Program-made: the position numbers and the translations under genes
Shown here: positions 1-64,000 of the stretch, piece by piece
Layout: each line of letters opens with the position of its first letter
How positions within the stretch are numbered: the first letter of the stretch is position 1
Notes under the pieces: generated by a model
The model's database searches: none
What the model saw: only the letters and a program-made list of their open reading frames with translations
What the model was told of the DNA's origin: nothing
NCBI GenBank assembly: GCA_032622095.1
Contig: CP136063.1
Coordinates: 71,155,980 to 71,219,979, forward strand
Origin: Siphonodentalium dalli
Taxonomy: Eukaryota; Mollusca; Scaphopoda; Gadilida; Siphonodentaliidae
Direction: 5' to 3'
DNA: 64,000 nucleotides

Positions 1-636
1 TTTCACCACAACCTGGACGAGTACAAGAAAAACTCATAATGTACACAAACATTGTATAATGACATTTTTATTATCCATCTGTATATTTATCCAAATTTTG
101 GTAATAATACTTTCGTGGTTAGTGTTGGTGTTTGTCGGCACTTAATTCTCTATAAAAGCCTGTATTTTGATCATCAGAAAGCATGATTTGGAACAGTAAA
201 CACCGAAGTGAAAAAAAAAACTCTATGCGGAAGTGAAACGTCTGCTAAATCCACCAGTGTTGCGCGCGCATCACAATTTCACCGATTCATTTCACAATAG
301 AGTTAATTCGTGACGTCACAGAGATCCGATAATAAAAAAGTCACATTGCACACTTGGGAGTCCAATGTGACATTCGGGAATCCAATATGACTTCTTCCCG
401 GATTACCACGTGGCGGCTTTTACCCAATCAGGAATAGTGCTAGTTAAGGGATGGATAATAATAATTGATATGTTCATTGAGAATACAATATGTTTAAATC
501 AAAACAAATAGAATCAATGATAACATAGTGTATATGTACATGGTGATAATAAAAGATGTTTAAACTAAAAAAAAATGATAAGGGAATTGGTACGTTATTT
601 GACGTAGGCTGTAAATAGAGCCATATTACCTTTATT
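1..636. other. Non-coding flank
   Basis: No convincing coding sequence is visible. A short imperfect duplication (agtccaatgtgac / aatccaatatgac) occurs at about 358-391, and a CRE-like octamer tgacgtca lies at 311-318. Neither can be tied to a gene here. Confidence 0.4.
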
Positions 637-944
637 TTCTTAAACTATTAGAGAGGTTCCGTTTGTAGCTTGTGGATTGTGGCTTGTAAGGTAACTGACA
701 GTATACCATAGCAACAACGAATACGAGAGGGCGCAAACAAACCTGGCAATTAGGGAACATTTCGTTACACAAATTTCAAACAAAACTTTGGCAGTATAAT
801 CATTAGTGTCGTTTCAGAAGGGATAATAGTAGAAAGTGGAGTTTGACCCTCTCCAAACTAAAGTATCATTGGTGATTAGTTATCCCATACGAAATGTTCA
901 GATAATAAGTTCAACAAACTACCATAATTTCCCTCAATAAATAG

Positions 945-1108
945 ATAGAACCGCATGAGTGTCTGGATTTTGACGTAATTATCGCACGAGATTTGTTGGC
1001 GGAGCGATACCTCGAGTGCGGGACGCAGCCCCGCACGAGAGGTATCGCGTTCCGCCAACAAATCGAGTGCGATAATTCGTCAAAATCCAGACACTCATGC
1101 GGTTCTAT
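945..1108. repeat. 164-bp near-perfect foldback (hairpin) element, family A copy 1
   Basis: The left arm begins atagaaccgcatgagtgtc and the right arm ends with its reverse complement at 1108. The arms are about 78 bp around a loop of roughly 7 bases (gacgcag), with only a few mismatches. The core is GC-rich compared with its flanks. A related hairpin lies at 11115-11268, with the same atagaac ends and the same internal order of short words (gcacgag, tttgttg, gcgat). The overlapping reading frames are artefacts of the palindrome. Confidence 0.85.
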
Positions 1109-1494
1109 TTTTATTACATATCTCCGTATCATAGTAAATTGACTCACAATCGTACATCTCCGGTACAGAAAATGTGAATTTAATTGAGTTTTAACACTGA
1201 ATGAAATAGTTCCGTCGACAGATTGCACTAGTGCGATTCTGAGAATTATCACACGCCTGGAAACTCGTGCAATCATGCGAATTACGTTGATAGATATGTA
1301 ATAAATAGGGCTCCTTCTGCCCTTTTATTTATCTGTCGTCTGCTTTTACCACTTTCACATCCCTCTAAAATAATAATAGACCATTCCGTTGTACACGTTT
1401 TAACTGACTGAGAATCCATTTATAGTATAGAAAGGGTTCAAGAGCTCGTGGTTATATCGGTTGAGATATGACTGGTTTATAAATTCGATTCATA

Positions 1495-1690
1495 AGGCCA
1501 AAAAAAAATGGTTTTGGTTCTCAGGCCCCGCCGCATTGAATAAAAAGGACCGCATTAGGCCTTTTTATTGCAATGCCTGATGTTATGACAAAAAAACTTA
1601 CGAAAAAATAAATTAAAAAAATAAAACCCTCCCTCCCTCATTGATTTGAAAACAAAATTGCCCGAGAACCAAAACATTTTTTTTTTGCCT
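1495..1690. mobile_element. MITE with ~31-bp TIRs (aggccaaaaaaaaatgg type)
   Basis: The left end aggccaaaaaaaaatgg continues to ttttggttctcaggc. The right end gcccgagaacc...tttttgcct is its reverse complement with three or four differences. The element is about 196 bp with an AT-rich centre and no coding capacity. It is nested in the 640-1830 element. Confidence 0.75.
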
Positions 1691-1830
1691 AATAAACCAT
1701 CATAGTATATTACAATATAACTCTGACCTATATCAGATTAAACTATGTATATGATTGGCAATCTTCAGTAAATATTATTTTAAAGCGCCAAGCCACAATC
1801 TACAAACGAAATCTCTCTATTATAAGAAAT

Positions 1831-2285
1831 GTTTAAACCTGTACATATATATTGCATTTTGACACAGTACATTTTATTCAATTTGATAACGTCAATGATC
1901 TCGTTTTCGTTGAGACTGGTCGGGAGTGTACACATTTACCAGTGATAACATTTTTAGATTCATATAAGTCATTCCGGCGCAATGAAGTCCATTTAATATA
2001 TAGACAAAAACACACATTTTTTCCAAATATCTCCGTTATTTCGTCAATCCTAACCTCATAATCCTAACCTCATAATTAATCGCTCTCTAATCGTGAACCC
2101 TGATTAATTATCTTTCGCTATTCAATCGTGTGCGTATATACTGGCTGGCGAGTCGCCACGCTAGCTAACAAGTGGGAGATCACTACGTTTGGTTTGATGC
2201 CTGAGATTGGGATTCGATTTAAGATTATACATCGCTGACAATTTATTTACATTTGAGGAACGACGGTCCTTGTTAATTTGCAGTA
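1831..2285. other. Non-coding spacer
   Basis: No domain-bearing reading frame, RNA gene or long repeat is recognised. A short direct repeat (cctaacctcataatcctaacctcataat) occurs at about 2048-2076. Confidence 0.35.
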
Positions 2286-3126
2286 AGGGTGGATACACAC
2301 ATGCATGTAATCTATGTATGTAAAATACATGTATTTTACATGGCCACACCAATAATTGACAACATTAATCACCTGCGCGCGAGCGGTTCATTGTTACCAG
2401 ACCAGACAAGTGAGTAGTCATAAGCGAAATCAAACTCTCTGCTATCAGGACATTTAAGGCCAGTCCAAAACATGTCTTCTCTTACGAATGTGGAAATTAG
2501 TTAAGTATGTGTGATATCTGACATTTTATTAATGCACATCACCAGAAGCGACACATCTGGTGTATACAGGCTTGATATAGAACATTTTCGACCATGATGC
2601 TTGCTTCGCGTGGGGTTTCGAAAGCTTCAAATCGCTAAGTGACTTAATTAGTTGAATGTATCGGTCGGAATAATCTGGGCAAGAAGGTACAATAGAAGTT
2701 TTACTTAAATAAAGAGTTAGCCACCTCGTCTGGTAGCTTTCGGGATCATATATAGCCCCAAGTCGGGTGTCATATTTAGCCCCTTTGTCAGGAAATCCTG
2801 ATAATATTGCCCCCATGTTGGGAATCATAGCCCCTGGGTTGGGGAACTCCTGGGGCCATCATCGGTATAAAAATCAAGAGAAGACTGACAATGATTTAAA
2901 CAGAAAGTCCAACATTTGGGTTATCGCGCGAACAATTATTATAAGCGGCCTGACGACTTCGTTCAGTCAACGGTTCTCTGTACGCTCAGAGCTTGGCTCA
3001 CTGTGGTCAAACATAGCCGCAATGATTGGGTTGTCAACGGACACACATTACATGGTCTGTATGATCCATGTAAAACGCCAAATACACGATAATTACAGAG
3101 ATTACATCCATGTGTGTATCCACCCT
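2286..3126. mobile_element. Candidate ~840-bp DNA transposon relic with TIRs
   Basis: The left end agggtggatacacacatg (from 2286) is matched by the reverse complement catccatgtgtgtatccaccct ending at 3126. Weaker similarity extends about 80 bp inward (taatct, tttacatgg, ttgtcaac words on both sides). No transposase motifs are seen in the interior. The two overlapping unassigned frames inside (2529-2828 minus, 2767-3147 plus) have no recognisable domains. Target-site duplications are not evident. Confidence 0.55.
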
Positions 3127-3299
3127 AAACCGCACGTGTTTTTGTAACAGTGTTTGAGATGATATAGAATAATACACAGGTATAATTATGTTAAATGAAC
3201 ATTAAGTGATCGTTGAAAGTACATTATACACATGGGAATAAAAAACATACAATTTTGAGATGAGAGGGACAAGTTTGTTTAGCACAACTGTGTGCATAT

Positions 3300-3822
3300 A
3301 TACATGAATGAATGAATGATGCTTTAATCTCAGCCATTTTTACATGGAACATGGGTTAACTATTTATACTATTTACACATATAGAACATTATATAAATGC
3401 ACACGATAAACTAGAGGCTGTAAACATACAAGGAACACGTGACACATTGAATTAAACAAACATGCAGCATTAACATACACTAAACATAATACAAAACACA
3501 CACAATAATGATATAAACAAACAATATTTGCATTTATTACGTATCTTATTCATCATTCATAATTGTGTCCTTTTTATTAGAAGTTTTTCAACCCGAATTT
3601 TATAAAGATCGCCAAATTGTTTAATATGTCAGGGCTGGTCGAGTTAAGAAGTTCGAATAAGAGTTCTCTCGACGGTTCGTCATAACATGCCTTCGGAATG
3701 TATTTTTCTCGTAATTGTTCAAGTTGCGGACACAAAATAATAAAATGGAATTCACCGCTTAGCAAGGCGTTACAAAGTGCGCATGAACTATCTTTACTTG
3801 CGCCAGTCCATACTGGACGCAA
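3300..3822 (-). pseudogene. LINE 3' fragment: C-terminal zinc-knuckle of a CR1/L2-like reverse transcriptase
   Basis: On the minus strand, 3577-3822 encodes the end of a non-LTR retrotransposon polyprotein. A CALCN (C-x2-C) is followed by HFIILCPQLEQLREKY, the H-x4-C motif typical of the C-terminus of CR1/L2/Jockey-type ORF2. The stop at 3577 is followed by an AT-rich 3' UTR and a (catt)n-type tail near 3306-3320, as expected for these LINEs. The rest of the element, upstream of about 3840, is absent, so this is a 5'-truncated copy. Confidence 0.75.
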
Positions 3823-3993
3823 GTAATGTTTTCGGTCCGGATCTTTGTCTGTCCTTCCGGGAATATGTTACGTCATGACCGAGATAACGGAAGCAGAAAA
3901 AAAGCTTTTAAGTTGGAAATTTATATATATATACTTAATTTGCATTGTTATCTGGTTTTATTTTGGTAATAAATCGTTCATAAATGAACAATA

Positions 3994-4198
3994 TTTCAAA
4001 ATTTCAAAATTTGTAAAAACTTCAAAAATTTAAAAAACTTCAAAAATTTCAAAAAATTCACAAATTTCAAAAACTTCACAAATTTCAAAAACTTCAAAAA
4101 CTTCAAAAATTTCAAAAACTTCAAAAATTTCAAAAACTTCAAAAACTTCAAAAATTTCAAAAACTTCACAAATTTCACAAATTTCACAAATTTCAAAA
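3994..4198. repeat. Minisatellite of ttcaaaaa(c/t) units
   Basis: About 200 bp of head-to-tail 9-bp units, mainly ttcaaaaac, ttcaaaaat and ttcacaaat. The open frames across it, which read as KFLKFLKF-type proteins, are products of the repeat and not genes. Confidence 0.9.
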
Positions 4199-4319
4199 TA
4201 CTTAGTAATTTTTATAGGCGCCAAATTACCATCCAAGACGTATACCCTTATAAACTGCGGGTCAGTCCTAGTAACGCGCACGTCAACGCGTTTAAAGTTT
4301 TTGAAGTTTTCAATGCAAA

Positions 4320-4640
4320 TGTCACTTTAACATTATCCCACAGTGAGTGCCTAGTGTTACTTTAACATTCATCCATAGTGAGTGCCTATTGTCCCTTTAA
4401 TATTCAAATACTGAGTGCATTTTGTCCCTTTAATATTCAGGGCGGAAGCTGCCCATCGTTCAGCGAGGTCATCACGTGATATACATGTAGATAATACATC
4501 GTTCACATGGAGAGACTTCGTTCAGCGAGCGCAGTGTGTCACTTTAACATTCAAGACTGAAGCTATCCCCATCAAGGTCATCACGTAATATACATGTAGA
4601 TAATACACCATGCATATGAGTGGCCTCAATCTGATAGTTG
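4320..4640. repeat. Degenerate tandem repeats
   Basis: Four imperfect copies of a ~45-bp unit (gtccctttaatattca...gagtgc) occur at 4320-4445. They are followed by two copies about 120 bp apart of a segment containing ggtcatcacgt and atatacatgtagataataca (4465-4500 and 4570-4605). Confidence 0.65.
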
Positions 4641-4951
4641 GTTAACAGGTAAAAAAAACACCACCAAAATGTCTCACCTGTAATTAGATCGGATAGAGTT
4701 ATCGTTCCTAATATGCAGCCAACTGGGGTCCATATCATCATAACAGGGATATTATGTCCGTACACACTATTTCAGCGATGGATGAACAGAGATTTGATAT
4801 CTAGATTTTTGTTATCGATCTCTCAAACGAGGGGCCAGCACCCGTGGTTCAAACTGTTGTTGGCAAGACACCACACAACATGCCAAAATGTGTGATGGGC
4901 GCAAGTATAGGCAGCTCCAGTGAGTGCATTCTAGTTGTTACTGCTTTTATG

Positions 4952-7834
4952 GGGTGTGACTAATTACCGCCCGGGACCGCCCGGGACCACCCGGTAACCG
5001 CCCGGGACCGCCCGGGCGACTCCACGGGCCCGTGGACACTATATATCGACGTTATAACGTAGCGACATACACCACGAGGTCAACCTATAACATTTTACTC
5101 GCTCGCTCGTCTCCGGTCGGTTTTATTAACCCCACAAATGCCGATATTGGCTAAGAGAGCCCGAGTGATTACGGGTGTCTTCGTCTGTTTTCGGACAGTA
5201 TATTTTGGTGATGCGTGGTAGTGCAGTACACCTGAGTGTTAATTCCATATATTGACTCGTTGACGCGTCCACGGCCGATGTTATTAACCCCTCAAAATCC
5301 GGTAAAATACTATATAAACAAAAAGAGTCCGGGACCGCCCGGGCGGGCCCGTGGACACTATATCTCGACGTTATATAACGTAGCGACGTACCCCACGAGG
5401 TCAACCTAGAACATTTTACTCGCTCGCTCGTCTCCGGTCGGTTTTATTAACCCCTCAAATGCAGATATTGGCTAAGAGAGCCTGGGTAATTACGGGTGTC
5501 TTCGTGTGTTTTCGACAGTATATTTTGGTGATGCGTGGTATAGTGCAATACAGCTGAGTGTTAATTCCATATATTGATTCGTTGACGCATCTACACGATT
5601 AGTCAAGCATTCGCGTCGCTGATATGCGTACAGGCCTAATATATATGCATACAATTTAATGACTATATATTTATTTGCACGATCCTTCGCATTGTCCACC
5701 TTCTTACTATTATGCGGGGGCGTTGTACATGCCTGGCATATTATCATATTATGACCAATAAAGAGTGTTTATTATCAGTCCAGCCCACTATTTCTCGTAT
5801 TTGCCCCTTTAAGTCGTCTGAAGTCAACAGCATCTATATATAACTCTTGACACGCTATGGGCCAATTTTACCCACATGTTTCAATTTTTGCCGATCAGAT
5901 TGCAACAATTTTGGTTATATAATTAATGATTTTATTTTATTAATAATTAGTGCCCTTTTAAGACATCTGATGTCAACTGGACCTGTCTAATATGATTTTC
6001 CTGGTCAAACTACCTTACCGTATTGCAACCCAACCCACGGCCTTTGGGTAACGACTGAAAATCATTATTCCCGATGATGTAGATCATCATACTCTCCGTA
6101 TGTGGAGCAATTAAAGAAAATATATAAACGCTATTCGCCACCCGGGTGGCAAATAGCGATTCCTATGTAATATGGTCATTCGCCGCGGCCGGGTGATTCC
6201 TATAAAATATAACAATTCGCCACCGGGTGGCGAACAGCCACTGCCGAATATTTATGATGATACGGTATTTTGCCGGATTTTGTGTGGGTTAATAACATCG
6301 GCCGTGGACGCGTCAGCGAGTCAATATTTGGAAGTCACACTCAGGTGGTATTGCACTACCATGCACCACCAAAATATACTGTCCGAAAACACACGAAGAC
6401 ACCCGGGTTCCCAGGTGCTCTCTTAGCCAATATCGGTATATTTTCGGGGTTTGATTTTGAGGGGTCGATAACATCGGCCGTGGACGCGTCAACGAGCCAA
6501 TATGTGGAATTCACACTCAGGTGTATTGCACTACCACGCATCACCAAAATATACTGTCAGAAAACACACGAAGACACCCGTAATCACCCGGGCTCTCTTA
6601 GCCAATATCGGCATTTGTGGGGTTAATAACACCGGCCTGAGTCGAGCGATCGAGTGAAATTTCTAGGTTGACCTCGTGTGGTATGTCGCTACGTTATAAC
6701 GTCGAGATATAATGTCCACGGGCCCGTGGGGGCGCCCGGGCGGTTCCGGGCTCTTTTTGTTTATGTAGTATTTTACCGGAGTTTGAGGGGTTAATAACAT
6801 CAAAATCCGGTAAAATACCATATAAACAAAAAGAGCCCGGGACCGCCCGGGCACCCCATGGGCCCGTGGACACTATATATCGACGTTATAACGTAGCAAC
6901 ATACCCCACGAGGTCCACATATAAAATTTTACTCGCTCGCTCGACTCCGGCCGGTGTTATTAACCCCGCAAATATCGATATTGGCTAAGAGAGCCCGGTG
7001 GAGCTCGGGTGTCTTCGTGTGTTTTCGGACGGCATATTTTGGTGATGCGTGGTAGTGTAACACCTGAGTGTGAATTCCATATATTGACTCGTTGACGCGT
7101 CCACTGTCGATGTTATTAACCCCTCAAAATCCGGTAAAATACCATATAAACAAAAAGAGCCCGGGACCGCCCGGGCACCCCCATGGGCCCGTGGACACTA
7201 TATATCGACGTTATAACGTAGCGACATACCCCACGAGGTCCACATATAAAATTTTACTCGCTCGCTCGACTCCGGCCGGTGTTATTAACCCCGCAAATAT
7301 CGATATTGGCTAAGAGAGCCCGGTGGAGCTCGGGTGTCTTCGTGTGTTTTCTGACGGTATATTTTGCTGATGCGTGGTAGTGCAATACACCTGAGTGTGA
7401 CTTCCAAATATTGACTTGCTGACGCGTGCATGCACGACCGATGTTATTAACCCACACAAAATCCGGCAAAATACCGAACCATCATAAATATTCGTCTCTG
7501 ATCGTAAATATCGCAATTTTGTTGAAAGTTTCCAATGAAAATTAATAACTTTACACCTATTATTTTTATATTTTGACACGAACGGGTGTAATTATAATTA
7601 TAAATATACTGTCCGAAAACACACGAAGACACCCGTAATCACCCGGGCTCTCTTAGCCAATATCGGCATTTTTTGGGTTAATAACACCGACCGGAGACGA
7701 GCGAGCGAGTAAAATTCTCTAGGTTGCCCTCAGGTGGTATGTCGCTACCTTATAACGTCCAGATATAGTGTTCACGGGCCCGTGTGGTGCCCGGGCGGTC
7801 CCGAGCGGTCCCCGGGCGGTAATTAGTCACACCC
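4952..7834. mobile_element. ~2.9-kb GC-rich composite inverted-repeat element (non-autonomous)
   Basis: The outer ends are reverse complements: gggtgtgactaattaccgcc at 4952 and ggcggtaattagtcacaccc ending at 7834, both followed inward by repeated cccgggacc words. The interior is built from about seven copies of one ~310-bp module whose landmarks are cgggcccgtgg, actcgctcgctcg, gccgatattggctaagagag and ccggtaaaatac. Forward copies lie at about 5026-5330, 5347-5600, 6800-7100 and 7106-7470. Inverted copies lie at about 6270-6475, 6475-6740 and 7595-7834. A unique AT-rich segment fills 5600-6130. No transposase is encoded. The right end stops 56 bp past the receptor stop codon, so the element may have replaced its normal 3' UTR. 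Confidence 0.8.
6125..6240. repeat. Cluster of short palindromes (cgccacccgggtggc)
   Basis: The self-complementary core attcgccaccgggtggcgaa, or close variants, occurs twice in 115 bp (6136-6154 and 6217-6236), with a further degenerate gccgcggccgg copy at 6180-6195. The cluster sits inside the composite element between its oppositely oriented modules. Confidence 0.7.
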
Positions 7835-7889
7835 GTCTCAATACCTAATCTATGGTTGGACGTGTTCAGACTCATGCACAGGAGCGTTT

Positions 7890-8625
7890 TTACGCCTCAG
7901 AATTATTCACTGCGTAAGCATACTCATCACTGGTGTCAGGAATATTATGATTATTCACTCTCCCGGCGGTGTAGCCATAATGATCGGTACTGATATCGCT
8001 CTGGATGTGTTGGTATTCGTCTGCGTTTAGATCTTCACTCGGGCCGCCTACTTCTGCGGTTGTTACATAGCCATACTGATCGCGTTGTAGTATATCCTCT
8101 GGTGAATGTGAGGCTACATCTGTTTCTAGTGAATAGTCATCATCCGCCCTTTGTTCATTGTACCTAGCACTTTCTTCTAGAACAAAATAATTGTCATTGT
8201 TCTCTGTTGCCAGTTCACTTGCGGATGCTGGAAGCAAACCGTTTGGTGTTGACAGGGAATAACCACTACCCGGGTCAGATCGAACATCCGTTGATGGCGA
8301 TGAGAATTTGTAGGCTGTGTCATATTGATTCACTTGCGAGTCTCTTGGTAGTTCATATCCAGAGTTTGCACCTTGTCCCCCCTTTGCACGGAGTGTGTTT
8401 CCACTCGGGTGGTCGATAGATATATAGTCATAGTTGTTAGATTCTAATCCACTCATTTGAGGATCAGGTGCATGTGCTGATTTTTTGGTGACAGACTGGC
8501 TTGAACTAAGTTTTGGTAAATTATTATTGCCCTGGCCTGACGTTTCATAAATTGTTGCATAATCCTGTCCACCATGGATAGATTCTTTCGTTGGTTGTCT
8601 CAGAGTTGAACATCGGTCGAAGATC
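7890..8625 (-). CDS. Receptor terminal exon: tyrosine-rich cytoplasmic tail (244 aa)
   Basis: The minus-strand exon opens after a ttctag acceptor at 8626 and is open to the stop at 7890, giving 244 codons. Its first base completes an Arg codon left in phase 2 by the transmembrane exon, so the reading runs LRR-R-IFDRCSTLR. The tail is hydrophilic and acidic, with 18 tyrosines. Many sit in Y-x-x-[I/L/V] or acidic-Tyr contexts: YATI, YDYISI, YFVL, YQHI, YGYV and DEYAYAV. Such motifs suit SH2-domain or endocytic adaptor binding after phosphorylation, but no canonical NPxY or paired ITAM was found. Gln, Asn, Ser and Asp are enriched, suggesting intrinsic disorder. No AATAAA was seen between the stop and the repeat element starting 56 bp downstream. 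Function as a signalling or uptake receptor tail is inferred. Confidence 0.8.
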
Positions 8626-8793
8626 CTAGAAATTTAAAAACAAATATAGCATTAACAAATTGTGTATAGAATGACGAATCTAGTTGTAACCAATCAAATA
8701 CTCACAAGATGTATGCTCTTCATATTCAAAATTCTCGAATTATGGAAATTGAAAAATATCTCATGCCTTTGTGTCTAGCATATATAGCCAGTT

Positions 8794-9699
8794 TTAGTTA
8801 AAGACATATCATGAACTTGTTTTGGGTGCGTGCAATTGATAAGTTAGTACTCAGGCGCTATGCCAACCTTGGGAGTGCAGCATTATACTAACATTGGGTA
8901 ACATTTTAAAGAGATCGACCATACTACTCCATAGAAAACATCGTCTGAACAACGCGCAATTGTACATATTTACATCTCGATTCTGGAAGCAACAATCGGC
9001 GGTAGACCAACACAAATGATTTGGCCATCGACAGTCATTGCATTTAAATAATATATAAGAATGGCGATGTATGTTGTCAATTTGGACTATTTTTCGTGGA
9101 AAATAACGACATTGAGCAATATTATTCTTAATTTCTATTTGATCACCCTACCAGAGTGTTTCACACCACTTTAATTTAATCCACACTAAAATGTTGCTAA
9201 GATGAGATAAAGGATGTCAAAAAATGGCATAGCCCACGTTATAAGGGTTTTCTGGAGTATCATATTTAGAATTTAGCCCACACTCAGATTGCAGATAAAA
9301 CAAACTTGAGAAATGTTCTTTAAAGTGATGTGAAACATTCCGGTAGGATGATCAAATATAAATGGAGAATAATCGCGTTCGAAGTAGTAATTTTTACAAA
9401 TATTATATCCAAATTGACAACACAACCCGTCATTCTCATATAGTAATTAAATGCAGTGATTCTCGATGGTGAAATCGTTTTCGTTAGTTTATCGCCGATA
9501 GATGAGTCCCGAATCGAGTAGTAAATATTTCATTTGAGCATAGTTCAGACGATGTTTTCTATGGAGTGGTACGGTTGATTTGCTACATATTTTCGGCGAT
9601 GTTAGTAGAATGGTACATTCCTCCAGTTGGCATATAGCTCCTGGATACTAACTGAATAGTTCCACGCACCCGAACAAGTTCATCATATGTCTTTAATCA
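8794..9699. repeat. ~900-bp imperfect foldback element in last intron
   Basis: The two ~440-bp arms are inverted copies. Left landmarks, in order, are ttagttaaagacatatcatg, actccatagaaaacatcgtc, ttgcatttaaat, gttgtcaatttgg and gatcaccctacc. The right arm shows their reverse complements in mirrored order, ending in catatgtctttaatcaa at 9699. The symmetry centre is near 9245. No open frame of note. It probably represents an old MITE/foldback transposon. Sequence just outside each end (tgtgtatagaatgac at about 8660 and 9706) is also shared in direct orientation. Confidence 0.75.
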
Positions 9700-11114
9700 A
9701 CAAAGTGTGTATAGAATGACAAATGTAATATTGGAATCAATCATGAATTCACTATGTTTAAGCTGTCCACATATCAAATGCTCAAATTGTGGAAATAGTA
9801 GAAAATAGGGGAGGGTCAGTTAAGACCGATTATCTTTGACCGATGACAACAAATGTACTATTTTAGTTAAATACATGTATGCCCCTAAAGCAAGAGAACA
9901 CAACCATGCAAATATATTGTATTGCTCTCCTCGTGTGTGGAAAAATAACTGAACGTACATGTACCCCTATGTGAAAAAGTGCAGTTTTTACCACAATTTT
10001 GTGATTTTGAATTTACAAGTCATTGTCTTCATACATGTATGACCGTGTTGTTCTATACACCTTATATAACATATATACATAGATAGCCAAAATTCTGTCC
10101 TAGAGAATCCAAAGTGACATAAAATCAAGCGATTAGTTAAACATTTGAATTTCCAAACATTAGAAAGGCGACATTCTTGGATTTCAAAATTGAGAGAAAA
10201 AATACCACGAACCAGATGCCTGACCAGAAAAAAATACCACTGACCATTCATGAAGTTAAAATGAGGGTACATTTTGTGCATACAAACTCGGACCAGGACC
10301 CAACACTATTTATAACAGATGACATTTCAGATATATTTGAAGCTGCTGTCCGAATTGTTCAGCATTGAGCAATAAAGAGGGTTACCAGTTAGAATATTCC
10401 TGACATTGTAAAATAAAGGGCGTGTGTTCACTTCTGTAAGAAAAAATAGAAAACAGCTGAAACATATATATGACGTACTATTGAAAATGAATGCAGCTTA
10501 TGTGTCGATATTTCGGGTATTTATATCGACATGTCTTGTCCCTCCTTCTAAACTACTGAACGTAGTATTATGGTGGAGTACGTAATTTGGAGGTTCAAAT
10601 CAGTCATGTACAAGGGGGTATAAAATAGGTTGACAAATACATGAATATTGATATATCGGCTTTATACATATGTATGCTCTAAAAATACTTTCCATTGTCA
10701 CAGCCATTTTCCAGCTGTTTTTAATTGTTCGCGCAGAAGTGAAAGATACACTCTTTATTTCTATACCATACCATATCCGGACTCTACCATATCCATAATA
10801 GACCAACACAGAACGCCCTTTTGTGTTACAGGCCGTACAAATGGCTGTTTTTTGTTTTGTTTTTTTGGGACCCAAACATTATGTTTAACGTTGTATTTTT
10901 AATTACTTCAATGCGTCTTTCTGTGACATACAATGCTCGTAGTAAAGTATTTCAATTATTAATCGACTTATTTCGATACCGGAGAATTCAAAAGCGAATA
11001 TTATTAGATGTGTTTTGGAGCGCAAACAGCCAAATGGCTTTAATATGCACGTGCAAAGTAAACAATAGTAGGTTTGTCAGTATTCATCATATTTATTTGA
11101 TATTAAAGACATAG
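9700..11114. other. Intronic, nothing recognised
   Basis: Part of the last intron of the minus-strand receptor. The first 120 bp resemble 8655-8760 in direct orientation. No domain-bearing frame was found beyond that. Confidence 0.4.
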
Positions 11115-11268
11115 ATAGAACGACACAAGTGTGTGAACATGATAACGTTATTGCACGAGTTTGTTGTGACGCGATGGTAAAACGAGAACCGGAGGTTCGA
11201 GTTTTATCTCGCGGCACGACAAACGAGTGCAATAACGTTAACATGTTCACACAACTGTGTTGTTCTAT
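11115..11268. repeat. 154-bp foldback element, family A copy 2
   Basis: The arms begin atagaacgacacaagtgtg and end cacaactgtgttgttctat at 11268, with about 70-bp arms and a short loop near aaccggaggtt. The arms share order and words with the hairpin at 945-1108 (gttattgcacgagtttgttg versus taattatcgcacgag...tttgttgg). That indicates one dispersed family with divergent copies. Confidence 0.85.
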
Positions 11269-13049
11269 GTTTATTGCACACTCTGAAGATTGCAGCTTGT
11301 AACATACTAACATTTAGGTCGATATTGTTGTATTTAATTGAACAAACATTTGCTTAATGTAGACTATACCCCATAATTTAGCGAAGACATTTTCTGTTAA
11401 AGCTGACGTCGCCAGTGACGTTATTGACGTAATAGGTTTGTATTGTTCAAGAACAATACACATTTTTTTATTGAACGTTTCAATTATTCTGTATTTTGCT
11501 GTATTTCGCACAAATAAGCCATTGGGTGTGCAATAAAACCTTATAACGAACCAAAGCCGGACGCTTTGTGTCGTATATAGACTATATCTGATTTTGTGAC
11601 GTCACCAATTATTATCTAATACGACGCTGCTGTTTTGAAATTTTGCGAGCGCCTTTGTCGCATAGTAGATCGGTGGGCTTAAAGCATTAATGTCGTAATC
11701 GTGTATGTCTTTCAATTACCGGCGTTACAAAATGGGAGAAGTTACAATCGGAATGATGCAGAATGAAGTTCATTCGTAGCCGCGGTTTACATTTTATTGA
11801 GAACATAATTATGACATATTAAGGACTGTCAACTATTTGCATTGGAATTAATAGCCTAAAATAAAAATCGTGCGTGCAACTGCGTGCAATGGTAAAATAC
11901 CAATGACTCTGGAAGGGCGGGAGAAAATGTTGGTATTGAAATCGAAATTCGTGATGCAAACGTTATATCGCGTTCAAATTATCCTAATATTACATACGTG
12001 AATCTGATAATCCTTTGATATCCTTCTATTTCCATGAATTCACAAGGAACACATACTTAACAACAAAGCAGAAGATACATTCAAGTTTTCGCTAATTCGG
12101 TCTACAGTGAAAGCTACATGATGACGTTGTTCGTCGAGTTTTGTTGAAATCGACATGATGGCGTTTTATATAGTACACATCTCAATCGGATGGTGCACAC
12201 AGCGTCAATAATATAATCGTTAATTTCACTTAAATACTCCCCTCTCGACAATAGCCAACAGTCTTGTCTTTTGAACACTTTCAGTTTGATGTTCGGAGTT
12301 TATATTCTATAATAATTTGTAAAAAAGGTACGGCTTTTAAAAAAAAATTAGGTTTTAAGTCTGACGTGGTGAGCTCGTAGTCTGTTTGCATTGTGAATCT
12401 CCGATTGCTCACATACCCTGGTGTGTCATTGGCCTAATTGATATAAATTTGATGAACCATTGTGCATGTCTGAATTGTAATTAATCATACCACGACATAA
12501 GGCCTAAGTGAATCTTATCTGATGGGTATACGAATGTATGAAGTTATTTTTATAAAATTTAAAATAGGCAGATATATCCTAGCTTATGCGTGTGTTTTAT
12601 CTGTGGTTCGTTAATTACGCTAGCGTATGGTCATATTATATCATGATTTAAATACGAGTATTGGAGTGGTTTACAGAGAAAATAGCCGTCTGTGCTGCAT
12701 CTCCACTAAGAATAAAATTTAAAACGTCGTGATATGACCAAATATGAGTAAATACCAAAGTATCAAGTTAGTACTCAACCAACACTCATAAGCATGTAAA
12801 CGGAATGGGAGAAGTACGCTATTAAGTTCGATAACATGTGATCCCACATACAATTTGTGTAACGTGGCCATGCGTTCTTCGTATTTTTGAATATTTCATT
12901 GTCAGCATAATTATGTTTGTAAATTATAGTTTACAAGTGAACAATCATGTATATCAGTAGTTATGAGTGTGCATTGCTTCAAATGTGCTTGCTTTGATGA
13001 ACATGAACAAGTTCACATTTCTTATCGAAATGGTCATGTATCGATCAGA
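11269..13049. other. Intronic, nothing recognised
   Basis: AT-rich intronic sequence without repeats, RNA genes or exons I can support. Isolated tgacgtca-type words (for example near 11598) are too short to interpret. Confidence 0.35.
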
Positions 13050-13054
13050 ATTGT

Positions 13055-13195
13055 TGAGATGTCCCTCAACTCAGATCAAGCTTGAAAATCGGTCCCGATT
13101 TTCTCCCATGTCGGGATTAAATCCGTGTCAATATCGTCTAGCCCAGACTGCGATTATCGTATCCACGACCTAACCACATCGGCTACGGGGACATC
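13055..13195 (-). mobile_element. tRNA-derived SINE-like fragment
   Basis: Read on the minus strand, 13195-13100 resembles a tRNA gene head. A box-A-like gtagccgatgtggttagg (about 13170-13187) is followed about 50 bases later by a box-B-like cggatttaatcccg (about 13110-13125), the spacing of a class I tRNA promoter. No cloverleaf could be confirmed. The sequence continues into an unrelated body with a gaaaatcgggaccgatttt palindrome, as in SINEs rather than functional tRNAs. Confidence 0.45.
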
Positions 13196-14494
13196 CTTAA
13201 AGGAAAGCCCTTTCATCGACATTTGGGAAGTCTGAACATGGGTTCGAATATTGGAAAAGAAATAATCTATCACTATATTGGAACAGCACAGTGCACATCC
13301 TCAGAAATTGTATCTGTGAACATACGATTATTGGTATACTGGCGCATATACATGTAGATACCATATACTGTGAGTTAACAATACACATCTTCACTGGTTC
13401 GAATGTTTTGTATGTGGGGATTGCGACCAGGAATGGTGTCAACCGCTTTTTTGTACGTGCCATGGGATTCAAGCCAATACGCCAAGGAGTATATAGCAAA
13501 CTATATGTAATCGGGGTTCACGATTGGATGGCTAGTGGCATCTAATCGCGAGCACAGGTGGCACGTGATGTTCGATTGAATAGCAGAATGTTGGATATCA
13601 TATAATCCCATATCCCATAATATGTCAAATATAGCGAGTTATCGAAATATGAAATACAACGAAAAAGCGAAGTAGGAAAATACAGAGAAATATCGAACTT
13701 TAGCGAAATATAGAGCGAAATATAGAAATATGAAATTATTTTTATAAACAAAATAACGGAGATATTTGAAGAAGTATTAGGTGGTGATTCTGGTACTTTT
13801 TGGGAGGCACTCATGAGTCATAATCCATATTAACTGTTACTCGGGATTCGTATCCCAAACTTATAAAATTGAAGATTCACCAAAATATCTTAATAGCACG
13901 AAATTGTTCAAATATTGATTATTTATTAGACCAAAGGACTCATTGTGGTGAATTTTAGTCTCATACCGCTTGATATATGGAAGAAACATACATGTATATG
14001 TGTGAACTTATACCCTGTATAGTACTAACTTGTACACCGGATCCACCCTCTCTGCTAACTTGTATACATCATTCAGGTAGTGTGTGTGACACGGTGACAC
14101 CCAATAAACGCGAATCTTACATATGGTATATGTATACCTTTGAGGTTTATATTGGGAACGACAACTTCTCTATTTAAGCTTCGACAGGCTATAACATTTC
14201 ACATCTCTGGTGAGGACATCTACATTTATGTTGATCTACAACCTGTCAATACGCTCACCAAAACGCCAACGCGAGTAGCGGTGAAATATAATAAAGACTA
14301 TATATAACATTAACATAGTATGTTTCATATATCGCCGTCGATTAGAAACAACAACAATGGCAACTGTTATGTGGGCTTCGTTTGGAAATATAACTTAGAT
14401 GTGCGGCATAATAGTTTCCGCAACTATATATCAGAGCTGTATAGTCTGTATGTTCTTGAAGCTGGCGTTATTCAATCTAAACCTCGTTACTTAC
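13196..14494. other. Intronic with short gcgaaatatag array
   Basis: Mostly unremarkable intron. At about 13635-13735 a low-complexity run of gaaatatag/agcgaaatata words occurs. Plus-strand frames across 14320-14665 overlap the minus-strand transmembrane exon and are its shadows. Confidence 0.4.
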
Positions 14495-14567
14495 CTTCGA
14501 CGCAATACAACCAACACGATTATGCAAACAATTACAAATACTGCGATCACACTGCCCACGATTGCAC
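14495..14567 (-). CDS. Receptor transmembrane exon
   Basis: This minus-strand exon of 73 nt is bordered by a ttttctag acceptor and an aag|gtaagt donor. It encodes GAIVGSVIAVFVIVCIIV followed by LVVLRR, a single hydrophobic helix of about 21 residues with a basic stop-transfer end. The first codon is completed by the phase-1 donor of the Thr-rich exon (GGT, Gly). The donor is in phase 2 and matches the acceptor of the tail exon. The orientation is type I, with the stalk outside and the tyrosine tail inside. It is too short to appear as a long ORF and is supported by hydropathy and by phase matching on both sides. Confidence 0.85.
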
Positions 14568-15870
14568 CTAGAAAAGATAATATTGATACATGTTTAGAAC
14601 ACCGAATTCCTGTTCAGTTTTGTGCATATATGAACACTGATGTGTGGTGTATCAGACCTCTATAACATTATCCGACATTCATTCGATTCCCGTTTACGAC
14701 GTTATTATTTGGGAATAAAATCGGATCAGCATCGAGATATATTATTGCCTTCCGTGGACTAGAATAATCACCCCGAACATAATATAGCATATACCATGAG
14801 CGTATATTATACAATGTGCAAAAATCCCGAAAAACTTTACGTTGAATGCTGCTTGATTATTTCAATCTTTAAATATGCTATTTCATCGGAGGCAAACATG
14901 CAGTACAGTCATGACCATACTGGTATAGCTAGCAGTCAGTAGGCCCTACACATAAATGTATGCTGAATGATGAGGCATACCGTATAGCAGAGTACAGAGG
15001 CCAATTTCAATCAATATCCTAAAACTCTTTAAGTGATCAATTAAATACATGTGTGTACTAGTATACACATGTGTATAAGAGATAAATAGAAACTGATGTA
15101 ATTGTGATACACGCTTGATTGATCAATTGACCACATAGCTACTAACTGCATCTATATTCAAAAACATTTATTGCATTATAGGTCTTCAATTACGAGTAAT
15201 ACTAGTTTCGTACAATCTAAGACACACGAATCGGACCTCCCCTTTAAGACATAAAGGAACAAAGGCTTTAGCTATCACATTTATAACTCAAATTTATGCT
15301 ACAGTAAAACATTTAAAATTGGCATAGGTGATGTAATTTCACTTTGTAGTCTTTTAATTTTCCAACTACATTGAATAAGTTGTCATACTCCTATGTGAGG
15401 GAACTGATGTTATTGTCTGTGTCAGTTGATACAGATTTAACATTTTGAGCGAATGGTATCAGTCTGAGCTTGATAGCTGAGTCACATGATAGGAGTGAAC
15501 GACACTTCCGGAAGACTACTTGAATAATGTCTGAGAGTTCTCGGTCACCACAGTTAAGTTTGGCCATGCTCTAATTATTAATTATAACGCATGTGCACAT
15601 ATATGTATGTACCTCATTTAGATATGATATAATGTCACAATATAATGACAAGAATATAATTGAATTGAATCATAACGTAATGCCAAAATATACACATGGA
15701 CAACAGCAACGTTTCAACGTTTTGTGAGATGAATATGGTGGTAGGCTGTTGGCTGAGCTGAGTTAGGACCAGTATACATTCAGGAAATCGTGATGTAGAC
15801 CACTTTCAACAGCTTAATATTATAATTTAACATACACAGAACACAATGTGAGCAGAATGTGATCGTATAC
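14568..15870. other. Receptor intron
   Basis: No feature other than a short palindrome (acatgtgtgtactagtatacacatgt, about 15048-15073). AT-rich throughout. Confidence 0.4.
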
Positions 15871-16176
15871 CTGTATTAGTGCTGTTTGATTCAGAGGCTT
15901 TACTATGTTGAGATATCGTCGTTACACCCACCCCGTTGGGTGTAGTGGTATCTCCTCTCGGTGTAGTGGTATCTCCTCTCGGTGTAGTGGTATCTCCTCT
16001 CGGTGTAGTGCTATCTCCTCTCGTGAGTATTGTGGTCGCTACCAAAATTGTTGTGTTGGCAGATTCCGATACCGTCGCCGATGACGTCTGGGCGCTGGTT
16101 AATGACGCTTTTGTGTCTGTGACTTCTGTTGTGGTAGTGACTGTAATTGTTGGCAATAGAGTCGTCGACTGTTCGA
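15871..16176 (-). CDS. Receptor mucin-like stalk exon with four RGD heptads
   Basis: This minus-strand exon of 306 nt (102 codons) lies between a ttattttgcag acceptor and an acag|gtatac donor, with both borders in phase 1. The peptide is dominated by Thr and Ser (for example TITVTTTTEVTDT and TSSATVSESANTT), as expected for an O-glycosylated extracellular stalk. The central part is a perfect tandem heptad, RGDSTTP then RGDTTTP three times, from a 21-bp minisatellite at 15939-16022. RGD followed by S or T is the classical integrin-recognition tripeptide context, but binding is only inferred. The exon joins in phase to the cysteine-module exon upstream (Val codon at the junction) and to the transmembrane exon downstream. 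Confidence 0.8.
15939..16022 (-). repeat. Coding 21-bp minisatellite (RGD heptad array)
   Basis: Four 21-bp units with the plus-strand unit ggtgtagtggtatctcctctc are nearly identical; the differences are single bases that mostly change RGDT to RGDS. Near identity points to recent expansion or gene conversion, so copy number may vary between alleles. Confidence 0.85.
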
Positions 16177-17139
16177 CTGCAAAATAACGTCAAATGAATT
16201 TCTTTTTTGGTGTACACGTATATAGGTCCGATTCGTAAAAGCTAGTTTAAATCGGGTATGGACCGACATCAACAATCAAGATGAAACCGAGTATATATGA
16301 ACGTTTTGCATGGTTGTTCGATAACCAGTTGATTGACAGGCGGACACACAGCTCTATTCAGTGAGAGGAGAGCACGTTGTCAAACAAAACCCAGTGAGCA
16401 CGATGACAAACACAAGTCAACATAGTGGTTCCAGACACGCGACCAGTTAACTATAAATGGCAAAATCCAAGCCGAGACTCGCATCATATAGACACTATTC
16501 ACCGCTCCGACCGTTGAACTGATTGTATAACTATTTAAATCTACGGCTCAGAAAGGACGGATTCGTCATCTCAGGCTCCGCATTACTAAAGCGGATGTTG
16601 ATATGCTGTTGTCGATTGATATGATATAAGAGATAAACCAAATAGATTATCGCAATTGACAAAAAACATGTTCACATTCAATTATCAGTAACTGTTATGA
16701 GCGTCGCTTACTTATAGAAGTTACGATATCAAAATGCTCTTTATTTTGTTAGTTATCAGATTCTCGCTGTCGGTAGAACCAGATATATTTTACTGGAAAT
16801 ATGTCACTGGCATACAACTGGATGTAATTACTTTGTACGTTTAATGTGGGATGCTGAGATGACCTCTGTGTGTGGGGAGATGACTGGCAGTAGAAAATTA
16901 ACAAGGAATATACTACGCATTATCACATACTGTAATATTTGACCAGTGTTTGATCAAAATAAATCACACATTTCCTGTAGATGAGAAAAAAATTATACTA
17001 ATGTTTTCACAATTGACTAAATTTTAGCAACGGGTTATACCTGACATTCTTTGTTTTGTTGTGTGTCATGGGATCGGAATTTCAATGCGGCACGAAAGAG
17101 GGTGAAACCCCTACAGACCACCCTCATGACTTATGAATA

Positions 17140-17570
17140 CCAGTTCTCAGGGGATTCTCAGAAGGATAATTATATCCGTCATTTTCTTGTTCGAAATTAT
17201 CAACAGTTGGAAATGTCATGCCTGACACAACATTAGTTGGGAATTTTTCCCTACATGTAAGTTTAATTTATTCTCGTTATTTTATTTTTCAACTAGAAAA
17301 TTGTGGCGCGAAAATATTGTGCTTAGGCCAACAGCAGCATATGTGTCTAATTTTGGTCAAAATATTGGTCTGAAATCGCCATCAGTTAAAAGTTTCCAAC
17401 GTTAGTAGATATCAGGTTGGAAATTTCCAGCAGATGGAACGTTTGAGGTACCAGTTGGAAAGGTCCAACCAAATTGGTGCAAATGGTATTTTGCTAACGT
17501 GGGAGTTTGGTATGGTTCAATTTGGGGAGGATGCAGTTCAATGTGGAGATATCCAAATGAAGTCCCTCTA
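17140..17570. repeat. Dispersed repeat rich in ttggaaa/tttccaac
   Basis: Contains the words aacagttggaaatg, catgcctgacacaacattagttggga, ggttggaaatttccagc and ccagttggaaaggtccaacca. The same set, in the same or opposite orientation, recurs at about 19780-20370, 37850-37900, 40000-40125 and 45460-45535. That makes it a dispersed family with internal near-palindromes. It has no coding capacity. Confidence 0.6.
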
Positions 17571-18565
17571 GCCACGCCCCTGCGTCAGCCTTGCATTTAT
17601 ATTGCCAAGGTACACTACATTTGGAGATATTGTTACAATTATACCTTCAAAGAGCGTATATTTGATAAATGTTTCTTCAGTTGCGATTTTGAGTCCTCCA
17701 TATTGATACATTGATTGATCGATGTCTTTTAGTAAAGTGAATATATATATTTACATCCAGTATACGATATACCCAACTAAACGTCCAATCAATATACCAA
17801 ACTATCACATAACCTACAACAAATTATAAGAGAATTTATTTATATCTTTTCCATCAGAAAACATATTGGCTACAACATACTAAAAGTCCAAGTTGAAGAC
17901 ACGATGCTAAATATATTTATTTAGGGTTTTCCTGATGGCTACCGAATTGAGAAAGAACAAGTGGAATGTTTGGGGGTATGCGAAGTAATAACGTCCAATA
18001 AAATAGTCCAAATATCTGGACCGATGAGTGCAACGGTCACAGATCATAGGATCACATGAATTGTTTGATAATTTAAACTGAATCAATCAAGATAAGTATA
18101 TGGCTCTTATATGACAGAAATTCTTTTCCATGGATATCTAAACTACCAATTTGTATTGAAGAATGGTTATTAGAATATAACAATTGTTTTTTTTTCACGG
18201 AAAATCAAAGTTAACCATTTACGCCATGTTCAGTCTGAATATCTGGTTATTCATATCTCAGACTGTGATTGTGCTGGGCCCAGGATTATCTTTATTTGGT
18301 GTTGGCAATATCATCAAACCAAAGTGTTACTAGCCGATATAATAAAACGTGAATATATATCATATTGTTAGATATGTCGCTATGTTTGTGGGAATGAATT
18401 ACCCGTCAGCCGATGTGTACAGAGATGACACAATAATACTTTCTATGACTGCATGCAAATACGTCATCATATTGCTGGAGTTCGCATTTTGACGTCTTTT
18501 TCCTGTTTAAATGCGGCAATCTTTGTCTTCATACGCACACCGGACACCCGCGTATCACCAGCACG

Positions 18566-18626
18566 ATGGAGTACCTATTGGCACGGATATCCGGTCGTCT
18601 GTTAAATGTTTTGGTGTTGACAAAAT
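18566..18626 (+). other. Possible plus-strand initial exon (weak)
   Basis: An ATG at 18566 opens MEYLLARISGRLLNVLVLTK and meets a strong gtgagt donor at 18627 in phase 1, which is where signal-peptide exons usually end. The hydrophobic stretch is short. The nearest acceptor (ttcttccag at 19230) would create an immediate TAA. No downstream partner was identified, so this may be chance. Confidence 0.15.
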
Positions 18627-19230
18627 GTGAGTTTATTTATTTATATGCATTTTGTTTATAATTATATCCGGTTTAATATTACGAAAATAAATCCATTCCA
18701 ATATTCGTGTGTGTTGATAATCTGATATGTTTGCTTTCTTTGAATAATCTCATTGTATTCAGTGTTAACTACAGCGAAAATGGAAATAACAGTATTAATC
18801 GCTTTTTTTACTAATAACAACTGGCGCCGAACGGACCAAAGTAACCATAATATATTATATGTGTACCCCACAAACCATGGTGTTAGCAGTTTCACCTGAT
18901 GCATAATTCTCATGAAACAGTCTCTTGAAAAAACGTCGATTGAAAAAAATCTGTACCAACAACTCGGTGACAAGTACCGTTGTTGCGGTGAGAAATACGT
19001 TTTGAGTACCAACCGACTCGGTGTTAAAGTTTCTCAAAATTTGAATGTTTCTTGAATTTAGGACACGTCGGACAGATTATAACTCTGGAACATAGCGTGC
19101 CGTTAAACGGTATATGGAATTAGATGGAACTGATTTTCCCCATCTGGCAGTCTTTTAAAAACATTTATTAGTTCCAGGATTATATTTTATGCAACTTAAC
19201 GTTATTTTTCCATTTTTTTTTCTTCCAGAA

Positions 19231-19760
19231 ATGAGATGGCAGATCATGTCCAGAGACTGTTCGGATGTCACCACTGGCGACTATTTTTTAACACCCTGAG
19301 TGGCAGTCGAACGCGCCATCAAATACCAGCAAAATGAAGAACTAGAGTACGTAAAATTGGCATTATATCACACAACAGGACACAACGGATACCAGCGTAT
19401 AACACACCCTGAATTATTACCATCAGCAATTTCACAAAGTAATAGTGAAATGTTTGTGTCCATGGACGACAGGATAACGCTGTGTGAATACCATTCAGCT
19501 ACATTTACGAAAAGAAATATATCCGTATCTATAATGACCATTGCTATACCACCACCAATACACAAATACCATCAACATCACAGTGATCAACAATAAAGGC
19601 GATAGCCAACAAGGCACCACAACACCCACAACAACAACTACACCAACACCAGAGCCTCAGGATTCCAGAAATTCTCAGCTCGTATCCAGCATGAGTTATC
19701 ATATCAACCACATCGAATTGGAGCTTGTACATGTACTATACAAACGTTCAATCTTTTAGT
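19231..19760 (+). pseudogene. Unrecognised decayed frame with Thr/Pro-rich end
   Basis: After a ttcttccag acceptor-like site the frame MRWQIMSRDCSDVTTGDYF meets a TGA at about 19299, then stays open to 19596 in the same frame. A different frame over 19541-19759 reads a Thr/Pro-rich segment (GTTTPTTTTTPTPEP) resembling a mucin linker. No family was recognised. A broken extracellular-domain exon pair is one reading; coincidental open sequence is another. Confidence 0.25.
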
Positions 19761-19779
19761 TAATTTTCAACGTTACACC

Positions 19780-20375
19780 CATATGGTTGGCCATTTCAAC
19801 TAATTGACATTTCAGTTCAAAAACATATGACAGGCCTACAAATCGACCAGTGTACCATTTCCAAGTGGTGGCATGCAGGCACGACATTTCCAACTATTGG
19901 CCAATTTGGAAAACATTGGCGGAGTAGACACTCAAATTCCTTAACCGATGTTCCATAATAAATAGTTATCAATGAATATTTAACCCATAATGATAACCAA
20001 CTTATCCCTCTTAACGCTCCATATACATGTACATGAATGCGTCGACATTGGGTGCTTTGGTAATTTTTTTCAACAATCTGCAACAATCGGAAATTTTATT
20101 CTTGACACAACGTTCGTTGGAAAGGTTACACCAAGTATATAATAGGTTGAAATTGTTTCCATTGTTTGATTTTCCAAACAGTAATTAAGGGGGGTATGTT
20201 GTTTTCAGAAGAACGAAAGCATAACAGTTGATGAGTTTGAAATGCCAGTTGGAAATTTCCAACCAAGGTTGTTGCAATGGTATGTCAACTCTATGTATTT
20301 GGTCTGGCTGTTTGTGGATGGGTGCAGTTGGAAATTTCAAAGTGGAAACTCTCCCCAACTGGGACCTGACAGTCA
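19780..20375. repeat. Dispersed ttggaaa repeat, second copy
   Basis: Shares ccaactattggccaattt, gccagttggaaatttccaacca and gttgttgcaatggtatg with the 17.1-17.6 kb copy. The order indicates two diverged copies of the same non-coding repeat in one intron. Confidence 0.55.
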
Positions 20376-23300
20376 CGTCCTCTGACCCACAAGTGTGTTA
20401 GTAGTATGCAAACAATACCCAGGTTTTTACAACAAACGAAATTGGAAGACATTGCTTTATTGCGAACACTTAATTCTTTGTCTTTTGTCTGTGGTTTGCA
20501 TGGCCAGTGTTGTACGTGTAAACCCTGCCACATTCATAACTGAATGTGGTCCCACTGTGTACGGCAATTCTGTGAACTTTTAAACTGTTTGCGCCAAAGT
20601 AACACAGCGTACATTCTCATGCTGAGCAGCCAGAGCTTCCACCGCATGCTCTTACATGACGGTGTGAGTACTCTTTAGCGGCAAACGTGTTCCCGCGCGA
20701 CTTACTTGTATATTGACATGAGCCAGTTTGTATATTCACGTGTGTCTGGAACGCCATATTCTTGTAAAAATTATTTTGTCCTCAATGACAAACCCATGAG
20801 ATTCAACATAGTATTTCGGAGTCCCCAGACAAATGTGAGTGGCTTCTGCCACCATTTTATCTTCTTCTTTTTGTTTTTTTTGAAATGTTACCCGCAAAGA
20901 GAAACAAAAAGACTTTTAAATCGGGAAAACACTTTGGACGTCTGCAAAATATCCGCACCAGTGGGTACTTCAACCGCGACAATAGGTACTTTCGCAAGAA
21001 ATTACACCGATTTGTTGATACTCATAAAATTATCGACAACAATTATTTAAATCCATAATTTGGCGTTTGTGTATGATTCTAACACACGACAAGGACTTGT
21101 TCCTGTTAAAAGTAATGTACATCTTTCCGAATAGCTTCAGGATGACGTGGACAATTGAACACGGTTGTGATTATATCAATATTTAGTCAGAATTATTTCC
21201 TCAGACTGTAAAATTTTCCAAATAATCGTTTCAAATCATCAGAAAAGTCAACATTAAATGGGTCAGAGATTTTCTATCAACGAGTGATAAATCCATCTAT
21301 ATAATATGTGGTTAACTGTTCTTCTGAGATATCGAATTGCAGTCATTTTAGCGATGTTAACGTACGTATATCTTCCTCAATCGCACGGGATAGGCTTGAC
21401 CGGATCCTCGATCGGCGGTACTATGACCGTGTTGGTGATACGCGGGTGACCGGTGTGATGATGTTGGTCGATATGTGTAAACGTGTTAGTTTGGCGCTGT
21501 AATATTACATGACTTTTACCACCAAGTGTATATGGATTATCCCACCCATAGTAATACATGTACATTGGCAAACTCCATGCAGTGTTTATCTCCCTTGTGG
21601 ACTCGATAAGACCGCTGCTACCGGTGACATTTTACCCACATTTTGGTGGACTTGTTGCCCTTATTAAGCACAAACAATATCGAACACAATTTGTGTAATT
21701 TCGTGCTTTAAGTTTACAAAATCCCACTAGAACCAAAGAACTATATTGCGAAACGGTGTAATTTGGTTCTCCGATTATTTTATCAACAGAAAAGTCTCAA
21801 CGCACATGGATGACATTGACACGACAACAAGCATAGAAAGTCAAACACAAGAGTTCTAATTTCCTGCAATTTTGCCGAGTAGCTTGCGAAAATCGTCAAC
21901 AAAACTACCGCTCTAATTCTCCATTCTACCATAAAGTTTTTAGTGTTGGAATTGTTCTCAAAGCACATAGTGTATCACATATTGTATTGACAAATTTCTT
22001 ATTTTATTCCGGCATAATCTAAACTCTTTGTGTTTATCTTAACTACCTGCGACCGGTTGTTTTTGTTGGTAGTTAATTGACTACGGATGTTCGAATAAAC
22101 TTATAATATTCCCTGATATCAAAGACTGAAATCTGAAATATATTGCGCGACAGTGACATTTTTCGCGCCTTAACATTTGAATGTCGGACTTTGACACTGG
22201 ATTTCGCTGAGCATTGGATTCACTTTGGATACCCGATTAAATCCCGCCAATGTGTAAGTATCTTCAAGTGTGTGAATCCAGCCACACTGATATGAACTGA
22301 CCATTTGTGTGCGGAATTTTCACTGCATGTGGTCGCGCCTGTGATATCAAGAAAGTTTGTTTGGAGCTTTTGCTTACATACAGGTTATATGCTGTAAATT
22401 ATTCCAGAAAAGACTGCACACAATGTATGTTCTTATACATGTGTGTCACCAATTTATTTCATTGATACCATTCGGTGGTGCGAGTTTCTCACATTCGTGT
22501 GGACTTTCTGTGGACTTGTAATAGCTCACATTTGTGTGGCCCTTCAGTGGATTGTGAACTACTCGTGCGCAGTTCTGTGGATGTGACAATTTAAACTTTC
22601 TATGTATTACTAAATGTTTATGTCCTATAGTTGTATATGTATATTTACTCTATTGTGATATGTTCAATTTGTATATTTTTCAGGTTGAATAATATACCAT
22701 TTATAACTGCGGCGTGGATTGATCATATATAGGGAATTTGACTTTGGGCGATCAGTTTCGCAATTTTGGCTGGAAAACCCCGCGCTAAATGTAGAAAACC
22801 ACACAATAATACCAAGCCAGTGACAGAGTCGGAAAGGAAGTATGATTAGTACGCTCTGGCAGAGATCGGTACATTGGAATGATCATTTATTAATTTAGAT
22901 GCATTTTCAGAAAATATAAGCTGACTACACATAGTACAAGTGCCGAATTATTCCTGTTCATTAGTGAGAAATGTTAAGATAGTAAGTTTAACAAACGGCC
23001 TGTATATATGGTTGTTTTGTTGAACTTATTGTCAGAACTTTCCCCTAACGGAACTACTCGTCAACGGAAGGACAAGAATCGTGATACCCGATATTGCGAC
23101 AGCGTAGATCGCATATCCATTTTGTTAGTAACCTGTCAGAACCTGTTTAAACAAATTTGTATAACTTATTAAGACGTTGGATAATTCTCGAACATTTCTA
23201 TGACTTTTGGTAAGTTTTTGTCACAGCATATAACCCAGTAGATTGATAGTTCGTGTATTCAACGACCATTTATCCGAACCGTCCTTCAAATTGAATTAGG

Positions 23301-23464
23301 ACATTTTAGGTTTAAGTAAGCTATGACCATTTAAACAAGTTACTAACACGCTTGGACGGTGAATGATTCCATGTCTGCTATATGTAAACCAGCGCCATGC
23401 ATGCGTCCATGAATATGTGTATGCACCACAAATGCACATTGAAAAAAAACAAAGGCCGACTAAC

Positions 23465-23719
23465 CTGAGCATGTGTATGTCACACATAATATCTTCCACT
23501 GAGCCGATACTATCGTCGACAAATGTGTATTGAAGATGGTGCATTTCTTATAATTGGTGCACAGTGTGGCTATATTCTGCGAAAATATGTCTCCGGGGCA
23601 AACGTCAGTATCGTCACTGCGACATGTTAAGTCTCCTATTGATTTGATGGGACCATCGTTGGTGCAGTCAACGACGAGTCTGTTGCCGGTCTTTTGACAA
23701 TTTGTCTGTGTGCCGCCAT
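23465..23719 (-). CDS. Receptor exon: 8-cysteine extracellular module 2 (RBL/SUEL-like)
   Basis: This minus-strand exon of 255 nt (85 codons) lies between a tttttttacag acceptor and a tcag|gttagt donor, phase 1 at both ends. It reads from GGTQTNCQKTGNRLVVDC and ends WKILCVTYTC. Eight cysteines, the L-x-x-x-C start, the LCTNYKKCTI segment and the hydrophobic V-T-Y-T-C end resemble the rhamnose/galactose-binding lectin (SUEL-type) domain. The hallmark YGR and DPC motifs are missing, and the seventh cysteine lies only five residues before the last. It is therefore a very divergent member or a different cysteine-rich fold. Symmetrical 1-1 phase fits modular shuffling. It is followed in phase by the RGD stalk exon and preceded by a homologous module exon. 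Confidence 0.75.
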
Positions 23720-26319
23720 CTGTAAAAAAAAAACATTGAGTCTATTATCTGGTGCGATTTTATCGCAACTCGTATTCCAATGGCTAACTGTAAGGAGATA
23801 TTTATAATATTAGTACACCATATCGTACATAAATAATAATATATGTATAATTGGTTAATACACTGGACGAAACGTTAGGTTTACAGATTATGGCGATATT
23901 ACGTATTTCCAATGTATCGAATATACGTGACATTTACGGTTTATTTTAATATATGGAAAATCTTTAAACTTGGAGTTTGACTCCGCGTATATATATGCCC
24001 GTAAATTCGGTCATCTGGCATCCCATGATGCCAACGCAATTTGTAATAACTGAATGACAACATGTTGGCTGCTTAAACTGCATGACCACAGCGCGTGTAC
24101 ACATCTCATGTATCTAGCTGCATGTCGGCGGCGTTTATATTAATTGAACTTTAGCAGGGTTACCCGGCGTTTCCCATGTTCTGGGTCTATTCATATTGCA
24201 CACGCGCTGGAGATTAATCGCTACGTTTTTTAAAGGTGTTCGTTAACATAACGCAGAGCTATTCGTGGTCAATTATGTTCATCGACCAACCACGTCCTAT
24301 TCGTGACCAATCATCTTCTGCAATCAATCTAGTCCTCGAGATAGCCGTTACATGAGATGCCATGGTTCACTCAACCAGCATATAATGTCCGGATAAGTCA
24401 TTCTCATAACTGATGGCCGACAAAATAATAAATGAAGCACGGAAAGAAAATGGCTTGGAACGAAGTTTCCAACGCATCAGTGATGATTTTTGTAAAACTC
24501 CAATCGAATTATATCACCGACATGTCAGTCTCGCGAAAAACTCTACTCAATATAGTGAATCTATACATACGGGGATATGTAATGCTAGATATTCTCCGTT
24601 GGGGAGTGGGGTCCCACATAAATGTCCATCTTCACCAATACCAATCTTTATTCACCCCACTCCCTTGTATGGGTTGACATTTTTCGCTTGGGGTATTTTT
24701 AAAACCACTTTAAATGCTATTCACCCAATCCCCTTATATATTTGTTGCCATGTTCCTATATAACTGGTACCAAAAATGTCCAACTGTTGGAAATATTTTG
24801 ATTCTGCAATCCATATGGTCGGAATATTTACAACTGATAGCCAAACGGACAAAACGGATGAACCCAGAATCTTATTTGGCTGAAAGCACGTTTGTTTGTC
24901 GGAATTTTGCAACTGAATCAACTATGTCTGACAGAACATTCACATAATGGGTCAAATATCTGGCGACGATTGATTGGTGTGTGCCGTTTAGTATGTGCGA
25001 TCACTGATGATAAGCCGCCAAACACGATCAAATTGAAATTAATCGCTCCCGTGAACAGCGTCCTTGCGACAAAATTCGACCTAAAACGACGCGTGTGTGA
25101 CTATTAAGGTCGAATTATGTGTCCCATCATTTATTGTCATTTGTACTTATTTGACTCGTGGTGGTTCATCAATTCAAGTGCCACACTGTCATTGTTGCCA
25201 CCGGCTATATATCATTGAGCAATCGATGATGGGGGGCTATGCAAAAAGAAAACAATGGTCGTATACATGGTTGAAAATAAAAATCCGTCCCAACCATGGG
25301 TCCACCATTCTCCCTACATGCAAAACCATTATTTTCCTCCAACACATTTGGGGGGGCGGGGTCCCATCCCTTTCCCCATACTTTTTACTGGATATCATAT
25401 TTTGTACCTGTTTTAAAAGAGTTCTACATGTATATAGAACGACGATTTGTGTTAGACTCAGCTAACTATAAGTAACGGTTTGAAAGATCTGTCGAACCAC
25501 TTGAATCGTACACTTTTGATGAGTTTTAGTGATAGTAACAATTACGTACACAAAACTCCTGTTGTCTGAGTTGTGATCGTACTATATTGTGTGTTATGCG
25601 TTTCATGTTGGAATCAAATATGCATATTTATTCCCATATGCATGGAATTGAACCCCCCCCCCCCCTATTTCTATGATAGTCCTATAGTAAATATTTATCC
25701 AGCTAATTATAAATTGTCCCCCCCCCCAAAAAAAACAAAATAACTGGTGCCATTGTGATGGCATTGCTCGTGGTACTCAACATACCTGAGTGGACTGAGT
25801 TCAATCTAACAGAGGAAATTTAAGTTAATGTGTCAACATATATGTGGTCACCCCCTACTAAAAGTACTTTATCACCCACCCACCCCATCTCTGTATTAAT
25901 TTTTTCGTAAGACCCCCCTACCCCTATTGGGGGGAACTGCACTGGGGGGAAGGAATGCAATCGAACGCATGTAGAGCCGCTCGACCTTAAAACACGCGGC
26001 GATTAATAGCCAGCGAGTATGCAATGTGAATAGACCCTAAGATGATGTGAAGCCCTCTGTTGTGGACATTTGGTGGGGTTATTATTTTTAAAATCGTATA
26101 TTCGACGTGGTTGAATTGGATTTGGTTTTTAAAATATGTTTTATTGAGATCTAAACATGAACATTGGTTCGCAAAATTAAAAGAGGACAACCGAGTTTTA
26201 CATAAAGATGTATAAATCAATCTAGTGGGTTTTGAGGAAACCTGGTTATCATATCTCCTTGAAGATACAGATGTTTTAAAGAAATGTCCAGGTGCTCTTC
26301 TGTACATGGTGCTATACTG

Positions 26320-27860
26320 GCTAACTATTCTCAGTTTTTAAAAGACTGCTATATATATCAGCTACATGTGCACATAGCGATATTTTACATTGCTTTGTTA
26401 GGTCATTTATATATAAGTCTGTTTGGCGGAAATCGGCGCTAAAAATAGTTTTATTTATCAATTTTGGTGTACTCTTCCCATCCGTGTACTCACGACTCGA
26501 ACGGCACCATACCATTGGAATGTTAATGTATAAGTTTGGTGGAAATCGGTGACAAAAATATTTCATCATTTTCGCTGCCCCTCCCCTTTTCTGCCCCTGA
26601 CACCAACAGCGTCACTTTATACAATTTTAACCCACACCATTATCTTCCTTGTAAAACGTTATCCATATTAGACCCCTTTGGTGCCATCTAGATGGTCCCC
26701 CGTGAAGTTATATAAAAATCAGACTGACTTTCGCAAATATAGGCACAAAAGTTACGTCTTTAACACACGAAATGATTCCTCGTAACATTGGAGAACAATT
26801 AACGTGCATGAATTTGATCGAATATAGCGCTGAGCATCTTTTATCAGTTTTTTATGACCCCGCCCTCCTTATTCCGGACTCAAGCGGCGCCCATTTTGAC
26901 ATCTTTAAACAACACAATTAGACTCATTATGAATACGACTATATATAAAATTGGTGGAAATCGGCGAATAAACAAATTCGTATCAAATTTAGTGCCCCCA
27001 TATCTCACACAAATGTTTCCAATTTTGCATATTTTAACCACACGGTTAGATTCTTCGTATCATGGAGAAGAATATGTATCAATTTGGTGGAAGTCGGCGC
27101 TAAAAATAAGGTTTATCAATATTGGTGTCCCTCTCCCCCTTCATTCATCTCTGACTCGAACGCCCCATTTTCGACATCTTTAGACTACACAATTAGACTC
27201 CTGATATCACAGGGATGATTATTTATAAACAAATTCGTATCAAATTTAGATACCCACTATAGCTCACCCAAACGTCACCAAATTTGCGTCTTGAAATCAC
27301 ACGAGTATGTTCCTCGTATCATGGAGAAGAATGTGTATCAATTTGGTGGAAATCGGGGCTAAAAATATTTTTATCAATTGTGTGCCCCTCTCCCCTTCGG
27401 TGCACCCCTGACTCGAATGGCCCCACTTCTGACAGCTTTAAGTCACACCAATTATTGACTCATGATATCACGGAGAAGATTATGTATAAGTTTGGATGTA
27501 ATCTGGTGGGATAAACAAATCCTTATCAAATTTAGTGCATCGCCCCACCCCATCTCTAGCTCTTACAAACGGCACCAATATGGCATCTTTAAATCACACT
27601 ATTAGACTCCTTGCATCGTGGAGAAGAATGTTTGGTGCAAATATGTGCTAAAACTATTGTTATCAATTATGGTGCCCGTCGCCCCTTTCATGACCCATGA
27701 TTCTGACTCCAACAGCGTTACTTTTGATATTTGGTGGAACTCGACGTAAAAAAATGTTGCTGCCCCTCCCCTTTTTTGCCCCTGACAACATCAGCGTCAC
27801 TTTAGAAAATTCTAACCCGCACCATTATCTTCCTCGTAAAAAGTTACCCATGTTAGACCC
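26320..27860. repeat. Degenerate ~240-bp tandem repeat array
   Basis: About six diverged copies carry the phrase tttggtggaaatcggcgct followed by aaaaata, then a tgcccctcccc pyrimidine tract, ctgactcgaacg, gacatctttaa and cacaattagactc. Phrase copies start near 26427, 26531, 26949, 27080, 27337 and 27490. Short overlapping frames are artefacts. The array abuts the 3' end of the LINE at 27866. Confidence 0.7.
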
Positions 27861-27865
27861 CTTGG

Positions 27866-30800
27866 TTTGTTTAAACATATTTATTAAGCTAAACACAGCT
27901 TAAGGGATCGGAGCTCTTCCAACAAATGTTACAAATGATAAAAATACAGAAGGTGACATTTACAGCACAATACAATTACATTCAATGCAAATATATTTGC
28001 AGAAAACCCGTCATCCGTGTTCCACTGGCGACAGGAAGGGACTCTCTACCACATATCCATCTGATTTGTAAGATCTCCATTCGAGGTCTTAATGTACAAT
28101 TAAAGGTGATTCTTCGAAGCTATTGGTAGCATTGATGTATGACTGTACTGGTCCCCGAAAAGTACTTTTTCTGTTGTTAAGACTATTATATCAAAACGAT
28201 CAAGCATGATTTGTCTCCGTAAGAAGTACAGAGGACACATGGAAATGAAATGAAATGCTGTTTCTTCTTAGTATCCACAAGTACAAATAGGGGATAATTA
28301 TGAAATTTATCAAAATTTAGGTCACTACAATTATTTCGCAGTCTACAATGAAATATATTGGATTTTCGATTTCCCACATTAAACCATTCCGGTGGTTTAA
28401 TAACTAAGATTTTCTCGCATACCTTTGACACGAGCTGATTTGTTGTTTCAAGTTTACTCGTTTCGTCTGGAAGCGAATTCCACTGTTTTACCATGCCGGG
28501 GAAAAATGAGTCATGATAATAGTTAGTGTTCCCTACCAAAATATCTCAGGATATCTGAGCTTATGAGATTTATTATCCCCTACACGTTGGGGCAAAATAT
28601 TAGTCAAGTATGAAGGGGCTTTGTGACTTAGAATTTAGTGAAAAGCGCCGACTTATGTGTGTGTCTTCTCTATTCGTGACATCAAGCTCATTTCTATCAT
28701 AAGTCGTTTATTTGAAGCAGAACGTGTTAACCCGCTGATTATTCTAGCAGTTTCAAACTGCAGTTAATCAAGAATTTCGAGGAGTTTGTTGGGAGCACAA
28801 TCCCAAATAGCATCACCGTAATCGAAGAGGGGTAGTATATATGCATTGTATACTAGCAATAATGTTTTCCTTGACAGTCTAAATTTAAGCTTTCTTAATA
28901 CGGATAAGCGTGCAGCCACTCTTTGTGCGATGTCGTTTATTTGAAGATCCCAGCCCAGATTCGATTGGATTTGTAGCCCCAGCTGGTTTTGTGATTCAGA
29001 TATTGGGAGGGATGTGGCATCAAATTATATACTATTTTCTAAATCATGTCTTATTGCGTTGGATGAGACCGCAAATTGTAAAACATTTGTTTTTAACGGA
29101 TTAAAGCTGACAAGCCACGTACTGGACCATTTATGTATTACACTGATAGCTCTACTTGTCTTGTGCATGAATTCGTCATGCTCTTTGTGACTAACAGTTG
29201 GGCACGTATCATCGGCATATACTCGCGCTATTGAGTGTATGTTATCTGCCAAATCATTGATTTATACAAGGAATAGGAAGGGTCCCAGAGCATACCCATG
29301 GAGGACTCCATCATGAATAAGCTTGTTTTCGGAAAAGGTGGTTCCCACGAGGACACATTGTCTGCGATTACTTATATAATCAGATAACCAGGTCAGACAT
29401 TCGCCCACAACTCCCATAAGATTCTAACTTCGCCAAAAGACATATGTGCCAAACCCATTTCAAACGCTTTAGAAATGTCACAGAACACAGCGCAAATGTG
29501 TAAACGGTTATCAAGTGACAAGCACAAAGAATGATATAGTTCAACTAAGTGTAATGTAGTACAATGCAAAGGTAAAAAGCCAGATTGATATGAGTATATT
29601 AGTTCGTTTTCTTTAAAATGACTCAATACGTTTTTTAATATTTGTTTTTCAAATATTTTTCTGAGGCAGCATACACATGTAGAAGTGATATTGGTCTGTA
29701 ATTATTCGTGTCCGCTGGGTCACCCTTCTTGAATATTGGAACTACGTTGGCAACTTTCCATGAGCTTGGGAAACGACAGGTCGCGATCGATTTAGTAAAT
29801 ATTATCAACAATGTCGAAGTTATTTCACGCGCAGTTTCTTTTAGCATTCTCTGGCTAATTCCATCGTGTCCGTGTGCTTTATTAATGTTTAAGGAGCAAA
29901 TTTCGAGTAGTATATCTTCAGGTTGTAATTTAATCGTGTTTAGCTGCTTCGGGCATTTCGGTACTAATATTGGTACGCTATATTTATTTTATTCGTTGAT
30001 TTGTCCATTCCCTATGAAAGCATAATTCAACAAGCTAGCTTTAACCATATCATCTGTTGCTACCTGGCGATGTGTGGTGCCGTCTGACACATCTGCTTTT
30101 TACAGCGAGGGAATCGCTGTCATTTTGTTTTTACCCATCAGGTTTTTCGTCAAGTTCCAAAAATATTTAGACGAGCAGGAGTTTTCTATATGTTCTTGTA
30201 TATTATTTTCGTATGACTTCTTGGCATACTTTATCATATTATTTACTTTATTTCGAGTTCGATTGAATTTGTCATGGTCCAAAAATCGTTTCGATTTAAT
30301 GACTAATTTTCTATATCTATACCTGCGCCGTATCTGGCATCTTAATTCGGACGTGAACCATGGCTTATCATTCGGGCGAATTAATACTTTACGTTTCGGA
30401 TCGTTATCATTCATAATTCGCATGTAAGTATTACTAAACACTGATACTGCATTATCTAAATATAGTGGTCTTAACTTATCGACCCAATTTATATCTAAAA
30501 TTTGAGCACGTGATTTCGAAAAGTCAGCTAAGTCGTATTTCCTTATGTCACGATATAATGGTTCATCCACAACTAAAGACAGAATAGCATAGACCCCATA
30601 GTGGTCAGAGACAGCCAAATCAATAATATCCGCGTCGTACGAAACGACGGTGTCACTGACAATAACAGGGTCAGGTAACGGCTGTGATGATTGTTAAAGT
30701 GTGAAATAATACCTTTGAGGGTTGTGTTGGGGTTTAGAAGATTAGAGTTGAAATCTCATACAAGTACAACGTTTGTTGTCACATCGAGTGCTGAACGGAT

Positions 30801-31363
30801 ATAATTAGTAAGTTGTTGCCAAAAATTAGCCGCCACAAAATCGTCTGACCAATATGACACTCCAATAACATAGCGAGTCTTATTAGACAAAATTTCTACC
30901 CGTATAGAATCTTCGCTCTCTAATTCGTATCGCCGAAGGTATGATAAGTTTTGAGATACATACAGCATATCCCACCTCCTTGCTCATTTCTATCTTTCCT
31001 AATCGGGGAACAGAATGACTCTATTAAAAACATTTATGATGGAAAGTCGACACTGAGATGAGTTTCAGTGAAGCAAATTATCTCATATTGGCTTATGATA
31101 TCAACTATAGAGAAATGTTTATTCCCAATACTCCTAATGTTATAATGGTAGACAGAAATATTGCCAGGATATTGGGCAACCCCATGAGTTGGGTGAACGT
31201 CGCCAGCTAACAGGATTAACAGTGAAAGTAGCAGGACAAACTGAATGTTTATCGAAATACTGATACCCTTATTCTTTGAGTAATAGCTTTTCTTAGACCC
31301 CTGGAGCGCAATACTATTAAACAAACCTATGACTGCTCTAAATTGATCTAAAACTATGCCCAT
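27866..31363 (-). pseudogene. Decayed CR1-like LINE (endonuclease, reverse transcriptase, 3' UTR)
   Basis: In minus-strand order, an AP-endonuclease start (VYHYNIRSIGNK and CFTETHLS) lies at 31034-31363, with further endonuclease pieces at 30756-30968 and 30600-30720 (GDFNSNL; SDHYGVYA). The linker and RT start lie at 30100-30618, then NYRPISLL at about 29700. FCDISKAF is at about 29480, GVLHGYALGPF followed by a stop at about 29290, and the catalytic YADD at about 29220. The C-terminal part has SFFPGMVKQWNSLP (28480) and a CTCGY...EETAFHF...CPLY knuckle near 28220. The 3' UTR ends cttaataaatatgtttaaac at 27866. Several frameshifts, stops and a deletion in the RT palm make it inactive. The 5' end, including any ORF1, is missing or unrecognised. 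Confidence 0.85.
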
Positions 31364-32079
31364 GGTGGGACATATTCAGGAAAAGCTTGTTTTATGAGGG
31401 CAGTCATATGGAGAATAATTATGTGGCAGGGAGTCCTTTCAGCCAGTGGAACTGTAATGTGCGAGTGCAAACAATTGTGTGTAATGTAATAAAAAAAAAT
31501 ATAGACACAAAAATGTAAGTGCGCATGATGGAAACCATTTCATATGGTAGAGTGGGCCGTGTTATGTCAGTACGTAAACACCAGTTGACTTGAAATGAAA
31601 ATTTCATCAAAGTTCTTGGGTACAAAGAATGTTTAGTCACATATAATGTAATGTATCTTACTAAGCTATTGGGTATTTACAGGTTTTCGTGAATAGGCTG
31701 TATATGTTAATATCACTGGTCGGTATGTACTGGTATATACTGCAAGTTAAATACGTAAGCCATGATTGGAAAACGTGTCTTACAAATCTTGTCAAATTTG
31801 AATGTGTCATTAATAATTACAGTGACTCTCATCAAGTATTGATGAAGATTTGAATTAAAAGTTGTATATTTTAACTGTGTAAAGTAAACTCAATCGATGC
31901 GGTTAAAGGTGCATTACCAGTAAATATAAATGTACATAATGACAAACCTTCCAGCTCACTATAATATATGAAATAGAAACTTTCAACTGCTCATGGGTCG
32001 CGAGCTGGACTGAGTATAAAGAGTTAAATTAATTAAAAGTTCAAAATCACCACAACAATGTCAAGTATGAATCCTGAAT
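31364..32079. other. Non-coding spacer
   Basis: Upstream of the CR1-like relic. The frame at 31419-31640 (minus) shows no LINE or other domain I recognise. It could be residual LINE 5' sequence or unrelated intron. Confidence 0.3.
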
Positions 32080-32580
32080 AGTTTTGTAGAATGATCAACG
32101 AGTAGTCAGTGTTTGTTGTGCTTAAAAGATCCCGATAAATTAAGTACATGAACTTAACTACTCTTCATGCAACTTCTCATCAATAATTACTGAAATATCG
32201 GTCTAAGCATTAACTCGCAATGTGAGAGAAAATGGTTAGTAAACAGGGATCATATTCTAGATTTAAGTATGAGAACATTAGCATACCGAACGCGCTTATA
32301 TAATTTCTATATAAATTAAGTTGGGAATCAGGTAACTACTCTTCAAACAAATACTCATTAGTAATTACTAAGTTATGACAGCACTAAATCGTCAAGTGAG
32401 AGAAAATGAGTAGTAAACAGGGACAATATTCTAGATACGTTATTATACGGAAACATCGTTTAAACATTATCCAAAAATTAAATACTGGGAATCGATAACT
32501 ACTCTTAACACATCAACTGGTAAATAATTATTGAGTTATGAGCATATGTATTAAGTCGTGAGAAAGAAAATAATAACAAC
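32080..32580. repeat. ~175-bp tandem repeat, about three copies
   Basis: The phrases taactactctt, aataattact, cgtgagagaaaat, tagtaaacaggga and atattctaga recur. The phrase gtgagagaaaatg starts at 32221 and 32396, a period near 175 bp, with partial copies at each side. Confidence 0.75.
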
Positions 32581-32959
32581 AAGAAATTCAATTAATTGAG
32601 GAAAAACACCCACTGTCCTGAGTGGTATTGATAAGCTATCGGGGAGGGGGGTCCAACAGCTTGAATTTGGGAATAACCCACCATTTATGATAGATATTCA
32701 ACCAGGCTGTGCTTAAGTTTCTCAATTGATGACTGATGTACATATACAGTATACACAAATAGTAATAACAATTAACGTTATGATTTTGAAACTAACCATG
32801 CTAGAATATTAACGGTAAGGTGGTATTAACTACTACGAGCACTATTAATAATAATAGTACTATTCTATTATAATATATGTGGGCATGATGTATGGAAATA
32901 TTAAAGGACAAACCAATAGTTACAATACAATTATAGCTTCTTTTTTTTAATTAAGTGCA

Positions 32960-33360
32960 AGAAGAGCTAATTGTGCTTAAGCACAATAAGGGAATCTCCA
33001 TTGTGCTTAAGTGCAATAAGGGAATATTTAATTGCGCTTAAGCGCAATGAAGAATATTCAAATTGCGCTGATAAAGCCCAATAATGAATATCTTAATAAG
33101 GAATAATATATTATATATAGTACATAAACTCCTTATAATTCAGGTGGTGTAGTCCATCTCCATGGTACAATGGGTGGAACAAATATAGGATTATTCTACT
33201 ATTTGCAGAAGGGTGATCTAATGAGAGAGATATTAATTGTGTTTAAGTGCAATGGGAAGTAATTGCGGTTAAGCATAATAAGGAATGTCTTATTGCATTC
33301 TCATTGGGCTTAAGCGCAATTAGAGATTCCTTAAGTTATTGCGGTTAATCGAAATTGTCT
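32960..33360. repeat. Array of attgcgcttaagcgcaat palindromes
   Basis: Seven or eight variants of an 18-bp self-complementary word centred on cttaag occur in 400 bp. Examples are attgtgcttaagcacaat near 32969 and attgcgcttaagcgcaat near 33030, with degenerate forms near 33065, 33238, 33262, 33305 and 33345. They are often followed by aagggaat. Non-coding. Confidence 0.8.
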
Positions 33361-33687
33361 ATTAAATGTCAATTTTGTTTCCCATAGAGATCATCAATGA
33401 TGTCTATGCGCAAGTGACCGATGACAATCTTCTCTGTTGGGATTCCAATTGTTGGCTTATTAAAGATGCACATATGCTGAAGATACAGTCGCGCTCGAAA
33501 CGCGCTCCCATACATGTAGGTCGGCTTTTGGCACCAAGTGAATTAAAATGTCATTGAAATAATCTGTTTCTCCCAATAAACATCCATATATTCAAAATAC
33601 ATGTTTTTGGAGCAGAATTAGGTAGTCCATATTGGACGCCATTATGGAATTTAATTTTTTTGGTTTAATTTTCAGACATATTTAGTA

Positions 33688-33950
33688 GTTATGTGGATGG
33701 AGTTATCATTAACATCACATCCTTATATTGGTTATGCGGATGGGGTTATCATTAAACCTCACATCCTTATATTGGTTATGTGGATGGGGTTATCATTAAA
33801 CCTCACATCCTTATATTGCAGGTTATGTAGATGGAGTTATAATTAAACCTCGCATCATTGTATTGGTTATTTAGATGGGGTTATCATTATACCCCACATC
33901 CTTATATTGGTTATTTAGATGGTTATCATTGTACCTAACATCAGTGTGTT
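33688..33950. repeat. 44-bp tandem repeat, six copies
   Basis: The unit begins gttatgtggatggggttatc and ends cacatccttatattg. Starts lie near 33688, 33731, 33775, 33822, 33866 and 33910. Confidence 0.85.
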
Positions 33951-34079
33951 GGGGATTTTGGATCTTGACTTGGGACCTTTGGTTTTGGTGAGTTTGAAGC
34001 CTGTTTACATTTCAAAATGTTGTCAGTTTTGTATCGTCTGCAGCGGAACTCGGCATGTTGAAGCAAATGTTACAAGGCA

Positions 34080-34990
34080 TTGCACCGTTATGATTTTGGC
34101 ATTGTTGAACAGAAGAGAAATACAGAATATCAGTATCAAATGATAAAATGTATATGTAACGAGTCTATAATACAAATGAAAAAATTGGGGAGGGGTGGGC
34201 GATACGGGGAAATATGGTTTGATACCGATATAGATTTGAAGAGCGATAATGACCAATGTTGATATATTATGCATCTCAACTCTATTGTTGCAACAAGGCT
34301 ATAAAAGGGGGGGGTGTCAGAAACTTATGTATCTCTATATAGTGCCAGAATAGTTATTTATCGACTTCTATAGTGGTACAATGAAAATTAGAATCAAATT
34401 ATAAAATATGTATATAACACAACTATACCGATGAAAAGAAAAATAATAATTTGGGCCGGGATTAGATGTTGGGTTGGTTATATGGAGTGACAGGAGTTCA
34501 TACGATGGACTGACATAAATTAGTAGAGCTATAGTGATCAATGTTGCCATGTAATGCATCGCGAATGTACTGTTGCGACAATTGTATAAAATTGGGGGGG
34601 GGGGTCTGAAATTATCTCTATCTCAAAATATGGCACCATAATTATATAGAAAGGAATAGCAATTGATATATGTATATGGCATAGTACACGTAATACCATA
34701 GACATAAGTATTGATCACATGTTAAAAATATGTACATAATTGACTCTACTGATGAAAAAAAAAAAATTGGACCGGGATTAGAGTTGGGTTGGTTACATGT
34801 GGATAATTGGATATGCGGTAATATTGATGAAACAATATAAATTAGTAGAGCGATAAAGACCAATGTTGACACTTAGTCAGCCTATATGCGGGGAAAATAT
34901 GGGTTGATACGATAGAGTGAAATAAATTTGTTGAGTGATAGTGACCAATGTTGACTTATATAGTAATGCGACTGTACTGTCCCACAATTA
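34080..34990. repeat. ~300-bp tandem repeat, about three diverged copies
   Basis: Each copy contains aaaatatgtatataac-like, gatgaaaa(n)aattgggccgggatta-like, taaattagtagagc, agtgaccaatgttga and a g-rich tract. Landmarks recur near 34140-34190, 34395-34455 and 34715-34770, giving periods of roughly 260-320 bp. Confidence 0.65.
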
Positions 34991-35059
34991 TCAGGTAGAA
35001 ATTGTAAAATATCTACCCTGGTGTCCAATATGGAGCACCTCAGAAAACATTCGCAGGGC

Positions 35060-35595
35060 CCTAAAATTTATTTAACACAGGATTTCCCATTCAAATCGAT
35101 TTATGTTGATAAAATTCTTATTTTTCAAAATTTTAAGCTGAGACTTGGTGAGCCTGTGTGAAATACTTATATATTCCTAAAATGACAGGTTCCAGCACGT
35201 AATTATGTTTTAGATGGCAGAAAGAATTTTTTTTCGATGATAAATTTTAATATAGGATTTGCCATTCAAAACGATTATGTCCATAAAACTCTTATTTTTC
35301 AAAATTTTAAGCTGAGACTTGGTATGTCTGTGTGGAATACTTATCTATTCCTAAAAGGACAGGGTCCATCGCGTAATTATGTTTTAGATGGAAGAAATGA
35401 GTTTTTTTCGATGATAAATTTTAACATGGGATTGTCCCATTCAAATTGATTTATGTCGATTAAACTGTTATTTTTCAAAATTTTAAGCTGAGACTCTGTG
35501 TTTCTTCGTGGAATACTTATATATTCCTAAAACGCAGGGTCCAGCACGTAATTATCTTTTAGATGGAAGAAATTGATTTGTTTCGATGATAAAAA
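35060..35595. repeat. ~175-bp tandem repeat, three copies
   Basis: Copies start near 35081, 35256 and 35430 with gattt(c/g)ccattcaaa. Each contains cttatttttcaaaatttta, agctgagact, acttatatattccta, acgtaattat and ttcgatgataaa. Frames such as 35237-35449 are repeat-derived. Confidence 0.85.
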
Positions 35596-38500
35596 TCCAG
35601 CGTAAACCAGCGTAAACAAATTTAACAATCATTTTCTCAGGTGTCGTTTTGGTAAAAATATCGCTCTCTCGACGGGATCTCTCGAGATCTGATCCGAACA
35701 ATAGCTAAGATGTATTTAGATAGAATTATTGAGAGACTTTGACAAATTATGGCATTTTGAGAGAATCGAGTGGAGAAAACATTTGCTTCAAACACGCGAA
35801 TTCAGCCAATTACAGTTGCAGACGAGCGCTGTCCCTGTCAGAATCAGATTGACAACACATCAATTGAACAAATGCTGGCCTTAAACTCACCTTTTTGGGA
35901 GGTAAATCCAATAAATTAGATATCAATACAATCCTTCTTAAGCACATTCAAAGATATCCCGCAAGTTTTTAATATCTTAGGACACAGCAACAGTCAAAAT
36001 GAATTAAATTAAATCAGCTTCCGAGACGAAGCGAGACATGTTCATGTGTACGATTTGATTTTGAGGCGCCTTGTTTACGATGACGTCATTTGCGTTGCTT
36101 CCCAACCTTAACCCTTTCCACTCCCAACGACATTTCAATTGGTTGAAATTAAAAAGTTCTCAAGTTCCAGCTCAACCTGAATCTAGTTACTCAATTGGTA
36201 GAAATACTTTAGCAGTAATTCTTAGTTTTATAAGTTATAACTCTAATTTTATTGACGATACGAGCTCAACATCATAATATGTCACTGTTTATGGCGGTGT
36301 TATCCAAACGTGTGCTTTGATAATGATTAGAATTTTATTTTGCGATCAAACGTCAGTGCAGCTCAGCAGAAACGCATAGGCACTAGTTCAATTCAATACC
36401 AGACAAAATGGAAATACAATCAATATTAATTGATAGAACCATTTCCGGACAGTTGTCTTGTATTGATATTTATTATGTTGTACCAAGGGAACTACATACA
36501 ACTTATTAGGAAGAGATAGACCACAGTTAAGGTTAACATCACTTTTGCGGATTTTTAATGACTGATTAAACATTTAAAAGAACAAAACTATTGACCGGGT
36601 TAGTATTCATTGAGAACATCCCATTTGTTTGTAGCTAATAGGTTATTTCGAATGTATTGCCATCACAGTCCGCATATCACATTATTCATCGGAACAGTTG
36701 TTATATTAGATAATTCTTCATAAGGGGGTTCATCTCCTGTCTACAGTCTTTGGTAAAAATATTCAACCGTAATGAAATTTCAAACCCGACGGGCCATCAT
36801 TTGGAAATTTCTTGGGGGTCAAATGTTTATAACAGTTTAATTTAAAAACCATTTAGTGTTGCAGTCTGTTTACCAACGGTAGACTATATTTATCTTCTTT
36901 CGGTAAACTGTTTAAAATTAAATGGCCCATTGGAAGTTCTCCAGATACTATGATTGTTTTATTTTTTATTTTTTTTAATAGATTTTGGGAAATTCAAACC
37001 TGAGGGATGCAAATTTCAGTCAGGTTCAATCAAGATGTCTAAATAGAATTCCCAAGTCAGACACCCCAAACGATGTTTTCCTAGCCATATCACTGCCCGA
37101 ATCGCGGACTCAGTGATTATGGGGATATAACCCACTTGGACCTAATATACGATTGTGTTTAATATAAAACTGTATATGTACACAAACAAAGCAAAAATAC
37201 AAATTACCCTTGTCAAGTCTTCTCTTGTTCTTCTTTGCATTTCTGGTCAACATGTTTGCGTTTTACTGAACTTATTTTATTACGCAACCAGGGGCCTATA
37301 CTATAGAATACATTTTTTTAATAACAGGCTTATTTGAGCCGTACATAAGGTGTCGAGTACTATAAACCAATGTATGCTAATAGCGCGCGTGTGCGATTTG
37401 TTGTGAATCACAAAAGACGGCAAATTTAGTATCGACCACCGTTCGTTAAACACACATCTAAAAAAAATTGTCAAGGGAAATTACTCTAATGATATATGCG
37501 AATGCTATGGCAATGCCTATTTGTGTCTGTTGGTGAGTGATTTAGTTGATGTATAAAGATACATTATATGTGACTAGTTTCCTATACTTTGATTATTTTG
37601 ACCACAATTGCGCACGGTGAAAATTCGTCCCTTCGGTATCGTGTGGAATACTGGTTACCATTTTCAGATGTTTTATGTTACATGTTTCTTGACGGTTCGT
37701 CGACAGAGGTCGGCAAACAATCATATTGGTTGCCCTTGAAATGCAAAATAGCAACTTCAGATTACCAAGGGTGGAACCTGATTTGTCTAGCTAGCTTTGG
37801 ACAGGGACAGTGGACGAAATATTAGAAGTGGGAACATCTAGACCGTAACAGTTGAAAGTTTGAGGTACCATGCAGCTGGAACAATTCGATCCATGGTGGG
37901 GTTGCGATGGCTATTCTCGGACTTAAATATATATAGCACCATCTACTTAAATATTACCTAACTCTCGGTCCCTTCCATTTATACCTAACTAAGGGACTGA
38001 ATTTAGGTAACCATATGACATTTGGTTCATTACTACATTGGTAAGTTAAGGATCAGGGGACCTCGATTTGTGCTAAGAATTCACTCATGGAATATTATGT
38101 GTGGCACTATTGGCCAAATTAAATTGTTTAGACCACAAGGTGACCGCAAATTTCTTGAACACACAAATGCCATGTGGTTCGAATAAGTTACATAATGTCA
38201 TGGTCAATATTTGGGGTCCACTGATTCTTAACACAACTTAGCCTGAAATTATCAGTAACTGTTTCTTGTTTCATCACGAAATGCCACCACCACCACCCCC
38301 TCCCCTATTCATCGCGTATATGTAGCTTCGCACAAAGATCGTTTATGTTTTGAATCCAAGCCCGATAACTGTATCTCTTTAATTCCATAATTAATTAAAA
38401 TCTAGGCCGCTGACATGTCTACCCTTTTCAACTCCGTTGAGCACAAACCACGATGGGTTAACAATTCAGATTCCGGTACCGCATTACAAAGAACATGTAC

Positions 38501-38989
38501 CCAACTAATCCCACTCACCATTATACGTATGGTGAATCGTTGTGATCACGGCGTGAAAAATCAATAATATAGCCTATGCAGTAGTAATCTGATACTGAAT
38601 ATTTACAAAAATGGTATTATTGCTGTACTATAGAACACACTTAACCAGTATTGCGAGTTTTTACATATAACAAAGCTTCGAGTACTATGAAAACATGAAA
38701 ATATGAAACTTTCAGACCCCCTTTTTCACCACCAAATGGAGATTTTCCGATCAAGTGAATCCCGGTATATAGATGGTTCCCCACAAAGATCATTATATAA
38801 GTCCTTAGTTGTCAATGTATTCTGCATATAAAGAGTTTTGGGCATATATTGAGTTTCAATTTACAATCAAAGAAATATACTAATAGAAATACAGTCGAAT
38901 ACTATAGAACACAAAATATGTATTACAAAATTAGTAAATTACAAATTAACACTGATATTACAAAAATTGTAATCTATAATATAGGACAC

Positions 38990-39090
38990 AGAGTCGTTAT
39001 TTGGTGGGAGAATCTGGATTCAGATTAAGGATTAGATTTCGTCGTAATCCGGATTCAGATTCTGATTCCGATTACGGACTCAAACGTTCA
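38990..39090. repeat. Inverted-repeat arm, partner at 42585-42665
   Basis: The phrase gtcgttatttggtgggagaa, followed by tctggattcagatt and several ggattcagatt-type words, is inverted in 42585-42665 (aatccagattctcacgaaataacgac). The pair flanks about 3.5 kb of nested repeats. Confidence 0.6.
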
Positions 39091-39999
39091 TAATTTAAAC
39101 AAACCGAGATTTCGCCACCTCGGAGTTTAAAAACACAATAAAACATAATAATCCGCCCCTTCTATACAACTTATTGCAGAATATAAACGTTCTATATCAA
39201 AGAATTTTAAATGCGGAGACAAATTTGTGTTATCAAGTGTAAACGGGGAGAATATTACTGAAATTAGCCAAATAATAATGTTATTGATAGTAACGCTGGG
39301 GGAGCACTTCGGTTGATGGCGAACTTGAATTCATTATGTTCATTTCATCATTCCAGCCATAAAATACCGCCCGAACGCATGTCGATTTCAAATTCGGCGG
39401 ATACGTCACCATTGATCAAATTCACGTGAACCTGCATGGATACGTCTTCTGCTTTGTTCGTTATTATATGTTCCTTCTTATTCAAGAAATAGTAGGATTA
39501 TATGATATCGATGGATTATCAGATACACGTATGTACTAGCTATCTAGTCTTATAGAAATTTCATATCAATAATGTTTTGTTTCGTTAAATGCAGTCGTTT
39601 TGCACAATAGGCTGTGTATAGTGCAAACACACAGGCATTTTTGGCCAATGTGCTGTACATTAGTTGGAAAATAAAGCTTTGCTCATGAAGCTAATGTTGT
39701 GGTCTTGTGAACGTGGACGTGAACTACATCTCCCAATCGCACAATCACAAATGTAAAGCTTATTCTTGTATATCAGGACTGTATAGTGAAAATGTCAGTC
39801 AATTTATTGATTAAGTACCGGTACCCACACGTACAGGTTCTAGGGACGTGGCTAGAGGTTTCACATGGGAGTGCTCCATCAAATTTCCGGACAACTGCAC
39901 TCCCCCCCCCCCCCCTGAATCAAACTCACATTTTCGCAGAATTCAGAATTCCATTTGCCCCCCCCCCCCTTGGAAATATCCAACCTGACACACCCTAAG

Positions 40000-40255
40000 A
40001 TTGGAAAATTACCAACTTTTACTGGTTGAAAAATCAAACATTCCAACCTACATATGGTGTCAAATTAATTTCCAACTAATGTTGTGTCACGCATGAAATT
40101 TCCAACTGCTGGAAATGTACCAAAGTTTAGTTTAAACATATTTATTTGTCAAATTTAGATAACACATGATATATAAAACATATATTTGTTTATACAGACA
40201 ATGGGATTGGAGGACAAGTGCTGACTCACTTAATGGTACCCCCTCTCATATATGT
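40000..40255. repeat. Dispersed ttggaaa repeat joined to LINE-like 3' tail
   Basis: 40000-40125 carries ttccaac words in opposite orientation to the 17-kb copy, including ccaactaatgttgtgtcacgcatg. Next, tttaaacatatttatttgtc at 40131 resembles the 3' terminus of the CR1-like LINE at 27866, suggesting a short LINE tail on the minus strand. Confidence 0.45.
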
Positions 40256-40257
40256 TA

Positions 40258-40965
40258 CTAGCAGGTTAGCCAGCCACTGGCGGCAATCGTCAGAAACATG
40301 ACAATTTTAAATTGTTTTAATTAACTTTTTTAATTAATTTTTTAATTTAATTTTTTGTTTCTCAATGAGTTAATTGTGCCTTTTTAATTTAATGGTTTTT
40401 TTAATAAACGTTTTTAATATAATTTTTTGTTTTTCGATTTGACCTTGAATTGATCATTTTCAAGGTCAAGGTCAGGTCGGGGTCACAATTTAACCCGTCC
40501 ATGACACTTCCCTACTGACACTTCCCGTAGGTAGCAAGTTTGAGCTCAATCGGTTGGAGTCTATAAAGGACACACACATATATATCATTTGTGGGTACCC
40601 GTTTCAAGGTGAAGATCACCTTGGGCGGAAATACTGACCCGATGAAAATCTCCCCGTTCCTAGGAAGCCGTAAGTACGAAATTAAGTACGAAATTTCGCC
40701 TCGAGACGGTCAATGGAGCCGTATTTATACTAGTCGTGTATATAGACGCTCTTTATCATCGACACTGCGGATACGAACGCTCTTTAACTATCAATGCGAT
40801 TAACCCCGCAGTGCCGTTTTGTGACTGAGAGTGGAGAACGGGTGCTCTGAGCTTCTCCAAAACACCGCGACGGCCATTCCCGTGGCTGTTTACCCTTAGA
40901 TAGGTAGTTTGGTCTCGATCGGTCCAGCCGTTTTCGATTCTATAGCGTCTATATATATACGTAGT
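40258..40965. repeat. Dispersed element B, copy 1
   Basis: Begins at gcaggttagccagccactgg. It runs through caaggtcaaggtcaggtcgg, aagtttgagctcaatcggtt, gggtacccgtttcaaggtga and gttcctaggaagcc, and ends with gcgattaaccccgcagtgcc and ttttgtgactgagag. The same landmarks in the same order form copy 2 just downstream. Non-coding; origin unassigned. Confidence 0.7.
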
Positions 40966-40995
40966 TCTCAAATTATATAGTAGAATAGTAGACTA

Positions 40996-41612
40996 GCAGG
41001 TTAGCCCGCCACTGGCGGCAATCGTCAGAAACATGACAATTTTTAATTTTTTAATTAATTTTTTTTAATTAATATTTTTATTTAATTTTTTAATTTAATT
41101 TTTTGTTTTTCAATGAGTTAATTGTGCCTTTTTAATTTACTTGATTTTTTAATTTTATTTTTTGTTTTTATTTTTTGTTTTTCAACTTGAACCGATTTGA
41201 CCTTGAATTGATCATTTTCAAGGTCAAGGTCAGGTTGGGGTCACAATTTAACCCGTCCATGACACTTCGCGTAGGTAGCAAGTTTGAGCTCAATCGGTTC
41301 GAGTCTATAAATGACACACACATATATATCATTTGTGGGTACCCGTTTCAAGGTGAAGATCACCTCGGGTGGAAAAACTGACCAGATGAAAATGTTCCCC
41401 CGTTCCTAGGAAGCCCTAAGTACGTAAGAATCACACACAGAAGCGAGTTCCATTTCGATCGATAACGTAAACAAAAGCCGTATGCGAAAGCCGAAGGGAA
41501 TAAAGAGCGTTAACCGGTTAACAAAGCAAAATATGGACAACATAATGAGCACTAATGCGTTAACCCCACGGTACCGTTTTTTGTGACTGGGAGTAGTTCT
41601 CAAATATAGAGG
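40996..41612. repeat. Dispersed element B, copy 2
   Basis: A directly repeated, slightly shorter version of 40258-40965. It starts at agcaggttagcccgccactgg and ends near gcgttaaccccacggtaccg and tttgtgactgggagtag. High identity in the first ~420 bp and divergent middles suggest one family with variable internal segments. Confidence 0.7.
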
Positions 41613-42123
41613 AGATTACACTGAATAATAAATAATTGATAATGGCAAAGCAACATGACTACCAAAAACACGTTGAACATATATGTATATATATATATAT
41701 GTATTTGTTTATAATCGGGTTTGTTTGTTGCGTTTGCTGGCTTGCATTGTACGTATCATTATTTGGAATAGTTAGTCAAAAGAATCCTGATTTTCCTCAC
41801 GTATGAATAACTGTACAGCTAAGAAAATTGTACCAAAGTTCGGGGGGGGGTCGAGACACCCCAACCAACCCTGTTCCTGCACTCCTGACAAGTTTCGTGT
41901 GTTCTCCACAACGTCTTCTAAATTTGATTCAGGAGATCTAGAGCTGTTATAAATGCGTGCCCTCATCAATAAACAGACTTTAATTTGAAAAAAAGATGCG
42001 ATTAAGTGGGATTGGCAGCTAATTAGGTGCCATATATATACACATAGAAGAAAAGCATGACTTTCACAACAAGCATGAACATTATAAATATAAGATACAA
42101 ACAAGAGGTGTGCACTCGAGTGC

Positions 42124-42528
42124 TATCATACCCCCACAAACCCAACAAAAAAAAATTTAACTTTAAAGAAAAATTCGGACTAATAATATCGATATGGTGT
42201 CACAAGAAGCTTGTACAGAAAAAATTATTCAAATTGGTTCATATTTGTTAAAGTTATTAAGTCAGACAGAATGTTCTAAGTCAAAATAAGTCGAAAATGA
42301 AGCGTAACTTGAAAAAAGAAAGTCGGACCTAACCGCAATTAGCATCATGTGGAGAGACCGTCCTAAGGAGATTGCATAAATTTTTTTATTGAAATCGGTT
42401 CATAGTTGTTCGAGTTATGAGGTCGGGCGGACGGGCGGACGGACACATCACGGAGGGAGAAAGCGTGACGGACGGACGCAGTCAATCCAGTATACCCCCA
42501 TTTTCTTCGAAAGTGGGGGTATAATGAT
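42124..42528. mobile_element. ~400-bp MITE with tatacccccac ends
   Basis: The left end atcatacccccac and right end gtgggggtataatgat are inverted. A second internal hairpin, tataccccca...tgggggtata, sits at 42491-42522. The interior carries the phrases ttgaaatcggttcatagttg, ttcgagttatgaggtcgg and cggacggac. No coding capacity. Confidence 0.65.
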
Positions 42529-42670
42529 ATTTGTGTCGAATACATGAGCAACGTTAAACATAGTATCGGAGACCATGTGGATTTCAAAATCTGACCTAGA
42601 ATCGGACATTAGCCCCGCCCCCGTAATCGGATTCGTATTCTGAATCCAGATTCTCACGAAATAACGACTG

Positions 42671-43961
42671 GGGTCAATACTATGAATAATTATACACCTG
42701 CAAATACAAATATCATTTATTAATTTGTAAGAACAAGTTTCTGTTAACTATCAGTGGTTTCATAGTATAGCGAAAATTGAGACTTATATTTTATTTGTAC
42801 ACTAAATTATGAATATACAAACATATAGTTAATATGTCGCGAGAAGCAGGAGAGATATCAAGAGAGATATAGAGCGAAAGGGGGGAATAGAAGACGTGGG
42901 CCAGATGAGGTCGTGAGATGATGACAGTGGTGGGGAGTTTTCAATAACTGGGTTGTTGCGTGAGTAGGAATGATGCTAGTATATATAGAAATCGTCATGC
43001 GACAGGCACCATGGAGGAGCTTAATCACAATTGCTACATATATGGTGGGGAATGTAATGCTGCCGCATAACGCAGCCGGAATCCAGATAAATTCGTTACC
43101 AATGCAAGTAGATAGAATCATGGGAATATTTTTGTTCTCATGATATATGTCTGTACTGCATTAACTATTTGTTTGTTTTCGCGAATGCTAATTTCCCTTG
43201 ATCCCCACAATATAGTATTCTCAGATAGGACAACGTTGGGTAGGGAGTCATTTCGTTCTCTTCTGGGCTCTTGATTAAATTTACATCTAATGAGATAGTG
43301 GTGTGTTGTCTCAAGTTCCTCTCATAAACAGAAGAGGGATTTTTTATTTACATGATTATGTGTCAGGTCACAACTCGGGTGGCTGCAGTTCGGGTATGAA
43401 GGATATGAGATTTGCGGCATTTACTATGATAAAACTAGACAGGTGGGCGTATATTGTCTCTGTTGAATTCCTTTTTGAAGTCTTCGAGTGTAGTACAGTG
43501 TACTGCTACTCTTTGTAGTTTCCGGCAGTTTGTTCCATTCAGTAATAGAAGTTGGTAAGAAAGAATCCATATAATAGTCATAGTTAATATTCGGGGGTAC
43601 ATGATATTTCCAGCTGATAAAACAATTTCACAAGGTGGTGGAACGAATCGACCCTGTCCGTGCGTATCATAAATGGGTATATGATCCGGTTTAAGGGTGT
43701 GAAAAATAAAAAATTGATGTTTGACAACCCATACGGAGACCTCTAGCCACATTCATTAAAGTTATAACTTTCAATTAACTTTCATAGTACTCGAAAATTC
43801 TTTGTGATTGTGAGATATTAGTAGTTACAAAGAACACATATTATTTGTGATTTATGTTTGTAATTGTAGGTTCATAGTATTAGCGGAATGAGAAATTGTT
43901 ATTTCTTACAAAGAATTGTAGAATACTACACAGAAAATGCTTCATAGTATTGACCCCTGTA
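42671..43961. mobile_element. Candidate inverted-repeat element with ggggtcaatactatgaa ends
   Basis: Left end tggggtcaatactatgaa and right end ttcatagtattgaccccta-type sequence (43944-43961) are reverse complements over about 17 bp. A possible ctg target duplication flanks them. Further tactatgaa/ttcatagta words lie inside (43783 and 43871) and outside (about 38685). It carries a LINE 3' fragment in its middle. Confidence 0.45.
43150..43640 (-). pseudogene. LINE 3' fragment (CR1/L2-like C-terminus)
   Basis: The minus strand encodes YYMDSFLPTSITEWNKLP (near 43530-43590), then TLEDFKKEFN, and after frameshifts a C-x-C...TTHHYLIRC knuckle and RRERNDSLPNVV near 43230-43330. These are the C-terminal landmarks of CR1/L2-type ORF2 proteins. 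Frameshifts and stops separate the pieces, so it is a dead, truncated copy. Confidence 0.65.
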
Positions 43962-45139
43962 CTTGCGTCGATTCCCATGAATAAAATAACGTGTAAGGGT
44001 ACATGTACATTCACACACTGATAATATTGCACGGTATGTTTTGCAGGTATTTCATCATAGAAAACCATATGTCGCCAAAATATGCACAGCAACGTGCATA
44101 ATAATACAATGCATCTTTACATATAAACTAACGGCATGATAATTAAAATTGATGTAGTTCCACTGTATAGTTAATGCTTTATGTTCTCTTATTCTATGGA
44201 ACATGATAGGGTTTTGATAATAGAGATTTATTAAAAAGATGATAGAACGAGAAGGAACACACATTATATACATAATACATGTATATAACAATCTCCCGAG
44301 TCCCGATCAACATGGCGACATGATGGCGTACGTCTTACGGAGCATGGTGTTTGTGCCTCACGCGTGTTCGGTTTATTTTCGTAAATATTGCGACATACTG
44401 TATCATTAATCAAAAGCGTTCGCAATCGAAATTGTGATAAGTGCGTTTAAAACGACCGGTTACTCTTATTTTTTTTTGTATTTTTTTTTTTTGTGGATAA
44501 AAGTGCACTCTTATATTCCCCAGGATTATGTTGAAGTAGCGCGATGAATAGGTCAGAATATTGAGAAAATGATAGAGGTTGTTAATTGCACAGGATTACT
44601 ACTGATGCAGATTCAGCTCTATTGAGTCCGAGTTGTATATTTGACTAGCAACAAATATACCTATACCTGTAAATGAAACTCAGATGTGTTTGAGATAGAA
44701 ATTTATTTTGCCACTAGATAATAAGTGTAGCAATAGGCAGGATAAGCCTTGCAATGCAAACACATCCGTGACAGTTGTACGAACGCATATACATTTAAAA
44801 AGTACAACGTTTTTGGTCACAACCATGGTATTGTACTCTGAATAATACAATCCAGACAGTTTGTGTTTAACGAGTGATTTCCAAGAAAAGAAACAAGGTT
44901 AGACACCTGTATTTAAGAATTCACGAAGATCATTAGCTAATAAAGCTTTCGGCAAGATATCATAGTTCGTGCATGTACTCATATTTAACCCTGAATTCGT
45001 TTGAGTTTGGTATCGCCCGGTGAAATTTAGACGAGACTTACATGATGCACAAATTATGTCGGGTAAAATATATCAATATAAAAACTATTCGTACAAACCT
45101 AATATGTTATACCATTTGTCGATTTATCTATTGTCTTAC

Positions 45140-45391
45140 CTTTGCATTCAAATGTTATGCAAGCAAATCTATATTCGATATCTTCTAACTTTAGCTCCAA
45201 CATCGACCTTCCACAATAATATGAATTTTGTTTACCGATCTGTTCACAAGCTGTCCTGAAGTTGGATTTCTTCTCTATACAGATGGTGCAGGCTGCATTG
45301 CTCACCTGTATGTAGTTAGCATGACAATCCAATCCGAGATTTTGGTCATTCTTGTGAACACATTTCGGCTTCGGGTCACGACTTAGCGTAC
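45140..45391 (-). CDS. Receptor exon: 8-cysteine extracellular module 1 (RBL/SUEL-like)
   Basis: The minus-strand exon I prefer is 252 nt (84 codons). It runs from an acceptor after a tttttctttcacaatgaag tract to an aaag|gtaagac donor, with phase 1 at both ends. It contains KCVHKNDQNLGLDC and ends FACITFEC, with eight cysteines aligning one-to-one with the module at 23465-23719. The frame remains open to 45533 (about 47 more codons), so a longer exon using a more upstream acceptor is possible. That upstream part overlaps a dispersed repeat, which argues for the shorter exon. The donor joins in phase to the next module (Asp codon). As in module 2, YGR and DPC lectin motifs are absent. The exon(s) before it, including the signal peptide, were not identified. 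Confidence 0.65.
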
Positions 45392-48388
45392 CTTCATTGT
45401 GAAAGAAAAATGGTTGACAATTACCAGAAACACGTAGGCGGAGACTTTGTCTCATCCACCAACTTTGGCCAAATGTTTCAACAGTTGCACACTTCATGCC
45501 TGGCACAACAATAGGATGAAATTGTTCGCACACTGACGCACAGTAATTCGTTTATACAACCGGCATTTAGTGTGTATTTCATTAAGTTGTTATTTTAGGC
45601 AAATGGTTGAAGATTTTCATAATTTAGATCAATGGGTAGACATAAATGGTCATCAGTTGGTCAGACATCGCCATCGTACAATATCATCGAATGAAGGTGA
45701 TTTGACGACGACAATACATTGGCCGCTATAACTGTTGATCGTGGGTTCAAGAAAACCCCCTCAAATCAATACATGCTTCAGACTGACGAAAGGAACTTGT
45801 TTATTGTGTTTTGTGCACAAAAACATATTCTTGAATTCAGAGAGACGGGAAGTATCCACTAGACAAATGATATCTTAAACGCTCACAGTTGCACCGGTGC
45901 CGCGGAAAGATTAAGCCTGGGTCACTACCGCTACGTTCGAGAAAGATGCGGATTTCATTCATGAATGTTAGCGATTTAGTCGTGCCGCGGTCTCTATATA
46001 TTGTGATATGTAAAATCTGATAGATTGTATCGCGGTCCCTATACAGCTTTGGGTCATTTGAATTTCGTTCTGAATCGATTTTCGATCGGGACCCGTGTCG
46101 ATTATGATTTTTAGAAATTTTTCAAGCGTTTTTATTTTCGGAAATCTATGAAAATGGCTGAAAGGTGAGTCATTTCATATCTCTTTCTCTTTTCTGTTTT
46201 TGCGATTAGTCAACTCTTTGTAATTTTGGGGAGTTGTGTTAGCTATATTCCAGCCCGCAAATATAGAACAATATTGACCATCATTGAGACACTTGCTTAT
46301 CACTATGTGATTTACTATTGAAAATGAACACTGTGCTTAAAAACCCCATGGTATTCTTGTTCATATCTCAAGCATATGGTTATACGTGCTATGTTATTTA
46401 TAAAAGACTCATCAAATTAAAAAAAAAGAATTCGGCTCGTTACTAATGTTAAGACTCTGAACAGATTCTTTCCCCATCTTGCCCTCGACAGCCACCATAA
46501 AACTGAGCGAAAATGGACCAAAATTTATGCAGTTGTCGGAATAAAACCGGCTGACCACAGTGTAGCCGCTACAAAATAAACAACCCGGTTTATAAATTAA
46601 ACCCAGTATATAAAAAATCTGAAGAATATGACCCCAATTTAATGGTCGCAACGACATTGAACATGGGTGACCATGAATAATATCACCCCCGTGTACGTGG
46701 TATCGCCAAACCTGAGGGTATCGCAAAACCCGAGAAAATGGGAACGTCATTTTCACGTATATGATATGGGGATATATGTTGGTTTCTCATCGTAAAACAG
46801 ACAACGAACATCTTCATGTGTATGTCCACATGAAGCAGGAGTATTTATCCACCCGCTGTCAATAAGTTTTCCCAGATCAAACCATTTAATATTTTTTGGC
46901 GAATTTTTTCAATAGTGTTTTTGCTTTGGTCACTCAAATGTTCGAGAACATCCACCCACTAGTATAGTTCCTGGACTTCCACGCTGCCAAAACAAATGCC
47001 GGTATATAGTTGAATCTGTCAATGAAGCATAGGATTGAACAGAATTAAAAAAATCAGTGTCGTTCTCAATATCCGCGCGATAAGGAGTGACCATTGTCGA
47101 CACAGAAAGGTGTTAAACGCCGCAGACGAAGATGTCACCAAACGCCGATCATCTGTGCAGTAAATATGCTTAGTATACTTAAGGAGTTCTGATGAGTTTT
47201 CGAGTGTTTTATGTGTATCTGAGACTGATCAATTGAACTGTGAATGTCATCTGAAATATGAATCTATAACATATTCGAAATATTGTGTACATATCTATTA
47301 TGAATGTATTTTAATTGACATTAATTGAACATCCATCTCAGCATTCAGATTTGCGATCTCAAAAAGGTGAATGAATGATAACGCGATGCCTTGATCACAC
47401 GCACGTGAATGCTGTCGTTCGCATGCATGCAGCTAACCGGGTATTCGTTTAGTATTAACAGGCTTGGAGTTTGTATATAGACCACACATGAAGGGCGAAA
47501 CGCTACAACGTATCAACGATTTGCTATAATCATGTTTATTTTACAGACTTTATGACTCGTTCCCACTCGCATAGTATTGTTTTGTGGGTATTTTATGACC
47601 ATTCTAATTTTTTTATATTTTTATTGAATAACATTTGAACATACGTATACATAGCTAATACAAGTTACATCTAAAGAATGCATTAATATGCAGACACACG
47701 CCTATCGCTCTGTCTTGCGCTCTCTATAGACATACCAGCTTTCATACGTAACTTACATACAATCCCGACTGAGGCCACGTTCACGAACCGGGATACCTTG
47801 TCATGGGAATACGTAGCATTTGACTTACATGTCAAAGATTTGCTAAATATGGAGTATAAACTACGAGTATTATTTTCAGTCATTGCCGTCTATTATATAT
47901 TGGACAGTTTCGAAGCCTGGAAATATATATGCGCTCATGGAATTTTAGAGATTTCAGACATACAATATAAAACTATTTTTAAGGGTCAACTGAGTAATCG
48001 TTATTTGTGTTTAGTATCTAAAATCATATGTTCTAATGCTAAAATAATATACATTAAGCATTCAAGATATATCATTCATATGTGCAGGAATTGGCTTTAA
48101 TTTGACGAATCGTGTGGAAATTTGGCGTGCAATTTGATGAGGTGTGTGCACGTAGCCTTAGTCCCGTGGGTGAAGGTCGGCTGTTATCGGTGGTGAACAA
48201 GTAGATATAGTTTCTTTAACAGAGTATAAGAATATGTGATGTGGGTATATATATACACAATGGAAGTAATAATTAATTATGTGCTCTGGTCGACATTTAT
48301 GTATTCATTCATGGCCAACTAAGGACGGCTATGAATAGTGGGAGTAATATAATAGTAGCAATAATAACATTTCTGGTGATAGGAGTAA
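45392..48388. other. Upstream non-coding region
   Basis: 45460-45535 holds a piece of the dispersed ttggaaa/catgcctg(a/g)cacaac repeat. At 46151-46163 an ATG (MKMAER) meets a gtgagt donor on the plus strand, too short to call. The frame at 46412-46756 (minus) has no recognised domain. 48110-48388 is probably the 3' UTR of the L1-like element. Confidence 0.35.
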
Positions 48389-51300
48389 TTATTGTGCATT
48401 TTCTTTCACGGCAAATTTGAACAAGAACCAGTCTTTTTCGAACTCTTCCAATTTAAATTCACGGCGTGCATTATATTTTTCACATTTATATCGAAAGCGT
48501 AAATCTCCTTGGAATGACGAAATTGTTAATTTTTCTGGTGTGAATTTTGTTCTATAGATATATTGTTTTACTAAGAGCCAGAATAAATTAGTGGTATAAT
48601 TGTCATTTACACAGCGGGACCCAATTATCATTATTCGTTTAGTCGCTTGCAATTTGACGTTGTTTCGGTTACCCCATGAATGTATGTCTGTCAGAAAAGT
48701 TTGAACGTGTTCACATTCTCAAAATATATGTGATATGCTTTCCTTCTTGTCTTTGCAACGCACGCATGTATCATCTTGTCGAATTTTGGCTATTTTCAGG
48801 AAGCTATTAGTTGATATAATTCTAGAGTTAATTCTATACTGAAACCATTGAAGCTTTGTGTCAGGCGTCGTGGAAAATGGTGGTTTATTGTATATATTCC
48901 AGTCAATTTCTTCTTCGCGTATTTCTATTTGCCATTTTGCATGGGAAGTGGGTACATGGCAATCGTGGTTTAATATGTCATAGAAATTGCGTCCTCCGCG
49001 AGGATTTCTGAGTAGGGTCACAAAATTATCTGGGAGGGTGGGCATCGGGCTTCGGACAATGGGTTTTGAGATTTTGTTTGAGTAAAAGATAAGCTGTCGT
49101 CGGATACTATTTAAGATAAGGAAGTTTGTACGTATTTTGTAAGTTGAGTATATCGTTTCAGTCGTATGGAAATTCCCGCTTTCTTGTAACAGATCGTGTA
49201 CAAAATATATTCCCTCCTTGCGCCATGCAGCAAAATTGATAGGGCTTCCATTCATTTTTATATTGGCGTTGTTCCAGAGAGTGCATGTAGATATGTTTAC
49301 ATTTCTAATATTTTTTTCTAGGAAATTTGCCCATGCTATAAGTACGTCGCGCCAAAAGTGATTTTGAACCTTTTTCGCTTTATTGTAAAAATATGAATAA
49401 TGATAGGTGAGGAAAAATGGTCTTTAAGAATAGGGAGTTCTGTCAACGGGGTCCATTTAGAGCTGTTGTTCACTAAACGCCTGATCCATGTTATTTTCAT
49501 GGAAGTGATGAAGTTTTTAATATCTACCATCTTGAGGCCACCTTGTTTATAGTCTTGGCATAACAGTTTTCTCTTGACTCGGTCACGCTTGCTGCCCCAC
49601 ACAAAGTTAAAAAACAATGATTCTAGTCTATGTACAAATTGTGGTTCTGGGTTGGGGAGCGATATGAATAGGTGAGTAAGTTTGGGGAGTATGAGAGATT
49701 TAATCACCGTTATTCTACCTAGCGGGGTAAGTAATCTGTGCTTCCAAATTTCAATGGATCTTGTTATGTCGTCGAATTTTTTTTCGTAATTATCTGACAT
49801 TAAGTTTAAGTTTGTATTAAAGCGGATACCAAGTAGGTCGAAAGAATCTGAAAATTTTATATTGAGGTCTGGGCATATATGGTCACTTCGCCCTGTATAA
49901 CAACCAATCCACGACGCCTGACATTTACTAGGGTTGATCCATAATCCAGAAATTTGTGCGAAAACGTCAAGAATGTGATATGCTTCTCTTACACTTGTTT
50001 CATTGCCGTCCAGGATGAGTGTCGTGTCGTCTGCGTATTGGGTTAATCTGTATTCTTCACCACCGAGGGTTATACCTTTAATATTTCTATTATTTCTAAC
50101 CATGAGTGCTAGCACTTCCGCGCATATTAAAAAAAATATAGGGTGAAATTGGATCTCCCTGTCGACAGCCTCGAGAAATAATAAAATTTTGTGATATATG
50201 CCCATTAACGAGAACGGAAGAATTTATATTTTTATAGAACACTGAGATCCATTTTTTAATCGAGTCACCGAAATTAAACATATCAAGGCATTTATGTAGA
50301 AATTTCCATGACACAGAATCAAATGCCTTTTCAAAGTCAACGAGAAGAAGAAGCCCTGACTTATTTTTTATTTTCGTATTATAAATAATGTCATATATTA
50401 GCCTTGTATTGTCGCCGATATATCTGCCTTTTAGGAATCCAGTCTGATCAGGATTGATAATGTTTGGTAGTACGGTTTTTAATCTTTCGGCAATACACGA
50501 TGATGCTAATTTATAGGTACAGTTTAATAAGGTTATTGGTCTCCAGTTCTTTAAAAGTTGGCGATCGTTGACTTTCTTTGGAATGAGTGTAATCGGGCCT
50601 TGTTTTTGTGTGATGGACAATTCTCCAGCGTCAAAGGATTCGTTTAGTGATTCACATAGAATTTGACCTAAATCTGACCAAAAGAATTTCCAAAATTCAT
50701 ACTGATAACCATCTAGGCCACTAGATTTGCCATTTTTAGATTTCTTCAAAGCTGTTGTAAGTTCATTTAGAGTTATGGAACCTTCAATATTTTGCGCAGA
50801 CATTGGTGAAAGGGTGGGGTTGTCCAAATCAGAAAACACATTTTTTCGGTGTGATAGCTATTGATTGGTTTTGAAGAGTATAGTGTCTGGTAAAAATTAC
50901 CAGTCTCTTCTATAATATCGTTTTGGTTTGTAAGACTATCCCCATTTAATTTTGTAAGATTGGTCAGGGTTTTTGATATGCAATTCCGTTTTTCAAGATT
51001 GAGAAAATATTTTGTTGGTTTTTCCCCATCTTGGACCCAAATAGCTCTGGACCTAATCATAGCTCCTTTTGATCTTTCTTTCCTTAGTTGACAGAGTACC
51101 CCTTCCGTTTTTTGTAGTGTTTCTATAAGTTCTTCTCTTCTAACATCATCTAAATTACTCTGATCTAGGGCCATCAATGTTTCTTCTTGGGCTTTTTTAA
51201 GTGCGGTTTCTTGAAATTCGCGTTCCCGCTTACGTTTAGAAGAATATTTTATTGTTTCTCCTCTAATTTCAAGTAAAAGGGTATCCAGGAATAGACGTTT

Positions 51301-52204
51301 ACTAATTTTGCACGTAAAATTGTTGTTGTTAACTTTCTTTTGAACATAGTCGTATCGTTTTTTGATAGTTTCGATAATTGTTTTTACTAGTTGAATATAT
51401 TTTTCGTCATGTAAAAGAGAAGTATTGAACTTCCAGAAACCCTGACCATGTTTTATATTATTAAGAGTAAGTTTGAGAGTAATAATTGAGTGATCAGTTC
51501 TGTAACCCGGCAATATATCGGTGGCGTCTTGTCCGGTTAAATTTACCAGCTATTTAGACATGAGAAAATAGTCAAGTTTTGCCATTTTTATTGGTGACTT
51601 TCTTCTCCAAGTGAATCGTTTTTCATTTTCATTATTTATCCTCGATGCGTCTACTAACTCTAGCTTGTCGACAAGGACACTGACTGCTAGTTTTGCTCGG
51701 GGGTTATTACAGTTTACATAATTAAAGGTATCTTTATGTTGGTTTTGGACTAGGTTCCAGTCGCCACAGATGATAATTTGTGTGTTTCCCGGTTATAATA
51801 TCTTTGATTTTATTGTAAAATTCAGGATTGTCATCATTTGGACCATAAATATTAGCTAGTGTAAATCGGATTGTCTCGATAGTTATGTCGAGTATAAGGT
51901 AATTCCCATTTTTGTCTTTTACTCTTTTGTGTATTTCAAAGCTAAAATTATTGTTGAAGAGGATTGCCACTCCGCGAGACTGGGATGAATATGGTGCCAT
52001 TTCCATCTTATATCCCCATTCTGCTGTAATTATTTTCTCTTGCTCTGTTGTAAAGTGGGTTTCTTGTAGACCGTATATTGAGGACTTCAAATTTCTGAGG
52101 TATCGGAATACATCACGGCGTTTTTCGGCTTGATTTAACCCTCGGCAGTTAGAAGACATAATTTTTATAGACATTTGATCATGATATAGGCACGCAGACG
52201 ACAA
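48389..52204 (-). pseudogene. L1-like LINE ORF2: AP endonuclease and reverse transcriptase, inactivated
   Basis: From the 5' end on the minus strand, an AP endonuclease lies at 51540-52204 (SSNCRGLN, LQETHF, GVAILF, NIYGPN, then DWNLVQNQ, WRRKSPIKMAKLDYF and DHSIITLKL). A linker covers 50840-51500, and the RT runs from about 50700 to 49800. RT motifs in order are NWRPITLLN, DFEKAFDS, GCRQGDPISPYIF and the catalytic YADD, then the thumb with LGRITVIKSLILPKL. The C-terminal knuckle CVRC...SHIF...C lies near 48730-48760. The architecture and RITVIKSLILPK block are those of the L1/Tx1 group. Frame breaks lie near 51780, 51550 (TAG after LMSK), 50840, 50150 (inside the RT between GDPISPYIF and CAEVLA), 49340 and 48720 (stop). 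Both catalytic domains are disrupted although most residues persist, implying a fairly young dead copy. Confidence 0.9.
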
Positions 52205-54153
52205 GACACTCGACCAGGTTGGGCTATCCAGATAGCATTACAGAAATGATTACATAGGTATTGTATATATGTGAGTAGACCCTTACATATAGTTATACCA
52301 CCGATTTCAGTCGAACAGCGAAAACATATTGCAAAACATACATTCAACATACATGCATACACAAAAACAATAATAAATACAATCCGGTAGAAGACTACCA
52401 TGACGACGATCAAAGAGACCACCCTGTGTGACCGAGAATATTATGGTCAGTTATGCTATTTGGAATAAAAATTAGCCATATTGTTATTTAATAATAGTTG
52501 GTATTTTAAGTGATAATGTCAATCATTTGGAAATAGGGCAAATATATTGTCTACACGAATATCATATATAATCTAAGTCGGTAGCAGACTAGAGCCACAA
52601 TGTGTTCATGCACACTCACAATTTCAAGCATTTTCATTTATTATTTTTTTTGGAATTGGTGATTATGAACACCGTGTGTATCTTTAATCTCCAACATTTA
52701 GAGCTATTATTGGAATATCGAATGGGAGACTTGTAGGCAGGATATTTTGCAACGGGTAAAGAGGGCTGTTGTTGAAGTTCAGACAAACGTTTTGTCATGC
52801 CACACGTAACAATTATAATAGCCTCAACTCCCTTTACGATTTTTCAGTTTAAGAAGGGGAGAGGAAATAAAACTTTTCAGTCGTGTAATATTAGCCTTAT
52901 TTGAAACATGTCGCATATTGTATTCAAATATATGGGTTTTTTTAAAGCAGTAACGATGGGTTATATGTGGGGGTACATGGGGCATGGTAAAAAATAAATA
53001 ACATGTTACATTCCAGTGTTGGTCATGTGACTACTATATCCAGAAGTGATCTTTGTTCATGATGAGTTTACAAAGGCTTTGATGATAATTGGGTCGCTAG
53101 ACAAGTGAAATACACAAATACTCATGCTGTGTAAGTTTGCGTTCAAGCTATGATCGTGTGGTTGGTGGCCTATTTTGGATTCAGGTCATACAAACTTGGA
53201 GGTATATTGAGATCGTCGGTTCTGTGTAATTTGTATTTGTGGATTTTAACATACTTGTGGACTTATACTCTTTCAATCGAGGTATATATGCGTATATGAT
53301 GAGTGAGTGTGCATCATTTTAAAAGAAATTAAGCTTAGGCTTGCATAGGATTTACATGTTAAGACACGAATCATGGGCTGTATATCAGTCTATATTGAGG
53401 AAGCGGTCGAATTTTGAGTCGGAATCTCAATACAAGTGTGCAACATATATTATATGAGCTATTTGTCAAATAGAATCAGCTGTGTTGAGTTTCTCATTTT
53501 GGAATCCGACTCCCATCCCCGGTGACCTGGAAGTTACAAGAGGAGATATTTATTTTTGCCAAGTTAGCTACTAGGTATGTGTGGGTTATAAACAGATCAT
53601 GGCTGTTTCAACATATGGGTGTTTCGCAATCTTATTGGGTGGGGGGGGTGTTGGTCAGTTTTGGCCGGGGACCTTCGTGTTGAGCCATGTTCAGTCATTA
53701 TAATGTAATTTTTTTGAGAAATCAGATAAGAGCTGGTTCAATATAGGTAATGTGTGCATTTATTTAAACCTGGAATTTGGTAAACTATTAGAGTTGTATC
53801 TCGATTGTTACCCCCCCCCCCCCCCCTTGTTTAAATTTTAACAGTCTTTGACATAAAATAGGTCATGGGGCGTTGAATCCGGAATTAATTATACAAAATA
53901 GGTACATCAGCTCAAATCACGGTCAGGTATATTCACATACCTAAAAGGAAATTATAGTTATAAACTTGTTTGTTTAACAAGACTTGATTTCAACTCATTT
54001 TTACAATTTCTTGGAAAATTTACATTGGGATCAACCAAAACCAGCCAGCCCCTCCCCACTCAGGGTAATACATGAAGAAATGAACAATTATGACATGTAT
54101 AAGAAAACACAAATTAAAATATGTACAATGGTGCAGGATAACTCTTTGCTGAC
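52205..54153. other. Unexplained 1.9-kb spacer between L1-like ORF1 and ORF2
   Basis: L1-group elements usually have a short inter-ORF region, but here ORF1 stops at 54154 and ORF2 starts at about 52204. I see no transposase, no reverse transcriptase and no clear terminal repeats, only AT-rich sequence with a c-run (53811-53826) and g-run (53640-53650). It may be a later insertion, an authentic long spacer, or a junction of two separate copies. Confidence 0.5.
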
Positions 54154-55113
54154 TTAACTTCTGATAATGGTATCAAGGTCTGCTTCAGTAGAGAACTTTT
54201 TAATGTTACCGTTTTTTGTTTTGCAGAATAGCTTTCCATTGGAAATCCAGGAGTTCTGAATATTGTCTGCTCTGAAAGCTTTCCTAAGAAGGTAGTAATT
54301 AAAGGGTGTAGCATCTTCAATAATGGAAATTCCAGTCTGTTTCAGACACTTCCTTGACTCAATTACCAGCAGTTTTGTTTCCCGTGTGACGAATTTAACA
54401 AGAATTGGACGGGGGCCTTTCCTCTTTTCGTCACTGCTTGCTGCTCCATTTGTCTCGCCTGCTTCCACTGCATTTCTTCCAACTCTATGTGCTATAGAAA
54501 TGTCTGTTCTTTGGGCTCCCATTTTCATTTTATTGTTTAATATGTCTAAGGTTTTGTTTGCACAGTCATGTCGAGTTTCTCTATCCTTTGATTCTGGAAT
54601 ACCATAAATTCTCACACTATCTTTCCTCCCTTGTTGTTCTAAGTCATTTATTTTCTGTTTTAAAGACAGACACTCTTCTTTCCACTGGCCATGTTGAGTT
54701 TCAACTACATCAAGAATATTTCTTCTTTCTTTTTATAGATTTCCAATTTTTTCTTCCAACTTGTGTATCTTGTCATTAAATTGACAAATAATTTCAGTTT
54801 TGAATTGGCTCACCATTTTTCCAAACTCTGCTACTTGCATTTTCTGCTCAGCCGAATATTTCTCATGGTTAGTTTGGGATGCTGTTGATAAGTTGTCAAC
54901 TCTTTTTATTATGTCTGACAGTTGCTCTGGAATGGAATTGGAACCAAGGATCGGGGACGGAGGTGTCGTTCCTTGTTTATCAAGAAAATTCATTAAAGTC
55001 AACTGTTTTTTCGGCGAAGGGTTCATACTGTCTTCGCTCTCAATGGTAGAATTCTTATCAGTACCTTTACCTTTATTGCGGTCTTTCCGACTCCGTTTAG
55101 ACGCCATCAGCAA
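54154..55113 (-). pseudogene. L1-like LINE ORF1 (nucleic-acid-binding protein) with one nonsense codon
   Basis: The minus-strand frame runs about 320 codons from an ATG at 55113. The N-terminal part is charged (SKRSRKDRNKGKG), followed by a predicted coiled coil (about residues 60-160). The RRM-like and C-terminal domains come next, with RIYGIPESKD, RPILVKFVTRETK, and SIIEDATPFNYYLLRKA. This order matches L1 ORF1 proteins (transposase_22 family). A single in-frame TAA near 54734 (after KIGNL) interrupts the coiled coil, and otherwise the frame is intact. The short 5' region to about 55150 precedes it. Confidence 0.85.
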
Positions 55114-55315
55114 GTAATAAATTTTCGTTGATTGTTTACGGTGCTAACAATATGGCGGCCACCAGGCGGTCACGTCATCAAATTATTTAGTGTAGTAAGT
55201 CGTCATAATCAACACTCAAATTGAGTTTTGAGTTAATTCCTATGATGCATTTGTTGATTACCTTAGCATCGGTCCGATATCTGTCCAAGATCTTAGATCG
55301 AAAATTTAGAAATAG

Positions 55316-56182
55316 CTAAATAATAGTATTTTCATTTGTCATGATTTGAAACACGACCGATCGAAGTAGTCGCGTAACCGGAAGTGATTTGAGACGTCCA
55401 GCGCATTGTCGTCTATTATTTCGATTGCCTGCACTAAATATGTTTCTTCTTCGGGAATGAGGATGTGGTATATCATGGTACCGGGTCACTGTTGGCAGGG
55501 ACATGTGTTGCAGAAGGCCCAATGCAAGTTTCCGTGTTATTGACACACACCAACGACTTTTGTGGCATCTGATTTCTGCACACTAACGTTGAAATAACCC
55601 ATTGCGACAAACAACATGTCCTATAGCTGAGTACATATCGAATAGACCATGTATATGATTCATATATTCTCTATACAATGTGATTGGGTAAATACTGGAC
55701 GGTAGGTACATCTGAAAGATGTAGACATACTGCGATTCGGACATTTGTACTTGGATACCGCAAATGCGATCGTCGTCGTATTGGATGATTGAAACGGCAC
55801 TGTCCAGTCTCGCATGCCACATAATGGCAACTCCCCCTTTGGCCTACCCCTCTTTCTCATTTGCATTGAGATTTTTTGTGAATAATGGTGGCGATAGATT
55901 TTGTGTAATGTGTCGAGAAAGTGAGAATTGTGCTCCAAGAGCCAATGCTCACTCACTCCAATTACATCAACATTTTCCTGTGCCAGAAGGCTCGAGAGGT
56001 AGGAGCTGCTACCGAAAATTCCAGTAGCATTCCATGTACATATATTCAACAACATTATGCTAATGATCAGGCTGATCAACCGGTGATAAGGGCTGGCTAC
56101 GCCAGCGTGTGTGCGTGAATTGTATAAAATTGTTGGGTGATTCAAATGCAATTGTTTAGTATAATTTGTAACTATGGAGGTA

Positions 56183-56213
<31 letters not shown>

Positions 56214-56984
56214 GCTGATATTGTTGATGTTGTTGTTTTTGTTTGATGTCGTTGATTATGTGTAGTTTGTGGGAATTATGATCATATCGACTGGTGGCTT
56301 TCCGATGGAAATTTCCGATGGAAACTTTCACTGAACGATTTAAATGAAAGCCATCTTCTACAAAACACTTGAGACGGCCAAAAGAATTCATCGAGCACTG
56401 AGTCAATATCATCCTCGCGAATGTTTACACGTGGAGAGACCGATTTGCCATCTTCGCCGGACCGTAGAATTTTAATAACTGAATGCCGGATATCATAGTC
56501 TTCCAAGTACGACATTATCACATCTGCGTCCACCTCACATGGGAGATCGGCGACAAACAAATGGTGTGTTTTGATTGGTGCGGCGTTCCGTTTTCGCGCA
56601 TAACGGGTCGGCTTGTCGGTCTTATGTTACTGTCGGGTGAGTCGGCGTCAGCTTCGCTGAATGAATCATTGTTATTCACATGAGGTCCGTTATGTTTCAT
56701 TTTTTTTTTGCGATTGTTTATTGATTGTGAGTGATTGCTCGGTTGCGAAGTTGGTGGTGCACTTCGTGAGTCACTTTCGATGCACATATCCTGCGGAATA
56801 TGTGTCGTGGTGCTGTCATCCGCGTCGATTGAATGGCAATATCGTATAATAGCCCCTGGATTCTAAGACAGTTGCATTCTGCAAATAAACAAACCAAACA
56901 GTTCCCTGCTCTGCCTCTCTGTGTTTCGGTGATAGATAATGACGTCGGAGGAAATAACAAACTCAAATACAGTGTTATAAACAT
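55316..56984 (-). pseudogene. 5' part of a third LINE: ORF1 remnant and AP endonuclease
   Basis: Minus strand. 56284-56984 carries ORF1-like pieces in two frames (NCLVCLFAECNC; SEADADSPDSNIRP; FVADLPCEVDADVIM; VLDEFFWPS), a cysteine-bearing region plus an acidic region and a small folded domain. After a poly-Gln tract encoded by (caa)n, the endonuclease starts LNICTWNATGIFGSS, then VDVIGVSEHWLLEHN near 55950-56060. It continues in another frame with GVAIMWHARLDSAV and YIFQMYLPSS at 55583-55822. No reverse transcriptase follows, so the copy is 3'-truncated or cut by rearrangement near 55316, where the L1-like 5' end begins shortly after. CR1/Jockey-like affinity is inferred from endonuclease style only. 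Confidence 0.75.
56184..56213. repeat. (gtt)n microsatellite
   Basis: Ten consecutive ttg/gtt triplets, continuing less regularly to 56242. On the minus strand they encode the poly-Gln tract between ORF1 and the endonuclease of the LINE relic. Confidence 0.9.
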
Positions 56985-57569
56985 AGGAATCGCTGAAACG
57001 AAAATTTATTTTTTACCGGAAACTTCTATTCAGTTATTTTTAAACGTTTCTTCGAATGTTGGTTATTGCTTCGGTTGATGTTATCATAATATGTTATTAT
57101 AACTTTATAAAAAACTTAAACTTAAAGTAAGATTACTGTTGCGATATTTATCCAAAAATATTACAATGTTAAAATGTCAACATCACAACTATACGTAGGC
57201 TAAATATAGCCATTTTTATTTTGGGTTTTTCCATCTGATTAACATATCCCAATTTAATAGCCAATCAAATTTAACGTTATACAGCATACTGACCAATGAC
57301 AGTGCCTGTAGATTTGTTTTATGTTGAGCCACCATGTCGCTGATGAATGTTGACTTCATGCAGGGAAAAGTCAACAAGAATTTTCTTCTTACAGTCTATT
57401 TACCTGCACGGTGAGGATATTTAAATACAACAAACGCGGTATTACTTCATCGGGCATTTATCGTCCAATTAAAAGTCAATAAGCCATTAGTGATAGCACA
57501 ATGAGGACAGCACTTTTGAATATGGTGACTTTCAAAAAGGCTACATTTCGTTATGTCTATTAGTATTAC
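56985..57569. other. Non-coding spacer
   Basis: No domain-bearing frame. The sequence leads into the left arm of the palindrome array and shares no obvious similarity with it before about 57530. Confidence 0.4.
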
Positions 57570-59200
57570 CATAGAATGTCAAGTCTAAAAAATGTTCGTT
57601 ATTTAGTAAATATTAACTAAATAACGGCTATGCTAGGAGAATGATAATTTGTATGATGAGCACATAAACACACATGATGGCTAAATTTCATTATGTCTAT
57701 TCCCATACAATGTCTAGTGTAAAAGAAATGTCCGTTATGTAGTAAATATTAACTAAATAACGGGTATGCTAAGCGAATGATAATCTATTATACGTCAACA
57801 TAAACATCCATGATGACTATCAAAATGGCTACATTTCAGAAGTTAATTCCCATTGATTGTCTTGTATACAACACATATCCGTTGTTTAGTAAATATTAAC
57901 TAAATAACGGATATGCTAGGAGGGGATAATGTCTAAGATGAGCACATCGACATCCATGATGGCTGTCAAAATGGCCAAATTTCATTATGTATATTCCCAT
58001 AGATTGTCTTTTTTGAAACAAATATACGTTATTTAGTAAATCTTAACTAAATAACGGGGATGCTAGGACAATGATAATTTGTAAAAGGAGCACATAAACA
58101 CTCATGATGGCTGTCAAAAGGCTGAATGTGCTCCTTTGACAAATTATCATTCTCCTAGCACACCCGTTATTTAGTTAATATTAACTAAATAACGGGTATG
58201 CTAGGAGGGTGATTATGTCTGAGATGAGCACATTAACATCCATGGTGGCTGTCAAAACGGCTAAATATGCTTCTTTGACAAATTATCATTCTCCTAGCAC
58301 ACCCGTTATTTGGTTAATATTAACTAAATAACGGGTATGCTAGGAGGGTGATTATGTCTGAGATGAGCACATTAACATCCATGATGGCTGTCAAAAAGGT
58401 TAAATGTGCTCCTTTAACAAATTATCATTTTCCTAGCATACCCGTTATTTAGTAAATATTAACTAAATAACGGGTATGCTATGAGGGTGATAATGTCTGA
58501 GATGAGCACATTAACATCCATGATGGCTGTCAAAAATGCTAAATGTGCTCCTTTGATAAATTATCATTCTCCTAGCATACCCGTTATTTAGTTAATATTA
58601 ACTAAATAAAGGGTATGCTATGAGGGTTATAATGTTTGATATGAGCACATTAACATCCATGATGGCTGTCAAAAAGTCTGAATGTGCTCCTTTGACAAAT
58701 TATCATTCTCCTAGCATACCCGTTATTTAGTTAATATTAACTAAATAATGGGTATGCTAGGAGGGTGATAATGTCTGAGATGAGCACATTAACATCCATG
58801 ATGGCTGTAAAAAAGCCCAAATGTGCTCCTTTGACACATTATCACTCTCCTAGCATACCCGTTATTTAGTTAATATTAACTAAATAACGGATATGTTTTT
58901 CACAGAAGAAAATCTATGGGAATAGACTTAATGTTATTTTGCCATTTTGCAGCCATCATGGATGTTTATGTGTTCATCTTTCACATTATCACCTTCTTAG
59001 CATACCCGTTATTTAGTTAATATTTACTAAATAACGGATATTTGTTGCATACAAGAAACTCAATGGGAATTAACTACTGAAATGTAGCCATTTTGACAGC
59101 CATCATGGATGTTAATTTTGACATTTAATAGATTGTCACCCTCCTAGCATACCCGTTATTTAGTTAATATTTACTAAATATCGGACATTTGTTTTAAACT
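57570..59200. repeat. Palindrome array: 12 copies of a ~50-bp perfect palindrome, 139-bp period
   Basis: The core is agcatacccgttatttagtt joined to aatattaactaaataacggg and tatgctagg, a self-complementary block of up to about 52 bp. The cccgtta word starts at about 57595, 57731, 57878, 58025, 58163, 58302, 58441, 58580, 58719, 58858, 59004 and 59152. The six central copies are spaced exactly 139 bp and the outer ones 136-148 bp. Between cores, ggagggtgataatgtctgag and tgtgctcctttgacaaatta are themselves related as inverted repeats, so each unit is a nested palindrome. Outer units on the left and right run in opposite orientations. The array is thus a large inverted repeat with a tandem centre. 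No coding content. Confidence 0.92.
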
Positions 59201-59224
59201 ATACATTGTATGTTTTTAAAGCAA

Positions 59225-59935
59225 TGTATGCTTGTTCATAAACATCTTCTCTATATATATTCGTATAATAGTCCCTGTTTATAATTACTTTGACTTAACA
59301 CGACTTTTATTTATTGTACTTCTATGTGTACAGTTAGGACTTTAGGGACTATTAATCATGAAGAATAGTCCCTAAAACGGACTTCTTTGTCTTACGTATA
59401 ACCCCCGAAATATACCTAAACCCCTGTTTCGTTCTCTATCCCCAACGGAAACCCTTGCCTCGAAAGAAAATTTATGATTGTTTATAAACATCTTTTCTAT
59501 ATATATTCGTATTATAGTCCCTTGTACCGTCCTAACTGTACACATATAGAAGTAAAATATATAGAAGTGGTGTTAAGTCAAAGTTATTAAAAATAGGGAC
59601 TATTATACGAATATATATAGAGAAGATGTTTATAAACAATCATAAATTGCTTTCAAGGCAAGGGTCTCCGTTGGGGATAGAGAATGAAACAGGGGTTTAG
59701 GTATATGTCGGGGGTTATACGTAAGACAAAGAAGTCCACTTTAGGGACTATTAATCATGAAGAATAGTCCCTAAAGTAGAATTCTTTGTCTTACGTATAA
59801 CCCCCGAAATATACCTAAACCCCTGTGTCGTTCTCTATCCCCAACGGAGACCCTTGCCTTGAAAGCAATTTATGATTGTTTATAAACATCTTCTTCTCTT
59901 GTCTACTTTAGGGACTATTCTTCATGAATATAAAA
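59225..59935. repeat. Second nested inverted-repeat block (tagggactatt element)
   Basis: A ~120-bp module with landmarks cttctttgtcttacgtataa, cccccgaaatatacctaaac, ctatccccaacgga and tttatgattgtttataaaca occurs forward at 59380-59495, inverted at 59610-59740 and forward at 59768-59895. Palindromes of the form tttagggactattaatcatg plus aagaatagtccctaaa lie between modules (59340-59376 and 59741-59777). Non-coding. Confidence 0.85.
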
Positions 59936-60174
59936 TGTGTCAATTAACCTGCTAGATTGCTTATAGATCTCTTTCCAGTTCGGATTGACACAAATAAATG
60001 AGTCAATAAAATCAATACATTTGGGGGGGGGTGGATGGAGATATAAATTGGGCTACCAACACCCTGTATAACTGACCCAGTTGCTATCTGTCCCCAGTAC
60101 TTACATGTATTCAATTTACTTTTATACTGGAGCAAAATTACTCATATTGGTACTAGTATCTCTTAATTTTCCAG

Positions 60175-62007
60175 ATTGTCAATCAGAGGATCCATCTGTG
60201 AGAACACAGAATTTACCGGCGTATCAGAAGTTGATACTGATGGATACTTCAGGAGGATGAAGGAGGGAGAATATTCTGTTATCCTGTGCCACCCAGAAGC
60301 CCTACTCAACTCAGATAAAGGGAGGGAACTGCTGTACAATGAGATGTTTCGAAGCCATGTTGTTGGACTAGTAGTTGATGAATGTCACTTGATAGAGAAA
60401 TAGTAGGTCAACAAGTTTTCAGGCAGCATGTGTAAATGATACCCATCCCCAGTACTAGTATTTGTGATTTTACAGGTATCTAGCTTTTATAGCACAAAAT
60501 TAAAGAATATTTTAATATTTTGAAGCCCAAAATGATATATTTTTGATGTAATTGAGAATTTTAGCTCTTGAATCTTGATATGTTGAAGTTATGGATACTA
60601 CTTCAGCAAATATGTGAAGACTATATTAGTGTTAAATCACTAATGTGTATTCCATATCTAGTTTCTTAACTAGTATGCTGGATTCACCCCTCTGTTAACT
60701 GGTATTTGGGAGGCAACACCATCATCAACAGAGCTGAATTTTTAAATTGCACTTGGAAAAACTGTTGCTCAGCCAGCAGTGTATACATTTGGCCAGGGAT
60801 TTACAATTTGAAGCCATATTTGTGAGAGGAAGGATGCTATAATGCTCACTCTAGCAAACACATTTGAAACAACGAACACACATACTGAGTCTATGCTTCC
60901 ATAAATCTTATATAATGTATTAACCCTTCCATAGATAGCCTTGCATTTATAAGAGAATTCATTGGCCTATCAATATTTACCTTGACCATGTAAGTCATTG
61001 CATTCTCTTGTACATGTATATGTGATGCTCCCTGTGATAGACTCGCATATAGAAGAGAATGCACTGGCACAGGGTCTTTAATGCTACACCATCGCTGCTC
61101 CCCCATGAATATAGCGAATATGACGTATGCACAAGTTTCCACCTTGAGCTCAATGCCTTGTGGCATGTACCTCAAAGTGTTAAGTTGATTATTTGATTAT
61201 CATTTCAGGGGTGATGAGTTTAGAACTGCATTCAAGAAACTTCCGACACTGCGGGCAATATTTCCTAACATTCCAATGATGGCTCTGAGTGGGACACTAA
61301 CAGTGCAGCAGAAAGAGAATCTTTCACGTCTTCTGTTTCTTCAGAACACTAGAACATTTGAGGAAAGTCCTGATCGACCAAACATTTTTCTTAAAGTTAT
61401 TCTAAAGGACCCATCACCAGATGTTCTGAAATCATATGAGGACATTTTTATGGTGGAATGTCAAAGTTTGTTTTAGGAAAAACTGGAGTATCCAATAACA
61501 TTGCTATACCTTCCACCGAAATGCATGTGCCATGCTGTGGCATTTTTGAATGACCTGTTTTCCATCCTACTATTGAAACTTCAACGTATAGTAATTTATG
61601 TGCGGGACAGGATAAGGATGTGATAACTATAACAATACAGGAACTAAAGAAAATGGATAGTAGGATTATGTTAGTTCTCACCACATCCATATATGGAATG
61701 GGATTTGATCCTGTGAACGTAACAAGAATAATTCATTCTTGCCCACCGAGGAACCTGTCATCTTACATCCAGAAGATTGGCCGTGCTGGTCGCAGAAACC
61801 AGAAATCTGCTGCAATTTTGTATTACAACAAGAGTGACATTGCTGCAAACTTGCCAGGATTGAAGCAGGACATTGTTAGTTATGAATGACTTGTGTCTCA
61901 GAGAAACATTGTTAAGGGTATTTGGTTTTGAGAAAGATTCTTCAATTGCAGGGTGTAATTGTTGTTCAATTTGCAGTGACAAGTGTGAATGTTCAATCTG
62001 TTCATAA
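60175..62007 (+). pseudogene. RecQ-like DNA helicase pseudogene (two exons)
   Basis: Exon A (60175-60402) follows a ttttccag acceptor and encodes SIRGSICENTEF...YSVILCHPEALL and motif II VVDECHLIEK. The conserved Trp that normally follows reads TAG across the junction, a nonsense change. Exon B starts at 61209 after tttcag and encodes GDEFRTAFKKLP, motif III-like MALSGTLT, then PDRPNIFL. A stop follows at about 61474. A frameshift near 61565 leads to SNLCAGQDKDV, IYGMGFDPVNV and motif VI YIQKIGRAGRR. A further frameshift near 61885 leads to a RecQ zinc-binding segment, CLRETLL...CNCCSICSDKCECS, ending at a TAA at 62005-62007. Motifs I and Ia lie upstream, outside or lost in the repeats. The intron proves it is not a processed copy. 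Such helicases are multi-copy in several invertebrates. The 806-bp intron holds a hairpin repeat. Confidence 0.85.
60930..61085. repeat. Hairpin repeat family C, copy 1
   Basis: Words cttgcatttataagagaatt, ttaccttgacc and cattgcattctctt form an imperfect hairpin, then gcatatagaagagaatgcactgg. The same words recur at 62655-62845. It sits in the helicase pseudogene intron. Confidence 0.6.
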
Positions 62008-62654
62008 TTTGATCTTTTATCATCTAGAGGGTTTGTAAAGCCAATATCCATCCATATATTTTATAGCCCATGTCGGGTTACACTAAATCCTGTTCGGTGA
62101 TTGGTCAACAGCGAATTTGGTCAATTTTGCCAATGTGTTTCATATTCCAATAAAACATTTTTAAATGCATAGTCATATGTAGAATATTGGGATAACTTGC
62201 AGTGCTGTATGGTATAATATCGAAACTGCAGATGAATTTCAGGATAGATAGATAGATAATTTTGTAATGGCTAACAGATGCAAAACATGTACATAGACAA
62301 TTGAGCATAAGCACATATACAAAAGAGCAATACAGAGTGACATTCATATTATATAATAAATATAAAATTTATAGATATATAAATATAACAAGAATGCAAC
62401 TTGACAGTTCTGCAGAGGGACAAGATAGTGAATAAAACCTAGCTTAGTAATAACTACTAAATAAATACTCGTACCTTTATATATATACAAACATGAATAA
62501 TCAAACCGTGCTATCCAACCCTCCTCCCTCAACAGGACTGCCATGTTGCTTAAGAGATACTAGTAAGACAAGCAGTCGCAGACGATGGTATCCCCCGTCG
62601 AATTGTGCAGTTGGGGAAGTGCATTATCAATAATGTTTGCGTTCTCAATATGTG
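62008..62654. other. Non-coding spacer
   Basis: AT-rich sequence 3' of the helicase relic. Frames here are short and lack known domains. A gatagatagata microsatellite lies near 62245. Confidence 0.4.
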
Positions 62655-62845
62655 CTAAGCAAGGTCAAGGTAAATATAGTTAGCCCCATGTATTCTCGTG
62701 TATATGCGAGTCTCCGATATGGGGAGCCTCCCATATATAAGAGAATGCACTGGCTTACAAGGTCAATGTAAATATTGTTAAGCCAATGTATTCTCTTATA
62801 AATGCGAGGCTCCCTATATAAGATAAAGCATTGACACAGGGTTTT
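62655..62845. repeat. Hairpin repeat family C, copy 2
   Basis: tatataagagaatgcactgg and ccaatgtattctcttataaa are inverted around tacaaggtcaatgtaaatattg, giving a ~90-bp hairpin flanked by gagcctccc/gaggctccc. Related to 60930-61085. Confidence 0.7.
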
Positions 62846-63094
62846 CGCAAAATTTCAGGAAGCTCCAGCCATGAAAGAGTTTTAATGTTAAAGATCCACG
62901 ATCCGATTATACACTCCTAAATCTCGATTTCTTAGACTTTGGAAGTAAATATATATTTGTTTCGAATCGATGGCTATTAAATTTCGATTTCTGAAATCTA
63001 TAATTTTATATATATATTTTATATGCAATATATGCAATATATGTTTGCGTTCTCAGTATGTGCTAAACAAGAGGTGGCATTTTGTCAAAAAGTC

Positions 63095-63435
63095 TGGCTT
63101 GCGAACCCATTTTAGGTACTGACATTTGTGGAAATTAGCCACGTGACGTAGTCCATTTGCACCAAAAATAATAAACAAAGTCCAATAACTCTGCTGAAAA
63201 TATCCGGCCGGACCTGGTTTTGTGAACTTATTCTAGATACTGGTCAAGTGAACTCATATACCAAATATCTTTGAAATCCGTTGAGAATTGTGGAAATGAG
63301 CCCTTTGACGTGGTCTATTTGCTATTTGGTAAATTCGACAAAAATAATAAACAAAGTCCAATAACTCCGGGAAAATATCCGGCCAGACCTGGCTTGCGAA
63401 CTCATTCTTATGCCATAGCGACCATAATTCACCAG
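63095..63435. repeat. ~176-bp tandem duplication
   Basis: The phrase caaaaataataaacaaagtc, then caataactc, recurs about 176 bp apart (63163 and 63339). It is followed each time by aaaatatccggcc(a/g)gacctgg and tgtgaactta/tgcgaactca. The preceding ttgtggaaat(t/g)agcc and gacgt(a/g)gtc words also repeat. Confidence 0.75.
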
Positions 63436-64000
63436 TTCAAAACTAGAAACTTGTTGATGTAGTGCGAGGGAAGTTTAAAACATTGGAAAAAAACAGTGCA
63501 TGCACATGCATGTAATATATTTCTTTGTGAATATATGTTCCTTAATAGTATTTATCAGTATGTGTCAGAAGGTCCCAGCTCAAGATTGGATAATTTAAGT
63601 GACTTTGGTGAACCGATTTTGCTTTGCGTCATTTACAGTAATGGAATCTCCCGGGTAATTCAATATCTATTGCGATATCGGCTCACAAAATTCATGCAAT
63701 CTCAAGCCGGGGCCAGCCCTACTATGAAATGGATTATGGTACAAGTGTCAGCAATGAAATTTATTCCCTGTGTTGTTTGTTAAAGATGCATATTCCGAAA
63801 AGGCGTTCGCAGATTACTATTTCTTTGTCTTTGGGGGTAAACAATATTTGATTTGTGTCAAGGAACCTACCCATCAAAGCGGAGAGTGATCAGATATCAA
63901 TTTTTGAAATCTATTATTTTTCACCACCGATAATTTGGTGGCCCAGTAAAAAGTTGACCTGAAAATGGCCTCGGACCAAATTTGCAGATGAAGATGGATA
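63436..64000. other. Terminal non-coding stretch
   Basis: The plus-strand frame 63496-63783 shows no domain I recognise and has AT-rich flanks. Nothing else is supported up to the window end. Confidence 0.3.

What the first reader, a model, noticed from the sequence alone, without database searches (positions are those of the whole stretch)
7890..45391. Undescribed type I receptor reconstructed over 37.5 kb from phase-compatible exons
Five minus-strand exons (45140-45391, 23465-23719, 15871-16176, 14495-14567, 7890-8625) each have GT-AG borders. Their phases (1, 1, 1, 2) match at every junction, giving two cysteine modules, an RGD-bearing mucin stalk, a TM helix and a tyrosine-rich tail. The architecture is not one I recognise from a named family.
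Basis: partly seen in the sequence, partly recalled or inferred. Interest (0 to 1): 0.8.

Follow-up and report, generated by a model that had tools for sequence, protein, structure and literature searches.

The report
Mosaic animal receptor family, tyrosine-rich tails
The five exons do form most of a real-looking cell-surface receptor gene, one of an apparently undescribed family in this (probably molluscan) genome whose outer parts seem to be swapped between copies while a tyrosine-studded inner tail is kept, a pattern typical of recognition receptors.

Summary
In detail: the five exons have AG/GT borders, phases 1-1-1-2, and join into one open 539-codon frame. It is not chance. Paralogs on the same chromosome (C3) and on C1 repeat the order Cys-module, Cys-module, Ser/Thr stalk, TM, Tyr-rich tail, with the same phases wherever I cut exons. 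The tail is under purifying selection (dN/dS 0.35, p=0.0003) and keeps its tyrosines far better than other residues (15 of 16 vs 41%, gene B vs C'). Corrections: no signal-peptide exon was found for this gene (candidates exist for A, A', C), and the RGDs come from a 21-bp repeat absent from the five other stalks compared. The modules pass no Pfam cut-off; a SUEL-lectin-like origin is suggested, not shown. Most interesting, outside the window: the C1 counterpart B' looks like a mosaic (A-like modules, C-like stalk and TM, B-like tail), and a related tail lies near a WSC exon. Best reading: a lineage-specific, recombining family of recognition receptors signalling through SH2-docking tyrosines. 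Function is inferred; no expression data were available.

The parts
45140..45391 (-). Exon: Cys-module 1 (8 Cys, about 83 aa), phase 1-1
   Evidence: paralogous module-1 exons in A, A', C, C', B' with phase 1-1 borders. The exact acceptor is inferred from the AG and the upstream pyrimidine tract only.
23465..23719 (-). Exon: Cys-module 2 (8 Cys, 84 aa), phase 1-1
   Evidence: paralogous module-2 exons in A, A', C, C' and B' with phase 1-1 borders
15871..16176 (-). Exon: Ser/Thr-rich (mucin-like) stalk, phase 1-1
   Evidence: stalk exons of 153, 162 and 156 nt in A, A', C and 300 nt in B', all multiples of 3; D stalk frame
15939..16023 (-). 21-bp x 4 tandem repeat that encodes the RGD-containing units
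   Evidence: no RGD in the five other stalks compared
14495..14567 (-). Exon: transmembrane helix plus basic stop-transfer, 73 nt, phase 1-2
   Evidence: TM exons 73/73/76 nt in A/A'/C, 76 nt in B', 73 nt in a D-type gene
7890..8625 (-). Terminal exon: cytoplasmic tail (245 aa from this exon, 18 Tyr, six YxxI/L/V motifs) and stop codon
   Evidence: 92% nt identical to the B' tail on C1
48392..52237 (-). Open frames of a LINE-like element (reverse transcriptase at 49339-50857) upstream of module exon 1; it would lie in intron 1 if the first exon is further upstream
   Evidence: open frames; RVT_1 hits; a 211-bp piece at 52230-52440 has 27 other matches in the genome

Best explanation
The window holds most of one gene (B) of a lineage-specific family of type I receptors in an animal genome that is probably molluscan. 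SHOWN by sequence: two tandem one-exon Cys-modules, a Ser/Thr stalk, one TM helix with a basic stop-transfer, and a long tail rich in conserved tyrosines, more of them in YxxI/L/V contexts than shuffles give; a three-gene cluster A-B-C on C3 with a counterpart on C1; tail under purifying selection. STRONGLY SUGGESTED: exons exchanged between copies (B' looks like a mosaic; C/C' modules were homogenised). INFERRED: the paired modules bind a ligand on another cell, microbe or matrix; the stalk holds them off the membrane; ligand clustering lets Src-type kinases phosphorylate the tail tyrosines, which dock SH2 proteins (and, unphosphorylated, some YxxPhi sites may serve endocytosis). The fixed tail gives one kind of output while duplication, gene conversion and exon swapping vary the recognition part, so the family works like a non-self, allo-recognition or scavenging receptor set. 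Confidence: a real, functional gene family about 0.9; Tyr-tail signalling about 0.7; recognition or immunity as its role about 0.5.
For: Open joined frame and phases. Own-genome paralogs of modules and tail in two matching clusters plus further tail copies. Same splice phases for module, stalk, TM and tail exons. Candidate signal-peptide exon conserved between A and A' inside a 1.9-kb, 89%-identical block, and one in C. Tail dN/dS 0.35 (B/B', p=0.0003) and 0.32 (C/C', 190 codons, p=0.001). Tyrosines: 18 of 18 kept B vs B'; 15 of 16 aligned Tyr of B kept in C' against 41% of other residues; YxxI/L/V 6 observed vs 2.3 in shuffles, P=0.015. Mosaic B': tail tree groups B+B' 100/100; concatenated modules group B+C against A+A'+B' 94/93; TM region 92.6% to C over 272 bp but 70% to window B over 91 bp. 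C/C' modules 0 synonymous changes in about 98 sites vs 15.5 in 120.5 in the tail (p=8e-5). A WSC exon (E=5.2e-11) about 9 kb upstream of a related tail.
Against: No transcript, ligand or kinase data. The first exon of this gene was not found. No ITAM in any of three tails tested, and no ITIM in B or A, so the output is unspecified. P for no Tyr hit among the 30 B/B' changes is only 0.087. Module exons of A/A' do not show significant constraint (dN/dS 0.90 and 0.43; p=0.61, 0.08) and the A/A' tail neither (0.49, p=0.16). The AU test does not reject B+B' as a module clade (p=0.128 for each module, 0.052 concatenated), and the tree tool warns of long branches. Some copies look damaged: the C tail on C3 leaves frame near its end, D1 has an internal stop, and matches to the A/A' tails run on past stops.
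Confidence: 0.6

Rival explanations
1. A developmental or neural guidance receptor of the EVA-1 type (two galactose-lectin-like domains, TM, cytoplasmic tail), diverged in this lineage, rather than an immune or allo-recognition receptor.
For: Same gross plan: two lectin-like modules then TM; in C. elegans EVA-1 both lectin-like domains, TM and tail are needed (PMC4133157, passages). The modules show weak SUEL-like signals.
Against: No Pfam family above cut-off in the tail; many copies and apparent mosaic ectodomains are unlike a conserved guidance receptor; module homology to SUEL not established.
Confidence: 0.15
2. An adhesion or phagocytic scavenger receptor whose YxxPhi tail mainly drives endocytosis of bound particles, with no immune-type signalling switch.
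For: Five non-overlapping YxxPhi sites in B; SUEL-like and WSC ectodomains suggest glycan binding; amphioxus FrLRR is an example of a phagocytic receptor attributed to exon shuffling (PMC10199209, passages).
Against: Tyrosines outside YxxPhi sites are conserved as well, and a tail of about 245 residues exceeds what sorting alone needs.
Confidence: 0.25
3. The exons are relics: the locus is a decaying copy whose open frames survive by chance or by recent duplication.
For: No first exon found; a LINE-like element lies upstream of module exon 1; other copies look damaged.
Against: Five open exons with intact splice sites over 37.5 kb and dN/dS 0.35 in the tail since the B/B' split.
Confidence: 0.1
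4. The exons belong to two genes, or alternative exons intervene, so the exact five-exon joining is wrong.
For: Introns of 21.4, 7.3, 1.3 and 5.9 kb (from the coordinates) leave room; no cDNA.
Against: Exon order is repeated in A, A', B' and C, with the same phases where cut.
Confidence: 0.07

Closest known systems
EVA-1 / EVA1C (galactose-lectin-domain TM receptor)
   Same: Two Cys-rich lectin-like ectodomain modules followed by one TM helix and a cytoplasmic tail
   Different: Modules here pass no SUEL cut-off; tail is long and Tyr-rich with no Pfam family above cut-off; many-copy family with apparent mosaics
SUEL / L-rhamnose-binding lectin domain (PF02140; latrophilin lectin domain, CSL3)
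   Same: Eight Cys by inspection, five of them invariant in the alignment of module 2 types with two SUEL domains; module 2 ends L-x-V-x-Y-x-C; one paralog hits PF02140 at E=0.0026; sole PDB match of the module profile up to E=10 is a rhamnose lectin
   Different: Below cut-off (18.5 vs 31.4 bits); no YGR or DPC segment in the window modules; profile-profile comparison found no full-length match
Hydractinia Alr and Botryllus fester/FcoR allorecognition families
   Same: Diversified membrane receptors; Tyr-based signalling in FcoR partners and Hydractinia candidates, ectodomain variation (Botryllus review PMC12065747, passages); clustering is recalled
   Different: There ITAM, hemITAM or ITIM motifs, and fester itself has no known signalling domain (same passages); Ig-like or sushi ectodomains. 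Here no ITAM match, unassigned Cys-modules or WSC; no polymorphism data
WSC-domain membrane proteins
   Same: A related TM and Tyr-tail in this genome lies downstream of a WSC exon
   Different: No WSC match in the window gene
Amphioxus FrLRR (phagocytic receptor attributed to exon shuffling, PMC10199209)
   Same: Lineage-specific receptor explained by exon shuffling
   Different: FrLRR lacks a cytoplasmic tail (passage); unrelated domains

Membership tests
SUEL lectin domain (PF02140) | Score above Pfam gathering cut-off | tested here: not met
   of 11 modules (9 of alignment A1, L047, B' module 2) one reaches 18.5 bits (cut-off 31.4); the other ten have no SUEL match up to E=10
SUEL lectin domain (PF02140) | Profile similarity beyond the cysteine pattern | tested here: inconclusive
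   only PDB hit is 5h4s rhamnose lectin, E=6.4; scores of three SUEL domains reached by 104, 38 and 16 of 1000 Cys-fixed shuffles; hhalign finds no full-length match
SUEL lectin domain (PF02140) | YGR and DPC sugar-site segments (recalled as typical) | tested here: not met
   absent from the window modules by inspection; present in the latrophilin row
SUEL lectin domain (PF02140) | SUEL fold | tested here: inconclusive
   AlphaFold model unusable, pLDDT 34.7, two-row alignment
EVA-1 family | Two SUEL domains | tested here: inconclusive
   two modules of one type, SUEL membership unproven
EVA-1 family | EVA1/FAM176-type TM and tail domain (recalled) | tested here: not met
   no such family among the 6 hits of the joined 539-aa protein up to E=10
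ITAM/ITIM immunoreceptors | ITAM YxxI/L-x6-12-YxxI/L | tested here: not met
   none in tails of B, C', A
ITAM/ITIM immunoreceptors | ITIM [S/I/V/L/T]xYxx[I/L/V] | tested here: not met
   none in B or A; two in C'
Allorecognition receptor families (Alr, fester) | Clustered paralogs with exchanged or diversified ectodomains | tested here: met
Allorecognition receptor families (Alr, fester) | Ig-like or sushi ectodomains | tested here: not met
   no such Pfam hit up to E=10
Allorecognition receptor families (Alr, fester) | Genetic linkage to compatibility | not testable with these tools
   no population or crossing data
RGD integrin ligands | RGD conserved among relatives | tested here: not met
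   RGD only in the window stalk's tandem repeat, not in A, A', B', C or D stalks

The most novel reading that the evidence does not exclude
A previously undescribed molluscan recognition repertoire in which a conserved multi-phosphotyrosine TM-tail cassette is paired, through exon shuffling and gene conversion between two chromosomes, with interchangeable ectodomains (a new Cys-module family, WSC, perhaps more), giving many specificities with one signalling output.
Probability: 0.3. Interest if true: 0.78.

Novelty: new variant of a known kind. Interest (0 to 1): 0.55.

Why it matters
Diversified multigene receptor families with tyrosine tails are known from a few groups (vertebrate NK-type receptors, Hydractinia Alr, Botryllus FcoR; partly recalled). 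A family with unassigned Cys-modules, a conserved tail and signs of exon exchange between chromosomes would add a testable candidate for non-self recognition in another lineage. It also shows that gene models spread over tens of kilobases of repeat-rich introns can be assembled from phases and paralogs. If the role is instead guidance or scavenging, the value is a well-supported annotation and a candidate new ectodomain family.

Tried and rejected
Fold of module 2 with module 1 as alignment: pLDDT 34.7, not used for any fold search. Profile-profile comparison of modules with SUEL domains: no full-length match. Shuffle control of the SUEL link: suggestive only. Signal-peptide exon for the window gene: candidates at 52353-52401 (in a repeat) and 61555-61690 (rejected only because it overlaps, antisense, the helicase frame); weaker ones listed were not pursued. 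RGD as an integrin site: rejected as a repeat by-product.

Mended on re-check: and the module-2 rows I had used B' module 2 without its start and took it for shortened. Its exon is 267 nt with phase 1-1 borders and 9 Cys, so it is not counted as damaged, and the trees were rebuilt with the longer form (concatenated support 94/93 instead of 97/96, AU p 0.052 instead of 0.073). The window's own tail acceptor was not printed because that scan began too far into the frame; one search shows it in phase 2.

Organism: genome notes with nine chromosomal pseudomolecules (30 of 12,541 papers listed, 12 of 4,267): none listed fitted a 2.2-Gb genome. Molluscan haemocyanin family: nothing, and no control rang, so not informative. 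Muscle-myosin exons: the best 8 rows of the PDB search are, as I recall their sources, scallop and squid myosins (405 to 394 bits), ahead of tarantula (351) and vertebrates (342 and below), so probably Mollusca. [quoted passage not shown] C3:211503550 (weak module match; read) was not pursued.

Literature searches for this architecture (listed 15 of 3,113, 15 of 49, 6 of 6, 9 of 9, 10 of 14) listed nothing that describes it; for most of these only titles and abstract starts were seen.
Full report
OBSERVATION. All five exons are present at the stated coordinates on the minus strand with the stated borders, and the joined frame is open for 539 codons to a stop at the end of the last exon. Lengths 252, 255, 306, 73 and 736 give junction phases 1, 1, 1, 2. 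The two first exons each encode one module with eight cysteines; the third is Ser/Thr-rich and carries RGD triplets; the fourth is a hydrophobic helix ending in basic residues; the last encodes 245 residues with 18 tyrosines. Four phase matches alone are weak evidence (about 1 in 81).

PARALOGS. The genome (2.23 Gb in nine contigs; the window is C3:71155980-71219979) was searched exon by exon. The two modules gave 12 matches from 18 scored candidates at E<=10; two of the 12 are the query exons themselves. TM plus tail gave 30 matches from 40 scored at E<=1, two of them the window's own exons. They fall into a cluster of three genes on C3, all minus strand: A (about 71.330-71.318 Mb), B (the window gene) and C (about 71.144-71.126 Mb); and a counterpart on C1, all plus strand: A' (196.236-196.249), B' (196.271-196.353) and C' (196.366-196.388), with D-type tails at 196.498, 198.718 and 198.927 Mb. 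More distant tails lie on C1 at 91.3, 197.3-198.2 and 234.5-235.2 Mb and on C2. The tool says such counts are lower bounds, and many of the distant matches to the window tail are weak (E about 1e-5 to 1).

GENE STRUCTURE IS REPEATED. Module exons of A, A', B', C and C' are single open exons with AG/GT borders compatible with phase 1-1. Stalk exons of A, A', C and B' are 153, 162, 156 and 300 nt, all multiples of 3. TM exons are 73, 73, 76 and 76 nt in A, A', C and B' and 73 nt in a D-type gene, all 1 mod 3 as in the window. Tail acceptors in phase 2 were found in 8 of 8 tail loci examined, the window's own included. I did not cut the C' stalk. Upstream of A and A' lies a conserved candidate signal-peptide exon (MKRVDSW...) with a phase-1 donor, in a block 89% identical over 1.9 kb; C has another candidate. 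For the window gene no convincing first exon was seen in 18.6 kb plus 20 kb upstream; the best candidate lies in a repeat with 27 other matches listed.

SELECTION. Between B and B' the tail exon has dS 0.163, dN 0.056, ratio 0.35, p=0.0003; C and C' tails (190 codons) 0.32, p=0.001; A and A' tails 0.49, p=0.16. Modules of A and A' give 0.90 (p=0.61) and 0.43 (p=0.08), so constraint there is not shown. All 18 tyrosines of B are kept in B' although 30 of 245 residues differ (probability of no Tyr hit 0.087). Against the more distant C', 15 of 16 aligned tyrosines are kept but 41% of other aligned residues (p=3e-5), and against A 10 of 15 versus 29% (p=0.007). The alignments were made with BLOSUM62, which favours Y over Y, so these p-values are somewhat generous. 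YxxI/L/V sites number 6 in B versus 2.3 expected from shuffles (P=0.015), 7 in C' (P=0.008), 4 in A (P=0.07). No ITAM was found in the three tails; ITIM matches only in C' (two).

EXCHANGE BETWEEN COPIES. In the tail tree B and B' are sisters at 100/100, and the tails are 92% identical in DNA. Yet B and B' modules share only 23 of 74 and 22 of 78 aligned residues. In the module trees B' goes with A and A': 89/87 for module 1, 81/82 for module 2 and 94/93 concatenated. Holding B and B' together is not formally rejected (AU p 0.128, 0.128 and 0.052) and the tool warns of long branches, so this leg is moderate. The TM region of B' is 92.6% identical to that of C over 272 bp, with an identical TM peptide, but only 70% over 91 bp to that of the window gene. 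B' is thus best read as a mosaic of A-like modules, C-like stalk and TM, and B-like tail. This rests on assigning the B' exons to one gene by order, strand and phase; no cDNA was available. In the opposite direction, C and C' modules have no synonymous difference in about 98 sites (3 non-synonymous ones) while their tails have 15.5 in 120.5 (p=8e-5), which points to gene conversion or recent exchange of the ectodomain part between chromosomes; an assembly error could mimic it. Some copies look damaged: the C3 copy of the C tail leaves frame near its end, D1 carries an internal stop, and matches to the A and A' tails run on past stops.

OTHER ECTODOMAINS. About 9 kb upstream of a related tail at C1:234.745 Mb I read a WSC exon (PF01822, E=5.2e-11), with a TM frame of the same kind in between. 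Linkage into one gene is by proximity and strand only. Ectodomains of one 197-Mb tail and one D-type tail were not identified in the 20 and 10 kb read upstream.

WHAT THE MODULES ARE. The joined protein and the modules have no Pfam match above cut-off; module 1 alone has a sub-cut-off hit to DUF5374 (E 0.00095), which I take as chance. Of nine aligned modules one (gene C module 2) matches SUEL_Lectin at E=0.0026 over profile positions 27-80 of 80, below cut-off; two further modules gave no Pfam match. The profile of the nine finds a single PDB sequence up to E=10, an L-rhamnose-binding lectin, at E=6.4. Five cysteines are invariant when module-2 types are aligned with two SUEL domains, and the final L-x-V-x-Y-x-C agrees. 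Against this, hhalign finds no full-length match, Cys-fixed shuffles reach the real scores in 1.6-10.4% of draws for the three SUEL domains tested, the YGR and DPC segments are missing, and the structure model failed. I file the module as unassigned, SUEL-like at most. True SUEL domains exist elsewhere in this genome.

MECHANISM. Shown: exon plan, TM, tyrosine conservation, purifying selection on the tail, duplication. Strongly suggested: exchange. Inferred from general knowledge: secretion through the signal peptide of the missing first exon, ligand binding by the paired modules, phosphorylation of tail tyrosines by Src-type kinases with SH2 docking, and endocytic use of some YxxPhi sites. 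The combination of a fixed tail and changing ectodomains is what recognition receptors show, which is why I favour recognition over guidance; this is inference.

ORGANISM. Not given. Three muscle-myosin exons, joined as one query, rank scallop and squid structures first in the PDB (species of those entries recalled), 394-405 bits against 351 for the next, so Mollusca is likely. A nine-chromosome chiton is compatible (PMC12005716, passages) but untested.

VERDICT. A good first reading: the gene looks real and has no Pfam family above cut-off. It is ordinary in plan (type I receptor) but interesting as part of an apparently recombining family.

Noticed in passing
C1:234.745-234.755 Mb (L042): WSC-domain exon and a GG/RRR-type TM frame upstream of a related Tyr-rich tail: apparently a different ectodomain with the same cassette.
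   Followed up: partly
C1:196.366-196.370 Mb vs C3:71.141-71.144 Mb (L003-L005, L007): Ectodomain region of gene C is about 99% identical between two chromosomes while the tail region is 93%: gene conversion, recent exchange or assembly artefact.
   Followed up: partly
window 48392-52237 (-), with further frames to 55143: LINE-like element with reverse transcriptase frames; a 211-bp piece at 52230-52440 has 27 other matches listed in the genome, many at 98-100%, so it looks young. Frames at 54157-54732 had no Pfam match.
   Followed up: partly
window 28189-31375 (-): By eye, a second, degraded stretch of reverse-transcriptase-like frames inside the intron between modules 1 and 2; the one piece scanned (29638-29988) had no Pfam match.
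   Followed up: partly
window 60167-61886 (+): Helicase-like frames on the opposite strand; one of three pieces scanned matches Helicase_C (61554-61886, E=1.1e-9).
   Followed up: partly
C4:158-292 Mb: Many repeated myosin-head exons (more than a dozen gene copies by eye), some in open frames of 859-1553 codons: a possible myosin expansion.
   Followed up: no
C1:204574200-204574700 (L047): Isolated exon with the same eight-Cys module pattern, weakly matched (E 0.4 and 0.1): a possible further distant member.
   Followed up: partly
window 3988-4362: Short-period repeat giving long low-complexity open frames on both strands.
   Followed up: no
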